This document shows positions 1 to 64,000 of a stretch of DNA of 64,000 bases, one piece after another (the first letter of the stretch is position 1; each line of letters opens with the position of its first letter). A program made the translations under genes and the position numbers. Under the pieces are notes generated by a model. That model made no database searches. It worked only from the letters and a program-made list of their open reading frames with translations, and was not told the DNA's origin. The stretch covers positions 1,798,001 to 1,862,000 of the forward strand of contig NZ_CP071796.1 of the NCBI RefSeq assembly GCF_017498525.1. Reading direction: 5' to 3'. This DNA is from Ottowia testudinis (GTDB taxonomy: Bacteria; Pseudomonadota; Gammaproteobacteria; Burkholderiales; Burkholderiaceae_C).

Positions 1-25
1 CTCAGGGCGAAAGGGTGAGGGTACG
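1..25. repeat. Tail of a GGGTGAGGG-type palindromic repeat
   Basis: The first bases read as the end of the same GAGGG/GGGTGAGGG repeat family that lies inside rsgA (22164-22276) and imuB (45695-45799). Only the right edge is in the window, so the assignment is tentative. It sits just upstream of meaB and may supply its AGGGTGAGG Shine-Dalgarno-like stretch. Confidence 0.35.
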
Positions 26-34
26 AGCGCCTTG

Positions 35-1039
35 ATGGCAGGCATTACTGGCGATGCCGGTCCTGCCCAGCGCCGTGCCATCGCCAAAGCCATCACCCTG
101 CTCGAATCGACCCGTGCCGACCACCGCGCGCAGGCCGATGAGTTGTTGACGGCGCTGCTGCCGCACGCCGGCAACAGCCTGCGTTTGGGCATCAGCGGCA
201 CGCCTGGCGTGGGCAAATCGACCTTCATCGAGACGCTGGGCCTGTACCTGATCGGCCGAGGCCATCGGGTGGCGGTGCTTGCAATCGACCCTTCGTCCAC
301 CGTCTCGGGCGGCTCCATCCTGGGCGACAAGACGCGCATGGAAAAGCTCTCGGCGCAAGATGCGGCCTACATCCGCCCTAGCCCGAGCAGCGGCACGCTG
401 GGCGGCGTGGCCGAGAAAACGCGTGAAGCCCTGCTGGTGTGCGAGGCGGCGGGCTACGACGTGGTGCTGGTCGAGACCGTGGGCGTGGGCCAGTCAGAAA
501 CCGCCGTCAGCGGCATGACCGATATGTTCGTGCTGCTGCAGCTGCCCAATTCGGGCGACGACCTGCAGGCCATCAAAAAAGGCGTGATGGAGCTGGCCGA
601 TCTGGTGGTCATCAACAAGTCCGACATCGACCCGGCCGCGGCCACGCGCGCGCGAGCGCAAATCCAGTCCGCGCTTCGCATCTTCGGCCAGCACGGCAAT
701 CCCGAGCATGGCGGGCACGACGGCGCGGTCTGGCAGCCGCAGGTCATCCAGATCAGCGGGCTGCGCGGCGATGGCGTCGATACGTTCTGGGACGCGGTCA
801 CGCGCTTTCAGAACTTGCAAACCGCCAACGGCCGCCTGGCCGCACGGCGCCAGCAGCAGTCGCTGGCGTGGATGTGGGAGCGCATCGACGCCGGCTTGAA
901 GCAGGCCTTTCGCCAGCACCCCGGCGTGCGCGCTAACTTGGCCGCGATCGAGCATGACGTGCACCAAGGCGTGTTGCCGCCGTCCACCGCCGCGCGCCGC
1001 TTGTTGCATCTGGCTGGGCTGGCCGAGCCCGCTGGGTAA
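35..1039 (+). CDS. meaB: Methylmalonyl-CoA mutase-associated GTPase MeaB (ArgK family)
   Basis: G-protein chaperone that loads and protects adenosylcobalamin-dependent methylmalonyl-CoA mutase in the cytosol. A P-loop GTPGVGKST lies at about residues 55-63, the family hallmark ETVGVGQSE at about 147-155, and the base-recognition motif NKSD at about 194-197. The length of about 334 residues is normal. A TTG directly precedes the ATG at 35, so the start is ambiguous by one codon. The mutase gene would be expected just upstream, outside the window. The pccB/pccA genes downstream support a role in propionyl-CoA to succinyl-CoA conversion. Confidence 0.95.
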   Translation: MAGITGDAGPAQRRAIAKAITLLESTRADHRAQADELLTALLPHAGNSLRLGISGTPGVGKSTFIETLGLYLIGRGHRVAVLAIDPSSTVSGGSILGDKTRMEKLSAQDAAYIRPSPSSGTLGGVAEKTREALLVCEAAGYDVVLVETVGVGQSETAVSGMTDMFVLLQLPNSGDDLQAIKKGVMELADLVVINKSDIDPAAATRARAQIQSALRIFGQHGNPEHGGHDGAVWQPQVIQISGLRGDGVDTFWDAVTRFQNLQTANGRLAARRQQQSLAWMWERIDAGLKQAFRQHPGVRANLAAIEHDVHQGVLPPSTAARRLLHLAGLAEPAG

Positions 1040-1043
1040 CGAT

Positions 1044-1882
1044 ATGGCGCTGACCGCACAAGACTTGGATCGATTTGCGCGCTCGCCCGGCTGGCGCGCG
1101 TCGCGCCTGGAGGTGTTCGACAGCGGCGCCGGCAAGGTCATCGTCAAGGGCCAACGGGCCCCGCGCCATCCCGCCCGCTATCGGTTGCTGAATTGGCTGG
1201 CGCGCGGCATGGGTCTGCCCCTTTTGAAAGCCGCGCCCATGCACGGTGGCGCGCGCGCGCAGGCGGTCGAGATCGAGCGCTTGAGTCACCTGCGCGCCGC
1301 CGGCATGCGCGTACCCGAGGTGCTGCACGTGGCGCCCGACCACTTCGTCATGCAATGGCTGGGCGAGCAAAACCTGGCCAGCCTGCTGCAGGCGCGCCAT
1401 CCGCACGCGATGGCGCTGTGGCGCGAGGGCGCCAACGCGCTGGTGCAACTGCATGCCGCGGGCCAATACCTGAGCCAGGGTTTTGCGCGCAACCTCATCG
1501 TCGACGAAGGCCCGCAGCCGCCGCGCCTGGCCGGCATGATCGATTTCGAGGACGACCCGCTTGAGGTCATGACACTGGTCGAGGCGCAGGTGCGCGACTG
1601 GCTGAGCTACCTGCACAGCAGCCTGTGGAGCCTGGGCCTTCCGGCGGCGCAGCTTGATGCCGTACTGGACGAATTCATGGCGCGCGAATCGGCGGCGGTG
1701 CGCGCACTGTTTTTTCGCATCTGCGACCGGCTCGGCTGGCTGCGCTTGCTGCCCGCCACTCGGCGCCTGGGCCGCGAGGTGGTTTCGCTGCAAGCTCTCG
1801 CCGACGCTGCGCACCGTTATCGCCAACGCCACGGCGCGGCTCTTACTCCCGTATCACAGTCAACTGAAAGCGACCGAACCCG

Positions 1883-1886
<4 letters not shown>
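1044..1886 (+). CDS. Kinase-fold protein resembling Kdo/LPS kinases
   Basis: About 280 residues with traces of a protein-kinase-like fold. VIVKG (about 32-36) fits the ATP-binding lysine. A His followed by GFARN (about 137-150) resembles the catalytic loop. IDFEDD (about 166-171) occupies the place of the metal-binding DFG-like motif seen in WaaP/KdkA kinases. The start was chosen at ATG 1044, four bases after the meaB stop; the longer open frame upstream only shadows meaB. Its stop overlaps the pccB start (ATGA), so it is translationally coupled into the propionyl-CoA operon. The substrate is unknown, and the kinase assignment is inferred from motifs only. Confidence 0.7.
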
Positions 1887-3415
<1,529 letters not shown>

Positions 3416-3427
3416 CTGGACTGGAAA

Positions 3428-3673
3428 ATGTCGAGTAAGTCTGAACTGAAGAAATGGGTCAAAGATGCGCTCCGTCAGCATGGCGGGTCAGCGATCCTTC
3501 TTGATGTGGCGAAACACATCTGGGCAAATCATGAATTGGACCTTCGCGCTGCCGGGGACCTTTTCTATACGTGGCAGTACGACATGAGGTGGGCCTGTAC
3601 CGAACTGCGCAAAGACGGAGACCTAGAGGAACCGGTGAAGCGCGGTGTCTGGAAACTCGTCTCCGGTCACTGA
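3428..3673 (+). CDS. Small winged-helix-like protein inside the pcc operon
   Basis: An 81-residue protein of no firm family. Its C-terminal half (RWACTELRKDGDLEEP then RGVWKLV) resembles the N-terminal winged helix of Mrr-type restriction proteins and related HARE-HTH-like domains, where an R-x-x-WA-x-x-LRK-x-G-L and a GVW-[EKR]-L motif recur. It starts 12 bases after pccB and ends 14 bases before pccA, so it is co-transcribed with them. Base composition is lower in GC than the flanking genes (about 55% by rough hand count), hinting at later insertion. A regulatory or DNA-binding role is inference only. Confidence 0.75.
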   Translation: MSSKSELKKWVKDALRQHGGSAILLDVAKHIWANHELDLRAAGDLFYTWQYDMRWACTELRKDGDLEEPVKRGVWKLVSGH

Positions 3674-3687
3674 CAAGGAAAAAACAT

Positions 3688-5748
<2,061 letters not shown>

Positions 5749-5754
5749 TCAGGC

Positions 5755-6240
5755 ATGGCCAGGGTTGAAGCGCGGCTGGCGGCGCTGGGCTTGGTGTTGC
5801 CACAGCCCATCCAGCCGCCGCCCGGCGTGGTGCTGCCGTTTGCCTTTGTGCGCATCACCGGCACGCGGGCTTATGTGTCGGGCCACGGGCCGCTGCTGCC
5901 CGATGGCAGCCTGGCGCAACCGCTCGGCAAGCTGGGGCGCGAGCTGACGGTGGAGCAGGGCTGCGCCGCCGCGCGCTTGACCACGTTGGCGATGCTGGGC
6001 AGCCTGCAGCGCGCGCTGGGCGATCTGGATCGCATCACGGCCTGGAACCGCGTGTTCGGCATGGTCAATTGCGCGCCAGGCTTCACGCAGTGCCCGACGG
6101 TCATCAACGGCTGCTCGGATTTGCTGGCGCAGGTGTTTGATGCCGACGTGGCTCGGCACGCGCGCAGCGCCGTGGGCATGGCCGAACTGCCGTTCGACAT
6201 TCCGGTGGAAATCGAGGCTGAGGTGGAGATTCGCGTCTGA
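5755..6240 (+). CDS. RidA/YjgF-family protein
   Basis: A 161-residue member of the RidA superfamily, whose characterised members hydrolyse reactive enamine/imine intermediates. Visible are a strand-turn segment ending RAYVSGHGPL, a central helix with conserved LDRI, and VNCAPGFTQCP where family members carry the conserved active-site region. Length and the extended C-terminus fit the branch related to YER057c-like proteins rather than short canonical RidA. It starts six bases after pccA and is probably the last gene of that operon. The specific substrate is not evident. Confidence 0.85.
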   Translation: MARVEARLAALGLVLPQPIQPPPGVVLPFAFVRITGTRAYVSGHGPLLPDGSLAQPLGKLGRELTVEQGCAAARLTTLAMLGSLQRALGDLDRITAWNRVFGMVNCAPGFTQCPTVINGCSDLLAQVFDADVARHARSAVGMAELPFDIPVEIEAEVEIRV

Positions 6241-6288
6241 GCCACGGTGCCCGCCCGCGCTTGCAAAGAAACGGGGTTTTGCGTACCA

Positions 6289-6304
6289 TATAACAATTGT
6301 TATA
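6289..6304. promoter_or_regulatory. 16-bp perfect palindrome, probable antitoxin operator
   Basis: TATAACAATTGTTATA is a perfect inverted repeat 21 bases before the AbrB-type antitoxin gene. It contains a plausible -10 hexamer (TATAAC). AbrB/MazE-type antitoxins normally bind such palindromes over their own promoter, so autoregulation is likely. This is inferred from position and symmetry. Confidence 0.7.
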
Positions 6305-6324
6305 ACTCTCATCGCGAGACCGCC

Positions 6325-6558
6325 ATGTCCACTGCTGTTGCGCTCAAAGTCACCCAGATCGGCAACTCCGTGGGCGTCATCCTGCCCAAGGACGTGCTGG
6401 CGCGCCTGAAAGTGGGCAAGGGTGATTCGCTGTTTCTGACCGATGTGCCTGACGGCGTGACGCTGCGGCCCTACGACGAGAACTTTGCCGAGCAGATGAC
6501 GCTGGCGCGCGAGATCATGCGCAAACGGCGCAACGTGCTGCGTGAGCTGGCCAAATGA
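6325..6558 (+). CDS. AbrB/MazE-family antitoxin
   Basis: A 77-residue protein with a swapped-hairpin AbrB DNA-binding domain: VTQIGNSVGVILPKDVL is the typical N-terminal signature. A charged C-terminal helix (EIMRKRRNVLRELAK) should bind and neutralise the toxin. The start ATG 6325 follows the palindromic operator. Its TGA overlaps the ATG of the downstream Doc toxin, the usual coupled layout in which antitoxin is made first. The pairing is unlike phage P1 Phd-Doc but AbrB-Doc modules are common on bacterial chromosomes. Confidence 0.88.
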   Translation: MSTAVALKVTQIGNSVGVILPKDVLARLKVGKGDSLFLTDVPDGVTLRPYDENFAEQMTLAREIMRKRRNVLRELAK

Positions 6559-6956
6559 AGGCCGCCAACGATGAGGCTTGGCGCTGGCTTTCGCGTCAGG
6601 TGCTGATCGCCGTACATGAGGAGCAGTTGGCCGAACATGGCGGCGCGGCCGGCTTGCGCGATGCGGGCTTGCTGGATTCCGCCTTGGCGCGGCCCCAGCA
6701 ACTGGCGGTGGACAGCGAGCCCGACATGGCCGATCTGGCAGCCGCCTACGCGTTCGGCCTGGTGTGCAACCACCCTTTCATCGATGGCAACAAGCGCACG
6801 GGATACGTGGCAGCTGAATTGTTTTTGGTACTCAATGGATGCGACATGACCGCCAGTGACGAAAGCGCGGTGCTCACCACCCTCGCCCTGGCCGCCGACG
6901 ATCTGGACGAAGCGGCTTTCGCCGACTGGCTGCGGCGCCATCTGCAGCCGCGGTGA
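6555..6956 (+). CDS. Doc-type death-on-curing toxin (Fic fold)
   Basis: A 133-residue toxin with the Fic core motif HPFIDGNKRTG at about residues 73-83. The Lys after Asn is the Doc signature; characterised Doc proteins phosphorylate elongation factor Tu and stop translation, unlike AMP-transferring Fic enzymes with Gly there. The catalytic His is present, so the toxin appears intact. It overlaps the antitoxin gene by four bases. Its stop also overlaps the start of the downstream DUF167 gene (GTGATG), which ties a conserved gene to the module. Confidence 0.9.
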   Translation: MKAANDEAWRWLSRQVLIAVHEEQLAEHGGAAGLRDAGLLDSALARPQQLAVDSEPDMADLAAAYAFGLVCNHPFIDGNKRTGYVAAELFLVLNGCDMTASDESAVLTTLALAADDLDEAAFADWLRRHLQPR

Positions 6957-7288
6957 TGGCACCTCACCTGCTCAAGCTCGCCATTCACGCCACCCCCGGT
7001 GCCAAGCGCACCGAGGCGGCCGGCGCGCATGGCGATGCCTTGCGCGTGCGGCTGGGCGCGCCGCCGGTCGATGGCAAGGCCAACGCCGCCCTGATCAGTT
7101 GGGCAGCCGGCGCGTTTGGCGTGCCTAAAAAGCAGGTGGAGCTGCTGCACGGTGCGGCGGGACGGCAGAAAGTGCTGGGCGTGCGCTTTGATTCCGCAGC
7201 CGAGCTGACCGCTGCGCAGGCGCTGGTGGCCCATTGGCGCGCGCTGGGCGCGGCGGACGGTGCGCCCCCGGTCGCTCAATCGCTATGA
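6956..7288 (+). CDS. DUF167 (YggU-family) protein
   Basis: A small conserved protein of about 110 residues with the family signature ATPGAKRTE near the N-terminus, VDGKANAALISWAA in the middle and GRQKVL further on. The molecular function of the family is unknown. The start may be GTG 6953 or ATG 6956; both overlap the Doc stop codon. In many proteobacteria yggU follows yggT and the proC cluster, so its place directly behind a toxin gene is unusual. Confidence 0.88.
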   Translation: MAPHLLKLAIHATPGAKRTEAAGAHGDALRVRLGAPPVDGKANAALISWAAGAFGVPKKQVELLHGAAGRQKVLGVRFDSAAELTAAQALVAHWRALGAADGAPPVAQSL

Positions 7289-7336
7289 AAAACAGAGCTG
7301 CTTGCGCTGATGGAACAAGCGCCAGAGGCGTTTTTT
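7288..7336 (+). repeat. Short interspersed palindromic repeat, copy 1
   Basis: Contains AGCTGCTTGCGCT, a short loop, then ACAAGCGCC, followed by a GAGGC and T-run tail. It lies between the DUF167 stop and the likely start of the serine hydrolase, and is read in frame if that gene starts at ATG 7285. Confidence 0.8.
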
Positions 7337-7353
7337 ACTCGAATAGCAGAGGC

Positions 7354-8445
7354 GTGCCCGTCACTTGCGGCATTGATCAAGGCCGGCGCCGCACCCTCGC
7401 AACCGCATCGCTGGCGCTGGGTGCGCTGGCCCTGCCAAACGCAACGGTGTGGGCGCAGCGCACGGGCCCGGCCACCGACCGCTTGGCCTGGCCCCCAGCG
7501 CCCGCGCCGCTGGCCGCGCAGCACCAACGCGCCTGGGCCGGCCTCTCGTCCCGCATCGAGGTGCAACTGCCCGACGTGCAAAGCCTGGCCGTGCTGCACC
7601 GCGGCCATCTGGCACATGAGTTCTATCGTGCCGGGGTCACGGCCGACACGCTGCAAGACACGCAGTCCGTCACCAAGAGCGTGCTGGCGCTGCTGTTCGG
7701 GCAGGCGCAGGCCGACGGGCATGTGCGGGGGCCGGACGAGCTGGTCGCGCAACGCCTGCCGCAAATGCTGCGCGTGGGTGCCGACGCGCGCGTGCAGCGG
7801 CTGCGCTTTGCACACCTGTTGACGATGACGGCGGGCTGGAAGGGCGACCAGACGGCCCAGCGCGACCGCGACGACGACTTGGCCCAGATCGTGCGCCGCC
7901 CCTTCGTGGCGCAGCCCGGCGAACGCTTTGCCTACGACAACGGCAGCGCCAACCTGCTCGCGCTGGCCTTGGCCAGTGCCGTCGGCCAGCCGTTGGCCGA
8001 CTATGCGCGCGCGCGCCTGTTCGAGCCGTTGGGCATCCGCCGGTTTGCCTGGCGGCAGGGCGCGCAGGGGCGTGCGCTGGGCGCGCTCGGCCTGTCGCTT
8101 TCCACGCGGGCCATGGCGCGCTTGGGCGAGTTGGTGCTGGCCCAGGGCCAATGGCAAGACCACGCCTTGGTGCCTACCGCTTTCGTGCGCGCCGCCACCG
8201 AACGCCAAAGCGCGGGCGGCTATCCATTGGGCGCGGCCTACGGCTACCTGTGGTGGCTGGGCGCCAGCGCACCGCGGCGCACCGCCATGGCCAACGGCTA
8301 CGGTGGGCAATGGATTTACGTCCACCCGCCGCTCGATCTGGTGGTGGCCGTGACGTCGCGCCGTACGCCCGAAAGCGCGGCACGCGGGCAGGGGCTGTCG
8401 CTGATCGAGCGCGACATCGTGCCCACTGTACAGCACATGCGATGA
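7354..8445 (+). CDS. Exported serine hydrolase, class C beta-lactamase-like
   Basis: A penicillin-binding-protein-like esterase/amidase. The active-site SxxK tetrad is seen as SVTK (in TQSVTKSVLALLFG), with a YDN motif matching the Y-x-N catalytic element. The N-terminus has a twin-arginine-like signal, GRRRTLATASLALGALALP, ending near VWAQ, so export is likely. I prefer GTG 7354, which puts the arginines in the usual place. ATG 7285 overlaps the previous stop (ATGA) but would add 23 residues encoded by a repeat. Substrate is unknown. Confidence 0.8.
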   Translation: MPVTCGIDQGRRRTLATASLALGALALPNATVWAQRTGPATDRLAWPPAPAPLAAQHQRAWAGLSSRIEVQLPDVQSLAVLHRGHLAHEFYRAGVTADTLQDTQSVTKSVLALLFGQAQADGHVRGPDELVAQRLPQMLRVGADARVQRLRFAHLLTMTAGWKGDQTAQRDRDDDLAQIVRRPFVAQPGERFAYDNGSANLLALALASAVGQPLADYARARLFEPLGIRRFAWRQGAQGRALGALGLSLSTRAMARLGELVLAQGQWQDHALVPTAFVRAATERQSAGGYPLGAAYGYLWWLGASAPRRTAMANGYGGQWIYVHPPLDLVVAVTSRRTPESAARGQGLSLIERDIVPTVQHMR

Positions 8446-8454
8446 CGGAATGCT

Positions 8455-8505
8455 TTCAAATTGATAGCTGCTCGCGCTTTCTGGACAAGCGCCAAGGCTC
8501 TTTAT
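8455..8505 (+). repeat. Short interspersed palindromic repeat, copy 2
   Basis: A near-complete copy: TTGATAGCTGCTCGCGCTT, loop, ACAAGCGCC, then the pyrimidine/T-rich tail. It fills the gap between the serine hydrolase and nicotinamidase genes. Confidence 0.88.
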
Positions 8506-8545
8506 GATGGTGGATCTCCATCACTGATTTGCACTGGAGGCTCCA

Positions 8546-9181
8546 ATGAATACCTTTGACGACTCCGCCGCCCTGCTCATCGTCGATGCCCAATACGGCT
8601 TCATGCCCGGCGGTGGCCTGCCGGTGGCTGATGGCGACGCCATCGTGCCCGTCATCAACCGCATCGCGCCGCTTTTTGCCAACGTGGTGCTGACGCAGGA
8701 TTGGCACCCGGTCGACCACATCTCGTTTGCCGCCAACCACCCCGGCCGCGCGCCATTCGAGACCATTGCGCTGCCGTATGGCGAGCAGGTGCTGTGGCCC
8801 ACGCACTGCGTGCAGGGCACGCGCGACGCCGCGCTGCACGACGACCTGCGCGTGCCGCAGGCGCAGCTGATCATCCGCAAGGGGTTTCATCGCGATGTCG
8901 ACAGCTATTCGGCCTTCATGGAAGCCGACCGCCGCACCAGCACCGGACTAGCCGCCTACCTGAAGGCGCGCGGCATCGTACGGTTGTACCTGTGCGGCCT
9001 GGCGACCGACTACTGCGTGGCCTGGAGCGCGCTGGATGCGCGCGCGGCGGGCTTCGACGCCACCGTGATCGAGGACGCCTGCCGTGCCATCGACCTGAAC
9101 GGCTCGCTGGCCCGCGCCTGGGCCGACATGGCGGCGGCGGGCGTGGGGCGCATCGGTTCAGCTGCGCTTCTGAATACCTGA
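8546..9181 (+). CDS. pncA: Nicotinamidase
   Basis: A 211-residue isochorismatase-fold amidase that converts nicotinamide to nicotinate for NAD salvage. Catalytic Asp lies in [10 protein letters not shown], a metal-binding stretch is [11 protein letters not shown], a conserved Lys is in [16 protein letters not shown], and nucleophilic Cys is in GLATDYCV. All triad residues are present. A GGAGG-like site (CTGGAGGCTCC) lies just ahead of ATG 8546. It appears to be transcribed on its own, flanked by repeats on both sides. Confidence 0.93.
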
Positions 9182-9186
9182 AAACC

Positions 9187-9290
9187 CTTGAACGCAAAGG
9201 GCGCGAAAGTTTCGCAAAAGACGCAGAAGACGCAGAAGAGCATCAATTCTTTGCGTTTTTTGCGTACCCTCTGCGTTCTTTGCGTTCAAG
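9187..9290. repeat. Inverted-repeat element of the GCGAAGG/CTTTGCG type
   Basis: The ends form a perfect 13-bp inverted repeat, CTTGAACGCAAAG (9187-9199) and CTTTGCGTTCAAG (9278-9290). Between them are short direct motifs such as GACGCAGAA (twice) and TTTGCGTT. The gap of about 140 bases between pncA and the VOC gene is almost wholly this element. A second, larger relative occurs upstream of glnA (33641-33830). Confidence 0.8.
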
Positions 9291-9321
9291 AAAACCTCAA
9301 AACTACCCCCAGAGCCAACCC

Positions 9322-9798
9322 ATGACCCGTCCCTTCAAAGTCCTCGGCATTCAGCAAATCGCTATCGGCGGCCCCGACAAACAGCGCTTGCAGACCTTGT
9401 GGGTCGACATGTTCGGGTTGGAGAAAACCGGCACCTTCAAGAGCGAACGCGAGAACGTCGATGAAGACATCTGCGCCATCGGCACGGGCCCGTTCAAGGT
9501 CGAGGTTGACTTGATGCAGCCGCTCGACCCCGACAAGAAGCCCGCGGTACACACCACGCCGCTCAACCACATCGGCCTGTGGATCGACGACCTGCCCCAG
9601 GCGGTGGAGTGGCTGACGGCGCAGGGCGTGCGTTTTGCGCCGGGCGGCATCCGCAAAGGCGCGGCGGGCTACGACATCACCTTCTTGCACCCCAAGGCCA
9701 ACGACGAATTTCCGATTGCGGGCGAGGGTGTGCTGATCGAGCTGGTGCAGGCACCGCCCGAGGTGATTCAAGCCTTTTCGGCCCTCGGCGCCCGCTGA
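9322..9798 (+). CDS. VOC-family protein resembling methylmalonyl-CoA epimerase
   Basis: A 158-residue two-module vicinal-oxygen-chelate protein. The second module, [20 protein letters not shown] followed by FLHPK and [10 protein letters not shown], matches the C-terminal layout of methylmalonyl-CoA epimerases, keeping a metal His and a metal Glu. In the first module the usual metal-binding NH(V/I)AIAV is replaced by QQIAIG, so one ligand His is Gln. An epimerase role would complete the propionyl-CoA route encoded 4-9 kb upstream. The changed ligand leaves activity uncertain, and a glyoxalase-like role is the alternative. Confidence 0.8.
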
Positions 9799-9842
9799 TC
9801 AAGCGCGAGCAGCTATCAAAAAAATAGCCATCAAAGCTGCGA
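9798..9842 (-). repeat. Short interspersed palindromic repeat, copy 3
   Basis: Reverse-orientation copy: CAAGCGCGAGCAGCTATC followed by an A-run and a second partial TAGC. It spans the gap between the convergent VOC and cardiolipin synthase genes and reaches into the last codons of the latter. Confidence 0.85.
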
Positions 9843-11114
9843 CTTGATGGGCAGCACAAAGCGCTCGATCAGCTTGTCCTTCAGCGGGCGCTTTTCCCAC
9901 ACCTCGAAGGTGTAGCGCTTGGTGTGCTTCAGGTCTTCGTTGAACACGCGCGTCATCTTCTGCGCGAAGGCGCGGTCGTACACGTTCAGGCTGGCCTCGT
10001 CATTCAGGCGGAACGAGCGCACGTCGAAGTTCGTGGAGCCGACCGACACCATCAGCTGATCAACGATGAGCAGCTTGTTGTGCATCATCGTCGGCAGGTA
10101 TTCGTGGATCTCGATACCGGCCTTCAGCAGCGGCCCCCATTCGGCTTTGGACGCCAGCCGCACGGTGTCGGAATCGATGTGTTCGCCGGGCACCAGGATG
10201 CGCACCTTCACGCCACGCTCGCGCGCCGCGATCATGGCTTTGTGGATCAGCTCGTCGGGCACGAAGTACGACGCCTGCAGGTCGATGGACTGCTCGGCCG
10301 CGGCGATGCCCATCAGGTACATCAGGTGCATGCTCTCGCTGCCGCCGGCGGGTGACGAGATGAACAGGTGCGCGTCCATGTCGCCCGCCTTTTGCGACGG
10401 CGGAAAGTAGCCTTCGCCGTTCAGCACCTCGCCCGTGACCTTGATCCAGTTGTCGTTGAAGGCGGCCTGAAACTGCGCCACCACCGGCCCCTCGATCTGA
10501 AAGTGCATGTCGCGCCAGTGTTCCGGGTCTTGCGCATGACCGGTCCATTGCTCGGCCACGCCGACGCCGCCAGTGAATGCGGTGTGGCCGTCGACCACCA
10601 GCAGCTTGCGGTGGGTGCGGTTGTTCATGCGGCCCAGGTTGTACCAATGCAGGGGCCGATATCGCTCCACCTGGGCGCCCGCGTCCTTCATGGTCTGGAT
10701 CAGCGTGTTGTCCATCTTGATGCTGCCGACCCAGTCGAGCAGCACCGACACCTTCACGCCCGCGCGGGCGCGATCGGCCAGCGCTTCGGCCAGTTCCTTG
10801 CCGATGTCGCCCGACCAGTAGATGTAGGTTTCGAACGTGATGGTCTTCTTGGCCGCGCGAATGGCCTTGAGCATGGCTGGAAAGATCTCGTCGCCGTTCT
10901 GCAGGTCTTCGACGCGGTTGCCGCCGACGATGGCGGGGCCGAGCATCACGCTCATTTCTCGGCGGTACTGCGGGTCGTTGATGGCGTAGCGGTGCTCGAT
11001 CTTGCGCTCGAGCTTTTTCTCCGGCGTGGCGAAGTTCATCGCCAGCACCACGGCCAGCACGGTGACGAGCGCGGTGATGGCAATGGTCCAGAACATCTTT
11101 CTTTTTCGGGGCAT
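9831..11114 (-). CDS. cls: Cardiolipin synthase, phospholipase D family
   Basis: A 427-residue membrane-anchored enzyme that joins phosphatidylglycerol molecules (or PG and PE) to make cardiolipin. One N-terminal transmembrane helix (FWTIAITALVTVLAVVLAM) is followed by two HKD motifs, THRKLLVVDGHTAFTGG and MHNKLLIVDQLMVSVGSTN, each with His, Lys and Asp. The start at 11114 (MPRKRKMF) was chosen because upstream residues in the open frame are not conserved-looking. It is transcribed away from the oxidoreductase operon. The last codons overlap a repeat. Confidence 0.9.
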   Translation of the reverse strand: MPRKRKMFWTIAITALVTVLAVVLAMNFATPEKKLERKIEHRYAINDPQYRREMSVMLGPAIVGGNRVEDLQNGDEIFPAMLKAIRAAKKTITFETYIYWSGDIGKELAEALADRARAGVKVSVLLDWVGSIKMDNTLIQTMKDAGAQVERYRPLHWYNLGRMNNRTHRKLLVVDGHTAFTGGVGVAEQWTGHAQDPEHWRDMHFQIEGPVVAQFQAAFNDNWIKVTGEVLNGEGYFPPSQKAGDMDAHLFISSPAGGSESMHLMYLMGIAAAEQSIDLQASYFVPDELIHKAMIAARERGVKVRILVPGEHIDSDTVRLASKAEWGPLLKAGIEIHEYLPTMMHNKLLIVDQLMVSVGSTNFDVRSFRLNDEASLNVYDRAFAQKMTRVFNEDLKHTKRYTFEVWEKRPLKDKLIERFVLPIKSQL

Positions 11115-11354
11115 GTTGTTTGCGGGCGAGCAGGTGCAATGACGGCGCGCCCGCAGTGTATGAACACCACCACCCGACGGGCGTAGGACGGTAACGTTGA
11201 TCGGCGTCAAACCGAATGCCTTGCGCAGGCTGGTTTGCGGGTATTTTTCCGCATTCCACCCGCCAGCGGACGGCGTAGACTTGCACGCAACCTCCCGGCG
11301 CCCAGGACGTACAGCGGCCTGGCGCAGACCGCGGCGGACAAGGAGACCCCAGCT

Positions 11355-13187
11355 TTGCGTGCCACCGACACCGCCGATCCGGCCTATTTCCACAAGGTCG
11401 TCGATTGCCAATGGGCGTGCCCCGCCCACACCCCCGTTCCTGAATACATCCGGTTGATCGCGCAAGGCCGCTACGGCGATGCGTACATGATCAACTGGGT
11501 GTCCAACGTGTTTCCCGGCATTCTGGGCCGCACCTGCGACCGCCCGTGCGAGCCGGCCTGCCGGCGCGGGCGAGTGGAGGAGGCCAATGCCGAGAAGCCG
11601 GAGCCCGTGGCCATCTGCCGCCTGAAGCGCGTGGCGGCCGATTTGAAAGAGGACGTGGTGGCGCGCATGCCGCGATCGGTCCCGGCCAATGGCAAACGCG
11701 TCGCCTGCGTGGGCGCGGGGCCGTCGTCGCTGACGGTGGCGCGCGACCTGGCGCCGCTGGGCTACCAGGTGACGGTTTTCGACGGTGAACGCAAGGCGGG
11801 CGGCTTCATGCACCAGCAAATTCCGCGTTTTCGCCTGCCCGAAAGCGTGATCGACGAGGAAACCGGCTACGTCTTCGCCCTGGGGCCCGAGTTCAAGAGC
11901 GGCCAACGCATCGACTCCATGAAAGCGCTGCTGGCCGAAGGCTATGACGCCATCTTCGTCGGCAGCGGTGCACCGCGCGGACGCGATCTTGACATTCCCG
12001 GCCGGCAAGAAGCGGCTACGCACATCCACATCGGCATCGACTGGCTGGCTTCGGTCGCGTTCGGGCACGTGACCTCAGTGCCCAAGCGGGTCATTGTGCT
12101 GGGCGGTGGCAACACGGCGATGGATTGCTGCCGCTCGGCGCGACGCCTGGGGGGAGAAGACGTCAAGGTCATTGTGCGCAGCGGCTTCGACGAAATGAAG
12201 GCCTCGCCCTGGGAAAAGGAAGACGCGCAGCACGAGGGCATTCCCATCATCAACATGCACGTGCCCAAGGCCTTTGTGCACGAAGGCGGCAAGCTGCTGG
12301 GCATGACGTTTGAAGTGGTGCGCGCCGAGTACGACGCCAGCGGAAAACGCAAGCTGGTGCCCACGGGCGAGCCCGACCCGTTCTTCGCCTGCGACGAAGT
12401 GCTGATCGCCGTGGGCCAGGAGAATGCCTTCCCGTGGATCGAGCGCGACTGCGGCATCGAATTCGACCAGTGGGGCTTGCCGGTGCTGAAGGAAGGCACG
12501 TTCCAGTCGAGCCTGCCCACCGTGTTTTTCGGCGGGGATGCGGCCTATGGCCCCAAGAACATCATCACCGCGGTGGCGCACGGGCATGAGGCCGCGGTCT
12601 CGATCGATCGGTTGCTCACCGGCCAGGACGTGGCCGTACGTCCGCCGCCGCGCACCACCCTGATGTCGCAGAAGATGGGCATCCACGAATGGGGTTATGA
12701 CAACGACCCCAGCAACGACCAACGCTACAAGGTGCCGTGGGCCAAGGCCGAGAAGGCGCTGGCCAGCATCCAGGTGGAAGTGGAACTGGGCTTTGACGCG
12801 CGCACTGCGTTGAAGGAAGCCGGGCGCTGCCTGAACTGCGACGTGCAGACCGTGTTCACCGACAAGCTGTGCATTGAATGCGACGCCTGCGTGGACATCT
12901 GCCCAATGGACTGCATCACCTTCACCGCTCCCGGTGACGAGACCGATCTGCGCCAGCGCCTGAACGCGCCGGCCGAGAACACCGACCAGGCGCTGTACGT
13001 GTCGGGGGCGCTGAAAACCGGGCGCGTGCTGGTGAAGGACGAAGACGTCTGCCTGCACTGCGGGCTGTGCGCCGAACGGTGCCCCACCGGCGCCTGGGAC
13101 ATGCAGAAGTTTCTGCTGCACACCGCCAAGGCCGGCGGTGACGCTATGAATAGGGTAGCTGTTCCTCAAGAAAGGACGCCGGCATGA
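11355..13187 (+). CDS. FAD/NADPH oxidoreductase subunit with two C-terminal [4Fe-4S] clusters (KorC-like)
   Basis: A 610-residue GltD-type subunit. It has an N-terminal Fe-S domain (CQWACPAHTPVPEY and CDRPCEPACRR), an FAD motif (GAGPSSLTVA), an NADPH motif (VLGGGNTAMDCC), and a C-terminal double ferredoxin domain (CIECDACVDICP and CLHCGLCAERCP). Similar subunits partner KorAB in the 2-oxoglutarate:NADP+ oxidoreductase described from Azoarcus evansii. The start is TTG 11355, eight bases after AAGGAGA; no ATG or GTG fits the conserved N-terminus. It couples by ATGA to the alpha subunit. Confidence 0.88.
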   Translation: MRATDTADPAYFHKVVDCQWACPAHTPVPEYIRLIAQGRYGDAYMINWVSNVFPGILGRTCDRPCEPACRRGRVEEANAEKPEPVAICRLKRVAADLKEDVVARMPRSVPANGKRVACVGAGPSSLTVARDLAPLGYQVTVFDGERKAGGFMHQQIPRFRLPESVIDEETGYVFALGPEFKSGQRIDSMKALLAEGYDAIFVGSGAPRGRDLDIPGRQEAATHIHIGIDWLASVAFGHVTSVPKRVIVLGGGNTAMDCCRSARRLGGEDVKVIVRSGFDEMKASPWEKEDAQHEGIPIINMHVPKAFVHEGGKLLGMTFEVVRAEYDASGKRKLVPTGEPDPFFACDEVLIAVGQENAFPWIERDCGIEFDQWGLPVLKEGTFQSSLPTVFFGGDAAYGPKNIITAVAHGHEAAVSIDRLLTGQDVAVRPPPRTTLMSQKMGIHEWGYDNDPSNDQRYKVPWAKAEKALASIQVEVELGFDARTALKEAGRCLNCDVQTVFTDKLCIECDACVDICPMDCITFTAPGDETDLRQRLNAPAENTDQALYVSGALKTGRVLVKDEDVCLHCGLCAERCPTGAWDMQKFLLHTAKAGGDAMNRVAVPQERTPA

Positions 13188-15013
13188 AGCAGATCACGGC
13201 CATCAACGACTTTGTCATCAAGTTCGCCAACGTCAACGGCTCGGGCTCGGCCAGCGCCAACGAACTGTTTGCCAAGGCCATCCTGCGCATGGGCGTGCCG
13301 GTCAGCCCGCGCAACATCTTCCCCAGCAACATCCAGGGTCTGCCGACCTGGTACGAGGTGCGCATCAGCGAAAAAGGCTACCTGGGCCGGCGCGGCGGCA
13401 TCGACATGATGGTGGCCATGAACCCGCAGACCTGGGCCGCCGACGTGGAAGAGATCGAGCCCGGCGGCTACCTGTTCTACGACAGCACGCGCCCGCGTCC
13501 GGCGTCGGAACTGCGCGACGACCTCATCGTCATCGGCATGCCGCTCACCGAAATCTGCAACGCCGTTTACAGCGACCCGCGCCAGCGCCAGCTGTTCAAG
13601 AACATCATGTACGTGGGCGCGCTGTCGGTGCTGCTGGACATGGACCCGGCGGTGATCGAGGCGCTGCTGGGCGAGCAGTACAAGGGCAAGGAAAAGCTGA
13701 TTGCCTCCAACGTGCAGGCGCTCAACCTGGGGCGCGACTTTGCCAAGGAGCACCTGAAGCACCCGCTGCCGATCCGCGTGGAGCGCGCGCACCGCGTGGG
13801 CGAGCGCATCTTTGTCGATGGCAACACCGCCGCCGGCCTGGGTGCGGTGTACGGCGGCGCCACCGTGTGCGCCTGGTATCCCATCACGCCATCCACATCG
13901 GTGGCCGAGGCCTATCAAAAATACAGCAACAAGTTCAGGGTGGACGCCGACGGGCGGCACAACTATGCCTTCGTGCAGGCCGAGGACGAACTCGCTTCCA
14001 TCGGCATGGTCGTGGGCGCGGGCTGGAACGGGGCGCGCGCCTTCACGGCCACGTCCGGCCCCGGTGTGTCGCTGATGACGGAGTTCATCGGCCTGGCCTA
14101 CTTTGCCGAGATTCCCGTCACCATCGTCAACGTGCAGCGCGGCGGGCCGTCCACGGGCATGCCCACGCGCACGCAGCAGGCCGACGTGCTGTCGTGCGCC
14201 TACGCCTCGCACGGCGACACCAAGCACGTGCTGCTGTTCCCCGAAGACCCGAAGGAATGCTTCGAGCACACGGCCACCGCGTTCGATCTGGCCGACCGCC
14301 TGCAGACGCCCGTGTTCGTGATGACGGACCTCGACATCGGCATGAACCAGCGCCTGTGCGATCCGTTTGCCTGGGACGACGCGCGCGACTACGACCGCGG
14401 CAAGGTCATGACAGCCGAAGACCTGGAGCACAAGGACTTCGGCCGCTACAAGGACGTGGACGGCGACGGCATTCCGTGGCGCACGCTGCCCGGCACCCAC
14501 CCCACGCGTGGCAGCTACTTCACGCGCGGCACCACGCGCGATGCCTATGCGCGCTATTCCGAGCGCGGGCCGGACTACATCTACAACGTGCAGCGCCTGC
14601 TGGCCAAGTTCGCCACCGCCGCCAAGCTGGTGCCGCAGCCCGTGCCGCGCCCGGCCGCCAAGCGCACGCGGCTGGGCGTGATCTTCTACGGCTCCACCAG
14701 CCCGGCCATGCACGAGGCGCTGGACGTCATGGCGGGGCAGGGCATCCACGTCGATGCGCTGCGGCTGTGCGCGTTTCCGTTCCCGGCCAGCGTCAAGGAG
14801 TTCATCGACGCGCACGAAACCGTGTTCGTGGTCGAGCAGAACCGCGACGCGCAGCTGCGCAGCCTGCTGGTCAACGAGCTGGAAATCAATCCCGCCAAGC
14901 TGTGCAAGGTGCTTCACTATGACGGCACGCCGATCACCGCGCGCTTCATCACGCAAGCCATCACCGACCATGTGCACGAGGCCATGGTTGCCCCCGTGGA
15001 GACCAAGGCATGA
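13184..15013 (+). CDS. korA: 2-oxoacid:acceptor oxidoreductase, fused gamma-alpha subunit
   Basis: A 609-residue subunit in which the gamma domain (about 1-190, starting INDFVIKFANVNGSGSASAN) is fused ahead of the alpha domain, marked by YPITPSTSVAEAYQ at about 230 and by GPGVSLMTEFIGLA. With KorB it performs thiamine-dependent oxidative decarboxylation of a 2-oxoacid, most likely 2-oxoglutarate, to the acyl-CoA. Electrons should pass through the upstream FAD subunit to NADP+. ATGA overlaps at both ends make translation of the three genes coupled. Confidence 0.9.
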   Translation: MKQITAINDFVIKFANVNGSGSASANELFAKAILRMGVPVSPRNIFPSNIQGLPTWYEVRISEKGYLGRRGGIDMMVAMNPQTWAADVEEIEPGGYLFYDSTRPRPASELRDDLIVIGMPLTEICNAVYSDPRQRQLFKNIMYVGALSVLLDMDPAVIEALLGEQYKGKEKLIASNVQALNLGRDFAKEHLKHPLPIRVERAHRVGERIFVDGNTAAGLGAVYGGATVCAWYPITPSTSVAEAYQKYSNKFRVDADGRHNYAFVQAEDELASIGMVVGAGWNGARAFTATSGPGVSLMTEFIGLAYFAEIPVTIVNVQRGGPSTGMPTRTQQADVLSCAYASHGDTKHVLLFPEDPKECFEHTATAFDLADRLQTPVFVMTDLDIGMNQRLCDPFAWDDARDYDRGKVMTAEDLEHKDFGRYKDVDGDGIPWRTLPGTHPTRGSYFTRGTTRDAYARYSERGPDYIYNVQRLLAKFATAAKLVPQPVPRPAAKRTRLGVIFYGSTSPAMHEALDVMAGQGIHVDALRLCAFPFPASVKEFIDAHETVFVVEQNRDAQLRSLLVNELEINPAKLCKVLHYDGTPITARFITQAITDHVHEAMVAPVETKA

Positions 15014-16065
15014 CCTACATCGCCAAACCCCGCCTGCACCACCCGTCGTTGACCAGGAACAAGGTCGGCTACACCCGGCGCGACTACGAAGGCAAGGTGT
15101 CCACGCTGTGCGCCGGCTGCGGGCACGATTCCATCTCGGCCGCCATCATCCAGGCGTGCTGGGAGCTGGACATCGAGCCGCACCGCGTGGCCAAGCTCTC
15201 AGGGATAGGCTGCTCGTCCAAGACGCCCGACTACTTCCTGGGCGCCAGCCACGGCTTCAACACGGTGCACGGCCGCATGCCCAGCGTGCTGACCGGCGCC
15301 AATCTGGCCAACCGTGATCTGCTGTATTTGGGCGTCTCGGGCGATGGCGATTCGGCCTCCATTGGCCTGGGCCAGTTCGCGCACGCCATGCGGCGCAACG
15401 TCAACATGGTCTACATCGTCGAGAACAACGGGGTGTACGGCCTGACCAAGGGCCAGTTCTCGGCCACCGCCGACAAGGGCAGCCAGAGCAAGAAGGGCGT
15501 GGTCAACGCCGACAGCCCGGTCGATCTGGTGGGGCTGGCCATGCAACTGGGCGCCAGCTTCGTCGCGCGCAGCTTCTCGGGCGACAAAGCGCAGATGGTG
15601 CCGCTGATCAAGGCCGCCATCGGCCACGGCGGCGCGGCCTTCATCGACATCATCAGCCCCTGCGTCACCTTCAACAACCATGCCGGCTCCACGCGCAGCT
15701 ACGACTGGGTGCGCGAGCACAACGAAGCCGTGAGCCGCATCGACTTCATCAGCAGCCGCGACGAGATCACCGCGACCATCGCCCCCGGTGAAGTGGTCGA
15801 CGTGGAGCAGCACGACGGCACCGTGCTGCGCCTGCGCAAGCTGCACGCCGACTACGACCCCAGCGACCGCGTGGCGGCGATGAGCCACATGCACGCGCGC
15901 GCGGCCGAGGGCGAGCTGTTGACCGGGCTGCTGTACATCGAAGGTGAGGCGGGCGACTTGCACGCCGCGCAGCACACCAGCGCCCGGCCGCTCAACAGCC
16001 TGGGCAAGGCCGACCTGTGCCCGGGCGCGGCGGCTCTGGACAAGCTGAACGCGAGCCTGCGCTGA
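15010..16065 (+). CDS. korB: 2-oxoacid:acceptor oxidoreductase, beta subunit (TPP-binding)
   Basis: The 351-residue thiamine diphosphate subunit. The motif GDGDSASIGLGQFAHAMRRN followed by NNGVYGLTKGQ is the Mg/TPP-binding signature. CAGCGHDS and GIGCSS supply the cysteines that hold a proximal [4Fe-4S] cluster in this family. It is the last gene of the three-gene operon and converges on the RnfB-like gene. Confidence 0.92.
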   Translation: MTYIAKPRLHHPSLTRNKVGYTRRDYEGKVSTLCAGCGHDSISAAIIQACWELDIEPHRVAKLSGIGCSSKTPDYFLGASHGFNTVHGRMPSVLTGANLANRDLLYLGVSGDGDSASIGLGQFAHAMRRNVNMVYIVENNGVYGLTKGQFSATADKGSQSKKGVVNADSPVDLVGLAMQLGASFVARSFSGDKAQMVPLIKAAIGHGGAAFIDIISPCVTFNNHAGSTRSYDWVREHNEAVSRIDFISSRDEITATIAPGEVVDVEQHDGTVLRLRKLHADYDPSDRVAAMSHMHARAAEGELLTGLLYIEGEAGDLHAAQHTSARPLNSLGKADLCPGAAALDKLNASLR

Positions 16066-16071
16066 GGTTGC

Positions 16072-16746
16072 CTACGCGCTGCCTTCTCGCTTGGCGCGCG
16101 CACGGGCCAGCGCGGCTTCGACGATGGCGCGCTTGCGGTCCAGTTCGGGGCCGCTGGCGTTCTTGGTCAGCTCGGGCAGGCGCGCGAGCTTGTCCTGCGC
16201 CTTGATCTCAAGCATTTGGGCGTGCTGGTCGGCGTCAATCCTGCGGCGGATGCTCACGAATTCGTAGCGGTTTCGGGCGGCGGCCGCGTCCTCGGCTGAC
16301 CACGCATCCCAGCCGGTGCGGGTGCCGGTCACGTTTTCCAGCGCGATGCAATCCACCGGACACACCGGAATGCACATCTCGCAGCCCGTGCATTGCGATT
16401 CGATGACGGTGTGCATGCGCTTGTTACCGCCCACGATGCAGTCGACCGGGCAGGCCTTGATGCACAGCGTGCAGCCGATGCACCAATCCTCGTCGATCCA
16501 GGCCACGTGGCGCGGGCCTTCGGCGCCGTAGTCTGGGTTCAGGGGCAGGGCGGCGCGCCCCGTGATGGCGGCCAGACGCGCGATGCCTTCGGCGCCTCCC
16601 GGCGGGCACTGGTTGATGGCTGCGTCGTCGTCGGCCATGGCCTGCGCATAGGCCGCGCAGTCCGGGTAGCCGCAGCGCGTGCACTGGGTCTGCGGCAGCG
16701 CGTCCAGCAGGCGCTGGGCGAGCGTGGCTGGATCTTGGGATGTCAT
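16072..16746 (-). CDS. rnfB: RnfB-like soluble ferredoxin protein
   Basis: About 224 residues. An N-terminal CTRCGYPDCAAYAQAM region resembles the 4Fe-4S domain of RnfB, then two ferredoxin clusters follow: CIGCTLCIKACPVDC and CTGCEMCIPVCPVDC. The hydrophobic N-terminal anchor of true RnfB is missing, and no other rnf genes are nearby, so it may be a free electron carrier. A Lys/Ala/Arg-rich C-terminal tail is present. The start at 16746 (MTSQDP) was preferred over one 21 bases upstream. It converges with korB, so it could take electrons from that complex. Confidence 0.85.
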   Translation of the reverse strand: MTSQDPATLAQRLLDALPQTQCTRCGYPDCAAYAQAMADDDAAINQCPPGGAEGIARLAAITGRAALPLNPDYGAEGPRHVAWIDEDWCIGCTLCIKACPVDCIVGGNKRMHTVIESQCTGCEMCIPVCPVDCIALENVTGTRTGWDAWSAEDAAAARNRYEFVSIRRRIDADQHAQMLEIKAQDKLARLPELTKNASGPELDRKRAIVEAALARARAKREGSA

Positions 16747-16769
16747 TTGTGCCGGGCCGTCTTGCAAGC

Positions 16770-16796
16770 AAAAACGCCCGCCAAGGCGGGCGTGTC
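16770..16796 (-). terminator. Rho-independent terminator of the phaZ gene
   Basis: Read on the minus strand, the hairpin ACGCCCGCC / GGCGGGCGT with a 2-base loop is followed by TTTT. It lies about 23 bases beyond the phaZ stop. A separate perfect palindrome, GCCTGAAGCTTCAGGC at 16801-16816, lies between them. Confidence 0.9.
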
Positions 16797-16818
16797 GACT
16801 GCCTGAAGCTTCAGGCCA

Positions 16819-18438
16819 TCAGCGGGCCGCCGCCGTGCGCCCGGCGGTCTTGGCAGGTGCTTTCTTCGCCGCACTGCCGCGCGCGGGGCGCTTGCCGCCG
16901 CTGGCGGCTGAAGACGGCTGGGCGGTGGTCATCGGTGCGGCGCCATCGGCGGTGCGCCAAACGGTCCGGGTCGCCTTGCGAGTCGCGGCGCCGCTGTCAC
17001 GCTTGACCGCACTCTTGGCGCCACTCCCGGAGGGGGTGTGGTTGGAACGCGGCGTGGCAACGGGGGCGGCTGCCGTGGTGGCCTTGGGTGCTTCGCCGTT
17101 CAGCGGCGCGGCCGGCGTGTGTTCGAGCTTGGGCTGGACGCGCTCGGGCGCGATCTCCTGCGTTGCCATGGCCTTGGCGTGAAACTCGGCGATGAAGGAC
17201 TTGACCTGCGGATACACCACGGTGCGCCAGCGGCGGCCGCTGAAGATGCCGTAGTGACCGGCGCCCTTGACTTCCAGGTGATCGCCCTCGCGGCGCGGCA
17301 CCCCCTTGCACAGTGTGTGGGCCGCCCGGGTCTGGCCCGAGCCGGAGATGTCGTCCAGTTCGCCCTCGACGGTGAGTTGCTGCGTGCCCGTGATGTCCTG
17401 CGGGCGCACGCGCTCCAGCGTGCCGTCGGGCGAGCGCACGTCCCAGGTGCCATACACCAGCTTGAAATCCTGGAACACTGTCTTGATGGTTTCCAGGTAG
17501 TAATCGGCGTCCATGTCGAGCACGGCGTTGTACTCGTCGTAGAACTTGCGGTGCGATTCGGCACTGGACTCATCGCCCTTGACCAGATCCTTGAAGTAGT
17601 CGTAATGGCTGCTGGCGTGTCGGTCCGGGTTCATGGCGATGAAGCCGGTGTGCTGCATGAAGCCCGGGTACACGCGGCGCCCGGCGCCGGGGTAGTTGGG
17701 CGGCACGCGGTAGATCACGTTGTTCTCGAACCACTCGTAGCTGCGTTGCACCGCCAGCGCATTGACCTGGGTGGGCGACTTGCGGGCGTCAATGGGGCCG
17801 CCCATCATGGTCATGGTGATGGGCGTTTTCTCGCCGCGGCTGGCCATCAGCGACACCGCCGCCAGCACCGGCACGGTGGGTTGGCAGACGCTGATGACGT
17901 GGCAGTTGCGGTACTTGCCCTGCAGGTGGCGGATGAACTCCTGCACGTAGTTGACGTAGTCGTCGAGGTGGAACTCGCCCTCGGACAGCGGCACCATGCG
18001 GGCGTTCTTCCAGTCGGTGATGTAGACCTTGTGGCCTTCGAGCATGGTGCGTACCGTGTCGCGCAGCAGCGTGGCGTAGTGGCCCGACAGCGGCGCCACG
18101 ATGAGCACCGGCGGCTGGCCCTTGAGCTTGGTGAGCGTGGCCGGGTCGTCCGAGAAGCGCTTGAAGCGCAGCAACTGGCAGAACGGCTTGTCAATCTCGA
18201 TGCGCTCGTGGATCGCCACCTCGACGCCATCGACCTCGACAGAGCGGATGCCGAACTCGGGCTTTTCATAGTCCTTGCCCAGACGGTGGAACAGCGCATA
18301 GGCGGCCGACACACGCTGCGCCATCGGCATCTGGCCCAGCAGGGTGTGGCGGTTGCCGTAGGCCTTGGCGGCGGCATCGGCCATGTCGGCGAACGGTTCA
18401 AGCAGGGAGCGCTGAGCTTCGTAGATTTGATAGAGCAT
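16819..18438 (-). CDS. phaZ: Intracellular polyhydroxyalkanoate depolymerase
   Basis: A 539-residue granule-bound enzyme of the PhaZ family that mobilises stored PHB. There is no signal peptide. The active-site nucleophile is the Cys in SVCQPTVP, replacing the lipase-box Ser as in Cupriavidus PhaZ, and GHYGIFSGRRWR carries the probable catalytic His. The last 115 or so residues form an Ala/Lys/Pro/Thr-rich basic tail (for example AAKKAPAKTAGRT), resembling histone-H1-like or phasin tails and absent from compact family members. The start is ATG 18438 (MLYQIYEAQRS). It ends at its own terminator. Confidence 0.92.
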   Translation of the reverse strand: MLYQIYEAQRSLLEPFADMADAAAKAYGNRHTLLGQMPMAQRVSAAYALFHRLGKDYEKPEFGIRSVEVDGVEVAIHERIEIDKPFCQLLRFKRFSDDPATLTKLKGQPPVLIVAPLSGHYATLLRDTVRTMLEGHKVYITDWKNARMVPLSEGEFHLDDYVNYVQEFIRHLQGKYRNCHVISVCQPTVPVLAAVSLMASRGEKTPITMTMMGGPIDARKSPTQVNALAVQRSYEWFENNVIYRVPPNYPGAGRRVYPGFMQHTGFIAMNPDRHASSHYDYFKDLVKGDESSAESHRKFYDEYNAVLDMDADYYLETIKTVFQDFKLVYGTWDVRSPDGTLERVRPQDITGTQQLTVEGELDDISGSGQTRAAHTLCKGVPRREGDHLEVKGAGHYGIFSGRRWRTVVYPQVKSFIAEFHAKAMATQEIAPERVQPKLEHTPAAPLNGEAPKATTAAAPVATPRSNHTPSGSGAKSAVKRDSGAATRKATRTVWRTADGAAPMTTAQPSSAASGGKRPARGSAAKKAPAKTAGRTAAAR

Positions 18439-18458
18439 GGATCTTCTCGACCGGATGG

Positions 18459-18467
18459 TGCAATGCA
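18459..18467. promoter_or_regulatory. Possible PhaR-type operator (TGC-N3-GCA)
   Basis: TGCAATGCA lies about 20 bases upstream of the phaZ start, within a TATAAC-containing stretch. PhaR regulators of PHA metabolism recognise TGC-N3-GCA. A 9-bp match is easily produced by chance, so this rests mostly on its position before a PHA gene. Confidence 0.3.
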
Positions 18468-18669
18468 ATATAACGCAACGCCGATGCAAAAGCAGTGGGC
18501 CGCAACCCCTAGAACCGATGCGCGACGCCGCGGGTGCGTGACATTGTTGGCGTGCGCCATTTGCCCCTGGTGTTCCAACACGCGTTTTGGCGGTGTGTGG
18601 CCCCTCATGCCGCGCCAGCGGGTTCGCGCCGCCCTTCGCGCGGCGCAGCCGCCCGCTATCATGCCCGCC

Positions 18670-19473
18670 ATGACGGACGGCTTCTCGCTGCACCACTGGC
18701 TGCTTGGCCTCGGCCGCGCCGTGCTGCGTTGGGTGTCCGGCTGGTGGCTGGTGCTGTTCGTGGCCGCGCAGCTCATGGTGCTGGCGTTTTCGCCTTCGTC
18801 CTACGGCCGCGCCGGCCGCGGCGCCGTGCTGCGGCAGATGGCGCTGGCCGGCGGCCCGGGTCTGCCGGGCTTCACCATGCTGATGGCGCTGTTCAACGTG
18901 GTGGTGATCCGCATCGTGGTGGTCACCGCCTTCGCCTACGGCCTGACGCAGTACGCCATCGACGCCGTGGTGCGCGTGCTGGTGCTGGAGCTGGTGCCGC
19001 TGGCGGCGGCGCTGTTCGTGGCGGTCGAATACACCATTCCCGGCGGTTCCGACCTGTACAAGCTGCGCCGCTCCGGCGCCATGCAGAAGCTGCGCCAGCG
19101 CGGGCTGGACCCGCTGGCGCACGAGGTGCTTCCGCGCGTGCTGGCCGGCGTGTTCGCCGTGCTGCTGCTGGCGGCCGTCAGCTGCGTGTTGTCTCTGGTG
19201 CTGGCCTACCTGGCCATCCACGGCTTCACGCTGGCGGGCGCGTCGTCTTACAGCCACGGGGTGGGGCAGATCTTCACGCCCGTCGTGTCGTCCATCTTCG
19301 CCGCCAAGACGCTGCTGTTCGCGCTCAGCGTGTCGCTGGTGCCGCTGGGCAACGCACTGCGCGACTTTCCGCGCCGCACCAGCCGCATCAGCGTGGAGCT
19401 GCAGGGTCTGGTGCAGGTGTTCGTGCTGATGCTGCTGATCGAAATTGCATCGCTGGTCGGCAACTACTATTAG
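18670..19473 (+). CDS. MlaE-type ABC transporter permease
   Basis: A permease of about 267 residues with five or six hydrophobic segments and the MlaE/YrbE-family landmark HEVLPRVLAGVFAV. It is expected in the inner membrane as the channel part of a lipid-trafficking MCE system. The start could be ATG 18661 or 18670. It is followed after four bases by an MCE protein and then a lipoprotein, but no MlaF-type ATPase gene is adjacent, so the ATPase must come from elsewhere if the system is active. Confidence 0.85.
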   Translation: MTDGFSLHHWLLGLGRAVLRWVSGWWLVLFVAAQLMVLAFSPSSYGRAGRGAVLRQMALAGGPGLPGFTMLMALFNVVVIRIVVVTAFAYGLTQYAIDAVVRVLVLELVPLAAALFVAVEYTIPGGSDLYKLRRSGAMQKLRQRGLDPLAHEVLPRVLAGVFAVLLLAAVSCVLSLVLAYLAIHGFTLAGASSYSHGVGQIFTPVVSSIFAAKTLLFALSVSLVPLGNALRDFPRRTSRISVELQGLVQVFVLMLLIEIASLVGNYY

Positions 19474-19477
19474 GTTT

Positions 19478-20545
19478 ATGACGTCGCCGCCGCCCCAGCC
19501 GCCACCGCCTGCCCTGCCCGAGCCGCAGGCGCCGCCCTTGCCGCTGCCCGAGCACCAACTGGCCGAGCCACTGCCCGCCAGCGCGCGCGACGAGCGGCGG
19601 CTGGAGATTCGCGCCCTGCTGTTGCTGGCACTGATGGTGCTGCTGATCGCCGGCTCGGCGCTCTACCTGATGTGGGCGCGCGGCGCCTTCACGCCTACCC
19701 GCAGCGTGGTGCTGACCGCCGACGATTCCGAAGGCGTGGTGGTGGGCATGGACCTGACCTTCTCCGGCTTTCCCATCGGCCGCGTGCGCCGCATCGAGCT
19801 GGGCTACCACGGCGAAGTGCGCATCGTGGTCGACGTGCCCATCACCGACGCCCACTGGCTGCGCGAATCCAGCGTTTTCACGCTGGAAAAGGGCCTGGTC
19901 GGCGCGGCCCGGCTGCGTGCCTTCACCGGCATCCTCGACGACCCCCCGCTGCCCGATGGTGCCGAGCGCCCGGTGCTGCGCGGCGACGTGTCGGCCGAAA
20001 TCCCCAAGATGGTGGCCGACGCACGCGACGTGCTGCAGAACATCAACCGCCTGACCGAGGCCGAATCGTCGCTGTCGCACACCATGGACGAGATCCGCGT
20101 CTTCACCGGGCGGCTCAACAGCCCCAAGGGCGGGCTGATGGCGGCCGTTACCGGCAACGAGGCCGATTCGAAACGTGTGGCCGAGTTGCTCGACCGCACC
20201 CGTCAGCTGGTCAAGAACCTCGACGCGGTGGCCGTGCGCGTGGACGGCGTGGTCAAGAAGGCCGACGCCCAGGTACTGGGCAAGGAAGGCCTGGTGACCG
20301 ACGCCCAAACCGCCGTGCGCCAGATGAACACGCTGCTGCAGGACGTGCGGCAAACCGTGGTCAAGATCGACGGCGTGCTGAAAGAGGTGCAAGGCGTGGC
20401 CAGCAACGCCAACCAGGCCACCACCAACCTGGGCGATCTGCGCGCCGACGTGGAGAGCAGCCTGCTCAAGATCGACGCGCTGATCACCGAGTTGAACCGC
20501 AAGTGGCCTTTTGCGCCCAAAGACAAGGAAGTGAATCTGCCGTGA
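19478..20545 (+). CDS. MCE (MlaD-like) substrate-binding protein
   Basis: A 355-residue inner-membrane-anchored protein. A Pro-rich cytoplasmic N-terminus (about 1-35) leads to a single transmembrane helix (ALLLLALMVLLIAGSALYL). An MCE domain follows (about 75-150, with GVVVGMDLTFSGFPIGRV), then a long helical C-terminal region typical of periplasm-spanning MCE proteins. It should form a ring that carries lipid toward the outer membrane. The next gene starts on GTG overlapping its TGA. Confidence 0.87.
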   Translation: MTSPPPQPPPPALPEPQAPPLPLPEHQLAEPLPASARDERRLEIRALLLLALMVLLIAGSALYLMWARGAFTPTRSVVLTADDSEGVVVGMDLTFSGFPIGRVRRIELGYHGEVRIVVDVPITDAHWLRESSVFTLEKGLVGAARLRAFTGILDDPPLPDGAERPVLRGDVSAEIPKMVADARDVLQNINRLTEAESSLSHTMDEIRVFTGRLNSPKGGLMAAVTGNEADSKRVAELLDRTRQLVKNLDAVAVRVDGVVKKADAQVLGKEGLVTDAQTAVRQMNTLLQDVRQTVVKIDGVLKEVQGVASNANQATTNLGDLRADVESSLLKIDALITELNRKWPFAPKDKEVNLP

Positions 20546-21261
20546 CGCCCCGCCAGACCTTCAGGCCAAATCGGCGTCCAGCGCTTGTCTGGCAAGCGCG
20601 AGCAGCTATTTTATTGATAGTGTTTCTGGGCGGCTGCAACGGTGCCCCCAAGGTGCCCGACTGGAAGATCAACGCCATTGGCCATGTCGAGCGCTTCACC
20701 GAGGCCTACCTCAAAGGCGACGACCGCATCGAGGCACGTGAATTTGCCCTGGCGCGCGCCGAAACCGCGCGCACCGGGCGGCCCGAGTTGGTGGCGCGCA
20801 TCGAACTTACACGCTGCGCCACGCGCGTGGCGAGCCTGGTGTTCGAACCGTGTACCGGCTTCGAGCCGCTGCGCGCCGACGCCAGCGAGGCCGAACGCGC
20901 CTACGCCGACTATCTGGGCGGCCGCACGCTGAGCGCCGCTCAGGCCGCGCTGTTGCCTGACCATCATCGCGCAATCGCCGCAGGGGCCGCCACCGGCGCC
21001 GTGCTGCCGCCATCCGACGATCCGCTGGGCCGCCTGATCGCGGCTGGCGTGCTGCTGCGCCGCACGCAGGCCAGCCCAGAGGTCATCGAGCAAGCGGTCG
21101 ATGCGACGTCCCATCAAGGCTGGCGCCGCCCGCTGCTGGCGTGGCTGGGTGTGCAGGCTCGCTTGGCCGACGAGCGGGGGGATGCCGAGATGGCCGCGCG
21201 GGTCAGAAGGCGGATGGATTTGGTGCAGCCAGCCGCCACGCCAGTGACCGTAAAGCCGTGA
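20542..21261 (+). CDS. Lipoprotein of the MCE operon
   Basis: A 239-residue protein with a lipoprotein signal: Arg-rich start, hydrophobic core ARAAILLIVFLGG and lipobox Cys in GGCNGAPK. No known domain is recognised; the mature part is helical and Ala-rich. It starts on GTG 20542 overlapping the MCE gene stop, and its own stop overlaps the next possible start. Position suggests it is the periplasmic or outer-membrane partner of the permease and MCE pair. Part of the signal peptide is encoded by a copy of the interspersed repeat. Confidence 0.75.
   Translation: MTPRQTFRPNRRPALVWQARAAILLIVFLGGCNGAPKVPDWKINAIGHVERFTEAYLKGDDRIEAREFALARAETARTGRPELVARIELTRCATRVASLVFEPCTGFEPLRADASEAERAYADYLGGRTLSAAQAALLPDHHRAIAAGAATGAVLPPSDDPLGRLIAAGVLLRRTQASPEVIEQAVDATSHQGWRRPLLAWLGVQARLADERGDAEMAARVRRRMDLVQPAATPVTVKP
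20562..20618 (-). repeat. Short interspersed palindromic repeat, copy 4 (coding)
   Basis: Reverse-orientation copy, with AGCGCTTGTC, loop, and CAAGCGCGAGCAGCTAT. Read in the lipoprotein frame it gives the segment ending ARAAILLIV, which forms most of the hydrophobic core of the signal peptide. Confidence 0.85.
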
Positions 21262-21677
21262 GATGGCGTAGAGAGGGTGAGAGCCACCGCGATGCCAGCT
21301 TGCGCTGGAGCATGCGCGGGTTCGCCCTATTTGCCACTTCACTGCTGGCCGTGGCCTTGCCCGGGCCTTGGGGGCGAAAAACGCAAGTGGTGCTGGCCGT
21401 TGCTGGCATCGGCCTTGTGTGGGGGGCGACATTGCTGGGCCTGGTGCTTTCGTTTCAAGACGACAGCCCCTTGCGAGCGGCGAGAGACTTTGCCGAGCGC
21501 CATGGCTTATGGCAAGTTGCGAAATATGTCGGTCCGGTTCAACTGCTCGGCGGTGCAATAGCGAGCGTTATGGCTTGGGGCGATGAACCGTTCATGGCGT
21601 TCTGGTTGGGCGCTTTGTTAGGAAGCGTGCCTGGGTTCATTCTGTATCTGGTGATGGCGGCGCGACACGGGAAATGA
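21258..21677 (+). CDS. Small membrane protein of unknown function
   Basis: Up to 139 residues. GTG 21258 overlaps the preceding stop, while ATG 21312 (MRGFALF) gives 121 residues and a more natural membrane N-terminus. Three or four hydrophobic segments are visible (FALFATSLLAVALP, VVLAVAGIGLVWGATLLGLV, VGPVQLLGGAIASVMA, FWLGALLGSVPGFILYLVM). No family is recognised. Its composition is somewhat less GC-rich than its neighbours. It may be the last gene of the MCE operon or an independent gene. Confidence 0.6.
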   Translation: MRWRREGESHRDASLRWSMRGFALFATSLLAVALPGPWGRKTQVVLAVAGIGLVWGATLLGLVLSFQDDSPLRAARDFAERHGLWQVAKYVGPVQLLGGAIASVMAWGDEPFMAFWLGALLGSVPGFILYLVMAARHGK

Positions 21678-21688
21678 GTTTTCGTGGG

Positions 21689-22759
21689 TCATGCGTTGCT
21701 TTTCAATTCCGTGAACAGATCACTGTAAATTTTGTAGCGGTTTGCGCTGATCCCGCCTGCGCTAGAGCGCGATTTGACTGCTTCAGCCACCCCGCACCCC
21801 GGCTCATGCAAATGCGTGCAGTTGTAAAACCGGCACTCGGCGACGTGCGGCCTGATGTCTGGCATGTACGCCGCCAGCTGCATCGGGTCGATGTGGCGCA
21901 GGCCGAATTCCTGAAAGCCGGGTGAGTCGATCAGGGCGCTGTTTTTCTCGCCGTCCAGCCAGTACCAGGTGGTGGTGGTGGTGGTGTGCTTGCCGGAATT
22001 GAGCGCCTGCGAGATCTCGCCCGTCTGCGCGGCGGCGCCGGGGACGGCGCGGTTGATGAGGGTGCTCTTGCCAGCGCCGCTGGGGCCGAGAATGAGGGTG
22101 GTGCGGCCGCGCAGGCGAGTAAGGAGTTCGTCGAAGGCAAACGGAGGTGGGGTGGCGGGGCCGCCCCTCACTCCAGCCCTCTCTCCAAGGCGGAGCGCGG
22201 GCAATACCCGCGAGGCAACGGGTGTGGCGTTTTCCGCGTCCTCTCCCACCGGCGGGAGAGGGCCGGGGTGAGGGTGCCTAGGCTTGACCGCCAGCGGCAG
22301 CACCGCGTAGCCCATGGCGCGATAAGGCGCCAGCCGCTGCCAGGCACGGGAGAAAGATTCGGTCAGATCGGCCTTGTTGAGCACGATGAGCGGGGCGATG
22401 TGCTCGGCCTCGCAGGCGATCAAGGCGCGGGCGAGTTGGTGTTCTGAAAATTCCGGCTCGGCGGCCAGCAGAATCAGAACCTGATCCAGGTTGGCGGCAA
22501 AGCTCTTGGTGCGCACCTCGTCCTGGCGATACAGCAGGTTGCGGCGTTCGTCGATGCGCTCGATGGTGCCTTCGTCCTGGCTGGGCAGCCAGCGCACGCG
22601 GTCGCCCACCACCACGGCCAGCTTCTTGCCGCGCGGGTGGCAGATGACGCGTTCGCCAGCGGGGGGTTCGACCACGCAGTGGCGGCCGTGAGCGCTCACC
22701 ACCAAACCTTCGCGCAGGCCAGTCACGGGCGGGGCCGGGGCGCGGCGCGGGCGGCTCAT
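21689..22759 (-). CDS. rsgA: Ribosome small subunit-dependent GTPase A
   Basis: A 356-residue circularly permuted GTPase that helps mature the 30S subunit. Motifs appear in the permuted order: OB-fold N-terminus, NKAD (G4), the P-loop GPSGAGKST (G1), DSPGF (G3), then the zinc module CRFYNCTHLHEPGC. The family norm is about 300 residues. The excess is an insert of about 45 residues between the G4 motif and the P-loop, starting RHPHPGPLPPVGE, encoded by paired palindromic repeats (22164-22276). It overlaps phhB by four bases. Confidence 0.93.
   Translation of the reverse strand: MSRPRRAPAPPVTGLREGLVVSAHGRHCVVEPPAGERVICHPRGKKLAVVVGDRVRWLPSQDEGTIERIDERRNLLYRQDEVRTKSFAANLDQVLILLAAEPEFSEHQLARALIACEAEHIAPLIVLNKADLTESFSRAWQRLAPYRAMGYAVLPLAVKPRHPHPGPLPPVGEDAENATPVASRVLPALRLGERAGVRGGPATPPPFAFDELLTRLRGRTTLILGPSGAGKSTLINRAVPGAAAQTGEISQALNSGKHTTTTTTWYWLDGEKNSALIDSPGFQEFGLRHIDPMQLAAYMPDIRPHVAECRFYNCTHLHEPGCGVAEAVKSRSSAGGISANRYKIYSDLFTELKSNA
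22164..22276. repeat. Inverted pair of CTCTCCC/GGGAGAG palindromic repeats inside rsgA
   Basis: The left unit (22164-22200, CCCCTCACTCCAGCCCTCTC...) and right unit (22240-22276, ...GGGAGAGGGCCGGGGTGAG) are diverged inverted copies. The right unit holds its own stem CTCTCCC-GGGAGAG. They stay in frame with rsgA and encode a Pro/Gly/Arg-rich loop. The same family occurs in imuB and at the window start. Confidence 0.88.
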
Positions 22760-23127
22760 GCGGTGGTCTCGGGGGCGGCGCCCAGGCGCGCGGCCAGCGC
22801 ATCGGTCTGGCGCGCGGCGTCGAGGTCGAGCGCGGTCACGCCGCCGGCGTCGTGCGTGGTCCAGCGCACCCGGCAGCGGCCGTGGCCGACGAACAGATCG
22901 GGGTGGTGGTTCAGCGATTCGGCCAGCGCGGCAACGGCCTGAGCCAACGCCATGGCCTGGCGCAAGCCCGGCAGGCGCCAGCCCTTTTCGATGGCAGGTG
23001 CCGTGTCTGCCGTGGTGGCTCGCCAGCCGGACAAGTTGCGCAGGGATGCTTCCAATTCAGTAGCTTCCAGCGCTTGATTGGTGGGCGCTAGCGGCCGATT
23101 TGGCTTTAAATCCATGGCGGCGCCCAT
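22756..23127 (-). CDS. phhB: Pterin-4a-carbinolamine dehydratase
   Basis: About 123 residues. It dehydrates pterin-4a-carbinolamine formed by aromatic amino-acid hydroxylases, regenerating the cofactor. ALAESLNHHPDLFVGHGRCRVRWTTHDAGG carries the family's His-His and Trp-Thr-His-Asp landmarks (shown here as NHHPD and RWTTHDAGG). The first 30 residues after MDLK come from a copy of the interspersed repeat. The start is uncertain between 23127 and 23115. It overlaps rsgA downstream and the M48 protease upstream. Confidence 0.87.
   Translation of the reverse strand: MGAAMDLKPNRPLAPTNQALEATELEASLRNLSGWRATTADTAPAIEKGWRLPGLRQAMALAQAVAALAESLNHHPDLFVGHGRCRVRWTTHDAGGVTALDLDAARQTDALAARLGAAPETTA
23052..23110 (+). 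repeat. Short interspersed palindromic repeat, copy 5 (coding, antisense)
   Basis: CAGTAGCTTCCAGCGCTT, loop, GGGCGCTAGCGGCC then ATTTGGC. On the minus strand it encodes the N-terminal region of PhhB (residues NRPLAPTNQALEATE). Confidence 0.75.
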
Positions 23128-24431
23128 CACACCGGCCGCACCCGCGCGCCCATGCGCGCGATGCGTTCACTGGCCGGCGGGTGCGAGTAGTAAAAGCGCA
23201 CGTACAGCGCGTCGGGCGTCAGCGTGCTGGCGTTGTCCTTGTACAGCTTGACCAGCGCGTTGCTCAGGTCTTGGGCGTTGGCCTGGGACGCGGCGTAGGC
23301 ATCGGCCTCGAACTCGTGCTTGCGCGACAGCTGGGCCATCAGCGGCGACAAAAAGAAGGTGAACAGCGGCACCGCGAGCATGAACAAGAGCAGTGCCAGC
23401 GCGTGGTTGGGCACCGCGCCGCCCAGCGCTGGCGGCAGGTTGGGCGTCACGCCCAGCCCGGCATGAAACCATGGCTGCCCGGCCAGCCAGCCCAGCAGCG
23501 CCAGACCCGCCAGGCTGGCCGCGAACAGGCCGGTGATGCGTTTGACGATGTGCTTGTGCTTGAAGTGGCCCAGCTCGTGCGCCAGCACCGCCTCGACCTC
23601 GGGCGGGGTCAGTTGTTCGAGCAGGGTGTCAAAGAAGACCACGCGCTTGGCGGCCCCAAAGCCAGTGAAGTAGGCGTTGGCGTGCGCGCTGCGGCGGCTG
23701 CCGTCCATCACGAACAAGCCCTTGGCGGCAAAGCCGCAGCGCGCCATCAGGGCGCTGACGCGTGCTTTGAGCGATTCGTCCTGCAGCGGCTGGAATTTGT
23801 TGAACAGCGGCGCGATGACGGTGGGGTAGACCACCAACATCAGCAGACTGAAAACCGCCCACACGCCCCAGGTCCACAGCCACCACCAGGCGCCGGTGGC
23901 CTGCATCAGCCAAAGCACCAGCGCCGCCAGCGGCACGCCGATCACCACGCCAAGCAGCGTGGACTTGAGCAGATCGCCCAGCCACAGGCCGAGCGTCATC
24001 TTGTTGAAGCCAAAGCGCTCCTCGATGGCAAAGGTTTGATAAAGCGCAAGCGGCAGGTCGATCAGCCCGTTGATGAGGGAAAACGCCAGCAGCAGCGCCA
24101 GCGGCTGTACCAGTGGCCGTGGGCCCATGGCGTCCATCAGCAGACCGTTGAGCCAGTCCAGGCCGCCCAGCAGCGTCCAGCCCAGCAGCACGGCGCTGGC
24201 CAGCGCCAGCTCCAGCAGGCCAAACCGCAGCTTGGCCACGGTGTAGTCGGCGGCGCGCTGGTGGGCGTCCAGCCCGACGGTGCCCGCGAATTCGGTGGGC
24301 ACGGCCCCGCGGTGCCGCGCCACCGCCCGGATCTGGCGCGATGCCAGCCAGAACTTCACCGCCACGTTAGCCAGCAAGGCCATGCTGAACACCACGGTGG
24401 TGACAAGGGCAGGGGAGAGTGATTCGTTCAA
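23127..24431 (-). CDS. M48-family membrane metalloprotease (Ste24/CAAX protease 1-like)
   Basis: A 434-residue zinc protease embedded in the inner membrane by several hydrophobic helices. The catalytic HExxH is in VLAHELGHFKHKH, with the third ligand Glu expected in EFEADAYAASQ. The C-terminus YSHPPASERIARMG is typical of the family, which in eukaryotes trims farnesylated CAAX proteins and in bacteria is linked to membrane protein quality control. It leads the rsgA-phhB-protease minus-strand group, with stop and start overlapping phhB. Confidence 0.9.
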   Translation of the reverse strand: MNESLSPALVTTVVFSMALLANVAVKFWLASRQIRAVARHRGAVPTEFAGTVGLDAHQRAADYTVAKLRFGLLELALASAVLLGWTLLGGLDWLNGLLMDAMGPRPLVQPLALLLAFSLINGLIDLPLALYQTFAIEERFGFNKMTLGLWLGDLLKSTLLGVVIGVPLAALVLWLMQATGAWWWLWTWGVWAVFSLLMLVVYPTVIAPLFNKFQPLQDESLKARVSALMARCGFAAKGLFVMDGSRRSAHANAYFTGFGAAKRVVFFDTLLEQLTPPEVEAVLAHELGHFKHKHIVKRITGLFAASLAGLALLGWLAGQPWFHAGLGVTPNLPPALGGAVPNHALALLLFMLAVPLFTFFLSPLMAQLSRKHEFEADAYAASQANAQDLSNALVKLYKDNASTLTPDALYVRFYYSHPPASERIARMGARVRPV

Positions 24432-24542
24432 GGTCGGCTCGGCTACGGTTGAGGCGGTAAGCCGTGAAGTTTAGGGCGCCCGTGCCATGCGCAAGGGTGG
24501 TGCCGGGCCGGCCCAGCCGCCGGCCATGGACAATCGGGCGCC

Positions 24543-25133
24543 ATGACCGATACCGCTATCCTTACCGCCGCCGCGCCCGCGTTGGCCAAATCCGATCAAA
24601 ACTTGGTCTGGCTCGACTGCGAAATGACCGGACTTGACCCCGAGAAAGAGCGCCTCATAGAGATCGCCGTGGTCGTCACCGGGCCCGATCTGACGCCGCG
24701 CGTCGAAGGCCCGGTGCTGGTGATCCACCAGCCCGACAGCGTGCTTGACGCCATGGACAGTTGGAACAAGGGCACGCACGGCCGCAGCGGCCTGACGGCC
24801 AAGGTCAAGGCTTCGACGCTGACCGAAGAGGCGGCCGCCGATCAGATCATCGCCTTCTTGTCGCGCTACGTGTCCAAGGGCTGCTCGCCCATGTGCGGCA
24901 ACACCATCGGACAGGATCGGCGCTTTCTGGTCAAGTACATGCCCAGGCTGGAGGCGTTCTTTCACTACCGAAACGTGGACGTCAGCACCCTGAAGGAACT
25001 GGCGCGCCGCTGGCGGCCCGAGGTGGTGAACGCGTTCAAGAAGCAGCAGTCGCACACCGCGCTGGCCGATGTGCACGAGTCGATCGACGAGCTGGCGCAC
25101 TACCGCGCGCACTTCATCCGTCTGGATGCCTGA
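24543..25133 (+). CDS. orn: Oligoribonuclease
   Basis: A 196-residue 3'-5' exonuclease that degrades di- to pentaribonucleotides, including pGpG. DEDDh residues are visible: [11 protein letters not shown] supplies Asp and Glu, [10 protein letters not shown] another Asp, and [14 protein letters not shown] the final His and Asp. About 15 extra N-terminal residues precede the usual [11 protein letters not shown] start. It is essential in most betaproteobacteria and usually monocistronic, as here. Confidence 0.96.
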
Positions 25134-25155
25134 GGGACGAGCCCGTGCTCGACAG

Positions 25156-25899
25156 TCAGACCTTTTCCAGCCCCGAGCGCCGGCTGTCCAGCGTCCCCAG
25201 GAAGGAGTCGGCCTGCGGCCAGGACGTGATCTCGCCGTCGTGCTCGGCTTGGTCGATGCACTCCAGCGCGTGGTGATGGCGATCGCCGCGCTTGCGGTCC
25301 AGCGCTTCGTGAAGCTGCAGGCGCACGATCTCCAGCCGGGCCTGCTCGCTCTGCTGCGGCATCGAATCGGGCGCCGGCGTGCCCACGAAATCGGCACGCA
25401 ACTGGTCGGGGTCGGGCGGCGATTCGGGCGACACCACCCAATAGCCAATGCCGCACTGCGACAGCAGCGTCTGCTTGAGCTGCCGATTGCCGCGCGAGAG
25501 GCCGCGCGGGCCCATCACGTCGACGCAGCCGACCACCTGGCCCCGGTCGTCGCACACCGTGAAGGTGCAATAGACGCCCGACAGCAATCCGAACCATTCC
25601 TCGCCTTCGTCCGATTCGCGGGGCATCGTGAAGCGCGTGACAGGAAGCTTCACCATCACATGATGTTGCGCAAACGTGGCCTGCAGCCAATGCCAGACGC
25701 GCCGTTCGCCGCTGTTGACCAGCGGCCTGGGGTTGATCGGCCATTGGGCAGGCAGGCGCCGCTTGGTGGTGTGCCCGGGCGTCTTGGCGCCTCGGCGCTG
25801 CAGCAGGAAAATGGTCAGCCCCAGCAAGGCTGCCAGCAACCCCACTGCCACCACCAGTATGACGATCAGAATGCCGGACGAACCGGTCGATGCACCCAC
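25156..25899 (-). CDS. Membrane-anchored DUF2726-like protein
   Basis: A 247-residue protein with one N-terminal transmembrane helix (ILIVILVVAVGLLAALLGLT) and a cytoplasmic domain. The stretch from PLVNSGERRVWHWLQ to LLSQCGIGYWVV matches the general layout of DUF2726, a domain related to restriction-endonuclease-like nucleases. The acidic catalytic residues of that fold are not obvious. A His/Asp/Glu-rich C-terminal helix follows. It converges with orn. The function is unknown. Confidence 0.7.
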   Translation of the reverse strand: MGASTGSSGILIVILVVAVGLLAALLGLTIFLLQRRGAKTPGHTTKRRLPAQWPINPRPLVNSGERRVWHWLQATFAQHHVMVKLPVTRFTMPRESDEGEEWFGLLSGVYCTFTVCDDRGQVVGCVDVMGPRGLSRGNRQLKQTLLSQCGIGYWVVSPESPPDPDQLRADFVGTPAPDSMPQQSEQARLEIVRLQLHEALDRKRGDRHHHALECIDQAEHDGEITSWPQADSFLGTLDSRRSGLEKV

Positions 25900-26120
25900 T
25901 CTCTGCTCCCTTGCGCACTTTGCGTGCCATTGTTTTTTGTTGCCAAACGCGATGCACGCCGGGATGAGGCGAGGCAGATTGCCCCTTACATCCGGCGCGC
26001 GGCCCTTGGCACAGCGCCAAATATGTCATGCCGCGGTCATGCTTCAGCCCCGAGCCATACCCCGTTTGAGGGATGTTTTGCGGCAATTCGATGGCGTCGC
26101 ACCGGCGCGAAACGGTTGAT

Positions 26121-26855
26121 ATGCGTTTGAGCGAACTTTTATATTCACAAGGCTTCGGCACCCGCCGCCTGTGCGCGGGCCTGATCGACAACGGCCTGGT
26201 GGCCATCGGTGGCCAGGCGTGCACCGATCCTGGCGCCGAGGTCGATGTGAACGCGCAACCGCTGGTCTATACAGTGCAGGGGCAATCCTGGGTCTTCCAG
26301 GCGCGCGCCTACCTCATGCTGCACAAGCCGGTGGGCCATGAATGTTCACACCGGCCAGGCGCCTGGCCGAGCGTTTACACGCTGCTGCCGGCGCCGCTGC
26401 GCCAGCGGCCGGCAACGGGCAAGGTGCAAGGCGTGCAGGCCGTCGGGCGGCTCGACCAGGACACCACCGGCCTGCTGCTGCTGTCGGACGACGGCACCTT
26501 CATCCACCGAATGAATTCGCCGCGCCACCATGTGCCCAAGGTGTACGAGGTGACCACCAAGCATCCGCTGGACGAGCGCCAGTTGTCTCGCCTGACAACG
26601 GGCGTGGTGCTGGACGATGACCCCAAGCCGGTGGCCGCCGCCGGTGCGCAGGCCCTGGGCGAGCACCATCTGCAGTTGACGCTGACCGAGGGCAAGTATC
26701 ACCAGGTCAAGCGCATGGTGGCGGCCGTGGGCAACCGGGTAGAGGCCCTGCACCGCTCGCGCATCGGCGGCTTGGCGCTGCCAGCCGATCTGGCGCCGGG
26801 TGATTGGCGCTGGCTGGGCGAGGGCGATCTGGCGTTGCTCCATGCGGCGCCCTGA
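26121..26855 (+). CDS. RsuA/RluB-family rRNA pseudouridine synthase
   Basis: A 244-residue enzyme with an N-terminal S4 RNA-binding domain (LSELLYSQGFGTRRLCAGLI) and catalytic Asp in GRLDQDTTGLLLLSDDG. GKYHQVKRMVAAVGNRVEALHR is the usual C-terminal RNA-binding motif. It isomerises one uridine in ribosomal RNA; RsuA (16S position 516) is the closest by size, but the exact target cannot be told from sequence alone. The start at ATG 26121 gives a clean S4 domain. Confidence 0.9.
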   Translation: MRLSELLYSQGFGTRRLCAGLIDNGLVAIGGQACTDPGAEVDVNAQPLVYTVQGQSWVFQARAYLMLHKPVGHECSHRPGAWPSVYTLLPAPLRQRPATGKVQGVQAVGRLDQDTTGLLLLSDDGTFIHRMNSPRHHVPKVYEVTTKHPLDERQLSRLTTGVVLDDDPKPVAAAGAQALGEHHLQLTLTEGKYHQVKRMVAAVGNRVEALHRSRIGGLALPADLAPGDWRWLGEGDLALLHAAP

Positions 26856-26975
26856 TGCCGTGATGACCCTGCGGCGCGGCGGCTTAGCGGTGCTTTGGTG
26901 CCAAGCCAGTGCGGTGAATTGGCCTTGTGCTATCAAAATGTGAATTCATCAACGTTGTAACCCCCAGGAGCCAGC

Positions 26976-27797
26976 ATGAGCATGGATGTGATCGACTACC
27001 AAATCTTTGGCGACGACATGCAGTACGTCGAGGTGGAGCTGGACCCGGCCGAGGCGGCGGTGGGCGAGGCCGGCAGCATGCTGTTCATGGAAGACGGCGT
27101 GAGCATGGACACCGTGTTTGGCGACGGGCGCGGCGGCAGCGCGCAAGGCGGCCTGATGGGCAAGCTGCTGGGCGCCGGCAAGCGGCTGGTGACGGGCGAA
27201 TCGCTGTTCACCACCGTCTACACCAACCACGCGGCGGGCAAACGCAAGATCGGCTTTGCCGCGCCGTATCCCGGCAAGATCGTGGCGGCCGATCTGCGCC
27301 AGTTGGGCGGCACGCTGATCTGCCAGAAAGACGCCTTCTTATGCGCCGCGCGCGGCGTGGCGCTGGGCATCGCCTTCCAGCGCAAGCTGGGCGTGGGCTT
27401 TTTCGGCGGCGAGGGCTTCATCATGCAGCGGCTCGACGGCGACGGCATGGCCTTCATCCACGCCGGCGGCACGCTGATCCGGCGCGATCTGCAGCCGGGC
27501 GAACTGCTGCGCGTGGACACCGGCTGCGTGGTGGCCTACACGGCGCAGGTGGGGTTCGACATTGAATTTGTGGGCAAGGTCAAGACGGCGCTGTTCGGCG
27601 GCGAGGGCCTGTTCTTCGCCAAGCTGACTGGCCCCGGCACGGTGTGGCTGCAGACGCTGCCCTTCAGCCGACTGGCCAGCCGCGTGTTTGCCGCCGCGCC
27701 GCAGACCGGCGGCGGGGGCAAGGGCGAGGGCTCCATCCTGGGCGGCTTCGGCGGCGGGTCGCTGCTGGGCGGCATCCTGGGCGGCGACAACGAGTAA
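26976..27797 (+). CDS. AIM24/TIGR00266-family protein
   Basis: A 273-residue beta-rich protein of the AIM24 family, recognisable from the repeated glycine/aromatic pattern [39 protein letters not shown] and [12 protein letters not shown]. The C-terminus is a Gly-rich tail ([22 protein letters not shown]). Bacterial members have no established function; yeast AIM24 is a mitochondrial inner-membrane protein. A CCCCCAGGAG ribosome site precedes the start. Confidence 0.88.
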
Positions 27798-27860
27798 CCC
27801 TCCCGCGGGCGCGCCCATCGATACCGGCCGCTCGGCAAAACAACCTGGCATGGCATCGGC

Positions 27861-28667
27861 CTAAACCGCCGCCAGAAACGCGGCAATCGCGGTATTCACC
27901 GCCGCCGGCTGGTCCTTGTGCGGCGAATGGCCGCAATCGGGCAGTTTCAGCGTTTGGGCGTGCGGCACGGCGGCGGTCAGGTCGTCCACCTGGGACAGCG
28001 TGCCGTATTCGTCGTCCAGGCCCTGGATGGCCAGCAGCGGCGCGCGGATGGCGGACACTTCCTGGCGGATATCGAAGGCGCGGAAGGCGGGGCTGAGCCA
28101 GACGTCGTTCCACTGCCAGAAGGCGCCCTCCACATCGGCGTGGTAGCGCGCCAGGCGCTCGCGCAGGCCGCCGGCTTCAAAGGCGCGCCGCGCTTCGTCG
28201 ATGGACCGCACCGACACATCTTCCACCATGACGTGCGGAGCCATCGCCACGCAGGCGGCGACCGCGTGGTGCGCGGCGTGGATCAGCGCGATGGTGGCGC
28301 CGTCGGAATGGCCGATCAGCACCGGCCGCCGGGCGCCCAGCCGGGCCAGCAGGCGCGGCAGCACGTGCAGCGCCTCGCGATGCATGTAATCGGGCCGCAG
28401 CCGGCCCGATCGCGTGCCGCCGGCGTGCTCGCGCGGCGCGCCGCGCACGTCGGCCACGGGGCTGGACTGGCCGTAGCCCTGGCGCGAATAGACCCAGCCG
28501 GCACGCCCGGTGCTGGCGCACAGGCGGGCTGGCCAATCGCGCCACAGGGCGACCGAACCCAGCCCTTCGTGCAAAAACACCAGTGGCGCACGCGACGCGT
28601 CGGCCTCCACCGGCGCCGTGATGGGCACCACCTCAAGAAAAATGCCGTCGATGTCCACCGCTTGCAT
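27861..28667 (-). CDS. Alpha/beta hydrolase
   Basis: A 268-residue hydrolase. The oxyanion-hole element LHEGLGSVALW, the nucleophile elbow GHSDGATIAL and the C-terminal His in CGHSPHKDQP make a full catalytic triad with an Asp in GLDDEYG. The cap region lies between about 130 and 190. No signal peptide is present, so it is cytosolic. Substrate is unknown; family relatives act on esters, C-C bonds or lactones. It is divergent from the beta-propeller gene. Confidence 0.88.
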   Translation of the reverse strand: MQAVDIDGIFLEVVPITAPVEADASRAPLVFLHEGLGSVALWRDWPARLCASTGRAGWVYSRQGYGQSSPVADVRGAPREHAGGTRSGRLRPDYMHREALHVLPRLLARLGARRPVLIGHSDGATIALIHAAHHAVAACVAMAPHVMVEDVSVRSIDEARRAFEAGGLRERLARYHADVEGAFWQWNDVWLSPAFRAFDIRQEVSAIRAPLLAIQGLDDEYGTLSQVDDLTAAVPHAQTLKLPDCGHSPHKDQPAAVNTAIAAFLAAV

Positions 28668-28740
28668 GGCTGGAATGTTAAGTCAGCTGCCCTGGCGCCT
28701 CGTGCCAGAACTACACTCGTCGATTGCCCTGGATACCGCT

Positions 28741-29772
28741 GTGGTGCCTTCCGTTTCCCGCCATTTTTCCTCCCGCCGGCGCAGCGCCATCCAGTGGCTT
28801 GGGCTGGCGGCGCTGCCGCTGCCGCTGTTGCCGTCGCGGGCGGCCCAGCCGTCGCGCCGCGGGGCGCCGGTGTTCGTGCTCAACTCGCTCGATGGCGACG
28901 TCAGCGTGATCGATTCGACCAGCTGGACGGAAATCAAGCGCATCCCCACCGGCAAGGAGCCGCATCACCTGTACCTGACGCCAGACGAGAAATCCGTCAT
29001 CGTCGCCAACGCCAGCAGCGATTCGCTCACCTTCATCGACCCGCGCACGGCCGAGGTGCAGCGCACGCTGCAGGGCATCCGCGACCCCTACCACCTGCGC
29101 TTCTCGCCCGACATGAAGTGGTTCGTGACGGCCGCCAACCGCTTGAACCACGTCGACATCTACAGCTGGGACGGCCGCAACCCGATGCTCGCCCAGCGCA
29201 TCCCGACCGGAAAAACGCCGAGCCATCTGTGGATCGACACCAAAAGCACCACCGCCTGGTCGAGCATGCAGGACAGCGACGAGCTGGTGGTGATCGATTT
29301 GGCCACGCAGACGCTCACGCACCGCGTCAAGACCGGCCCGATGCCGGCCGACGTGTTCGTCACGCCCGACGACAAGCACCTGCTGCTGGGCCTGACGGGT
29401 GGCGACGGGGTCGAGGTGTACGACGTGGCGGGCGGCAAGGCGCCCGAACTGGTCAAGAAAATCGCCACCGGCAAGGGCGCGCACGCCTTCCGGGCGACGG
29501 GCGACGGGCGCCACGTGTTCGTCAGCAACCGCGTGGCCAACACCATCAGCAAGATCGACTATGTGGGCTTCAAGACGGTGGACAGCTTTCCCGCGCCCGC
29601 CGGGCCAGACTGCATGGACATCTCGGCCGACGGCTCGCTGATCATGGTGGGCTCCCGTTGGGCCGGCAAACTCACGCTGATCGACGTGGCCAAGCGCCGG
29701 GTGGTGCACCAGGTCAAGGTCGGCAAATCGCCGCACGGCGTGTGGACGCTCGACCACGCGCCGCGGCAGTAG
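28741..29772 (+). CDS. Exported YVTN/YncE-type beta-propeller protein
   Basis: About 343 residues. A twin-arginine-like signal (SRRRSAIQWLGLAALPLPLLP) is followed by six or seven propeller blades of the form DGDVSVIDSTSW...IPTGKEPHHLYLTPDEK. Such proteins bind ligands or partners in the periplasm and have no recognised catalytic residues. The start is GTG 28741 or 28744; upstream residues in the open frame overlap the divergent hydrolase promoter. The polysaccharide deacetylase follows after ten bases, so the two are probably co-transcribed. Confidence 0.83.
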   Translation: MVPSVSRHFSSRRRSAIQWLGLAALPLPLLPSRAAQPSRRGAPVFVLNSLDGDVSVIDSTSWTEIKRIPTGKEPHHLYLTPDEKSVIVANASSDSLTFIDPRTAEVQRTLQGIRDPYHLRFSPDMKWFVTAANRLNHVDIYSWDGRNPMLAQRIPTGKTPSHLWIDTKSTTAWSSMQDSDELVVIDLATQTLTHRVKTGPMPADVFVTPDDKHLLLGLTGGDGVEVYDVAGGKAPELVKKIATGKGAHAFRATGDGRHVFVSNRVANTISKIDYVGFKTVDSFPAPAGPDCMDISADGSLIMVGSRWAGKLTLIDVAKRRVVHQVKVGKSPHGVWTLDHAPRQ

Positions 29773-29782
29773 GGCAGGGCTC

Positions 29783-30592
29783 ATGCGTGTTCTGATTGCT
29801 TGTTTTTTGATAGCTGCCGCCGCTTTCCCAGCAAGCGCCAGCGCCCAAAAAGCCACTGAATCTTGCAAGCCGGTGTATCTGACCTTCGACACCGGCCACA
29901 TGGGCGTGGCGCCGCTGGTGGCCGACGTCTTGAAGCAACGCGGCGTGCGCGCTACCTTCTTCGCCGCGCAAGAGGCGACGAAAGAGGGCGACGGCACGCT
30001 GGGCAGACACTGGGCGCCGTGGTGGAAGGCGCGCGCCGCCGAGGGCCACGAATTCGCCAGCCACACCTGGGACCACGCCTACTGGCAGGCCGACCTGCCG
30101 CCCGCGCAGCCCGGCGGCGAGGCGCGGTTTCGCATTCGCCCCTCGTCGGGCGCACAGTCCGGCAAGACGCTGACCTGGACCGCCGCGCAGTACTGCGCCA
30201 ACCTGCAGCTGGCGGCCGACCGGCTGGTGTCGATCACGCAGCGCAAAGTGCTGCCGCTGTTCCGCGCCGCTGGCGGCAAGACCTCGCCCAAGCTGCTGGC
30301 GGCGGCCGAGGGCTGCGGCTTCAAGCACGTCGGCTGGGCGCCGGCGGGCTTTTTGGGCGACGAATTGCCCAGCAGCCAGTACCCCAACGACGCCTTGCTC
30401 AAGAAAGCGCTGCAAGACATCCGCCCGGGCGACATCCTGATGGCGCACCTGGGGATCTGGTCGCGCCAGGACCCGTGGGCGCCCGCCGTGCTGGCGCCGC
30501 TGGTCGAAGGCTTGCAGGCGCGGGGTTTTTGCTTCAGGACGCTGCGCGAGCACCCCGACTACCAGGGCTGGATCGCAGCCCACGGCGGCTGA
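29783..30592 (+). CDS. Secreted polysaccharide-deacetylase-family protein
   Basis: A 269-residue protein with a Sec signal (MRVLIACFLIAAAAFPASASAQ) and a NodB-like domain. Motif 1 is LTFDTGHMG, where the usual second Asp of TFDDG (a metal ligand) is Thr. Motif 2, SHTWDH, keeps both metal-binding His. It should remove N-acetyl groups from a cell-wall or exported polysaccharide, though the altered motif leaves activity uncertain. Most of the signal peptide lies within a repeat copy (29800-29855). Confidence 0.85.
   Translation: MRVLIACFLIAAAAFPASASAQKATESCKPVYLTFDTGHMGVAPLVADVLKQRGVRATFFAAQEATKEGDGTLGRHWAPWWKARAAEGHEFASHTWDHAYWQADLPPAQPGGEARFRIRPSSGAQSGKTLTWTAAQYCANLQLAADRLVSITQRKVLPLFRAAGGKTSPKLLAAAEGCGFKHVGWAPAGFLGDELPSSQYPNDALLKKALQDIRPGDILMAHLGIWSRQDPWAPAVLAPLVEGLQARGFCFRTLREHPDYQGWIAAHGG
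29800..29855 (+). repeat. Short interspersed palindromic repeat, copy 6 (coding)
   Basis: TTTTTTGATAGCTGCCGCCGCTTT, loop, AGCAAGCGCC then AGCGCCC (given in parts: TTTTTTGATAGCTGC, then AAGCGCC). In the deacetylase frame it encodes the signal-peptide core and cleavage region. Confidence 0.82.
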
Positions 30593-30600
30593 CCATGACG

Positions 30601-30745
30601 CTCCCCCCTGAGCCGCCTTCGGCGTCTTCCCCCCAGCGGGGGGACGCACCCGATGTCCGGGGAGACCCCGGCCATGGGTGCTCGCGCACGGCCTGCTCCG
30701 CAGCCTTCGGGCTCGTTGGGTTTCATGCCGCGCGGGTGATTCGCG
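30601..30745. repeat. CCCCC/GGGGG hairpin-rich repeat region
   Basis: The gap between the deacetylase and sterol-desaturase genes holds clustered hairpins: CCGCCTTCGGCG, CCCCCCAGCGGGGGG and CCGGGGAGACCCCGG. This style of repeat is common in Comamonadaceae intergenic DNA. A related piece seems to sit inside the next gene (31535-31612). Low specificity of G/C runs limits confidence. Confidence 0.6.
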
Positions 30746-30761
30746 CGCTTCGCACGAAGAC

Positions 30762-31793
30762 ATGATCGATACGTTGACCGACGCCTTCGCCACCGCGCAG
30801 CAATGGCTGTTCGAGGCCGCCGTGCAGCCCATCGCCTTCGCCGTGGGCGCCGGCAACCTGCTGGAAGACGGCTTTGCCGCCACCGGCTGGCTGCTGGTCG
30901 GGCTGCTGCAGATCGCGGTGCTGCTGTTGGTGATCGCGCCGCTGGAGCGCCTGTGGCCGGTGGAGCCGCTGCGCGACCGCCACGCCGTGCGCATCGACGT
31001 GCTCTACACGCTGATCCACCGGCTCGGTTTGTTCAAGCTGGCGATGTTCTTCAGCGTCGAGCAGGGGCTCACCAGCGGCATCGGCTGGCTGCGCGCGCAC
31101 GGCCTGCCGACGCTGCAGATCGACCAGCTGTGGCCCGGCGTGACCGACGTGGCGTGGGTCAGCTTCATCATTTACCTGGTCGTGTTCGACTTCATCGGCT
31201 ACGGCGTGCACCGCGCGCAGCACCGCTTTCACTGGTGGTGGCAGCTGCACGCCGTGCACCACAGCCAGCGGCAGATGACGGTATGGAGCGACAACCGCAA
31301 CCATCTGCTCGATTCGGTCATCGTCGACGTGGTCTTCGTCGTGGTGGCCATCCTGATCGGCGTCGGGCCGTCGCAGTTCGTCGCGCTGGTGGCGATCTCG
31401 CAGCTGCTGGAGAGCCTGCACCACGCCAACCTGCGCTGGTCGTGGGGCTGGCTGGGCAACCGGCTGGTCATAGCCCCGAGCTTTCACCGCCGGCACCATG
31501 CCGTGGCGCTGAGTCATGAGCCGATCGAAGCAGATGACCCGGGCGCCCCATCGGGGGGCGGCGAACCACGCGCAGCGGGGAGCGTGGGGGCGCGTTTCGG
31601 TGAAAACTTCGGTATTCTTTTTCCGTGGTGGGACATGCTGTTGGGCAGCGCCGACTGGCGCCCGGGCACCGATCCGACCGGCATCGACGACCAGGTGCTG
31701 CGCGGGCGCGACTACGGGCACGGATTTTGGCGCCAGCAGTGGCTGGGGCTCAAGCGGCTGGCGGGCGCGGATCGGCCGCCCACGGCGCCGTGA
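30762..31793 (+). CDS. Fatty-acid hydroxylase/sterol desaturase-family membrane protein
   Basis: A 343-residue di-iron membrane enzyme. The three His clusters are present: HRAQH, HAVHH and HRRHH, separated as in the superfamily, with several hydrophobic helices before and between them. After HRRHHAVALSHEP an insert of about 25 residues (DDPGAPSGGGEPRAAGS...) precedes the conserved NFGILFPWWDMLLGS. Substrates in bacteria range from fatty acids to carotenoids and sterol-like lipids. ATG 30762 was chosen because upstream codons lie in repeat DNA. Confidence 0.86.
   Translation: MIDTLTDAFATAQQWLFEAAVQPIAFAVGAGNLLEDGFAATGWLLVGLLQIAVLLLVIAPLERLWPVEPLRDRHAVRIDVLYTLIHRLGLFKLAMFFSVEQGLTSGIGWLRAHGLPTLQIDQLWPGVTDVAWVSFIIYLVVFDFIGYGVHRAQHRFHWWWQLHAVHHSQRQMTVWSDNRNHLLDSVIVDVVFVVVAILIGVGPSQFVALVAISQLLESLHHANLRWSWGWLGNRLVIAPSFHRRHHAVALSHEPIEADDPGAPSGGGEPRAAGSVGARFGENFGILFPWWDMLLGSADWRPGTDPTGIDDQVLRGRDYGHGFWRQQWLGLKRLAGADRPPTAP
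31535..31612. repeat. G-rich repeat fragment inside the hydroxylase gene
   Basis: GCGCCCCATCGGGGGGCG and AGCGGGGAGCGTGGGGGCGC lie in the open frame and encode a Gly/Ala/Pro-rich insert after the last His cluster. The sequence style matches the 30601-30745 region, but identity to a repeat family is inferred. Confidence 0.5.
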
Positions 31794-31797
31794 TAAC

Positions 31798-31850
31798 TAT
31801 TCTTTTAATAGCTGCTCGCGCTTGATGGACAAGCGCTGAAGGCCAATTTG
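31798..31850 (+). repeat. Short interspersed palindromic repeat, copy 7
   Basis: The cleanest copy: TTAATAGCTGCTCGCGCTT, loop GATGGAC, AAGCGCTGAAGGCC then AATTTGATC. It fills the gap between the hydroxylase and EI24 genes and can serve as a reference for the consensus. Confidence 0.9.
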
Positions 31851-31891
31851 ATCATGAATTTTTTGCGACACGCGATGCGGCCGTCCACGCC

Positions 31892-32755
31892 ATGCTGAAA
31901 CCCGTGTTCGATGCCTTCGCCCGGGCGCTGGCCCAGGCTTTCTTGCCGCGCGTCATCGGCCTGACGCTGCTGCCGCTGGCGGCGATGACGGCGTTGGCGC
32001 TGCTGCTGGGTTGGCTGTGGTGGGGCGCCGCCGTCGCCTGGATGCAGGCGGCGCTGCAGGGCTGGCCGGTGCTGGGGTGGCTGGGCGCCCGCCTGTCGGT
32101 GCAGGCGCCCGGCGGCCTGGCGGGCTGGCTGGCGCCGCTGTTCGTGGTGATGCTGGCCATGCCGGTGATTGTGCTGGCGACGTTGGCGGTGGTCTCGCTG
32201 TGGCTGACCCCCGTACTCACGCGCTTGGTGGCCGAGCGGCGCTTTCCGCGGCTGCAGCGTCTGCAAGGCGCGTCCCTGGCATCGTCCATCGGCTGGTCGG
32301 CCGGGTCGCTGGCGGTGGCGGTGGCGGCGCTGGCCGTTACGCTGCCGCTGTGGCTGATCCCGCCGCTGGTGCTGATCGTGCCGCCGCTCATCTGGGGCTG
32401 GCTGACCTACCGCGTGATGAGCTTTGACGCCCTGGCCGACCACGCCAGCGCCGACGAGCGCCGCGCCATCCTCAAGGCGCACCGCTGGCCGCTGCTGGCC
32501 ATCGGCGTGCTGTGCGGGTACATGGGTGCGGCTCCGGGCGTGGTGTGGGCGTCGGGCCTGCTGTTCGCGGCGCTGTTCGTGGTGCTGGTGCCGCTGGCCA
32601 TCTGGATCTACACCTTTGTCTTCGTGCTGTCGTCGCTGTGGTTCGCGCACTACTGCCTGGATGCGCTGGCGCGGCTGCGCGGCGATGCCGGCGGGCCGCC
32701 GCCCGATGCCGCCGCGCTGCCGCCCGCCGGCGCTTCCATCACCAAGGTTTCCTGA
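31892..32755 (+). CDS. EI24-domain membrane protein
   Basis: A 287-residue inner-membrane protein with about six hydrophobic segments (VIGLTLLPLAAMTALALLLG, LAPLFVVMLAMPVIVLATLA, LIPPLVLIVPPLIWGW and others). The pattern fits the EI24 family that includes the sulfate permease CysZ, but no cysteine-biosynthesis genes are nearby, so sulfate transport is not implied. Its TGA overlaps the ATG of the downstream CinA-like gene (TGATG), so the two are coupled. Confidence 0.82.
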   Translation: MLKPVFDAFARALAQAFLPRVIGLTLLPLAAMTALALLLGWLWWGAAVAWMQAALQGWPVLGWLGARLSVQAPGGLAGWLAPLFVVMLAMPVIVLATLAVVSLWLTPVLTRLVAERRFPRLQRLQGASLASSIGWSAGSLAVAVAALAVTLPLWLIPPLVLIVPPLIWGWLTYRVMSFDALADHASADERRAILKAHRWPLLAIGVLCGYMGAAPGVVWASGLLFAALFVVLVPLAIWIYTFVFVLSSLWFAHYCLDALARLRGDAGGPPPDAAALPPAGASITKVS

Positions 32756-33591
32756 TGCCAACCTCTGAATCCCCTGTGCCCACCTTCGGTCTCATCGTCA
32801 TCGGCGACGAAATCCTCTCGGGCAAGCGCACCGACAAGCACCTGCCCAAGTTCATCGAACTGCTGGCCGAGCGCGGTCTGGCGCTGGGCTGGGCCGAATA
32901 CGTGGGCGACGATCCGGCGCGCATCACGGCGGTGCTGCGGCGCGCGTTCGCCAGTGGCGACGTGGTGTTCTGCACCGGCGGCATCGGCGCCACGCCCGAC
33001 GACCACACGCGCCAGTGCGCCGCCGCCGCTTTAGGCGTGCCGCTGGTGCTGCACCCCGAGGCCCAGGCGCTGATCGAGGAGCGCATGCAGGACGTGGCGC
33101 GCGAAAAAGGCGTGCCCTACGAACCCGATCGGCCCGACAACCGGCACCGGCTGAACATGGGCATGTTTCCGCAGGGCGCGCGCATCATGCCCAATCCTTA
33201 CAACAAGATTCCGGGCTTTGCGCTGGCCGGTCCTGCGGGAGCAGCTATCTATTTTGCACCGGGTTTTCCGGTCATGGCTTGGCCCATGATGGCGTGGGCG
33301 CTGGACACGGACTGGTCGCAATGCTTCCGCGCGGATGCCTGGCAGGAGCGCTCTGTTGTCATCCACGGCGCCATGGAGGCCACCCTGACCCCGGTGATGG
33401 AGCGCGTCGAAGCGGCGCACCCCGGCGTCAAGGTATTCAGCCTGCCGAGCGTCGATCACCCGCAGCACGGCGCGCACATCGATTTGGGCGTGAAAGGCGC
33501 GCCGGCCGCGGTGGCCGCCGCTTACGCCGACCTGCGCGCCTGGTTGGTGCCTTTCGGGCTGCGCTATGGCCCCGAGTTGGTGCGCCCTTGA
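32755..33591 (+). CDS. CinA-like MoCF-domain protein
   Basis: A 278-residue protein whose N-terminal half is a MoaB/MogA-like domain: LIVIGDEILSGKRTD then FCTGGIGATPDDHT. It lacks the C-terminal nicotinamide-nucleotide deamidase domain of full CinA/PncC and matches the short bacterial 'competence/damage-inducible protein A' forms of this size. Characterised relatives hydrolyse ADP-ribose or process pyridine nucleotides. A fragment of the interspersed repeat (33236-33262) appears to encode AGAAIYFAP. It is coupled to the EI24 gene. Confidence 0.87.
   Translation: MPTSESPVPTFGLIVIGDEILSGKRTDKHLPKFIELLAERGLALGWAEYVGDDPARITAVLRRAFASGDVVFCTGGIGATPDDHTRQCAAAALGVPLVLHPEAQALIEERMQDVAREKGVPYEPDRPDNRHRLNMGMFPQGARIMPNPYNKIPGFALAGPAGAAIYFAPGFPVMAWPMMAWALDTDWSQCFRADAWQERSVVIHGAMEATLTPVMERVEAAHPGVKVFSLPSVDHPQHGAHIDLGVKGAPAAVAAAYADLRAWLVPFGLRYGPELVRP
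33236..33262 (-). repeat. Short interspersed palindromic repeat, fragment (coding)
   Basis: GCGGGAGCAGCTATCTATTTT resembles the GCGAGCAGCTAT end of the repeat (shown as two parts: GCGGGAGCAGCTAT, CTATTTT). It lies in frame inside the CinA-like gene. Only half the repeat is recognisable. Confidence 0.4.
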
Positions 33592-33600
33592 TCCATTGCT

Positions 33601-33625
33601 TTGGTGTGTGCACCAAAAAGGTGCG
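33601..33625. promoter_or_regulatory. NtrC-type enhancer site
   Basis: GCACCAAAAAGGTGC (33610-33624) is a perfect 5-bp dyad with a 5-base spacer, matching the NtrC consensus TGCACC-N5-GGTGCA. It overlaps a second dyad, TTGGTG-TGTG-CACCAA (33601-33616). It lies about 225 bases upstream of the sigma-54 promoter, a normal distance for an enhancer acting by DNA looping. Confidence 0.8.
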
Positions 33626-33640
33626 CTTGTGAGTTGTTGA

Positions 33641-33830
33641 AAGAAAAATCGGACGCGAAGGGCGCGAAGTGTTCGCAAGGGAAGCGAAGAATACAAAGAC
33701 CATGAAATTGGCCTCCAGCGCTTATCCAGAAAGCGCAAGCAGCTATGCTTTGATGAGCAAATTAAGTGATGTCTTTTTTTGCGTCCTTCGCGAATCCCTT
33801 GCGTCCTTCGCGTTCCTTTGCGCGTCTCTT
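33641..33830. repeat. Inverted GCGAAGG/CCTTCGC element with nested palindromic repeat
   Basis: The left arm (33650-33700, ACGCGAAGGGCGCGAAG) and right arm (33774-33830, TTGCGTCCTTCGCG twice) form an imperfect inverted repeat. The loop contains copy 8 of the short palindromic repeat. A smaller relative is at 9187-9290. Confidence 0.78.
33703..33756 (-). repeat. Short interspersed palindromic repeat, copy 8
   Basis: Reverse-orientation copy: AATTGGCCTCCAGCGCTT, loop, AAAGCGCAAGCAGCTATG. It lies between the NtrC-type enhancer and the sigma-54 promoter of glnA. Confidence 0.9.
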
Positions 33831-33849
33831 GGCACAATCGCTCCTTTGC

Positions 33850-33866
33850 TGGCACGGATGCTGCAA
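33850..33866 (+). promoter_or_regulatory. Sigma-54 promoter of glnA
   Basis: TGGCACGGATGCTGCAA has the invariant GG (33851-33852) and GC (33863-33864) exactly 10 bases apart and matches TGGCACG-N4-TTGCA except for one base. Transcription should begin about 12 bases further on, leaving a leader of about 38 bases before the glnA start. Confidence 0.85.
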
Positions 33867-33913
33867 TTCCACCCGCGACCCGCTTCATTTGAAACACCTC
33901 TAGGAGAACCTTG

Positions 33914-35329
33914 ATGGCCAAGTCCGTCGCCGACGTCATGAAACTCGTGAACGAAAACGAGTGCAAGTTCGTCGATTTCCGCTTCACCGACACGCGCGGC
34001 AAGGAGCAGCACGTCACCGTGCCGGTATCGCACTTCGACGAGGACAAGTTCAGCGAAGGACACGCCTTCGACGGCTCGTCCATCGCCGGCTGGAAGGGCA
34101 TCGAGGCGTCCGACATGCTGCTGATGCCCGACCCGGTCACCGCGCACATCGACCCGTTCTACGAAGAGCCGACCCTGGTGCTGACGTGCGACGTGCTGGA
34201 GCCAGGTGACGGCAAGGCCTATGAGCGCGACCCGCGCTCGTTGGCACGCCGCGCCGAGGCGTATCTGAAGGCGTCGGGCATTGGCGACACCGCCTATTTC
34301 GGCCCCGAGCCCGAGTTCTTCGTGTTCGATGGCGTGCGCTGGAGCACCGAGCCGGGCCACAGCTTCTACAAAATCGAAGAGTATGAGGCGCCCTGGAACA
34401 GCGGCGAGAAGCTCGAAGGCGGCAACCGCGGCCACCGCCCGACCACCAAGGGCGGCTACTTTCCCGTGCCGCCGGTCGACAGCACGCACGACATGCGCGC
34501 CGAAATGGTGCTGATCCTCGAAGCGCTGGGCATTCCGGTGGAGGTGTTCCACCACGAAGTGGCGGGCGCCGGCCAGATGGAGATCGGCACCAAGTTCAGC
34601 ACGCTGGTCGAGCGCGCCGACTGGACGCAGCGCATGAAATACGTCATCTGGAACGTGGCCGACAGCTACGGCAAGACGGCCACCTTCATGCCCAAGCCCT
34701 ATCACGGCGACAACGGCAGCGGCATGCACGTGCACCAGTCGATCTGGAAGGGCGGCAAGAACCTGTTCGCCGGCAAGGGTTACGCGGGCTTGAGCGACAC
34801 GGCGCTGCATTACATCGGCGGCATCATCAAGCACGCCCGAGCGCTGAACGCCATCACCAACCCCACCACCAACAGCTACAAGCGCCTGGTGCCGCACTTC
34901 GAGGCGCCGGTCAAGCTGGCCTATTCCAGCCGCAACCGCTCGGCCTCGATCCGCATCCCGCACGTGGCCAGCGACAAGGCGCGCCGCATCGAGGCGCGCT
35001 TTCCCGACCCGATGGCCAACCCCTACCTGTGCTTCTCGGCGCTGCTGATGGCGGGCCTGGACGGCATCGAGAACAAGATCCACCCGGGCGAGGCCGCCAC
35101 CAAGGATCTGTACCACCTGCCGCCCGAAGAAGACAAGCTGGTGCCCACCGTCTGCCACAGCCTCGACCAGGCGCTGGAAGAGCTGGACAAGGACCGCGCC
35201 TTCCTGACCAAGGGCGGCGTGTTCACCGACAGCATGCTCGACGCCTTCATCGAACTGAAGATGGGCGAGGTCAACCGCATCCGGGTGCAGGTCAACCCGG
35301 CCGAGTACGACATGTACTACTCGCTGTGA
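33914..35329 (+). CDS. glnA: Glutamine synthetase, type I (beta subgroup)
   Basis: The 471-residue dodecameric enzyme joins ammonia to glutamate using ATP. Seen are the beta-grasp N-terminus, the DGSSIAGW substrate loop, the [10 protein letters not shown] metal site, [10 protein letters not shown] with catalytic His, and the adenylylation loop [10 protein letters not shown] with the modifiable Tyr, which marks the GlnE-regulated subgroup. ATG 33914 follows AGGAGA; TTG 33911 is a less likely start. Expression should rise under nitrogen limitation through NtrC and sigma-54. A terminator follows. Confidence 0.97.
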
Positions 35330-35361
35330 TCCGATCGCAACGATTGGCGTGAAATCGGGCA

Positions 35362-35388
35362 AAAAGGGCGGCTTTGGCCGCCTTTTTT
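35362..35388 (+). terminator. Rho-independent terminator of glnA
   Basis: AAGGGCGGC, loop TTT, GGCCGCCTT and a run of T. It begins about 33 bases after the glnA stop and separates glnA from the downstream genes. Confidence 0.93.
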
Positions 35389-35489
35389 CCTGATGCTTCG
35401 GGAACATGCCGTGTTCAAGGCGGTCTATTTGCTCGATACTTGAAACTTTGCTGCACTGCCGCGCCGCGCCGTGGCCCCTGCCGACACCC

Positions 35490-35999
35490 ATGAAACCCTT
35501 GCTGCTGACCTTTCGCCTGCCCATCGCCGCCGCTGTGCTGGGCGCCGTGGCATTGCCTGCGGCGGCCCAGGATCGCATCTACCGCTGCGGCAACGAATAC
35601 ACCAACCAGATCAAGGGACGCTCGGACTGCAAGCTGGTCGAAGGCGGCAACGTGACGGTGGTGCGCGGCACCACGCCGGCCGCCGCGCCCGCCACCCGCA
35701 GCGCCGCCGCCACGCCGCGCAGCGCCTCCGCTGCGTCCAGCGCGCCGCGCATCGACTCGCCCGAGCAGCGCGCGCGCGATGCCGACGCCAAGGCCATCCT
35801 TGAGCAAGAGCTGCGCCGCGCCGAGGCGCGCCAGAACGAGTTGACCAAAGAATTTAACAATGGCGAGCCCGACAAGATCGGCGGCGAGGCCCGCAACCAC
35901 CAGAAATACCTGGACCGCGTGACCGAGATGAAGGCCTCCATGGCGCGCAACCAGAGCGACATCGACGGCCTGAAGCGCGAGCTGTCCCGGCTCAAATGA
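35490..35999 (+). CDS. Exported coiled-coil protein of unknown function (DUF4124-like start)
   Basis: A 169-residue protein with a signal peptide (PIAAAVLGAVALPAAAQ). A short domain with two cysteines, IYRCGNEYTNQIKGRSDC, resembles the start of DUF4124 proteins. An Ala/Ser/Thr-rich linker (about 65-95) and a charged helical C-terminus follow (EQELRRAEARQNELTKEF and on), probably a coiled coil. It sits between glnA and ntrB, an arrangement often kept in Burkholderiales, but a role in nitrogen control is not shown. ATG 35490 was chosen for the signal peptide. Confidence 0.78.
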   Translation: MKPLLLTFRLPIAAAVLGAVALPAAAQDRIYRCGNEYTNQIKGRSDCKLVEGGNVTVVRGTTPAAAPATRSAAATPRSASAASSAPRIDSPEQRARDADAKAILEQELRRAEARQNELTKEFNNGEPDKIGGEARNHQKYLDRVTEMKASMARNQSDIDGLKRELSRLK

Positions 36000-36089
36000 C
36001 GCCGCGTGGGCGGAGTTGCGCGCCGCCCAACCCAGTTTCTTGCGGAAGCCGCATCCTGGGTTCCGCTGAGGCGCCGCCCAGCCTGTAAA

Positions 36090-36143
36090 AACTATAAAAA
36101 ATATAGCTGCTTGCGCTTGATGGGTAAGCGCTGGAGCTGTTTT
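36090..36143 (+). repeat. Short interspersed palindromic repeat, copy 9
   Basis: ATATAGCTGCTTGCGCTT, loop GATGGGT, AAGCGCTGGAGC then a T-run. It ends about 30 bases before the ntrB start. Confidence 0.9.
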
Positions 36144-36175
36144 TCGCTGATGGCCTCTGGCGGCCCCTTTCTCGC

Positions 36176-37249
36176 ATGAACGCTCGACGCCGTCCCCATC
36201 CGGCCCGCTTTCAGGCCTTTGACCTGCTGCCCACGCTGCTGGCCGTGGTTGACGCCGCGGGGGTGGTGTTGTTTGCCAATGCCGCGCTCGAAGACGCCGT
36301 TGGCCTGTCGTGGCGCAGCATCGAGGGCACGCCGCTGGGCCACTATTTTTCTGAAAGCGCGACGCTGCGGCATGCACTGGAGGGTGTGCAGGGCAACCAG
36401 TTCGCCGCGCTGCGCTATGACGGCCATCTCAAGCGCCTGGGCGGCGAGCTGTGGCCGGTGCACGTCATCGTGGCCCCTACCGAGGCGCCGGGCGAGATCG
36501 TGGTCGAGCTGCTGCCGCTGGAGCAGCAGGCGCGCCAAGAGCGCGAAGAGCGCCTGGCCGAGCAGTCGCGCGCCAACAAGGAGCTGTTTCGCAACCTGGC
36601 GCACGAGATCAAGAACCCGTTGGGCGGCATTCGCGGCGCCGCGCAACTGCTGGAGATGGAGATCGAGGGCCGCGGCCTGCGCGAATACACCCAGGTCATC
36701 ATCCGCGAGGCCGACCGCCTGCAGGCGCTGGTGGACCGCCTGCTGGCGCCGCACCGCCATCCGCGGGTGGTGAGCGACATGAACATCCACGAAGTGTGCG
36801 AACGGGTGCGGGCATTGATCCTGGCCGAGTTTCCCAAGGGCTTGAAAGTGGTGCGCGACTACGACACCTCGATCCCCGAATTTCGCGCCGACCGCGAGCA
36901 GCTCATTCAGGCGGTACTCAACATCGCCCACAACGCGGCCGAGGCGCTGACCGAGCGCATCGCGGCCGGCGATGCCGAGATCACGCTGCGCACGCGCGTG
37001 CTGCGCCAGGTCACCTTCGGGCGTCAGCGCTATCGACTGGCACTGGAATTGCATGTCATCGACAACGGGCCGGGCGTGCCAGAGGCGATCAAGGACCGCG
37101 TGTTTTTGCCCTTGGTGTCGGGGCGCGAGGGCGGCAGCGGCCTGGGGCTGACGCTGGCGCAGACCTTCGTGCAGCAGCACCACGGCTTGATCGAGCTGGA
37201 AAGCTGGCCAGGGCGCACGGACTTCCGCATCCTGATGCCGCTGCCTTGA
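36176..37249 (+). CDS. glnL: Nitrogen regulation sensor kinase NtrB
   Basis: A 357-residue cytosolic two-component kinase/phosphatase. An N-terminal PAS domain (LLAVVDAAGVVLFANAALED) precedes the H-box NLAHEIKNPLGGIRGAAQLL with phospho-His. The N-box (IAHNAAEAL) and G-boxes (DNGPGVPEAI, GSGLGLTLAQ) follow. There is no transmembrane segment, as expected for NtrB, which is controlled by PII protein and phosphorylates NtrC. ntrC follows after about 50 bases. Confidence 0.95.
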   Translation: MNARRRPHPARFQAFDLLPTLLAVVDAAGVVLFANAALEDAVGLSWRSIEGTPLGHYFSESATLRHALEGVQGNQFAALRYDGHLKRLGGELWPVHVIVAPTEAPGEIVVELLPLEQQARQEREERLAEQSRANKELFRNLAHEIKNPLGGIRGAAQLLEMEIEGRGLREYTQVIIREADRLQALVDRLLAPHRHPRVVSDMNIHEVCERVRALILAEFPKGLKVVRDYDTSIPEFRADREQLIQAVLNIAHNAAEALTERIAAGDAEITLRTRVLRQVTFGRQRYRLALELHVIDNGPGVPEAIKDRVFLPLVSGREGGSGLGLTLAQTFVQQHHGLIELESWPGRTDFRILMPLP

Positions 37250-37302
37250 GCGGCTGCAACCGGGCGGGCGGCTGGGACAGCCCGTCACAATGAACGGAAG
37301 AA

Positions 37303-38856
37303 ATGGACATGGTCATGAAACCGATCTGGATCGTGGACGACGATTCCTCCATCCGCTTCGTACTGGAAAAGGCGTTGTCGCGCGAGGGTTTGCCCACCCG
37401 CTCGTTCAGCAACCCGCGCGAGCTGCTGGCCGCGCTGGCGGAGCCGGGCGGGGCCGAGCGGGCGCCGCAGGTGCTGGTCAGCGACATCCGCATGCCCGGC
37501 GGCTCGGGACTTGAGCTGCTGGGCCAGGTCAAGCAGCGTCTGCCGGGGCTGCCGGTCATCATCATGACGGCGTTCTCCGACCTCGACAGTGCCGTGTCGG
37601 CGTTTCAGGGCGGTGCGTTTGAATACCTGCCCAAGCCCTTTGACGTGCCCAAGGCGGTGGAGCTGATTCGACGCGCGGTCGATGAAAGCCAGCGCGAGGA
37701 AGTGGCCAGCGAGCAGCAAGTGGCCGCGCCCGAGATGCTGGGCCAGGCGCCCGCCATGCAGGACGTGTTTCGCGCCATCGGGCGGCTGGCGCACAGCCAC
37801 GTCACGGTGCTGATCACCGGCGAATCTGGCAGCGGCAAGGAGTTGGTGGCGCGCGCCCTGCACAAGCATTCGCCGCGCGCGGGCGGGCCCTTCGTGGCCA
37901 TCAACACGGCGGCCATCCCCAAGGATTTGCTCGAAAGCGAGCTGTTTGGTCATGAGCGGGGGGCCTTCACCGGCGCGCAGACGCTGCGGCGCGGGCGCTT
38001 CGAGCAGGCCGACGGCGGCACGCTGTTCCTGGACGAGATCGGCGACATGCCGTTCGACTTGCAGACGCGCCTGCTGCGCGTGCTGTCCGACGGGCAGTTC
38101 TACCGCGTGGGCGGCCACAGCGCCGTCAAGACCAATGTGCGCGTGATCGCCGCCACTCACCAGGATCTGGAGCGGCGGGTGAAGGAGGGCGCCTTTCGCG
38201 AAGACTTGTTCCACCGCCTGAACGTGATCCGCCTGCGCCTGCCGCCGCTGCGCGAGCGCGCCCAGGACATCCCCGGGTTGGCGCGGCATTTTCTGGCGCA
38301 AAGCGCGCGGCAGCTGGGCGTGGAGCCCAAGCGCATGGCCGAGCCGGCGCTGGCGCGGCTGGCGGCGTTCGCCTTTCCCGGCAACGTGCGTCAGCTCGAA
38401 AACATCTGCCACTGGCTCACGGTGATGGCGCCAGCGCAGGTCATTGATGTGAAGGATTTGCCGCCCGAGGTGCTGGCGGCCGCGGCGCCTGACGCTGCCA
38501 GCATGGCACCGGATGATGCAAAAACAATAGCTGCTCGCGCTGGCGGAGAAAGCGCTACAGACGTTTTTGATGCCAATGCCGCGGGCCCTCCAGCGGCATC
38601 GGCGGATGCCTTCTCCCTATCGCCCCGGCAGGATGCCGATGCGGCAGACTGGCTGCGGGGGCTGCGGGCCGAAGCCGCCCAATTGCTGGCGAGCGAGCAG
38701 CCCGAAGTATGGAGCCAGGTGATGCACCGCGTCGAAACTCAACTGATCCTGACCGCGCTGGCGGCCACGGGCGGGCGCCGGATCGAGGCGGCGCAAAGGC
38801 TGGGCATCGGCCGCAACACCATCACGCGCAAGATCCAGGACTTGGGGCTGGAGTGA
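37303..38856 (+). CDS. glnG: Nitrogen regulation response regulator NtrC
   Basis: A 517-residue sigma-54 activator. The receiver domain has the phospho-Asp in [11 protein letters not shown]. The AAA+ domain has Walker A GESGSGKE, the sigma-54 contact loop GAFTGA and [10 protein letters not shown]. The C-terminal Fis-type helix-turn-helix is [20 protein letters not shown]. The linker between AAA+ and the helix-turn-helix is long (about 75 residues) and partly encoded by a repeat copy (38517-38574). It should drive the glnA sigma-54 promoter at 33850. The start could also be at 37312 or 37315. Confidence 0.95.
38517..38574 (+). repeat. Short interspersed palindromic repeat, copy 10 (coding)
   Basis: AACAATAGCTGCTCGCGCT, loop, GAAAGCGCTACAGACG then TTTTTGATG. 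In the ntrC frame it encodes [15 protein letters not shown] in the interdomain linker. Confidence 0.85.
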
Positions 38857-38880
38857 CGCGGCGCGCGCGGCAAGCCCGCG

Positions 38881-39354
38881 CTACTGCCCTGTCAGGCCGC
38901 GTTTGAGCTCCTTCAGCAACAAAATCACCTGGTTCGACGCCTGCCGGTAACTGCCGTTAAGGGTTTGGCGCGCGCTTTCCTCATCGCCGCTTTGCGCCTG
39001 CGCCACCACGGTGGAGGCCTGCACGTGAAAATACTTGTGGCGCGCCACCAGCATCGTGAACGCCGGGTATCGGCCCAGCCGCTCGCGGCCCGCCCCATGC
39101 AGCCACTTGCCCAGATCGCAGCGGTCGTCCATGCACACCACCTCGGGTTTGAGATCTTCGTTGGATTTGCCGTCCAGCACGTTTTGCAGGCGCAGCTTCC
39201 AGTTTTCGTGCGCGGCAATGGCGGTGTCGATGTCGATGTCGTTCAGCACCGCGGCAGCGGCTTTGGCGTCCAAGCCCATTTCAGAGGCAGGACCGCGCGT
39301 GGATGGCGCGGCATCCGAGCCATCAAGGCCAAACAAACGACTGAAAAATCCCAT
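38881..39354 (-). CDS. Stand-alone CZB (chemoreceptor zinc-binding) domain protein
   Basis: A 157-residue protein consisting mostly of a CZB domain. The zinc ligands are visible as His in AAHENWKLRL, Cys in DDRCDLGKWL and two His in HKYFHVQAS. CZB domains normally sit at the end of chemoreceptors or diguanylate cyclases and respond to zinc or oxidants such as hypochlorous acid; here no signalling partner is fused. The N-terminus MGFFSRLFGL is an amphipathic, possibly membrane-touching segment. No chemotaxis genes are adjacent. Confidence 0.85.
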   Translation of the reverse strand: MGFFSRLFGLDGSDAAPSTRGPASEMGLDAKAAAAVLNDIDIDTAIAAHENWKLRLQNVLDGKSNEDLKPEVVCMDDRCDLGKWLHGAGRERLGRYPAFTMLVARHKYFHVQASTVVAQAQSGDEESARQTLNGSYRQASNQVILLLKELKRGLTGQ

Positions 39355-39454
39355 GATTTCGCTCCTGGACTGCAGGTCACACCAAAACGTGGCGGGTCAT
39401 CTCAGTGGAAAAAAGACGCCCGGAGCTGACGGTAACCTTTCTTGACGCGCGGCA

Positions 39455-40261
39455 TCAAGAGGCATTTCCCGCAGCAGCATGCAACGCCTCCAGGCAAACC
39501 GTCACCGGCGCGTGGTCGCTGGGCTTGGGCCATTTGCGCGGCGCACGGTCGATGCTGCACGCCGCCACTTGCGGCACCAGGGGCTGGCTGACCAGGATGT
39601 GGTCGATGCGCAGGCCGCGGTTTTTCTGATAGCCCAGCATGCGGTAATCCCACCACGAATAGCTTTTCTCGGGCTGCTCGAACAGCCGGAAAGCGTCGGT
39701 CAAGCCCAGGCCCAGCAGCGCCCTGAAGTGATTGCGCTCCTCGGTGGTGTGGTGAATTGTCTCGGCCAAGCCCACCGGGTCGTGGCTGTCGCGGTCTTCG
39801 GGCGCGATGTTGAAGTCGCCCAGCAGCACCAGGCGCGGGTGCGCGGCCAGCTCGTCGCGCAACCAGTCGCGCAAACCGCGCAGCCAGCTCATCTTGTACT
39901 CAAACTTGTCGGTGCCCGGCGCCTGACCGTTGACGAAATAGCCGTTGACGACGCGAATCGGCCCGCTGGCTGAGTCGATGGTGCCAGCGATGACACGCGA
40001 GTTCTCGTCGGTGAACCCCGCAATGTTGCGCACTACGTCCGACACGGGCGAGCGCGTGAGCAGCGCGACGCCGTTGTAGGTTTTCTGGCCAAACACGGCC
40101 GCTTCGTAACCAATCTCGCGCAGCGCGTCCAAGGGAAATTTGTCGTCGGTGAGCTTGAGCTCCTGCAACGCCAGCACATCGACCGGATTGGCGGCCAACC
40201 AGTCCAGCACATGCTGCAGCCGGGCGGTGAGGGAGTTGACGTTCCAGGTGGTGATTTTCAT
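39455..40261 (-). CDS. xth: Exodeoxyribonuclease III
   Basis: A 268-residue AP endonuclease/3'-exonuclease of base excision repair. The EEP-fold landmarks are present: TWNVNSL, LQELKL with metal Glu, GDFNIAPEDRD with catalytic Asp and Asn, and RIDHILVS with Asp-His near the C-terminus. WWDYR is a further family landmark. Its start overlaps the stop of the DUF488 gene by four bases, so translation is coupled. Confidence 0.93.
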   Translation of the reverse strand: MKITTWNVNSLTARLQHVLDWLAANPVDVLALQELKLTDDKFPLDALREIGYEAAVFGQKTYNGVALLTRSPVSDVVRNIAGFTDENSRVIAGTIDSASGPIRVVNGYFVNGQAPGTDKFEYKMSWLRGLRDWLRDELAAHPRLVLLGDFNIAPEDRDSHDPVGLAETIHHTTEERNHFRALLGLGLTDAFRLFEQPEKSYSWWDYRMLGYQKNRGLRIDHILVSQPLVPQVAACSIDRAPRKWPKPSDHAPVTVCLEALHAAAGNAS

Positions 40262-40803
40262 GCCGCCAATTGTGCCGGGTAGGTCACCACGCCGTCCTGA
40301 GCCACCTGCGCGCCGGGGTTGAGTTGGGCATCTTCGATGCGCGAGGCCATGATGTGGCGCACCGACTCACCCGCCGCGATCAGCCAGTCGGCCACGATGC
40401 GCCGGTGGCAGCGCCACCAGACGGCCTCGGCGCATAGGATGGCGACGCGCTCGCGCTGGCCTTTTGCGCGCAACTCGGTCAATCCTTCCAAATACGCTGG
40501 GTGCAGCGCGTAGTCGGCGTAGTTGTGAAAACTGCGGTTGTCCCAGAAGCCATTGACCCCGGCCGGCACGTCCTTGCTGCGGCCGCGACGCCCGCCGAGC
40601 GCGGCCAGGTGCTCGTAACCGATGCCAAACGGCGCCAGCGACTCGGGCAGCGTGGCTTCGTTGAACTGCGGGTTGGTGCGCGAGCGCGTGATGGCGCGGA
40701 TGTCGATCACGCGCGTGACTTCGGCCGCCTGCAGACGTTCGGCGAATTCGTCGATGCTGAGCGTGGAGTGGCCGATGGTGAAGATCGGCAGGCGCTGGCT
40801 CAC
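40258..40803 (-). CDS. DUF488-family protein
   Basis: A 181-residue protein beginning IFTIGHSTLSIDEFAE, the characteristic DUF488 start, followed by VIDIRAITRSRTNPQFN and the Cys/His-containing LCAEAVWWRCHRRIVADWL. The function of the family is unknown; the conserved Cys, Arg and His cluster suggests an enzyme, possibly acting on nucleic acid. It lies between DUF2945 and xth on the same strand. Confidence 0.88.
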   Translation of the reverse strand: MSQRLPIFTIGHSTLSIDEFAERLQAAEVTRVIDIRAITRSRTNPQFNEATLPESLAPFGIGYEHLAALGGRRGRSKDVPAGVNGFWDNRSFHNYADYALHPAYLEGLTELRAKGQRERVAILCAEAVWWRCHRRIVADWLIAAGESVRHIMASRIEDAQLNPGAQVAQDGVVTYPAQLAA

Positions 40804-40806
40804 CGC

Positions 40807-41022
40807 TCAGGCGCTCAGCAGGCGCAGGGCCGCACTCTTGTGCACGGCCACGTGATCGGTCTTGTCGCTCTCGATCTCGTATTGCGGGTCGTCCGGGCTG
40901 GCGCGGTGGTGGTAGCCCTTCCAGTCGAAATCCTGGGTGTGAATCCTGGTGATGCGGCCGCTGACGTGGCCAGCTTCTGAGTTCCAGCCGACGTGGTCGC
41001 CGACCTTGAAGGCAGTGGGCAT
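40807..41022 (-). CDS. DUF2945 (HVA1/TUDOR-like) small protein
   Basis: A 71-residue protein: VGDHVGWNSEAGHVSGRI and YEIESDKTDHVAVHKSAALRLL match the small beta-barrel DUF2945 family, sometimes called hypervirulence-associated TUDOR domain. No function is established. The start at ATG 41022 follows AAGGAGACC on the minus strand. It is three bases upstream of the DUF488 gene and likely heads the DUF2945-DUF488-xth group. Confidence 0.87.
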   Translation of the reverse strand: MPTAFKVGDHVGWNSEAGHVSGRITRIHTQDFDWKGYHHRASPDDPQYEIESDKTDHVAVHKSAALRLLSA

Positions 41023-41108
41023 GGCGATGGTCTCCTTTCGCGAGAGGTGCGCGCCGCCCATTGTGGCCAGCCGTGCCGCCTCCTGGCTTGGCCGCATCAC
41101 GCCAAGGG

Positions 41109-41612
41109 TTATGCCGCGGCTTTGCGGTAGGTGACGAAAGCCAGGCGCAGGCCATTGGCGGCCACGCATTCCGTGCGTGCCACCGCGCGCCATTCGGTGC
41201 CCAGCGCAGGGGCGAACGCGTCGCCGTCGAAATCGGCGTCGATCTCGGTCACCACCAGTTCGTCGGCCAGCGGCAGCGCCTGGGCGTAGATCTGCGCGCC
41301 GCCAATGACCCAGACTTGCGCCGATCCGTCACATTTTTGTAGCGCCTCGCGCAGGCTGGACGAGCGCTGAGCGCCTGTTTGATGCCAATCCGCTTGCCGC
41401 GTGACGACGATGTTGCGGCGTCCGGGGAGCGGGCGGAATTTGGGTGGAATCGAGTCCCAGGTTTTGCGGCCCATGATGACCGGGTGGTTCATCGTCACAC
41501 GCTTGAAGTGCGCCAGGTCTTCGGGCAGATGCCAGGGCATCACGCCGTCCTTGCCGATGACGCGGTGGCGGGCCTGCGCCCAGATCAAGCCGATCTTGAG
41601 TGGCGTGCTCAT
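41109..41612 (-). CDS. folA: Dihydrofolate reductase
   Basis: A 167-residue enzyme that reduces dihydrofolate with NADPH. IGLIWAQARHRVIGKDGVMPWHLPEDLAHFKRVT contains the Met20-type loop and the active-site Asp/Glu position as Glu in LPED (quoted in parts: GKDGVMPWHLPEDL). NHPVIMGRKTWDSI and VWVIGGAQIYAQAL are the other family landmarks. Its ATG overlaps the TGA of a 38-codon ORF upstream. thyA lies on the same strand upstream, and the two enzymes form the thymidylate cycle. Confidence 0.94.
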   Translation of the reverse strand: MSTPLKIGLIWAQARHRVIGKDGVMPWHLPEDLAHFKRVTMNHPVIMGRKTWDSIPPKFRPLPGRRNIVVTRQADWHQTGAQRSSSLREALQKCDGSAQVWVIGGAQIYAQALPLADELVVTEIDADFDGDAFAPALGTEWRAVARTECVAANGLRLAFVTYRKAAA

Positions 41613-41725
41613 CGCTGCCCCAGCTTTTGCGCGGTGGCCACGATGGGGCCGGCGCTGGCGTGCGCCTCGGCTTGCAGGCTGCTGACGGCGCCCATGGGGC
41701 GGCCGAGGGCAAGCAGATCGTTCAT
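41609..41725 (-). CDS. Small ORF coupled to folA, 38 codons
   Basis: An ORF from ATG 41725 to TGA 41611-41609 encodes MNDLLALGRPMGAVSSLQAE followed by 18 more residues ending AQKLGQR. Its stop overlaps the folA start as ATGA. Third codon positions are almost all G or C, as in real genes here. No family is recognised. It could be a genuine small protein, a leader peptide controlling folA, or the remnant of a longer gene cut by the adjacent repeat. Confidence 0.4.
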   Translation of the reverse strand: MNDLLALGRPMGAVSSLQAEAHASAGPIVATAQKLGQR

Positions 41726-41798
41726 TCAAAAATACAAAATTGATAGCTGCTCGCGCTTTCTTATCAAGCGCTAGCGGCCAATTTCTCTTTAAATTTCA
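41726..41798 (+). repeat. Short interspersed palindromic repeat, copy 11
   Basis: AATTGATAGCTGCTCGCGCTT, a loop and CAAGCGCTAGCGGCC then AATTT (first part is AATTGATAGCTGC plus TCGCGCTT). It fills the gap between thyA and the small ORF ahead of folA, and touches the thyA stop. Confidence 0.9.
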
Positions 41799-42617
41799 CA
41801 CCGCCACCGGCGCCTTGATCGCCGCGTGGTGCTGATAACCCTGCACCTCGAAATCATCGAATTCGTAATCGAAGATCGACGACGGGCGGCGTTTGATGTG
41901 CAGCGTGGGGTAGGGAAAGGGCGCGCGGCTGAGTTGCTCTTTTACCTGCGCGTGGTGGTTGCTGTAGATGTGGCAGTCGCCCCCGGTCCAGATGAAGTCG
42001 CCCACCCGCAAATCGCACTGCTGCGCCAGCATGTGCGTCAGCAGCGCGTAGCTGGCGATGTTGAAGGGCACGCCCAAGAAAATGTCGGCCGATCGTTGAT
42101 AAAGCTGGCAGCTCAAGCGGCCGTCAGCCACATAGAACTGGAAGAAGGCGTGGCAGGGCATCAGCGCCATTTCATCGAGCTGGGCCACGTTCCATGCGCT
42201 CACGATGATGCGGCGCGAGTCGGGGTTGGTCTTGAGTTGCTGAACCACCTGCGCGATCTGGTCGATGTGCCCGCCGTCCGGCTTGGGCCAACTGCGCCAC
42301 TGCACGCCGTACACCGGCCCCAGGTCGCCATCGGGCTGGGCCCATTCGTCCCAGATCGTCACGCCGCGCTCTTGCAGCCAGCGCGCGTTGCCGTCGCCGC
42401 GCAGAAACCACAGCAGTTCGTAGATGATGCTTTTCAGGTGCACCTTCTTGGTGGTCACCAGCGGAAAACCCTCGTTCAGGTCAAACCGCATCTGGTGGCC
42501 AAACACGCTCTTGGTGCCGGTGCCGGTGCGGTCGGCCTTGAACACGCCGTGCGTGTCCACGTGGCGCATGAAATCTTCGTATTGGTGGCGAATCGGGCGG
42601 TCGACAAGGCGGCTCAT
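41796..42617 (-). CDS. thyA: Thymidylate synthase
   Basis: A 273-residue enzyme that methylates dUMP to dTMP with methylene-tetrahydrofolate. [12 protein letters not shown] binds phosphate, LWFLRGDGN and QWRSWP are conserved, and the nucleophilic Cys is in [14 protein letters not shown] with Arg-rich [12 protein letters not shown] nearby. [11 protein letters not shown] and HIYSNH complete the signature. The start is ATG 42617 ([17 protein letters not shown]). It is separated from folA by a repeat and a small ORF. Confidence 0.96.
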
Positions 42618-42675
42618 GGCGCCGATTGTGGCGCAAGCCGGTCGGAATGCCGGGGCGCGTTGACGGGAGACAATC

Positions 42676-43371
42676 ATGGCCATGACCACCGTGCTTCGCC
42701 TGCTGGTGCGCCTGCGCCGCTATCCTTCGGCCGCCCTGCTGGCGGTGCAGTTGATCGGCGTGCTGCTGTACGCGGTGCTGGACGATGGCAGCACCGGGCG
42801 CGCGGGGCAGGTGGTGCTCAGCCTGTTCGGCCTGGTGGTGCTGGGCCTGGCGCTGCGCATGGTGCGCCAGAGTCCGGCGGCCAGCGGCTGGGCCATGGCG
42901 CTGGCAGCCAGCGTGCTGGTGCTGTGGGTGTGGCAGGGGCTGGCGCCCAGCAACCATTTGCTGCTGGCCATCTCGTTGCTGGAGGCGCTGTTCTACCTGT
43001 ATGCGGCCGGCGCGCTGATCACCTACATGCTGCAGGACGATGTGGCCACCGCCGATGAGCTGATGGCCGCCGGCGCCACCTTCACCGTGCTGGCCTGGGC
43101 CTTCGCGCACCTGTACATGGCGTGCCAGTTGCTGGCGCCGGGCACCTTTCCGGCGGCGGTGCGGCCCGACGCGCCGCGCACCTGGTTCGAGTTGCTGTTT
43201 CTCAGCTTCACCACACTGGCCGGCGTGGGCCTGAGCGACATCTCGCCCGTCAAGCCGATGGGCCGCGCGCTGGTCATGCTGGAAGAGCTGGCCGGGGTGA
43301 TGTACATCGCCGGTGTGGTTTCCCGGCTCATCGGGCTGACGATCACCCGCCGCCGCAGCGGCGACAAATAA
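42676..43371 (+). CDS. Two-pore-helix ion channel protein with unusual filter
   Basis: A 231-residue membrane protein with about four N-terminal hydrophobic segments and a C-terminal pore module (Ion_trans_2-like). The pore loop reads [20 protein letters not shown], where potassium channels normally have TTVGYGD-[ILM]-P. The overall frame (Phe-Thr-Thr, then Asp-Ile-Ser-Pro) is preserved, but the core TVGYG is replaced. The final helix [20 protein letters not shown] follows. Ion selectivity is therefore uncertain. It is divergent from thyA. Confidence 0.83.
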
Positions 43372-43420
43372 GGGCCGACTGCTCCTGATTTTTCTGGCGG
43401 CTTGAAAGGCGCCGAAAAAG

Positions 43421-43449
43421 GTGACGCGTACCTCAAAAAACTGTATAAA
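43421..43449 (+). promoter_or_regulatory. Promoter of the imuA-imuB-dnaE2 operon
   Basis: GTGACG (43421-43426, matching TTGACA at four of six) is separated by 17 bases from TATAAA (43444-43449). The -10 box is covered by the LexA site. This fits repression in undamaged cells. Confidence 0.6.
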
Positions 43450-43456
43450 ACAACAG
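43441..43456. promoter_or_regulatory. LexA (SOS) box
   Basis: CTGTATAAAACAACAG fits CTGT-N8-ACAG exactly. It lies 17 bases before the imuA start and covers the probable -10 region. imuA-imuB-dnaE2 cassettes are classically under LexA control. Confidence 0.92.
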
Positions 43457-43472
43457 TCTTTTGAGGGTTTGA

Positions 43473-44576
43473 ATGCGTGCATTGTCTTCCTTGCCGGCAT
43501 CGATCGGCGCCAGCGTCTGGTCGGCCGATGCGCTGTCGTCGGTGGCCGATCGCGTGGTGGCCACCGGCCACGCCGCGCTGGATGCCGAACTGCCCGGCGG
43601 CGGCTGGCCGCTGGGGGCGCTGGTCGAGCTGTTGCAGCCGGCGCCCATCGCTGCCGTGTGGCCGCTGCTGTGGCCCGCGCTGGCTGAGCGGGTGCGTGCG
43701 CCCGTGGGTCAAACGGGGCGAAACCTGGCGGCTGCGAAAGCGGCGCGCGTGGTGCTGATCAATCCGCCGCACGAGCCCTATGCGCCTGCGCTGACGGCGG
43801 CGGGCGTGCCGGCAGCGCGCCTGCTGTGGCTGGCCGCCGATGCGCCGGCCGCGCAGCTGTGGGCCGCCGAGCAGGCGCTGCGCTGCCAGGACGTGGCCGC
43901 CGTCGTCGCCTGGCTGCCGCGCGCGCAGATGGGCGAATTGCGCCGCCTGCAGCAGGCCGCCGCGCAGACCGGCGCGCTGCTGTTCGTGCTGCGGCCTGAA
44001 CGGGCCGCGCAGGCGGCGTCGCCCGCGCGGGTGCGGCTGCGCGTGGCGGGCGAAGTGCGGGTGCCGCGTCAGCCGCGGCTGCAACTGGTGGGCGAGGGCG
44101 GTCAGGCCCAGCCGCTGCCGCCGGGGGCCGCTCATGGCTTGCCGATGCTGCGCGTCGATCTGCTCAAGCGCCGCGGGCCGCCGCTGGAGGAGCCGCTGTG
44201 GCTGCCGGTGTGTTCAGACCCCGTTTGGGCCGTGGCGCTGGCGGCGCTGGCGGGGGATGGCGTGGCGACGGCCCCCATACCGGTGATCGAACAAGCGCCA
44301 TTGCAAGCCGGGCAAGCGGCCGCCGCCGTGGCGGCTTTGCGCCACCTCCAGCAAGTGTCTGGGGACTGGCAGCAAGCCGTGGCGCCCCTGTCGCCGCAGA
44401 TCGCCGTACAGACCGATGGCCCCATTCGGCCAGTGCATGCGCTGCCGGGCTGGGCGTTGTGCCCGCAGGCCGGTTCGCCCACGCCATCCAGCCTGCGCAT
44501 TCGCGCACAGCCCTTGTTGTCCACACCCACCGTGGAGGTTCGCCATGCACTGGCTGGCATTGCAGTGGGCGCCTGA
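43473..44576 (+). CDS. imuA: Translesion synthesis protein ImuA
   Basis: A 367-residue RecA/SulA-like protein of the SOS mutagenesis cassette. It has the family start SVWSADALSS, ATGHAALDAELPGGGWPLGALVELL and the strand AARVVLINPPHEPYAPAL, with a degenerate Walker A and so probably no strong ATPase. It helps assemble the ImuB-DnaE2 complex. ATG 43473 directly follows the LexA box. Its end overlaps the imuB start by 32 bases. Confidence 0.9.
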   Translation: MRALSSLPASIGASVWSADALSSVADRVVATGHAALDAELPGGGWPLGALVELLQPAPIAAVWPLLWPALAERVRAPVGQTGRNLAAAKAARVVLINPPHEPYAPALTAAGVPAARLLWLAADAPAAQLWAAEQALRCQDVAAVVAWLPRAQMGELRRLQQAAAQTGALLFVLRPERAAQAASPARVRLRVAGEVRVPRQPRLQLVGEGGQAQPLPPGAAHGLPMLRVDLLKRRGPPLEEPLWLPVCSDPVWAVALAALAGDGVATAPIPVIEQAPLQAGQAAAAVAALRHLQQVSGDWQQAVAPLSPQIAVQTDGPIRPVHALPGWALCPQAGSPTPSSLRIRAQPLLSTPTVEVRHALAGIAVGA

Positions 44577-46206
44577 GGCGGGTGCTGCCGCGCCGGTTCA
44601 GGCGCTCGCCGCCGACGCCCCATCGCGCGACACGCTGGCCTGGTGGGCGCTCGGCTTCACGCCGCACGTGGTGTGGCTGGACGAGGCGCTGCTGCTGGAG
44701 GTGTCGGCCTGCGAGCGGCTGTGGGGCGGCCGGCGCGCGCTCATCGAGCGGGTTTTGCAATCCAATCCGGCAGGAGTCGTGATGGGTTATGGGCTTGCAG
44801 CTACTAGTTTGATAGCTTTGGCGCGCCTGCGTTGTCAACCCATGAGCGGCATTCTGGCGCTCGATTCGATGGGCCAGGCGACGCCACATCCGGCACGTTC
44901 CATGCGCCCTGCCGATCTGCCCCTGCACACCCTGACCGCCGCGCGAGCGCACCTGCCCGTGCTGGCGCGCCTGGGCTGCCGCACCTGGGGGCAGGTGGAT
45001 GCGCTGCCGCGCGGCGGCCTGGCGCGTCGCTTTGGTCCGGCGTTGGGCCGCGCGCTGGATGTGGCTTTCGGCCGCGCACCCGATGTGCACGCATGGATAA
45101 CCCTGCCCGACCGCTTCGAGCAGGCGCTGGAATTGCCCCAGCGCGCCGATTCGGCCCCCGCACTGCTGTGGTCGGCGCGCCGGCTGCTGCAGGCGCTGCA
45201 GCACTGGCTGGCCGCGCGCCAGCAGGGCGTGCTGGCGCTGGAGTTGGCGTGGACGTTCGACCAGCGCCGCCTGGACGGCCGTGCGCTGCCGCCCCAGGAC
45301 GCCATCACCCTGCGCACCGCCGAAGGCGTGCAGCACATGGACCACATTCAGCGCCTGCTGGCCGAGCGCCTGGCGCGCACGCCGCTGCTGGCGCCAGCGC
45401 GCGCCATTCGCCTGCGCGTGCTGCAAACCGCGCCCTGGAACCCCGCCACCGCCAGCTTTCTGCCCGAAGACCAGCCGCGCGGCGATGCGCTGCACGTGTT
45501 CGTCGAGCGCGTCAGCGCGCGGCTCGGCACAGGCTGCGTGCGCGTGCCGGTGTTGCACGCCGACCATCGGCCCGAATGCCGACAGGGCTGGCAACCGGCG
45601 GAGCAGGCTTTGTCTGAGGTGAGTCCCTGGTGGAAACGCACCCAACCCAAAACAGTCAACGCCGCATCCGATGGGCCCGGCAGCGAGGCTGTTGACTCCC
45701 TCTCCCGCTTGCGGGAGAGGGCAGGGATGAGGGCTAGCGATGGTTCGGATGGACACCTTTGCCCCTCACCCCCACCCTCTCCCCAGAGGGGCGAGGGAGC
45801 CAAACCCTCTGCGCCCACCGGCCTGCCCGACGCCCTCAGCCCCACTTGGCTGCTGCGCGAGCCGCAGCCGTTGCGGGTCGAGGCGGGCCAGCCCTGCCAC
45901 CAAGGCCAGCGGCTGCGTCTCATCGCCGGTCCGCACCGGCTGGAAGCGGGGTGGTGGAGCGCGGCACTGCCTGAAGCAGGGGACGAAGCCGTCGCTGCGC
46001 GCGACTATTTCATCGCCCAAAGCCCCACCGCCGAACTGCTGTGGGTGTACCGCGAGCGGCGCACGGCATCGCAACCGTTGCCTGCCGTCAACCCAGTGCC
46101 ACGAACCGCGGGTGATGCGCCCGCGACCCCCATCGCCGGCGAGCACCGCCGGGCAAAAAGCGCCTCATCGTCCGAGCGCTGGTTCCTTCAAGGCCTGTAT
46201 GCCTGA
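44545..46206 (+). CDS. imuB: ImuB, Y-family polymerase-like adaptor
   Basis: A 553-residue inactive Y-family polymerase that bridges DnaE2 and the sliding clamp. It keeps the fold but lacks the catalytic acidic triad normally seen near MDxFYA; the N-terminus reads MHWLALQWAP. FGLGR-like fingers/thumb motifs are replaced by LGCRTWGQVDALPRGGLARR. Two segments are repeat-encoded: about 80-90 (GYGLAATSLIALA) and a larger one around 385-425. GGAGG precedes ATG 44545. It overlaps both neighbours. Confidence 0.9.
   Translation: MHWLALQWAPEAGAAAPVQALAADAPSRDTLAWWALGFTPHVVWLDEALLLEVSACERLWGGRRALIERVLQSNPAGVVMGYGLAATSLIALARLRCQPMSGILALDSMGQATPHPARSMRPADLPLHTLTAARAHLPVLARLGCRTWGQVDALPRGGLARRFGPALGRALDVAFGRAPDVHAWITLPDRFEQALELPQRADSAPALLWSARRLLQALQHWLAARQQGVLALELAWTFDQRRLDGRALPPQDAITLRTAEGVQHMDHIQRLLAERLARTPLLAPARAIRLRVLQTAPWNPATASFLPEDQPRGDALHVFVERVSARLGTGCVRVPVLHADHRPECRQGWQPAEQALSEVSPWWKRTQPKTVNAASDGPGSEAVDSLSRLRERAGMRASDGSDGHLCPSPPPSPQRGEGAKPSAPTGLPDALSPTWLLREPQPLRVEAGQPCHQGQRLRLIAGPHRLEAGWWSAALPEAGDEAVAARDYFIAQSPTAELLWVYRERRTASQPLPAVNPVPRTAGDAPATPIAGEHRRAKSASSSERWFLQGLYA
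44780..44818 (-). repeat. Short interspersed palindromic repeat, degenerate copy (coding)
   Basis: GGCTTGCAGCTACTAGTTTGATAG resembles a diverged reverse copy (parts: GCTTGCAGCTACTAG, TTTGATAG). It is in frame within imuB and gives AATSLIAL. Confidence 0.45.
45695..45799. repeat. Pair of CTCTCCC/GGGAGAG palindromic repeats inside imuB
   Basis: The left unit (45695-45734) holds CCCTCTCCCGC-TTGCGGGAGAGGG and ends GATGAGGG. The right unit (45761-45799) starts CCCCTCACCC and ends CAGAGGGGCGAGGG. The two are in opposite orientation with GAGGG ends facing. They are in frame and encode a Ser/Arg/Pro-rich insert (DSLSRLRERAGMRAS, then PSPPPSPQRGEG). Confidence 0.88.
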
Positions 46207-49200
46207 GCTGTCGCGCAAAGAAGAGGCCGAGCGTGCGCAGTCCGCGCGTCGCCGCGCCAGCCAGGTGCGCCGCCTTCGTCCCCGCGCGGGCGATGAGCCG
46301 GCGGACGAGGGCCGCGCAGCAGGCAGTGCACCCGCCTACGTCGAACTGCATTGCCTGACGCACTTCAGCTTTCAGCGCGGCGCCAGCAGCCCCGAGGAAT
46401 TGGTGCGCCGCGCCTGGGCGCTGGGCTATACGGCGCTGGCCATCACCGACGAATGCTCGGTGGCCGGCGTGGTGCGCGCCTGGAGCACCCTCAAGGCCTG
46501 CGCCCGCGCGCCCGAGCCGGGCGACGCATGGGACGAAGAACTGCTGCACATGCGCGCCGCCCGCGCGGCGCAAGGCGTGACCGAGCCGCTGCAGTTGCTG
46601 TTCGGCAGCGAATTCCGCTTTGAAGGCCTGGGTACGCTGGTTGCCATCGCGCGCGATCTGCAAAGCTGGGGCGATCTATGCAGCTTCATTACCGCCTGCC
46701 GCCGCGCCGCGCCCAAGGGCCAGTACCGCCTGCCGCCGCTGGCTGAGGCGCTGGCTGCGCTGAAGGCCTGCGAGCGACTCTGGGCGCCTTGTCGAAATAC
46801 CCCGAATGCTCTTGAATCAGTAGCTGCTCATTGGGACTTGACGACGACCAGCGGCCAATCTCATTCCAACATGGGCTTGTTGTGCGAGCTGCATGCCAGC
46901 CCCGATGATGCGCTGTGGCTGGCCCAGTTGCGCGCTGTGTCCAGCACCACGGGCTGGGCCCTGTGCGCCGCCGGCGATGTGCACATGCACGTGCGATCAC
47001 GCAAGCGCCTGCAGGATGTGATGACGGCCATCCGCATCGGCCAGCCCGTGCACGCCTGCGGCTTTGAACTGCAGCCCAACGCCGAGCGCCACCTGCGTCC
47101 GCGCGAGCGGCTGGGCGGCATCTATCCCCGCGACGTGCTGGCGGCAACGCTCGCCGTCGCGCGGCGCTGCACTTTCGGACTGGAGGAAATCCAATACAAC
47201 TACCCGAAAGAAGCCGTCATCCAGGGAATGACACCCATCGAAACGCTGCGCCAACTCACCCGCGAAGGCGCGGCCTGGCGGTTTCCAAAGGTCGTGCCGA
47301 AGCTCATTCAGGGTTTCATCGACAAGGAATTGGCTCTCATCGCCGAGTGCGAATACGAGATGTTCTTCCTCACGGTGCACGACATCGTGCGCTGGGCGCG
47401 CGGGCAGGGCATCCTGTGCCAGGGCCGTGGCTCGGCCGCCAATTCGGTGGTGTGTTATTGCCTGGGCATCACGGCGGCTGATCCCGAAAAATCCAACCCG
47501 TTGCTTGAACGTTTCATCAGCCGTGAACGCCGCAATGAGCCGCCCGACATTGACGTCGACTTCGAGCATGAACGGCGTGAAGAGGTCATCCAGTACATCT
47601 ACCGCAAGTACGGACGCTACCGCGCCGCGCTCGCCGCCACCGTCACCTGCTACAGAAGACGCAGCGCCCTGCGCGACGTGGGCAAGGCGCTGGACGTAGA
47701 TGAGCGCCTGATCGATGCCTTCGCCAAGGACCACCATTGGTTCGACGACGGTCTGGCCGCGCACCGGCTGGGCGAATTGGCGGCATCGGTCGGCGCGTCC
47801 ATCACGCCGCAGTTGGCGAAGCTGTGGCTTGAATTGACCGAACAACTGCGCGGAGCGCCGCGCCACCTGAGCCAGCACGTCGGCGGCTTTGTGCTGACCG
47901 AAACGCCGCTGCACCGCCTGGTGCCGCTGGAGCCGGCCGCCATGGAAGGCGATGCAGCATGGAAAGAACGCTTGTCCGAGCCTCAACATCCGCAGCCGCA
48001 GCCCGACCCCGGCATGGCGCGTCTGGCGCAAAGCCTGCCGCCGCTGCCCGCGCTGCGTCAGGTCATCCAATGGGACAAGGACGATCTGGATGCGCTGAAA
48101 ATGATGAAGGTCGACGTGCTCGCGCTGGGCATGCTCACCGCTATGCGGCGTTGCATTGAAATGGTGGCACGTCGGCGTGGCGAGCCGTTCTCTCGCTCTG
48201 ATATCCAGAGCACAGGCGATTGCCAAAAAACCTATGAAATGATCCAGCGTGCCGACACGGTGGGCACCTTCCAGATTGAAAGCCGCGCGCAAATGAGCAT
48301 GCTGCCGCGCCTGAAGCCCACTACGTTCTACGACTTGGTGGTTGAAGTGGCCATCGTGCGGCCGGGGCCGATCAGTGGAGGCATGGTGCATCCGTACCTG
48401 AAGGCGCGTGAACGTTGGGCGTGCGACAAAACCTATGAATGCGAGCGCTCGTTGCACGAACCGACTGGGGTCGAACCCGCATTGAAAAAAGCGCTGGAGC
48501 GCACCCTGGGCATCCCGATCTTCCAGGAGCAGGTGATGGAAATCGCCATCATCGCTGCCGGTTTTTCAGCCGAGCGGGCCGACCAGTTGCGCCGCTCCAT
48601 GGCTGCATGGAAGCGGCACGGCGGTGTCCACAAGTTCGAGGCCGAGTTGAAAGACGGCATGCGCGAGCGCGGCTACAGCGATGAATTTGCCGAGCGCATC
48701 TTCAAGCAGATGCTGGGCTTCGGCGAATACGGCTTTCCCGAAAGCCACGCCTACAGCTTCGCGCTGATCGCCTACGAAAGCAGCTGGCTCAAATGCCACG
48801 AGCCCGAGGCCTTTCTGGCCGCCATGCTCAATTCGCAACCGATGGGCTTTTACGGGCCGTCGCAGTTGATCCAGGATGCGCAGCGTCACGATGTGGTGGT
48901 GTTGCCCCCCGATGTGGCGGTGAGCGGCTGGGATTGCGCGCTCGAAAAATCGGGGTCAGATGACGATTTCCCTGATCAACTTCATGCATCAAATGACCCG
49001 CCGCCGCTTACTGAAAAAGCGCAAGCAGCTATCAAAAGCATAAAAACCCAACACCGCCCCGCTGTTCGGCTGGGCTTGCGCCTGGTGCAGGGCCTGAACC
49101 AGGAGGCCGGCCAGCGCATCGAATCGGCCCGTGCGGATCGGCCGTTCGACAGCGTCGCCGACTTGGCGCGTCGAGCCGCGCTGGAGGTCAAAACGCTCAA

Positions 49201-49786
49201 CCAACTCGCCGCCGCCGACGCCTTGCGCAGTCTGGCCGGCCATCGGCGCCAGCAGGTGTGGCAAGGGGCAGGCTTGAAGTCAGCGCCTGAACTACTGCGC
49301 GATGCACCGATAAACGAAGCGCCACTCCAGTTGCCCGCGGCACCCGAAGGCGAAGAGATCGTGCACGATTACGCCGCGCTGGGCTTGACGCTGCGGCGCC
49401 ATCCGGTGGCATTGCTGCGCCCGCGCTTGAGGCGCTGGCGCCTGAAAAGCGCAGATGAATTGAAGGGAGTGCCCCACGGTCAGCAGGTGCGCGCCTGCGG
49501 CATCGTCATCGGCCGCCAGCAGCCCGGCACGGCCAAGGGCACCATCTTCGTCACGCTGGAAGACGAGACCGGCCCGGTCAACGTGATCGTCTGGAAAAGC
49601 CTGCGCGACGACGAGCAGCAGCGCAACGCCTTGCTGCGCGCGCGCCTGCTGGCGGTGCAGGGCGAGTGGCAGCGCGATCCAAACAGCGGCGGCCATGTGC
49701 GCCACCTGATTGCCCAGCGCTTCGTCGATCTCACCCCGCTGCTCGGACGCATCGCCGGTTTGACGACCAGCCGCGATTTTCATTGA
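46199..49786 (+). CDS. dnaE2: Error-prone DNA polymerase DnaE2 (ImuC)
   Basis: A 1195-residue C-family polymerase for damage-induced mutagenic bypass. The PHP domain (ELHCLTHFSFQRGASSPEEL) lies at about 40-300. Catalytic acids lie in the NEPPDIDVDFEHERREE palm motif. QGRGSAANSVVCY and FGEYGFPESHAYSFALI are polymerase landmarks, and an OB fold is near the end (VRACGIVIGRQQPGTAKGT). Two repeat-encoded inserts are seen, near 200-220 and between CALE and RLGLRLV. The start at ATG 46199 overlaps imuB. Confidence 0.95.
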   Translation: MPELSRKEEAERAQSARRRASQVRRLRPRAGDEPADEGRAAGSAPAYVELHCLTHFSFQRGASSPEELVRRAWALGYTALAITDECSVAGVVRAWSTLKACARAPEPGDAWDEELLHMRAARAAQGVTEPLQLLFGSEFRFEGLGTLVAIARDLQSWGDLCSFITACRRAAPKGQYRLPPLAEALAALKACERLWAPCRNTPNALESVAAHWDLTTTSGQSHSNMGLLCELHASPDDALWLAQLRAVSSTTGWALCAAGDVHMHVRSRKRLQDVMTAIRIGQPVHACGFELQPNAERHLRPRERLGGIYPRDVLAATLAVARRCTFGLEEIQYNYPKEAVIQGMTPIETLRQLTREGAAWRFPKVVPKLIQGFIDKELALIAECEYEMFFLTVHDIVRWARGQGILCQGRGSAANSVVCYCLGITAADPEKSNPLLERFISRERRNEPPDIDVDFEHERREEVIQYIYRKYGRYRAALAATVTCYRRRSALRDVGKALDVDERLIDAFAKDHHWFDDGLAAHRLGELAASVGASITPQLAKLWLELTEQLRGAPRHLSQHVGGFVLTETPLHRLVPLEPAAMEGDAAWKERLSEPQHPQPQPDPGMARLAQSLPPLPALRQVIQWDKDDLDALKMMKVDVLALGMLTAMRRCIEMVARRRGEPFSRSDIQSTGDCQKTYEMIQRADTVGTFQIESRAQMSMLPRLKPTTFYDLVVEVAIVRPGPISGGMVHPYLKARERWACDKTYECERSLHEPTGVEPALKKALERTLGIPIFQEQVMEIAIIAAGFSAERADQLRRSMAAWKRHGGVHKFEAELKDGMRERGYSDEFAERIFKQMLGFGEYGFPESHAYSFALIAYESSWLKCHEPEAFLAAMLNSQPMGFYGPSQLIQDAQRHDVVVLPPDVAVSGWDCALEKSGSDDDFPDQLHASNDPPPLTEKAQAAIKSIKTQHRPAVRLGLRLVQGLNQEAGQRIESARADRPFDSVADLARRAALEVKTLNQLAAADALRSLAGHRRQQVWQGAGLKSAPELLRDAPINEAPLQLPAAPEGEEIVHDYAALGLTLRRHPVALLRPRLRRWRLKSADELKGVPHGQQVRACGIVIGRQQPGTAKGTIFVTLEDETGPVNVIVWKSLRDDEQQRNALLRARLLAVQGEWQRDPNSGGHVRHLIAQRFVDLTPLLGRIAGLTTSRDFH
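46803..46862 (+). repeat. Short interspersed palindromic repeat, copy 12 (coding)
   Basis: AATCAGTAGCTGCTCATT, loop, ACCAGCGGCCAATCTCATT. Diverged, but the AGTAGCTGCTC start and CAGCGGCCAAT tail are clear. In dnaE2 it encodes LESVAAHWDLTTTSGQSHS. Confidence 0.7.
49002..49046 (-). repeat. Short interspersed palindromic repeat, copy 13 (coding)
   Basis: GCCGCTTACTGAAAAAGCGC followed by AAGCAGCTATCAAAAGC, a reverse copy in frame in dnaE2 (TEKAQAAIKSIK). The DNA just before it (GGGTCAGATGACGATTTCCC) also looks foreign to the gene. Confidence 0.85.
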
Positions 49787-49788
49787 CC

Positions 49789-50403
49789 ATGGCACGCCGC
49801 CGCGCTGTGCGCCCGTCCGATCCATTGCTGCAGCCAGCGCTTTTCGCCATGAACGAATTGCATCAACCCCCGCCGCCGCGCCGTTTGTTCACCGCGCTGT
49901 TCCCGCCTGAAGAGGCAACCCAGGCCATCGACGCCGAGCGCCAGCGCTGGGCGGGCCTGCCGCGCCGGCTGCATCCCGTGCCCGCGCGCATGCACGTCAC
50001 GCTGCAGTTCTTTAACGCCGTCGATGCGCCGCACGAACGCGACTGGCTGGCCGCGCTGTCCTCGTTGCGCTTTGCGCCGTTCGAACTGGCGCTCGATCGC
50101 GCCGAATTGTGGGACGCGCCCAGCGGCCGCATCGCCGTGTTGCGGCCCTCGGCCAGCGCGGCGCTGGATGCCTTGCACGACCAAACGGCGCGGCTGGCGC
50201 GCCAGGCCGGGCTGCCGGCGACGCTGGGAGCCTGGCAGCCGCACCTGACCACGGTGCGGCGGGCCGATGCGGTGGCCCCGCTGGCGCTGGCGCAGCCGAT
50301 CCGCTGGACGGTGCACCGGGTCGATTTGATTTGGTCGAACCTGAAGTCGCAGCCGCCGTGCTATCACCGCCTGGGCGGCTTTCCCCACCAGGAAGCGCCC
50401 TGA
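49789..50403 (+). CDS. thpR: RNA 2',3'-cyclic phosphodiesterase
   Basis: About 204 residues, 2H phosphoesterase family. The two catalytic H-x-T motifs are HVTLQFF and HLTTVRR. RRLFTALFPPEE and the C-terminal VDLIWSNL are typical of ThpR (LigT). The start could be ATG 49789 or ATG 49849; the latter gives 184 residues and the normal N-terminus. It begins just after dnaE2 and may be expressed with it. Confidence 0.88.
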   Translation: MARRRAVRPSDPLLQPALFAMNELHQPPPPRRLFTALFPPEEATQAIDAERQRWAGLPRRLHPVPARMHVTLQFFNAVDAPHERDWLAALSSLRFAPFELALDRAELWDAPSGRIAVLRPSASAALDALHDQTARLARQAGLPATLGAWQPHLTTVRRADAVAPLALAQPIRWTVHRVDLIWSNLKSQPPCYHRLGGFPHQEAP

Positions 50404-50442
50404 TGGCGCCCGATTCCGCAGCGCCGGTGGCTGATCATCCGA

Positions 50443-50664
50443 TCAATAGCCGCGCTGATGGCGGCGATAGCCGCGCCCATCCAGGCAGGCTTGCATCACG
50501 GCGTTGCGGTCGGCTTGCGACAGGCCTTCCTCGTGCGCTTCGTCCTCGCAGCGGATCACGTCGCGCTCGTTGGCGTAGTCGATGTAGTCGTTGGGCTTGC
50601 TGCTGGCGCAGCCGGCCACCGCCACGGTCAGCGCCATGGCCAGGCCCATCCATGCGGGTTTCAT
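50443..50664 (-). CDS. Small lipoprotein of unknown function
   Basis: A 73-residue protein with a lipoprotein signal (MGLAMALTVAVAGCAS, lipobox VAGC). The short mature part contains two further cysteines (RCEDEAHEEG and MQACLDGRGY) that could pair in the periplasm. The start at 50664 (MKPAWMG) fits the signal better than 50688. No family is recognised. Confidence 0.72.
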   Translation of the reverse strand: MKPAWMGLAMALTVAVAGCASSKPNDYIDYANERDVIRCEDEAHEEGLSQADRNAVMQACLDGRGYRRHQRGY

Positions 50665-50841
50665 GCATCTACCTTGTTGCTTGTCCATGCAGGCGAGTGT
50701 GGGCGCACGCGGTGGACTTGCCGCGAAGGCCGTATGGAGATTTGGTGACGCCGCACGGGCTGCAGCGCCATCACAACCAGGATGTGCCCACGCACCGGCG
50801 TGTCGCTGGCGTCGGCGATCCGGTGCCGAACGCCTTCGGAT

Positions 50842-51516
50842 TCACCCCTCGATCATGGGCAGCAGCCGCGCCAGGCCCGCCGGCGTGGCCAGCAGGGCGC
50901 GGCTTTCCGGCCCGGCGCGCAGCCAGCCTGCGTGCAGGTAGTGGTTGAGCAGTGCCTTGGCCAGCGGGCCGGCCAGGTGGTCTTGCCGCTCCGACCAATC
51001 CATGCAGCGATAAGCCAGCCGCCCGCGTGGCGGCGGGACGGGCACGCCCAGGCCGTCCAGCCATTGCCGGCCGGCCTCGGTCAGCCGCAGGCCCGAGTCG
51101 CTCTCGTGCAGGTAGCCGCGTGCCAGCAGCATGTTGAACTGCGCCACGCCCAATTCGCCCGCCAGGTGGCCGTAGCAGCGCCGGGCGTGTTTGAGCGGCT
51201 GATACGCCGGGCGCTGCCAGCGTGCCTGCACGCCGTCGCGTTCGGCCACCATGGCCAGCGCCTGCAGCGCGTGCGCCACGTCGGCATCGGCCAGGGCAAA
51301 GTATTTGTGACGGCCCTGCGCGCGCAGGCAAATCAGGCCAGCATCCTGCAACTGCGCCAGTTGCGATGTGGCGGCCTGCGGCGTGATGCCGGCCGCCTGC
51401 GCCAGCTCGCCTGCGGTGCGCGATTCGCCCGACAACAGCCGCGCCAGCATGCGCGCGCGCGTCGGGTCGGCCATCATGGCGGCGATGCGGGCAAAGCGCG
51501 GTTCGGGGTGGGTCAC
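50842..51516 (-). CDS. ArsR-type winged-helix regulator
   Basis: A 224-residue regulator. The N-terminal ArsR domain ([20 protein letters not shown], then [20 protein letters not shown] as recognition helix) is followed by a C-terminal domain of about 110 residues not found in minimal ArsR proteins. There is no obvious metal-binding CxC. It starts on GTG 51516 overlapping the NIPSNAP gene stop, so it is the last gene of a three-gene operon and may regulate it. Confidence 0.85.
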
Positions 51517-51854
51517 AAAGCCGATTGTGGCGGCGGCTGGTTGAGCGTGCCGGCCACGCCTTGCAGGAAGCGCCGCTCCTCTTTCAGGATGAAGCGCTGC
51601 TGCTGCGCCCAGGCGAGGTTGCGCGCGCCCTCGGCATCGGCGCGCAGGCGGGCGCGATAGGCTTCGTACGCGGCCAATGAGTCAAAACTGATCAGCCCCC
51701 AAGCCTCGAAGTTGCTGCCCTCGTGCGGCAGCCAGTAACCCACCAGATACCCGCCGCAGCGCGGGATGATGCGGCCCCAGTTCTCGGCGTACTGGCGGAA
51801 GGCGTCTTGCTGGAACGGGTCGATTTCATAGCGGATAAAGCAGGTCAGGCTCAT
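51513..51854 (-). CDS. NIPSNAP-family protein
   Basis: A 113-residue dimeric ferredoxin-like alpha/beta protein: [20 protein letters not shown] and [20 protein letters not shown] are family-typical. Bacterial NIPSNAP proteins have no settled function. Start and stop both overlap the neighbouring genes (ATGA and GTGA), giving tight coupling with the ABM-type monooxygenase and the regulator. Confidence 0.85.
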
Positions 51855-52207
51855 GGGGTTTCTCTCCAGTGGTGGGCGTTGGAATCGTGCGGCGCCTGCT
51901 CACGCGGGTGCATCCCGTAGTCGCGCAGCACGTGCGCCACACGCAGGCGGTAGTCGGCCAGCACCTGCGCCCGGCCTTCGGTTTGCGCGTGGCGGTGGGA
52001 TAGGGCGTTGCGCCACGCGGCCACGGCGGCCTCATCGCGCCAGAATGACAGCGACAGGAATTTGCCGGGCTCTGCGACGCTTTCAAAACGCTCGATCGAC
52101 AGGAAGCCGTCGATCCGCATCAGCTCGTCGCGCAGCCCTGCGGCCAATTCAAAATAGCGGTCGGTGCGGCCGGCAGCGGGCCACAACTCAAAGATGACGG
52201 CAAGCAT
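51851..52207 (-). CDS. ABM-type (antibiotic biosynthesis monooxygenase) domain protein
   Basis: A 118-residue protein with the ABM fold: [20 protein letters not shown], then [21 protein letters not shown] and [12 protein letters not shown]. Members degrade heme, oxidise quinones or have no known enzyme activity. It leads the operon with NIPSNAP and ArsR proteins; both small proteins share the dimeric alpha/beta-barrel fold. Substrate unknown. ATG 52207 is preferred over GTG 52210. Confidence 0.85.
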
Positions 52208-52331
52208 CACGGTCCTCGCACTTGGCTTTCAACGAGTCCAGTGTGCGGCACGGTCCGCGCTTGTTGTTACGGCGCCGGCAGAAGCGTTGCGATCGGATGG
52301 GCCACGGAATGGGCCAAAACCCGCTAAAATC

Positions 52332-52346
52332 TGGTTGATTCAACCA
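52332..52346. promoter_or_regulatory. Palindromic operator of the Phd/PIN module
   Basis: TGGTTGA-T-TCAACCA is a perfect dyad with 7-bp arms and a single central base, 18 bases before the antitoxin start. It is the natural binding site for a Phd/YefM antitoxin acting on its own promoter. Confidence 0.72.
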
Positions 52347-52364
52347 ATTTTTATGAGGCCTGCC

Positions 52365-52685
52365 ATGACCGCCGCCGCCGTTGGCCTGTTCGAGGCCAAA
52401 ACCCACCTGTCTGAATACGTCGCCCGCGCCGAAAAGGGCGAGGAAGTGATCATCATGCGGCACAACAAGCCGGTGGCCAAGATCGTGCCGCTGCATGCCA
52501 AGGGTGAGGTGGCGCCGCAGGACATTCCGCCTTTTGTCCAGCGCACCTTCGATATGGGTGAGCCGCTGGTGGATCTGACCAAGGCCAACGAATATCTCTC
52601 CGAACTCGACGTGCAGGAATTCCTGAAACTGGATGCACGCCTGCGTGCCGAATGGGCGCTCAAGACCGACGGCGACGGGCAATGA
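52365..52685 (+). CDS. Phd/YefM-type antitoxin
   Basis: A 106-residue antitoxin: VGLFEAKTHLSEYVARAEKGEEVIIMRHNKPVAKIVP (conserved EAKTHLSE and RHNKPVAKIVP) is the Phd DNA-binding domain. An acidic helical C-terminus wraps the toxin. ATG 52365 was preferred; ATG 52353 adds four residues. Its stop overlaps the toxin start (ATGA). Confidence 0.9.
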   Translation: MTAAAVGLFEAKTHLSEYVARAEKGEEVIIMRHNKPVAKIVPLHAKGEVAPQDIPPFVQRTFDMGEPLVDLTKANEYLSELDVQEFLKLDARLRAEWALKTDGDGQ

Positions 52686-53134
52686 AGCTGCCCGACACCA
52701 ACTTGCTGGTCTATAGCGTCAACGCCAGCAGTCCGTTTCACAGCGCCGCGAAGGCGTGGCTTGCGGATGCGTTCGCCGCGTCCGGCGGTGTGGCGTTTGC
52801 CTGGAACGCGCTGATCGGCTTTGTGCGCATTGCCACGCATCCACGCGCCATGCAGTCGCCGCTCACCGTGAGCGATGCCACAGGCATGGTGGACGAATGG
52901 TTGTCGCAGCCACGCGCCGTCGTGGTGAACCCCGGTCCGCACCACGCCGATGTGCTGTTCAAGTTGCTGCTGCAATGCGGCACCGGCGGCAACCTGACCA
53001 ACGACGCCCATCTGGCCGCGCTGGCCGTTGAACATTCGGCCACCGTGGGCACGTTCGATCGCGATTTCCTCAAATTCAAGGGTGTGCAGATCGATCTGCT
53101 GACCCGCCCCGATTCATCCAAGTTCCCATCATGA
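52682..53134 (+). CDS. PIN-domain toxin, VapC family
   Basis: A 150-residue ribonuclease toxin. Catalytic acids: Asp in LPDTNLLVY (residue 5), a Glu/Asp near the middle, Asp in [12 protein letters not shown] and Asp in [10 protein letters not shown]. VapC toxins cut tRNA or rRNA. It overlaps the antitoxin gene upstream and, unusually, the alaS gene downstream by four bases. Confidence 0.9.
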
Positions 53135-55761
53135 AAAACGCCAACCCCCCCCTCTCCGTCGCCGACATCCGCAAGTCCTTCCTCGACTTCTTTGAAAGCA
53201 AGGGCCACACCGTGGTGCCCTCATCGCCCCTGGTGCCCGGCAACGACCCCACGCTGATGTTCACCAACAGCGGCATGGTGCAGTTCAAGGACGTGTTCCT
53301 GGGCACCGACAAGCGCCCCTACGTGCGCGCGGCCAGCGTGCAGGCCTGCCTGCGCGCGGGCGGCAAGCACAACGATTTGGAGAACGTGGGCTATACCGCG
53401 AGGCATCACACCTTCTTCGAGATGCTGGGCAACTGGTCGTTTGGCGACTACTTCAAACGCGAGAGCATCGAATGGGGCTGGGAGCTGCTGACCCAGGTCT
53501 ACGGCCTGCCGCCTGAAAAACTCACCGCCACCGTCTACCACGAAGACGACGAGGCGTATGACATCTGGACGAAGGTGATCGGCCTGCCGCCCGAGCGCGT
53601 GATCCGCATCAACGACAACAAGGGCGGCAAGTACAAGAGCGACAACTTCTGGATGATGGCCGACACCGGCCCCTGTGGCCCGTGCTCTGAAATCTTCTAC
53701 GACCACGGCCCGCACATCCCCGGCGGCCCGCCCGGCAGCCCGGATGAAGACGGTGACCGCTTCATCGAAATCTGGAACCACGTGTTCATGCAGTTCGAGA
53801 TGCACGAAGACGGCAGCGTCACCCCGCTGCCCGCGCCCTGCGTGGACACCGGCATGGGCCTGGAGCGCCTGGCCGCCATCTTGCAGCACGTGCACAGCAA
53901 CTACGAGATCGACCTGTTCGAGCGGCTGATCCAGGCCGCGAGCGAGGCCACCGGCTGCGCCGATCTGGCGCACCCGTCGCTCAAGGTGATTGCCGACCAC
54001 ATCCGCGCCACGGCGTTTCTGGTCAGCGACGGCGTGATCCCCAGCAACGAAGGCCGCGGCTACGTGCAACGCCGCATCATCCGCCGCGCTATTCGGCACG
54101 GTTACAAGCTGGGGCAGAAAAAGCCCTTCTTCCACAAGCTGGTGCCGGTCCTGGTTGAACTCATGGGCGCGGCGTATCCGCGTTTGCAGGCTGAAGGCCG
54201 TCGCGTTGAAGAAGTGCTGAAGGCGGAGGAAGAGCGCTTCTTTGAGACGCTGGCCAACGGCATGGAGATTCTGGACGACGCGCTGATCGCCGGCCGCAAG
54301 GAACTGCCCGGCCACGTCGCCTTCAAGCTGCACGACACCTACGGCTTCCCGCTCGATCTGACGCAAGACGTGTGCCGCGAGCGCGGTGTGACGGTGGATG
54401 TGGCGGGCTTTGACGAAGCCATGGCCGCGCAAAAGGCGGCAGGCCGCGCGGCGGGCAAGTTCAAGATGGACAAGGCGGTGGATTACAGCGGCGGCGCCAA
54501 CGTATTCACCGGCTACGACGAGTTGTCGAGTGCTAGCAAAATAATAGCTATCTATCAGGACGGCGTGCCGGCCAACGCCCTGAAAGACGGTCAAAGCGGC
54601 ATCGTGGTGCTGGACACCACGCCGTTCTATGCCGAGAGTGGTGGCCAGGTGGGCGACAGCGGCGTGCTGGCCGGTCAGGGCTTTGAGTTCGGCGTGCAGG
54701 ACACGCAGAAGATCCGCGCCGACGTCTACGGCCACCACGGCGTGATGACGCAGGGCACGCTGAAAGTGGGCGATGCCGTGGACGCCCGGGTCGACCAGAC
54801 CACGCGCGCCGCCACCATGCGCAACCACAGCGTCACGCACTTGATGCACAAGGCGCTGCGCGAGGTGCTGGGCGCCCACGTGCAGCAAAAAGGCAGCCTG
54901 GTCGATGCCGAGAAAACGCGCTTCGACTTCGCGCACAACGCACCCGTCACCCCCGAGCAGATCATCGAGATCGAACGCCGCGTCAACGAAGAGATCCTGC
55001 AGAACGCCGCCACCCAGGCGCGCGTGATGGACATCGACAGCGCCCAGAAAACCGGCGCCATGATGCTGTTCGGCGAAAAGTATGGCGAGACCGTGCGCGT
55101 GCTCGACATCGGCACCAGCCGCGAACTGTGCGGCGGCACGCACGTCAAGGCCACGGGCGACATTGGCCTGTTCAAGATCACCAGCGAAGGCGGCGTGGCG
55201 GCGGGCGTGCGGCGCATCGAGGCCATCACGGGCGCCAACGCGCTGGCCTACACGCAGGCGCTGGAATCCAGCCTGCACAGCGTGGCCGCCACGCTGCGCG
55301 CGCCCACGGGCGAGGTGCAGGCGCGCCTGGGCCAGGTGCTTGATCAGGTCAAGGCGCTGGAGAAAGAAATCGCCCAGCTCAAGGGCAAGCTCGCGTCATC
55401 CCAGGGCGACGATCTGGTGAGCCAGGCCGTCGATGTGAAGGGCCTCAAGGTGCTGGCCGCGCGCCTGGACGGCGCCGACGCCAAGACCCTGCGCGACACG
55501 CTCGACAAGCTGAAAGACAAGCTGAAAACCGCCGCCATCGTGCTGGCCGCCGTCGAGGGCGACAAGGTGCAACTGGCCGCCGCCGTGACCAAGGATTCGG
55601 TCGGCAAGGTCAAGGCCGGCGAACTGGTCAACTTCGTCGCACAGCAGGTGGGCGGCAAAGGCGGCGGCAAGCCCGACATGGCGATGGCCGGGGGCACCGA
55701 CGCCAGCGGCCTGCCCCAGGCGCTGCAAAGCGTGCACGGTTGGGTGGCCGAACGTGTCTAA
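53131..55761 (+). CDS. alaS: Alanyl-tRNA synthetase
   Basis: An 876-residue class II synthetase with editing domain. Class II motifs lie in the first 250 residues ([18 protein letters not shown], and [18 protein letters not shown]). The editing site has [11 protein letters not shown] and [11 protein letters not shown] with zinc-binding His and Cys. A C-Ala domain ends the protein. A short stretch after YDELSS ([10 protein letters not shown]) is repeat-derived. Its ATG overlaps the TGA of the PIN toxin gene. The downstream GNAT gene overlaps its end by eight bases. Confidence 0.96.
54528..54562 (-). repeat. Short interspersed palindromic repeat, fragment in alaS
   Basis: AGTGCTAGCAAAATAATAGC followed by TATCTATC. 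Only the AT-rich end and a TAGC core remain. It is in frame and lies between the aminoacylation and editing domains. Confidence 0.4.
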
Positions 55762-56320
55762 AGACGCGGCTGCGGCTGGCCAGCGGGTCGACGCCGCCGA
55801 ATTGATCTTCCGTCGACCGACGGCTGAGGACGCTAGCGCACTGGCTAGCTTCTACAATGACCCGGCCGTTTACACAGGGCTGCTGCAACTGCCCTATACC
55901 GATGCGGCGTATTGGCGCAAGCGTTTCACCGAACCTTCAGCGGGTGCCGCGGAGTTTGGACTTTCCCTGGTGGTGTTTCGCGGTGATCAATTGATTGCCA
56001 ACGGAGGCTTATTTCCAGCCGCGCCAGCTGTACGACGGCGGCATGTACTTGGCCTGGGCATGGCGGTGGCGGGTGCCTGGCAAGCGCGTGGCATTGGAAG
56101 CCTGTTGCTAAGAAGCTTGCTGGAGCATGCCGACCACTGGCTTGGCGCGCGGCGCATCGAGTTGACTGTCTATACCGATAACGCTGCGGCCATTGCCTTG
56201 TACCGCAAGCATGGGTTTGAAGTGGAAGGCACGCAGCGTGAATTCGCTTTTCGCGACGGCTGCTATGTAGATGCACTGATGATGGCGCGGCTGGCGTCAT
56301 CGCTGCGGGCGCCCTTATGA
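55754..56320 (+). CDS. GNAT-family N-acetyltransferase
   Basis: A 188-residue acetyltransferase. The acetyl-CoA site is [25 protein letters not shown] (motif Q/R-x-x-G-x-G/A read as QARGIG). [24 protein letters not shown] is the C-terminal motif B. It starts on GTG 55754 inside the alaS end and overlaps the next gene by ATGA. The RimJ/RimL-like fold suggests acetylation of protein N-termini or small amines; the substrate is unknown. Confidence 0.9.
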
Positions 56321-56838
56321 CGTGCGTTGACAGGCACCCGCGGCGTCGGGGCATCCTTGCCGCGCTTCTGGCGTTGGCAAGCACGCCAGCGCTGGCGCAG
56401 CATGCGCTCAGGGAATGGCCTGCCCAGCAGCCAACGCCCGCGCTACAGGGCGTGGACCTGGGTGGCCGTGCGTGGGACGTGACCGAGCTGAAAGGCAAGG
56501 TTGTCGTGCTCAACTTCTGGGCCACCTGGTGTCCACCCTGCGTCGAGGAGATGCCCGCGCTGCAGGCGCTGCACGATACCGTCGACGACGACGTGCAGGT
56601 CATCAGCGTGAGCGTGAAGGACTCTGCTCCGGCGGTGCGTCGTTTCGTCAAGTCGCATCAGGTGACGTTTCCGGTGCTGCTGGATGCTCGCGGCGAGCTG
56701 GCGTCGCGTTGGGGCGTCAAGTCCGTGCCCACCACGGTGCTGATCGACAAGCAGGGCCGCCCGCGTCGGCGGATCACAGGCACCGTGGATTGGGTTGAGC
56801 GCGAGCCCGCCGGCTGGCTGGAAGCATTGCGCCGATAA
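56317..56838 (+). CDS. TlpA-like thioredoxin-fold protein, exported
   Basis: A 173-residue protein with an N-terminal signal (RRRGILAALLALASTPALAQ) and a thioredoxin domain with redox motif WCPPC in NFWATWCPPCVEEMPAL. Cis-Pro lies in VKSVPTTVLIDKQG. Such proteins reduce disulfides or support cytochrome c maturation in the periplasm. It is coupled by ATGA to the GNAT gene. Confidence 0.91.
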   Translation: MTCVDRHPRRRGILAALLALASTPALAQHALREWPAQQPTPALQGVDLGGRAWDVTELKGKVVVLNFWATWCPPCVEEMPALQALHDTVDDDVQVISVSVKDSAPAVRRFVKSHQVTFPVLLDARGELASRWGVKSVPTTVLIDKQGRPRRRITGTVDWVEREPAGWLEALRR

Positions 56839-56967
56839 TCCGCCGCGCTGCCGTGCGGGCTTGTGCCCGTGCAGGCATGCCACCCGCCTTCGAGGCATTG
56901 GCTGGGCGCTTGACGCGCGGCCTCGTGTGCGCCGACGGGTGTTCTTTACCTATCCGGAGTTCTCTGC

Positions 56968-58113
56968 ATGAACACGTTTCGCCGCGCCCTGATGGCGCGC
57001 GCGGCCGGCCTTGGCATGGCTGCCGCATTGCCCGGCGCCGCGCTGGCCCAACAAGCCGCCGATGCCGCTTCCCCCGCCCCGTCGGCACGCCGCTTCGATC
57101 CCGCACCGGGCGATTGGCGAACGTTCGATGTCACCGCTCGCGTCGATCTGCCCGCCACCACCAGCGCCACGCGCGTGTGGTTGCCGTTGCCGGCGCTGCA
57201 GGCGCCGTGGCAGCAGACGCTGGGCCATCAGTTTTCCAGCAACGGCGCGGCGCGCCTGGCCAGCGACGGCGCGCAGGGCGTGCGCATGGTGGCGGCGGAA
57301 TTCGCGGCCGGCGTGGCGCAGCCGTTTGTCGAAGTGACCAGCCGCGTGCGCACCCAAAGCCGCGCCGTCAGTGCGCGATCCGCCCGCGAAGACGCCGCCA
57401 CGCTGCGCGACGCGCTCAAGCCCACGCGGCTGATTCCCACCGACGGCATCGTGCGCGACACGGCGCTCAAGGCCACGCGCGGCGCGCGCGGCGACGAAGC
57501 CCAGGCGCGCGCGCTGTACGACTGGGTGATTGCCAACGCCTGGCGCGAACCCAAGGTGCGCGGCTGCGGCGAAGGCGACATCAAGACGATGCTGGAGACC
57601 GGCAACCTGGGCGGCAAGTGCGCCGACCTGAACGCGCTGTTCGTCGGCCTGTGCCGCAGCGTGGGCCTGCCGGCGCGCGACGTGTACGGCATTCGCCTCG
57701 CGCCCTCGGCCTTTGACTACAAGGAACTGGGCGCCGCCAGCGCCAAGCTGCAAGGCGCGCCGCATTGCCGGGCCGAGGTCTACCTGCAGGCGCGCGGCTG
57801 GACGGCGATGGACCCGGCCGATGTGGCCAAGGTCATGCGCCAGGAAGCGCCCGAGTGGATCAAGACCCGCGATCACCCGCTTGTGCGCCCTGTGTACGAA
57901 GGCCTGTTCGGCGGTTGGGAAGGCAACTGGATGGCCTACAACACAGCGCACGACGTGAAGCTGCCCGGCGCGCAGGAGGGCGAACTGGGCTTTTTCATGT
58001 ACCCCGTGGCCGAAAACGCCGAGGAGCGCTTCGACAGCTACGCGCCGGACGCCTTCAAGTACCAGATCACGGCGCGAAGTGGCGGTTTGATTCAATTGCT
58101 CGTAAATCAATAG
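56968..58113 (+). CDS. Exported transglutaminase-like protein
   Basis: A 381-residue protein with a signal peptide (RRALMARAAGLGMAAALPGAALAQ) and a transglutaminase-like cysteine protease fold. The triad is Cys in GGKCADLNALFVGL, His in HCRAEVYLQARGW and Asp in MDPADV. A role in cell-wall or protein processing in the periplasm is likely, with substrate unknown. Its last codons (GGLIQLLVNQ) run into a repeat copy, and the IS30-type element lies 42 bases downstream. Confidence 0.88.
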   Translation: MNTFRRALMARAAGLGMAAALPGAALAQQAADAASPAPSARRFDPAPGDWRTFDVTARVDLPATTSATRVWLPLPALQAPWQQTLGHQFSSNGAARLASDGAQGVRMVAAEFAAGVAQPFVEVTSRVRTQSRAVSARSAREDAATLRDALKPTRLIPTDGIVRDTALKATRGARGDEAQARALYDWVIANAWREPKVRGCGEGDIKTMLETGNLGGKCADLNALFVGLCRSVGLPARDVYGIRLAPSAFDYKELGAASAKLQGAPHCRAEVYLQARGWTAMDPADVAKVMRQEAPEWIKTRDHPLVRPVYEGLFGGWEGNWMAYNTAHDVKLPGAQEGELGFFMYPVAENAEERFDSYAPDAFKYQITARSGGLIQLLVNQ

Positions 58114-58152
58114 CTGTTCGCGCTTTTCAGCTAAGCGCTACACCCTATTTCG
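58104..58152 (+). repeat. Short interspersed palindromic repeat, copy 14
   Basis: AATCAATAGCTGTTCGCGCTT (given as AATCAATAGCTGTTC, GCGCTT), loop, CTAAGCGCTACACCC then TATTT. It provides the final codons and stop of the transglutaminase-like gene and ends just before the IS30-type element. Confidence 0.85.
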
Positions 58153-58249
58153 ATAGGCGGTTTCAACTACGAAGTGCACGATAAAGCGGTTGGCTCAGAC
58201 AGGTAAGCGAGGATTACCGGTTTGACCTGCCAGTCTGAACAAGTGCACC

Positions 58250-59380
58250 ATGAGCTACACCCATCTGAGCCGAGACGAACGTTACCAAATCCAGTGCCTG
58301 CTTGAGCTGGGCCAGTCAGCAGCGGCCATCGCGAGGCATCTGCAACGCCACCCGAGCACCATCCGGCGTGAGCTCGCGCGCAACGCCAGCGCGGCAGCGG
58401 CTTACCGCGCCGATGCCGCCCACAGCCAGGCCGGCGCGCGCCAAAGCGCGCGCACCAACGCCTGGCGCTTCACACCCGATGACTGGGCGCTGGTGATGGC
58501 CTACCTGCAGCTCGATCTCTCGCCCCAGCAGGTGGCCCAGCGCCTGCTGCTGGAGCAGCGCCTGTGCATCAGCCACAGCTGCATCTACCAGCGCTTGCAG
58601 CGCCAGCCATCGCACTGCCCGCGCTTGCGCTGCGGCCAGCGCCGGCGCAAGGCGCGCGCGCCGGGCGTGGGGCAACTGGCTGATCGGCTGGGCATTGAGC
58701 AGCGCCCGGCCATCGCCCAAGAGCGCTCGCGTCTGGGCGACTGGGAGGGCGACACCATCGTCTCGGGACAGGGCGCACTGGCGGGCCTGCTGACGCTGGC
58801 CGAGCGCCGCTCGCGCTACACGCTGGCAGCGCCCCTGGCCCAGCGCCGCGCCGAGCCCACGGCAGAGGCCATCATCGAGCTGCTGCGCCCCCACCGGCAG
58901 CTGTGCCACACACTGACGCTGGACAACGGCAAGGAGTTTGCACAGCATGTGTGCGTGGCGCGCCGTCTGGACATGCAGGTGTACTTTGCCGATCCTCACA
59001 GTTCTTGGCAGCGTGGACTCAACGAGAACCACAACGGGCTGCTGCGCTACTACTTCCCCAAGGGCAGCGATCTGAGCCATGTCAGCGAGCAACAGGTGCT
59101 CGATGCCGTGCACCGCCTGAACCACAGGCCAAGACGCTGTCTGGGCTGGCTGACACCCCATGAGGTGTTCCACGGCTTCGAGATGACGCCTCTTACACTT
59201 AGAGCGGCTAACAAAAGCCTGTCATCGCCCGTTGCACGGTATGCGTTTGATGGGGCATGGGCAAGAACAGGAACAAAGAGATCAGCACGGCTCTGTTCAA
59301 AAGGATTGAGCCGCTGTTGCCCGCAGTCAAGCCTTGTGCCAAAGGAGGCCGGCCCCGACTCAGCGATGAAAGGGCTTTGA
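58250..59380 (+). CDS. IS30-family transposase with altered C-terminus
   Basis: Transposase with an N-terminal helix-turn-helix (LSRDERYQIQCLLELGQS, IARHLQRHPSTIRREL) and a DDE catalytic domain: Asp in GDWEGDTIV, Asp in TLTLDNGKEF and Glu in GLNENHNGLLRYYFPKG. All catalytic residues precede the insertion. The IS5-type element enters after codon 317. The present frame reads about 59 foreign residues; the original end, restored on excision, would be SDWRTS then stop at 60092-60094. It may still be functional or impaired. Confidence 0.9.
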   Translation: MSYTHLSRDERYQIQCLLELGQSAAAIARHLQRHPSTIRRELARNASAAAAYRADAAHSQAGARQSARTNAWRFTPDDWALVMAYLQLDLSPQQVAQRLLLEQRLCISHSCIYQRLQRQPSHCPRLRCGQRRRKARAPGVGQLADRLGIEQRPAIAQERSRLGDWEGDTIVSGQGALAGLLTLAERRSRYTLAAPLAQRRAEPTAEAIIELLRPHRQLCHTLTLDNGKEFAQHVCVARRLDMQVYFADPHSSWQRGLNENHNGLLRYYFPKGSDLSHVSEQQVLDAVHRLNHRPRRCLGWLTPHEVFHGFEMTPLTLRAANKSLSSPVARYAFDGAWARTGTKRSARLCSKGLSRCCPQSSLVPKEAGPDSAMKGL

Positions 59381-60071
59381 ATGGCATCCTGTTTGTACTG
59401 CGCACAGGCACGCCTTGGGAGCATTTGCCCCAAGAGCTGGGCTTTGGCAGCGGCATGACTTGCTGGAGACGACTGCGCGACTGGCAGGCCGCTGGCGTAT
59501 GGCACCGTCTGCATCTGGCGCTGTTGGCCGAACTGCGAGGAGCTGGCAAACTGGATTTCAGCCGCGCCAGCATCGATGGGGCCAGCGTAGCCAGCCCCGG
59601 GGGCCCGCACACGGGGCCAACCCGACCGACCGGGGCAAGCTTGGCAGCAAGCGCCACATCATCACAGACCGCCGGGGCATCCCCTTGATCTTTTGCGTCA
59701 CCGGGGCCAACCGCCATGACTCGGTAGTCTTCGAGGAGCTGATTGACGCCTTGCCTGTGGTGCGCGGCAAACCTGGCCGGCCGCGCCACTGGCCGGACAA
59801 GCTGCATGCGTACAAGCGCTGCGACTCTGTGCCCTGCCGGGCCGATCTCAAGCGGCTCGGTATTTGCAATCGCATTGCCCGTAAAGGCGTTGAACGCAAT
59901 GACAGGCTGGGCCGTCATCGATGGGTTGTCGAGCGCACTCATGCCTGGCTGGCTGCCTTTGGCAAGCTGCGTACCCGCTTTGAGCGTCGTATTGACATTC
60001 ATCTGGCTCTGCTCAGTCTGGCTTGCTCTGTCATCTGCGTTCGCAATCTTGAACGGTTTTGTTAGCCGCTC
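59202..60071 (+). mobile_element. IS5-family element (IS427/IS1031-like), 870 bp
   Basis: Perfect 15-bp inverted repeats, GAGCGGCTAACAAAA (59202-59216) and its complement (60057-60071). Both sides carry the target duplication TTA (59199-59201 and 60072-60074), the TNA type used by this IS5 subgroup. It is inserted in the same orientation as the IS30 transposase gene. Confidence 0.93.
59257..60065 (+). CDS. IS5-family transposase in two frames (-1 shift)
   Basis: The first frame (59257-59688) carries LLPAVKPCAKGGRPRLSDER, RTGTPWEHLPQELG and the first catalytic Asp in RASIDGASV. The second (read from about 59616 to 60065) carries NPTDRGKLGSKRH, Asp in GANRHDSVVFEEL and Glu in WVVERTHAWLAAF. 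Joining them needs a -1 shift at ACGGGG (59611-59616), giving HTG-ANPTDRG as in single-frame relatives. It is either programmed frameshifting, used by this IS group, or the loss of one G in this copy. Confidence 0.88.
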
Positions 60072-60124
60072 TTAGCGATTGGCGCACTTCATAGTTGAAA
60101 CCGCCATATAAAACCGCTGGTGGG

Positions 60125-61051
60125 CTACACGCCATCGCGCACAAGCGTGCCGTCGCGCCGCAGCACGCCCTTGCCGAACATCGGCGCGAGGATGTGCGCC
60201 AGCCAATCACGCCAGTCCATGTCGGGCCGGTGCTGCTGGTGCAGCGTGTGCAGGGCAGGGGCCTGATCCAGCCAACGCTCGAAGTCGGCATGCGCCATGC
60301 TTTCGACGTCCATCATTTGGTATTTGATGAGTACCTTGGCCGCGTACAGGGCGTGCGCCGCCGGGTTGGCGTTGAATTGGTCGATGCGGGCCCGTGCACG
60401 CGCGATGGCGGCGGCGATGGCGCCGGTGCTTCGATTGAACACCGCGCCGTGACCCGGCACCACCACGGCGGGGTCGATTTGCTCGATCAGCGACAGCGTG
60501 TCGGCGAAGGTGTCGAAGCCGTCCGAGCCCTCGATGTGCGGAAAGATCACGCCCACGCCATGCTCCCACATCGCGTCGCCCGCCATCAGCACGCCGTGCG
60601 TGGGCTCGAACAACAGCACCGCCAGCGCGTCGTGGCCAGGCGCGGCGTGAATCTGCCAGTCGAAATCGCCCAGCCGCACCGTCTGCCCTGGCACCAGTGC
60701 ATGTTGGGCGGTGAAGCGCGCGCAGCGCTGCGCGGTGCCGCCGAAGGTCAGGGCGTCTTCGTCCCACGCCTGCACGTGCGCCAGCGACAGCTCGGGCACC
60801 CAAGTGCGCGCGCCGGGCCAAGCGGCCTGCAGCGCGCCGGTGCCGCCGCAATGGTCGCTGTGCAGGTGGGTGTGCGCGATGCCGGCCAGCGGACGGCCGC
60901 CCAGCGCCGTACCCAGCTGGCGCACGGTATCCTTGGCGTGCTTGACGTGCCCGGTATCGATCAGCGCGGGCGTGTCGCCCAGGCACAGCAGGTTGTTGGA
61001 CGACAACCAGCCGCGTTCGTAAACGATGAGGTTTTCAGGCAGCGCGGGCAT
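60125..61051 (-). CDS. MBL-fold metallo-hydrolase
   Basis: A 308-residue metallo-beta-lactamase-fold hydrolase. Metal-binding HTHLHSDHCGG, the second His in APGHDALAV, Asp in LMAGDAMW and His in VVPGHGAVF are all present, so two metals should bind. The C-terminal helical domain resembles glyoxalase II-like or lactonase-type enzymes. The start is ATG 61051 (MPALPENLIVYERGW); a longer frame exists but crosses the divergent promoter. Substrate unknown. Confidence 0.88.
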   Translation of the reverse strand: MPALPENLIVYERGWLSSNNLLCLGDTPALIDTGHVKHAKDTVRQLGTALGGRPLAGIAHTHLHSDHCGGTGALQAAWPGARTWVPELSLAHVQAWDEDALTFGGTAQRCARFTAQHALVPGQTVRLGDFDWQIHAAPGHDALAVLLFEPTHGVLMAGDAMWEHGVGVIFPHIEGSDGFDTFADTLSLIEQIDPAVVVPGHGAVFNRSTGAIAAAIARARARIDQFNANPAAHALYAAKVLIKYQMMDVESMAHADFERWLDQAPALHTLHQQHRPDMDWRDWLAHILAPMFGKGVLRRDGTLVRDGV

Positions 61052-61075
61052 GGCAATTGCAGATGAAACTGATGT

Positions 61076-61088
61076 GACAATAGTTGTC
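61076..61088. promoter_or_regulatory. Short palindrome in a divergent intergenic region
   Basis: GACAATAGTTGTC is a dyad with 5-bp arms and a 3-base centre, placed between the divergent MBL-hydrolase and hypothetical genes, next to AT-rich promoter-like DNA. It could bind a regulator of either gene; the short arms keep this tentative. Confidence 0.35.
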
Positions 61089-61132
61089 GTATTAAGCGCG
61101 CCTACTCCCCTAGTCAAAGGGGGCATGGCATC

Positions 61133-61678
61133 ATGAGCGCCCGTTTGGCGTCGCCCCCTTATCCCACCATGCAGTTTATCCACCGTCTTCGCCGACGTTT
61201 TCAATCGCGCTTGGCGGCGCTGCGGCGCCTGCAGGCCTCCGCGCAATACATCATGCGTCATGTGGGCATCAGCGGACGCGCGGAATGCCTGGCCACCCGC
61301 TCGGCCGATGGCCGTGCTGGCGTGATGCTGGTGATCCAGACGCCCAAGCACGTGCCGGTGGCGGCGCGTGAAGAGATTCAGCAGTACTTTCGCCGCAAGC
61401 TGACCGAACTTGGCGAGCTGCGCGATGAGCCCTTTCGCCTGGTGATCCGCGATGGCGACGATCTCAGCCTGGCCCATCGGGCACGGGCCGACAGTTCGTC
61501 GGCGCGCATTGCCTCGGTCATCGCGGCGGCCAACCAGCGGTCGGACGCTGAAGAGCCGGCTGAACAGCTGGCCGATCTGCGCATGACCGTGCGCCAGCGC
61601 ACCAGCGAGCGCCGCCAGGCGCGGGTTGACAGCGACTACGCGCCGCTGACGGATATTGGCAGCTTGCCGGCCAATTGA
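61133..61678 (+). CDS. Hypothetical protein, basic N-terminus
   Basis: Up to 181 residues. ATG 61133 or ATG 61169 (MQFIHRLRRRFQSRL) may start it. The N-terminus is an Arg-rich helix. A mixed alpha/beta core (RAGVMLVIQTPKHVPVAARE, FRLVIRDGDDLSLAH) follows, then an Arg/Asp-rich C-terminus. The core loosely recalls HPF/RaiA ribosome-hibernation proteins, but I see no decisive motif. It is convergent with, and overlaps by 43 bases, the RluA-type gene. Confidence 0.65.
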   Translation: MSARLASPPYPTMQFIHRLRRRFQSRLAALRRLQASAQYIMRHVGISGRAECLATRSADGRAGVMLVIQTPKHVPVAAREEIQQYFRRKLTELGELRDEPFRLVIRDGDDLSLAHRARADSSSARIASVIAAANQRSDAEEPAEQLADLRMTVRQRTSERRQARVDSDYAPLTDIGSLPAN

Positions 61679-62613
61679 TCGGCTGGCCAGCGGCCCTGCG
61701 CGGCCGCCAGTTCCAGGCTGGATTGGAACTGCCGCCGCTCTCCAGTCACCGGATCATCGAAAGCCAACTCGCGCGCCAACAGCTGCAGCGGGCGCGCCAT
61801 GTCGTCCGCCGCGCCGGGGCCGCGCAGCACCTGCGGATAGAAGCTGTCGCCCAATATCGGCACGCCCAGCGCTTGCAGGTGCAAACGCAACTGGTGGCGC
61901 TGCCCGGTGACGGGGCTGAGGCGGTACACGGCGTGATCGCCCAGCACGCGAATGCGCTCAATGTGCGTTTCGCTGTTGGGCTCGCCCGGCACTTCGCGTG
62001 ACAGAAAGAAGCGCTCGGCATCGGGCATCAACCGGCTGCGGTGCGTGCGCGGTAGCGCCAAGCCGGCGCGATGCGGCGCCACGGCTTCATAGGCCTTGTG
62101 CACGCGCCGGTCACGGAACAATGCCTGGTAAGCGCCGCGTGTGTGCGGCTGCACCGCCAGCACCACCAGGCCGGCCGTCTCGCGGTCGATGCGGTGCACC
62201 GGGCTCAGGCCGGCCAGGCCCAGGCGCCGCTTAAGCCGCACCAGCAGGCTTTGCTGCACGAAGCGGCCACTCGGTGTGACGGGCATGAAGTGCGGCTTGT
62301 CGGCCACCACCAGCCAACTGTCCTGGAACACGATGCGCTCGGCCAGCGGCGGCTCGGGCTCGGCCGCCAGGCGGCGGTAGTAATAAACGCGCTGGCCGGG
62401 GCGGCAGGGCGCGCCGGCGTGCAGCGGGTGGCCACGCTCGTCCAGCACCTCGCCGCCGCGCAGACGCTCGGCCCAGTCGGCGCGCGGCAGCGCGGGCAGG
62501 CGGGTGGCCAGAAAATCCAGCACCGTCGGCGCGTCGCCCGTGCGCACCACGATGCAGCTGGCGCTGACGCCCTCGCGCAGCGGCAAGTGCGATGGGCGGG
62601 GCGGGCGGCTCAT
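61636..62613 (-). CDS. RluA-family pseudouridine synthase
   Basis: A 325-residue synthase. The catalytic Asp is in VHRIDRETAGLVVLA. The N-terminal S4-like part is short (ADWAERLRGGEVLDERG). LVVADKPHFMPVTPSG and GQRHQLRLHLQALGVPILGD are typical of the RluA/RluC/RluD group, and the subgroup with HFMPVTPSGR often modifies 23S rRNA position 1911 region or tRNA. The exact target cannot be settled here. It ends inside the convergent hypothetical gene. Confidence 0.9.
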   Translation of the reverse strand: MSRPPRPSHLPLREGVSASCIVVRTGDAPTVLDFLATRLPALPRADWAERLRGGEVLDERGHPLHAGAPCRPGQRVYYYRRLAAEPEPPLAERIVFQDSWLVVADKPHFMPVTPSGRFVQQSLLVRLKRRLGLAGLSPVHRIDRETAGLVVLAVQPHTRGAYQALFRDRRVHKAYEAVAPHRAGLALPRTHRSRLMPDAERFFLSREVPGEPNSETHIERIRVLGDHAVYRLSPVTGQRHQLRLHLQALGVPILGDSFYPQVLRGPGAADDMARPLQLLARELAFDDPVTGERRQFQSSLELAAAQGRWPADQLAGKLPISVSGA

Positions 62614-62629
62614 GATCTGGGCAAAAATG

Positions 62630-62671
62630 CCTGCCAGCGCAATCTGGGCAAGCGCGAGAAGCTATTGTTTA
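62630..62671 (-). repeat. Short interspersed palindromic repeat, copy 15
   Basis: CTGCCAGCGCAATCTGGGC, then AAGCGCGAGAAGCTATTG. It occupies the gap between the RluA-type gene and trmB and ends at the trmB stop. Confidence 0.8.
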
Positions 62672-63412
62672 GGTAGCAACCGGCAGCGCGGATTGATCGG
62701 TGCGGCGAAACACCAGATCCCACACGCCATGGCCCAGCGCCAAGCCGCGGCGCTCGAACTTGGTCTCGGGCCGGTAGCCGGGCCGCGGCGCGTAGCCATC
62801 GGCGGTGTTGGCCAAGAGCGGCTCGGCGCTCAGCACGGCCAGCATTTGCTCGGCGTAGGGCTGCCAGTCGGTGGCGCAATGCAGGTAGCCGCTGGGCGCC
62901 AGCCGCTCGGCCAGCAGCCGCACAAAGGGCGGCTGGATCAGGCGGCGCTTGTGGTGGCGCTTTTTGTGCCACGGGTCGGGAAAGAAGATGTGCACGCCGT
63001 GCAGGCTGGCGGGCGCCATCATGTGCCGCAGCACCTCGACCGCGTCGTGCTGCACGATGCGCAGGTTGTGCAGCCGCTGCTCGCCCATGCTCTTGAGCAG
63101 CGCGCCCACACCGGGCTCGTGTACTTCGCAGCCGATGAACAGCGTACCCGGCATCAGCGCCGCGATGTGCGCCGTGGCGTGGCCCATGCCGAAGCCGATC
63201 TCGAGCACGGTTTTTGAGTAAATATGGCCGCCAGCGCTTTCCTTACAAGCGCAAGCAGCTACCAAATCCGTAGTGGACGGGTCGTAGGGCAGCACATGGC
63301 GCGGGCCGAGTTCGGCCAGCGCGCGGGCCTGGGCGCTGGTGGTGCGGCCAGCCCGCGTGACGAAGCTGCGGATCGGGCGCGGGTGCGCTACGTCGGCGGG
63401 CGGCGTGGTCAC
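62669..63412 (-). CDS. trmB: tRNA (guanine-N7)-methyltransferase
   Basis: A 247-residue class I methyltransferase that makes m7G46 in tRNA with SAM. SAM-binding [28 protein letters not shown] and the C-terminal [17 protein letters not shown] (contacting tRNA) are diagnostic. A segment just before the SAM motif ([19 protein letters not shown]) is encoded by a repeat copy. It starts on GTG 63412, overlapping the upstream gene's stop, so translation is coupled. Confidence 0.93.
63218..63268 (-). repeat. Short interspersed palindromic repeat, copy 16 (coding)
   Basis: ATGGCCGCCAGCGCTTTCC, then TTACAAGCGCAAGCAGCTAC. Its translation on the minus strand, [13 protein letters not shown], lies immediately before the trmB SAM-binding motif. 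Confidence 0.88.
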
Positions 63413-64000
63413 GGTTCGCGCGGCTCGTCGGCGGGGCGGGCGGCCAGCGGCTCGGGGCCGGCGTCCACGGCATCGTCGGCCCAGGTTTCGAAAGCGGTAT
63501 CGCTATCGCTGGTTTCGGCGGTGCTGGATTTTTTAAGCGAAATAGGCGTCTTGCGCTCGTCAGACGAGCGCGGAGCGCTATCGTATCGAGAGTATTTGCG
63601 CAGCACCTGCACCAGTTGGGCGTATACCCGCGGGTTGCCCGCCAGGCACTCGCCCTGGTCCAGGTCGCCTGCTTCGCCGGTGAAGTTGCCAATCAAGCCA
63701 CCGGCTTCGGTCACCAGCAGCGAGCCCGCGGCCACGTCCCAGATTTTCAGGCCGGTTTCAAAAAAACCATCGGTGAAGCCGGCCGCGATATAGGCCAAAT
63801 CGAGCGCGGCCGCGCCCGGGCGGCGCAGGCCGGCGGTGCGTTGCATCACGTCGCCCATCATCTTCAGGTAGGTGGGAAAGTCGTCGCCCTTGCGGAACGG
63901 AAAGCCGGTGGAAACCAGGCTTTGGTTGAGCTGCGTGCGCTTGCTGGCGCGAATGCGCCGGTCGTTCAGGTAGGCGCCGCGCCCGCGCGTGGCGGTGAAC
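63409..64000 (-). CDS. suhB: Inositol monophosphatase-family protein (partial)
   Basis: The C-terminal 196 codons; the N-terminus lies beyond the window end. The second family motif [19 protein letters not shown] is clear, and the preceding [22 protein letters not shown] fit SuhB. The first metal motif (DPLDGT) would be outside. The last 45 residues ([19 protein letters not shown] and on) extend past the normal SuhB end and are partly repeat-encoded. The stop overlaps the trmB start. Confidence 0.88.
63538..63588 (-). repeat. Short interspersed palindromic repeat, copy 17 (coding)
   Basis: AAATAGGCGTCTTGCGCTCGT, then CAGACGAGCGCGGAGCGCTATC (parts: AAATAGGCGTCTTGC, GACGAGCGCGGAGCGC). The stem is GCGCTCGTC/GACGAGCGC. 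It encodes part of the C-terminal extension of the inositol-monophosphatase-family protein. Confidence 0.7.

Follow-up and report, generated by a model that had tools for sequence, protein, structure and literature searches.

A REP-like palindromic repeat of Ottowia testudinis, its in-frame segments in housekeeping proteins and a candidate transposase

How has a short palindromic repeat come to lie both between genes and inside proteins along a stretch of the Ottowia testudinis chromosome? An earlier note on 64,000 nucleotides of this chromosome (NZ_CP071796.1, positions 1,798,001 to 1,862,000; this whole stretch is the window) described about seventeen copies plus fragments in both orientations, at about one per 3 kb. 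A search with the R1 model agrees with that count, giving 16 matches of at least 45 bits, nine on the plus strand and seven on the minus strand, and two weak copies of 28.3 and 26.1 bits; the remaining 13 of the 31 listed matches (up to E = 5) score at most 23 bits and are mostly partial or antisense to a copy. The density, one copy per 3.5–4 kb in both orientations, is close to the earlier figure. The core pattern with up to three mismatches occurs 45 times in the window against 20.2 expected, and none of 100 shuffles reaches 45. An Rfam scan of the window gave no match at gathering scores, and a literature search, which missed most subscription papers, found no published description of the repeat.

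A 464-kb sample, which includes the window and was searched with the A1 profile, contains 97 clear copies, 16 within the window and 81 in the 400 kb outside it, so the whole chromosome carries about 900. The whole genome has 592 core matches and no control matches; the copy number is based on this count and on the 464-kb sample, the R1 genome search having scored 150 of 6164 candidates. The repeat is restricted to one bacterial family: at least 10 core matches are present in 23 of 130 family genomes (this one included), the counts ranging from 0 to 592, and outside the family they are no higher than the control level. Carriage by phages and plasmids looks rare, with 22 exact-match contigs in a viral collection and two plasmid records.

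The real unit is longer than first described. It spans about 68 bp and consists of a CT dinucleotide, an AT-rich arm, an RTAG tag at the base of the hairpin, the hairpin itself (imperfect, 13 pairs) and a second AT-rich arm, and its limits are sharp, information dropping to nothing beyond about −17 to +52. The 18 window copies have a length of 69 and a GC content of 36–54%. Since alignment A1 was partly collected via 5′ core matches, which inflates conservation, column figures were taken from the 97 copies of the 464-kb sample. CT occupies columns 5–6 in 85% of them, against 5% for CT in the genome. The tag, A/G-T-A-G, fills columns 16–19, with A in 79% and G in 18% at column 16 and with A and G in 99% at columns 18 and 19. 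The 5′ stem columns are 73–99% conserved and several core columns 95–99%, compared with about 30–60% for loop and arm columns. Stem pairing reaches 76%, versus 34–46% when the stem is slid. No target duplication was found, the top-ranked boundary pairs matching in just 3–7 of the 97 copies, and, by eye, no terminal inverted repeats are visible in the consensus, whose ends do not pair.

With ORFs called by a GC-position script rather than a trained gene caller, 34 of the 97 copies are intergenic, 32 overlap gene ends and 31 lie inside called ORFs. Gaps between convergent genes hold 16 of 33 intergenic copies but make up 53 of 213 gaps, an enrichment. Only four pairs of copies of at least 20 bits lie less than 400 bp apart in 464 kb, which argues against REPIN pairing. 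In the window, copies between genes are found at 8449–8517 (plus strand, 61.3 bits), at 31793–31861 (plus, 76.0 bits), conserved in the relatives L054 and L055, at 36088–36156 (plus, 60.9 bits), upstream of the histidine kinase gene at 36176, and at 62612–62680 (minus, 54.3 bits), between a pseudouridine synthase gene and trmB. The copy at 41728–41796 (plus, 71.7 bits) separates the DHFR ORF from that of thymidylate synthase and takes up the entire gap, provided that 41729 is a genuine ORF start. A longer inverted repeat holds the copy at 33693–33761 (minus, 61.7 bits) in its loop, and at this same site the element in L055 points the other way. Three further copies abut or overlap gene ends: 9763–9831 (minus, 61.1 bits) abuts the 3′ end of a PLD-family gene (Pfam; 9831–12068, minus), 20556–20624 (minus, 72.9 bits) overlaps the 3′ end of an ORF with no Pfam match (20611–21558, minus), and 58095–58163 (plus, 53.9 bits) lies at the end of a transglutaminase-like gene (56968–58113), whose stop codon is the TAG of the copy (58111–58113).

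Seven window copies lie wholly inside ORFs called in this simple way, so that the earlier figure of at least ten in coding frames was too high. Several of the proteins it named do carry a copy. The copy at 23045–23113 (plus, 61.6 bits) gives residues 7–29 of a PhhB-like ORF (22756–23130, minus), and that at 38512–38580 (plus, 50.0 bits) forms residues 404–425 of an NtrC-like linker and is common to L055 only among the relatives aligned. In TrmB, the copy at 63209–63277 (minus, 66.3 bits, ortholog alignment) corresponds to residues about 46–68. The copy at 63528–63596 (minus, 45.0 bits) directly follows an inositol-monophosphatase domain (Pfam) as a C-terminal extension, with weak matches at a similar distance in L190–L192. 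A weak copy at 21719–21787 (plus, 28.3 bits) lies near the C-terminus of an RsgA-like ORF (Pfam; 21689–22759, minus). Of two claimed DnaE2 copies, the one at 48979–49047 (minus, 53.7 bits), in frame in a variable loop, is well supported by ortholog alignment, and the other, at 46805–46873 (plus), is just a weak candidate, found by R1 at 26.1 bits. Of two claimed signal peptides, one stands: the copy at 29795–29863 (plus, 53.4 bits) forms, by eye, the signal-peptide-like N-terminus of a polysaccharide deacetylase, MRVLIACFLIAAAAFPASASAQ, and among the rows listed the profile also hits this position in L054, L055, L057, L061 and L069. The other, at 7279–7347 (plus, 56.4 bits), is inside the called ORF 7234–8445 of a beta-lactamase-fold protein and probably lies upstream of the true start, the hydrophobic signal-peptide-like stretch, as judged by eye, being downstream of it.

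Other proposed insertions find no support. No match up to E = 5 lies in AlaS (53131–55761). The sole match in the part ascribed to ImuB, at 44751–44819, has E = 3.6, and the ImuB gene itself was not located. The supposed CinA-like insertion at 33195–33263 (20.9 bits) is ordinary coding sequence: as far as the alignment was listed, the length of the interval is within 5 bases of that in the window in 17 of 20 relatives, and three have other inserts. A match in DHFR at 41324–41392 (20.5 bits) shows no length change relative to the one comparable relative, L068. The residues are thus ancestral protein sequence in the CinA-like protein and, on one relative, in DHFR.

The opposite holds for RlmJ and DnaE2: in each, the segment is missing from several orthologues of the same genus. 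Among 23 usable same-genus rows of RlmJ, 8 match the profile (the own row included), 8 are shorter by 51–63 nt and the other 7 neither match the profile nor show the full gap; this alignment held 30 loci, five of them order-level relatives, and L264 (no segment) and L275 (misaligned) were left out. RlmJ has 22 residues more than the E. coli structure. The DnaE2 loop is 28 residues longer than in G529 and G522 and ranges from 8 to 130 residues across an ortholog set that includes some genomes more than once. Both insertion sites fall in hypervariable loops, and it is in these two proteins that alignment shows in-frame insertion best. For TrmB and PyrD, order-level relatives likewise do not carry the same residues. 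Most same-genus PyrD orthologues carry the element, two without it are equal in length, and the PyrD and Fmt copies involve little length change. As judged from these sequences, the palindromic repeat appears to be a case of one that feeds in-frame segments into RlmJ, TrmB, DnaE2 and a DNA ligase, and less clearly into PyrD and Fmt, and it can add up to about 20 amino acids to enzymes.

Rickettsia palindromic elements are a Rickettsia repeat family of 100–150 nt. The earlier likening of the present repeat to them, in a betaproteobacterium, is apt insofar as the repeat is inserted, is non-autonomous and has found its way into proteins: both are palindromic and lie not only between genes but also, in frame, within many unrelated proteins. 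The likeness is one of description, and the present element differs in its Ottowia-like host, its length of about 68 bp, about half as long, and its candidate transposase. REP sequences with their TnpA-REP (RAYT) transposases, known as REPtrons, share an imperfect hairpin in more than 100 copies, a TAG-type tag, a conserved CT upstream, the lack of target duplication and a location mostly outside ORFs or at gene ends with enrichment between convergent genes. E. coli TnpA-REP requires GTAG and cleaves at a CT on either the 5′ or the 3′ side of the hairpin (PMC8266576). Unlike REPs, the element has mostly ATAG and not GTAG (or CGTC), a conserved unit of roughly double the length, copies that stand singly rather than in pairs or clusters (BIME, REPIN), and nearly a third of its copies inside called ORFs, whereas REPs are extragenic. 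The betaproteobacterial repeat element BRE also occurs in Comamonadaceae with some copies in coding sequence, but in the study that describes it, it is about 90 bp long with about 69% GC (64–79% in Bordetella), often tandem and present in at most 29 copies per genome (PMC3110155), and it is set apart by this description from a 69-bp element of 36–54% GC.

We propose, with a probability of roughly 0.55, that this roughly 68-bp repeat is REP-like and non-autonomous and spread anciently, that its in-frame copies were retained, and that RAYT3 is its likeliest mobiliser. A single-stranded copy would fold into the imperfect hairpin with RTAG at its foot and CT upstream, an arrangement recognised and cut by the HUH tyrosine transposases that process REPs, and cutting would be expected at the CT. 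The element would have spread long ago through the host lineage and several related genera without target duplications, landing mostly behind genes and often inside them. Coding copies would have arrived in, or been trimmed to, multiples of three bases in one of several open frames, and those that survived would now extend the loops, linkers and termini of proteins. Since the core outlasts the arms at orthologous sites and no two copies are near-identical, old spread with continuing maintenance is likely.

The search for a REP-associated transposase that the earlier note suggested does find such genes, and the two obvious ones, RAYT1 and RAYT2, sit by eye among GTAG repeats of other sequence. 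These repeats, and the scarcity of relatives (one other copy-bearing genome among 57 searched, plus two zero-copy genomes), make the pair unlikely mobilisers. RAYT3 (G000:818891–819583), a third REP-associated tyrosine transposase, lies upstream of a glutamate synthase gene, so assigned by Pfam in the own genome, and a glutamate-synthase-like start follows within 900 nt in 30 of 30 loci examined. It scores 90.7 against NCBIfam REP_Tyr_transpos (cut-off 80), below the 198.2 and 192.9 bits of RAYT1 and RAYT2, and its best PDB match is TnpA-REP (4er8, E = 0.00024). All 57 of the 57 family genomes tested contain RAYT3, and 11 of them have a second, weaker match. A clear element copy (score >10; the background 99th percentile is −27.5 over 3118 windows of 90 bp) adjoins RAYT3 in 11 of the 30 of 57 loci whose flanks were examined: within 90 bp after the stop in 9 and within a longer scored stretch of 190 bp upstream in 3. 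RAYT3's own inverted GGGGTCAGA motifs could be its real ends. From this context RAYT3 is the best candidate mobiliser, not a proven one.

It is doubtful, though arguable, that the mobiliser of a REP-like element is extinct or is another enzyme, an IS200/IS605 transposase or an unseen gene, with the hairpin beside RAYT3 being a terminator or one more insertion. The copies look old, and RAYT3 is also found in every tested genome without the repeat, so its presence does not predict copies. No clear copy stands right after RAYT3 in 13 of 21 genomes with at least 10 copies, including G500 with 341; the laxer 99th-percentile cut is passed by 12 of these 21 and also by 4 of the 9 genomes that have fewer copies. 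The RAYT3 locus is inherited vertically and the loci are therefore not independent. The prediction that the RAYT3 hairpin of a zero-copy genome would be multi-copy failed in G432, the one genome tried, where it has two matches. IS200-type transposases do occur in the genome, but the one copy with ends examined carries a different hairpin, and an element-like hairpin is kept beside RAYT3 even in G427 and G451, which have 11 and 6 copies.

Similarly doubtful is an uptake-signal-like sequence or a binding site for a host protein, whose core was built and held by biased uptake or site selection and not by transposition. DNA uptake sequences occur in hundreds of copies in both orientations, also in genes, with the core kept, as the repeat does, and arise by substitution, not insertion. 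No pair among the 97 copies exceeds 78% identity, which gives no hint of recent transposition. At orthologous intergenic sites (five comparisons at three sites), 9 of 100 core positions differ versus 63 of 175 in the rest, a roughly fourfold better preservation of the core than of the arms; adding two comparisons from a fourth site brings the figures to 19 of 140 and 106 of 245. The compared copies were found by profile, which favours conserved cores, and the count excludes L190, in which the fourth site yielded no element. The strongly conserved core columns and the equal length of PyrD in two orthologues without the element also suit such a site. Against it, the unit forms a hairpin with sharp ends, and carriers of RlmJ and DnaE2 have gained element-length segments that several same-genus orthologues lack. 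In the stem, one pair is changed on both sides, compared with 2.4 in shuffles, which speaks against a hairpin kept by compensatory change, and maintenance is accordingly claimed for the core and not for the hairpin itself. A DDE-type miniature inverted-repeat element would be short, palindromic and dispersed too, but the lack of visible terminal inverted repeats and of target duplication makes it very improbable.

For the family, it may tentatively be imagined that a domesticated transposase and some 900 hairpin sites form one long-lived system with little jumping, in which the core is actively kept and sites have repeatedly become stop codons, new parts of housekeeping enzymes and, in one instance, a signal peptide. 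A candidate cognate transposase is present in all 57 family genomes tested, while core matches vary from 0 to 592. As far as the literature was searched, this would be a REP-like repeat family in a group with none described, and its segments in housekeeping proteins would offer a case parallel to the Rickettsia elements, in which same-genus orthologues of RlmJ and DnaE2 with and without the segment make the effect on the protein directly measurable.

The repeat is a genome-wide element of about 68 bp. With up to one mismatch allowed, a 16-base core is found 322 times on the forward and 270 times on the reverse strand of the 4.32-Mb, single-contig genome, and the reversed control of this core has no match in the whole genome. 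Judged by its glutamine synthetase, the genome has its nearest named relatives in Ottowia (Comamonadaceae). The core pattern has 45 matches in the window against 20.2 expected by chance. An element profile drawn from window and genome copies was aligned (A1, 59 sequences) and turned into model R1, which finds 16 window matches at 45 bits or more and two at 26-29 bits. The window together with 20 evenly spaced 20-kb stretches (464 kb) holds 97 copies scoring at least 25 bits. The genome would hold about 900 copies, an estimate also reached from the 81 of the 97 that lie in the 400 kb outside the window. The consensus of the 97 copies is ATTGCTATTAAATTGATAGCTGCTCGCGCTTGCCGGGCAAGCGCTAGAGGCCGATTTGACTCAAAATC, and over 128 copies the column information is flat beyond roughly positions -17 and +52 relative to the core. 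CT stands at columns 5-6 in 85% of the 97 copies (genome CT, 5%) and a second CT at columns 60-61 in 33%; T, A and G occupy columns 17-19 in 88-99%. Stem cells are paired in 76% of cases, compared with 34-46% when slid; one interior column is a mismatch. Conservation is higher in the 5' than in the 3' arm, and most stem changes are not compensated, which suggests that the sequence is kept rather than the pairing. No target duplication is seen at the ends of the 97 copies.

By position, 34 of the 97 copies lie between genes and 32 extend over a gene end; the other 31 fall entirely within called ORFs, 19 of these mid-gene. As called coding DNA makes up about 84% of the sample, coding copies are under-represented yet many. 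Convergent gaps are favoured (16 of 33 intergenic copies versus 53 of 213 gaps), and only four neighbouring pairs in the 464 kb are less than 400 bp apart. Some copies contain the stop codons of adjacent genes, and the copy at window 41728-41796 lies in the gap separating the ORFs for DHFR and thymidylate synthase, filling it completely if the DHFR start has been called correctly. Units resembling GACGCGAAGG build long inverted repeats (window 9187-9290 and about 33640-33800; locus L058 near 1100-1200), and the element at 33693 sits in the loop of one, in the opposite orientation in relative locus L055.

A scan of 399 genomes from the order shows nothing above control outside the family, where core matches number at most three (controls reach five). 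The repeat pointed out in the earlier note recurs within the family: at least 10 core matches are present in 23 of 130 family genomes, own included. The highest count besides our 592 is 341, and two genomes of the same genus carry 42 (G411) and 45 (G509), indicating that copy number varies greatly within one genus.

The REP-associated tyrosine transposase proposed to be sought was found three times (RAYT1-RAYT3), among 20 PF01797 matches in the genome. The pair RAYT1 and RAYT2, at L041:4570-5118 and L040:4752-5240 of the own genome, were rejected as mobilisers: by eye, each adjoins GTAG-tagged palindromes of different sequence, and among other genomes with copies a relative occurs only in G487. 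RAYT3 (G000:818891-819583), the candidate mobiliser, is a 231-residue protein that passes the NCBIfam REP-transposase cut-off, and its HUH and tyrosine motifs align with those of TnpA-REP 4er8. It is present in all 57 family genomes searched (one match in 46, a second, weaker match in 11). Pfam identifies the next gene downstream in the own genome as glutamate synthase, and all 30 loci examined have this N-terminus within 900 nt. When these 30 loci were scored with the element matrix against 3118 other windows (99th percentile, -27.5), the first 90 bases 3' of the stop scored above 10 in nine loci, from 8 of 21 genomes with at least 10 copies and 1 of 9 with fewer; the percentile cut was exceeded in 12 of 21 and 4 of 9, respectively. 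A strong copy lies just upstream in 3 of 30 loci, and an ATTTGAT(A/G)TGTCCC-like block is kept after RAYT3 in several zero-copy genomes. Counting against RAYT3 as mobiliser, all zero-copy genomes tested carry the gene, a clear neighbour copy is missing from many high-copy ones, and the RAYT3-side hairpin of G432 is not repeated in G432. Inverted AATTGGGGTCAGATTCCAATT-like motifs often bracket RAYT3 (L039 around 4892-5587; loci L139-L168), in tandem upstream in some genomes. As for other transposases, five IS200-like copies (G000:C1:112876, 263272, 1234668, 2372082 and 2431054) are all split at one profile position, and four others are full length. The element copy at L033:1331-1399 is interrupted by sequence resembling an IS200 end hairpin, so an IS appears to have landed in it.

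TnpA-REP of E. coli requires a GTAG tag and cleaves at a CT lying 5' or 3' of its hairpin (PMC8266576). The original RAYT survey describes mostly GTAG-type and GTGG-type repeats, and names Thauera as a betaproteobacterial case that has no parallel elsewhere in the betaproteobacteria (PMC2817692), and a term search of the GTAG/CGTC survey found no mention of Acidovorax, Polaromonas, Delftia, Variovorax, Verminephrobacter or betaproteobacteria (PMC3733652). The present element works like a REP but departs from REPs in tag, location and pairing, and for this reason it is not classed as one.

No two of the 97 copies exceed 78% identity, and the median nearest neighbour is at 71%. At three orthologous intergenic sites (five comparisons), differences occur at 9 of 100 core versus 63 of 175 other positions, in a comparison where detection favours copies with kept cores. 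Even so, this fourfold gap suggests that selection or a drive acts on the core after insertion. Core maintenance is the least explained part and the reason why an uptake-signal-like explanation, in which DNA uptake bias or site selection rather than transposition built up or holds the core, keeps a minor probability; the same gap speaks for it.

Translated copies reuse a few open frames, such as LIAARA..TSAGG (sense) and ALA..AQAAIK (antisense). Host proteins (Pfam) include ATP-dependent DNA ligase, a radical SAM protein of the YgiQ type, a squalene/phytoene synthase, an Lhr-type helicase (two copies), Fmt, PyrD, RlmJ and DprA. The earlier note held such segments to be inserted rather than ancestral, and RlmJ and DnaE2 bear this out. 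Own RlmJ has 22 extra residues compared with the E. coli structure; among 23 usable same-genus rows, own included, eight match the profile, with scores from 30.9 to 9.0 bits, seven are intermediate without a match, and in eight (G526, G525, G531, G520, G529, G522, G524 and G527) the whole loop region is 51-63 nt shorter. The DnaE2 loop has 39 residues, where G529 and G522 have 11; G526, G532 and G509 contain related peptides. The loop's length of 8 to 130 residues over the aligned rows indicates a tolerant, hypervariable site. The TrmB segment is about 10 residues longer in 12 aligned same-genus orthologues than in seven order-level relatives. Length gain is less consistent in PyrD, which exceeds most order-level relatives by about 11 residues (G009 is longer still); most of the genus is element-like here, yet G529 and G522 reach this length with no element. 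Fmt has four extra residues relative to its best structural match. Insertion followed by trimming explains the PyrD and Fmt lengths, which are the weakest cases. The insertion proposed in the CinA-like gene was not found in the window; at the equivalent of window position ~33235, L054 (9338-9442) and L055 (3718-3811) carry a different, GC-rich repeat-like insert of ~87 bp that the window lacks. This insert may correspond to the published BRE, which is ~90 bp long, rich in GC and often tandem (PMC3110155).

In the deacetylase signal peptide, profile matches lie at the same place in five relative loci (L054, L055, L057, L061 and L069), and by eye L063 is element-like and L068 faintly so, indicating that this insertion is old. 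In its effect on proteins the present element resembles a Rickettsia palindromic element.
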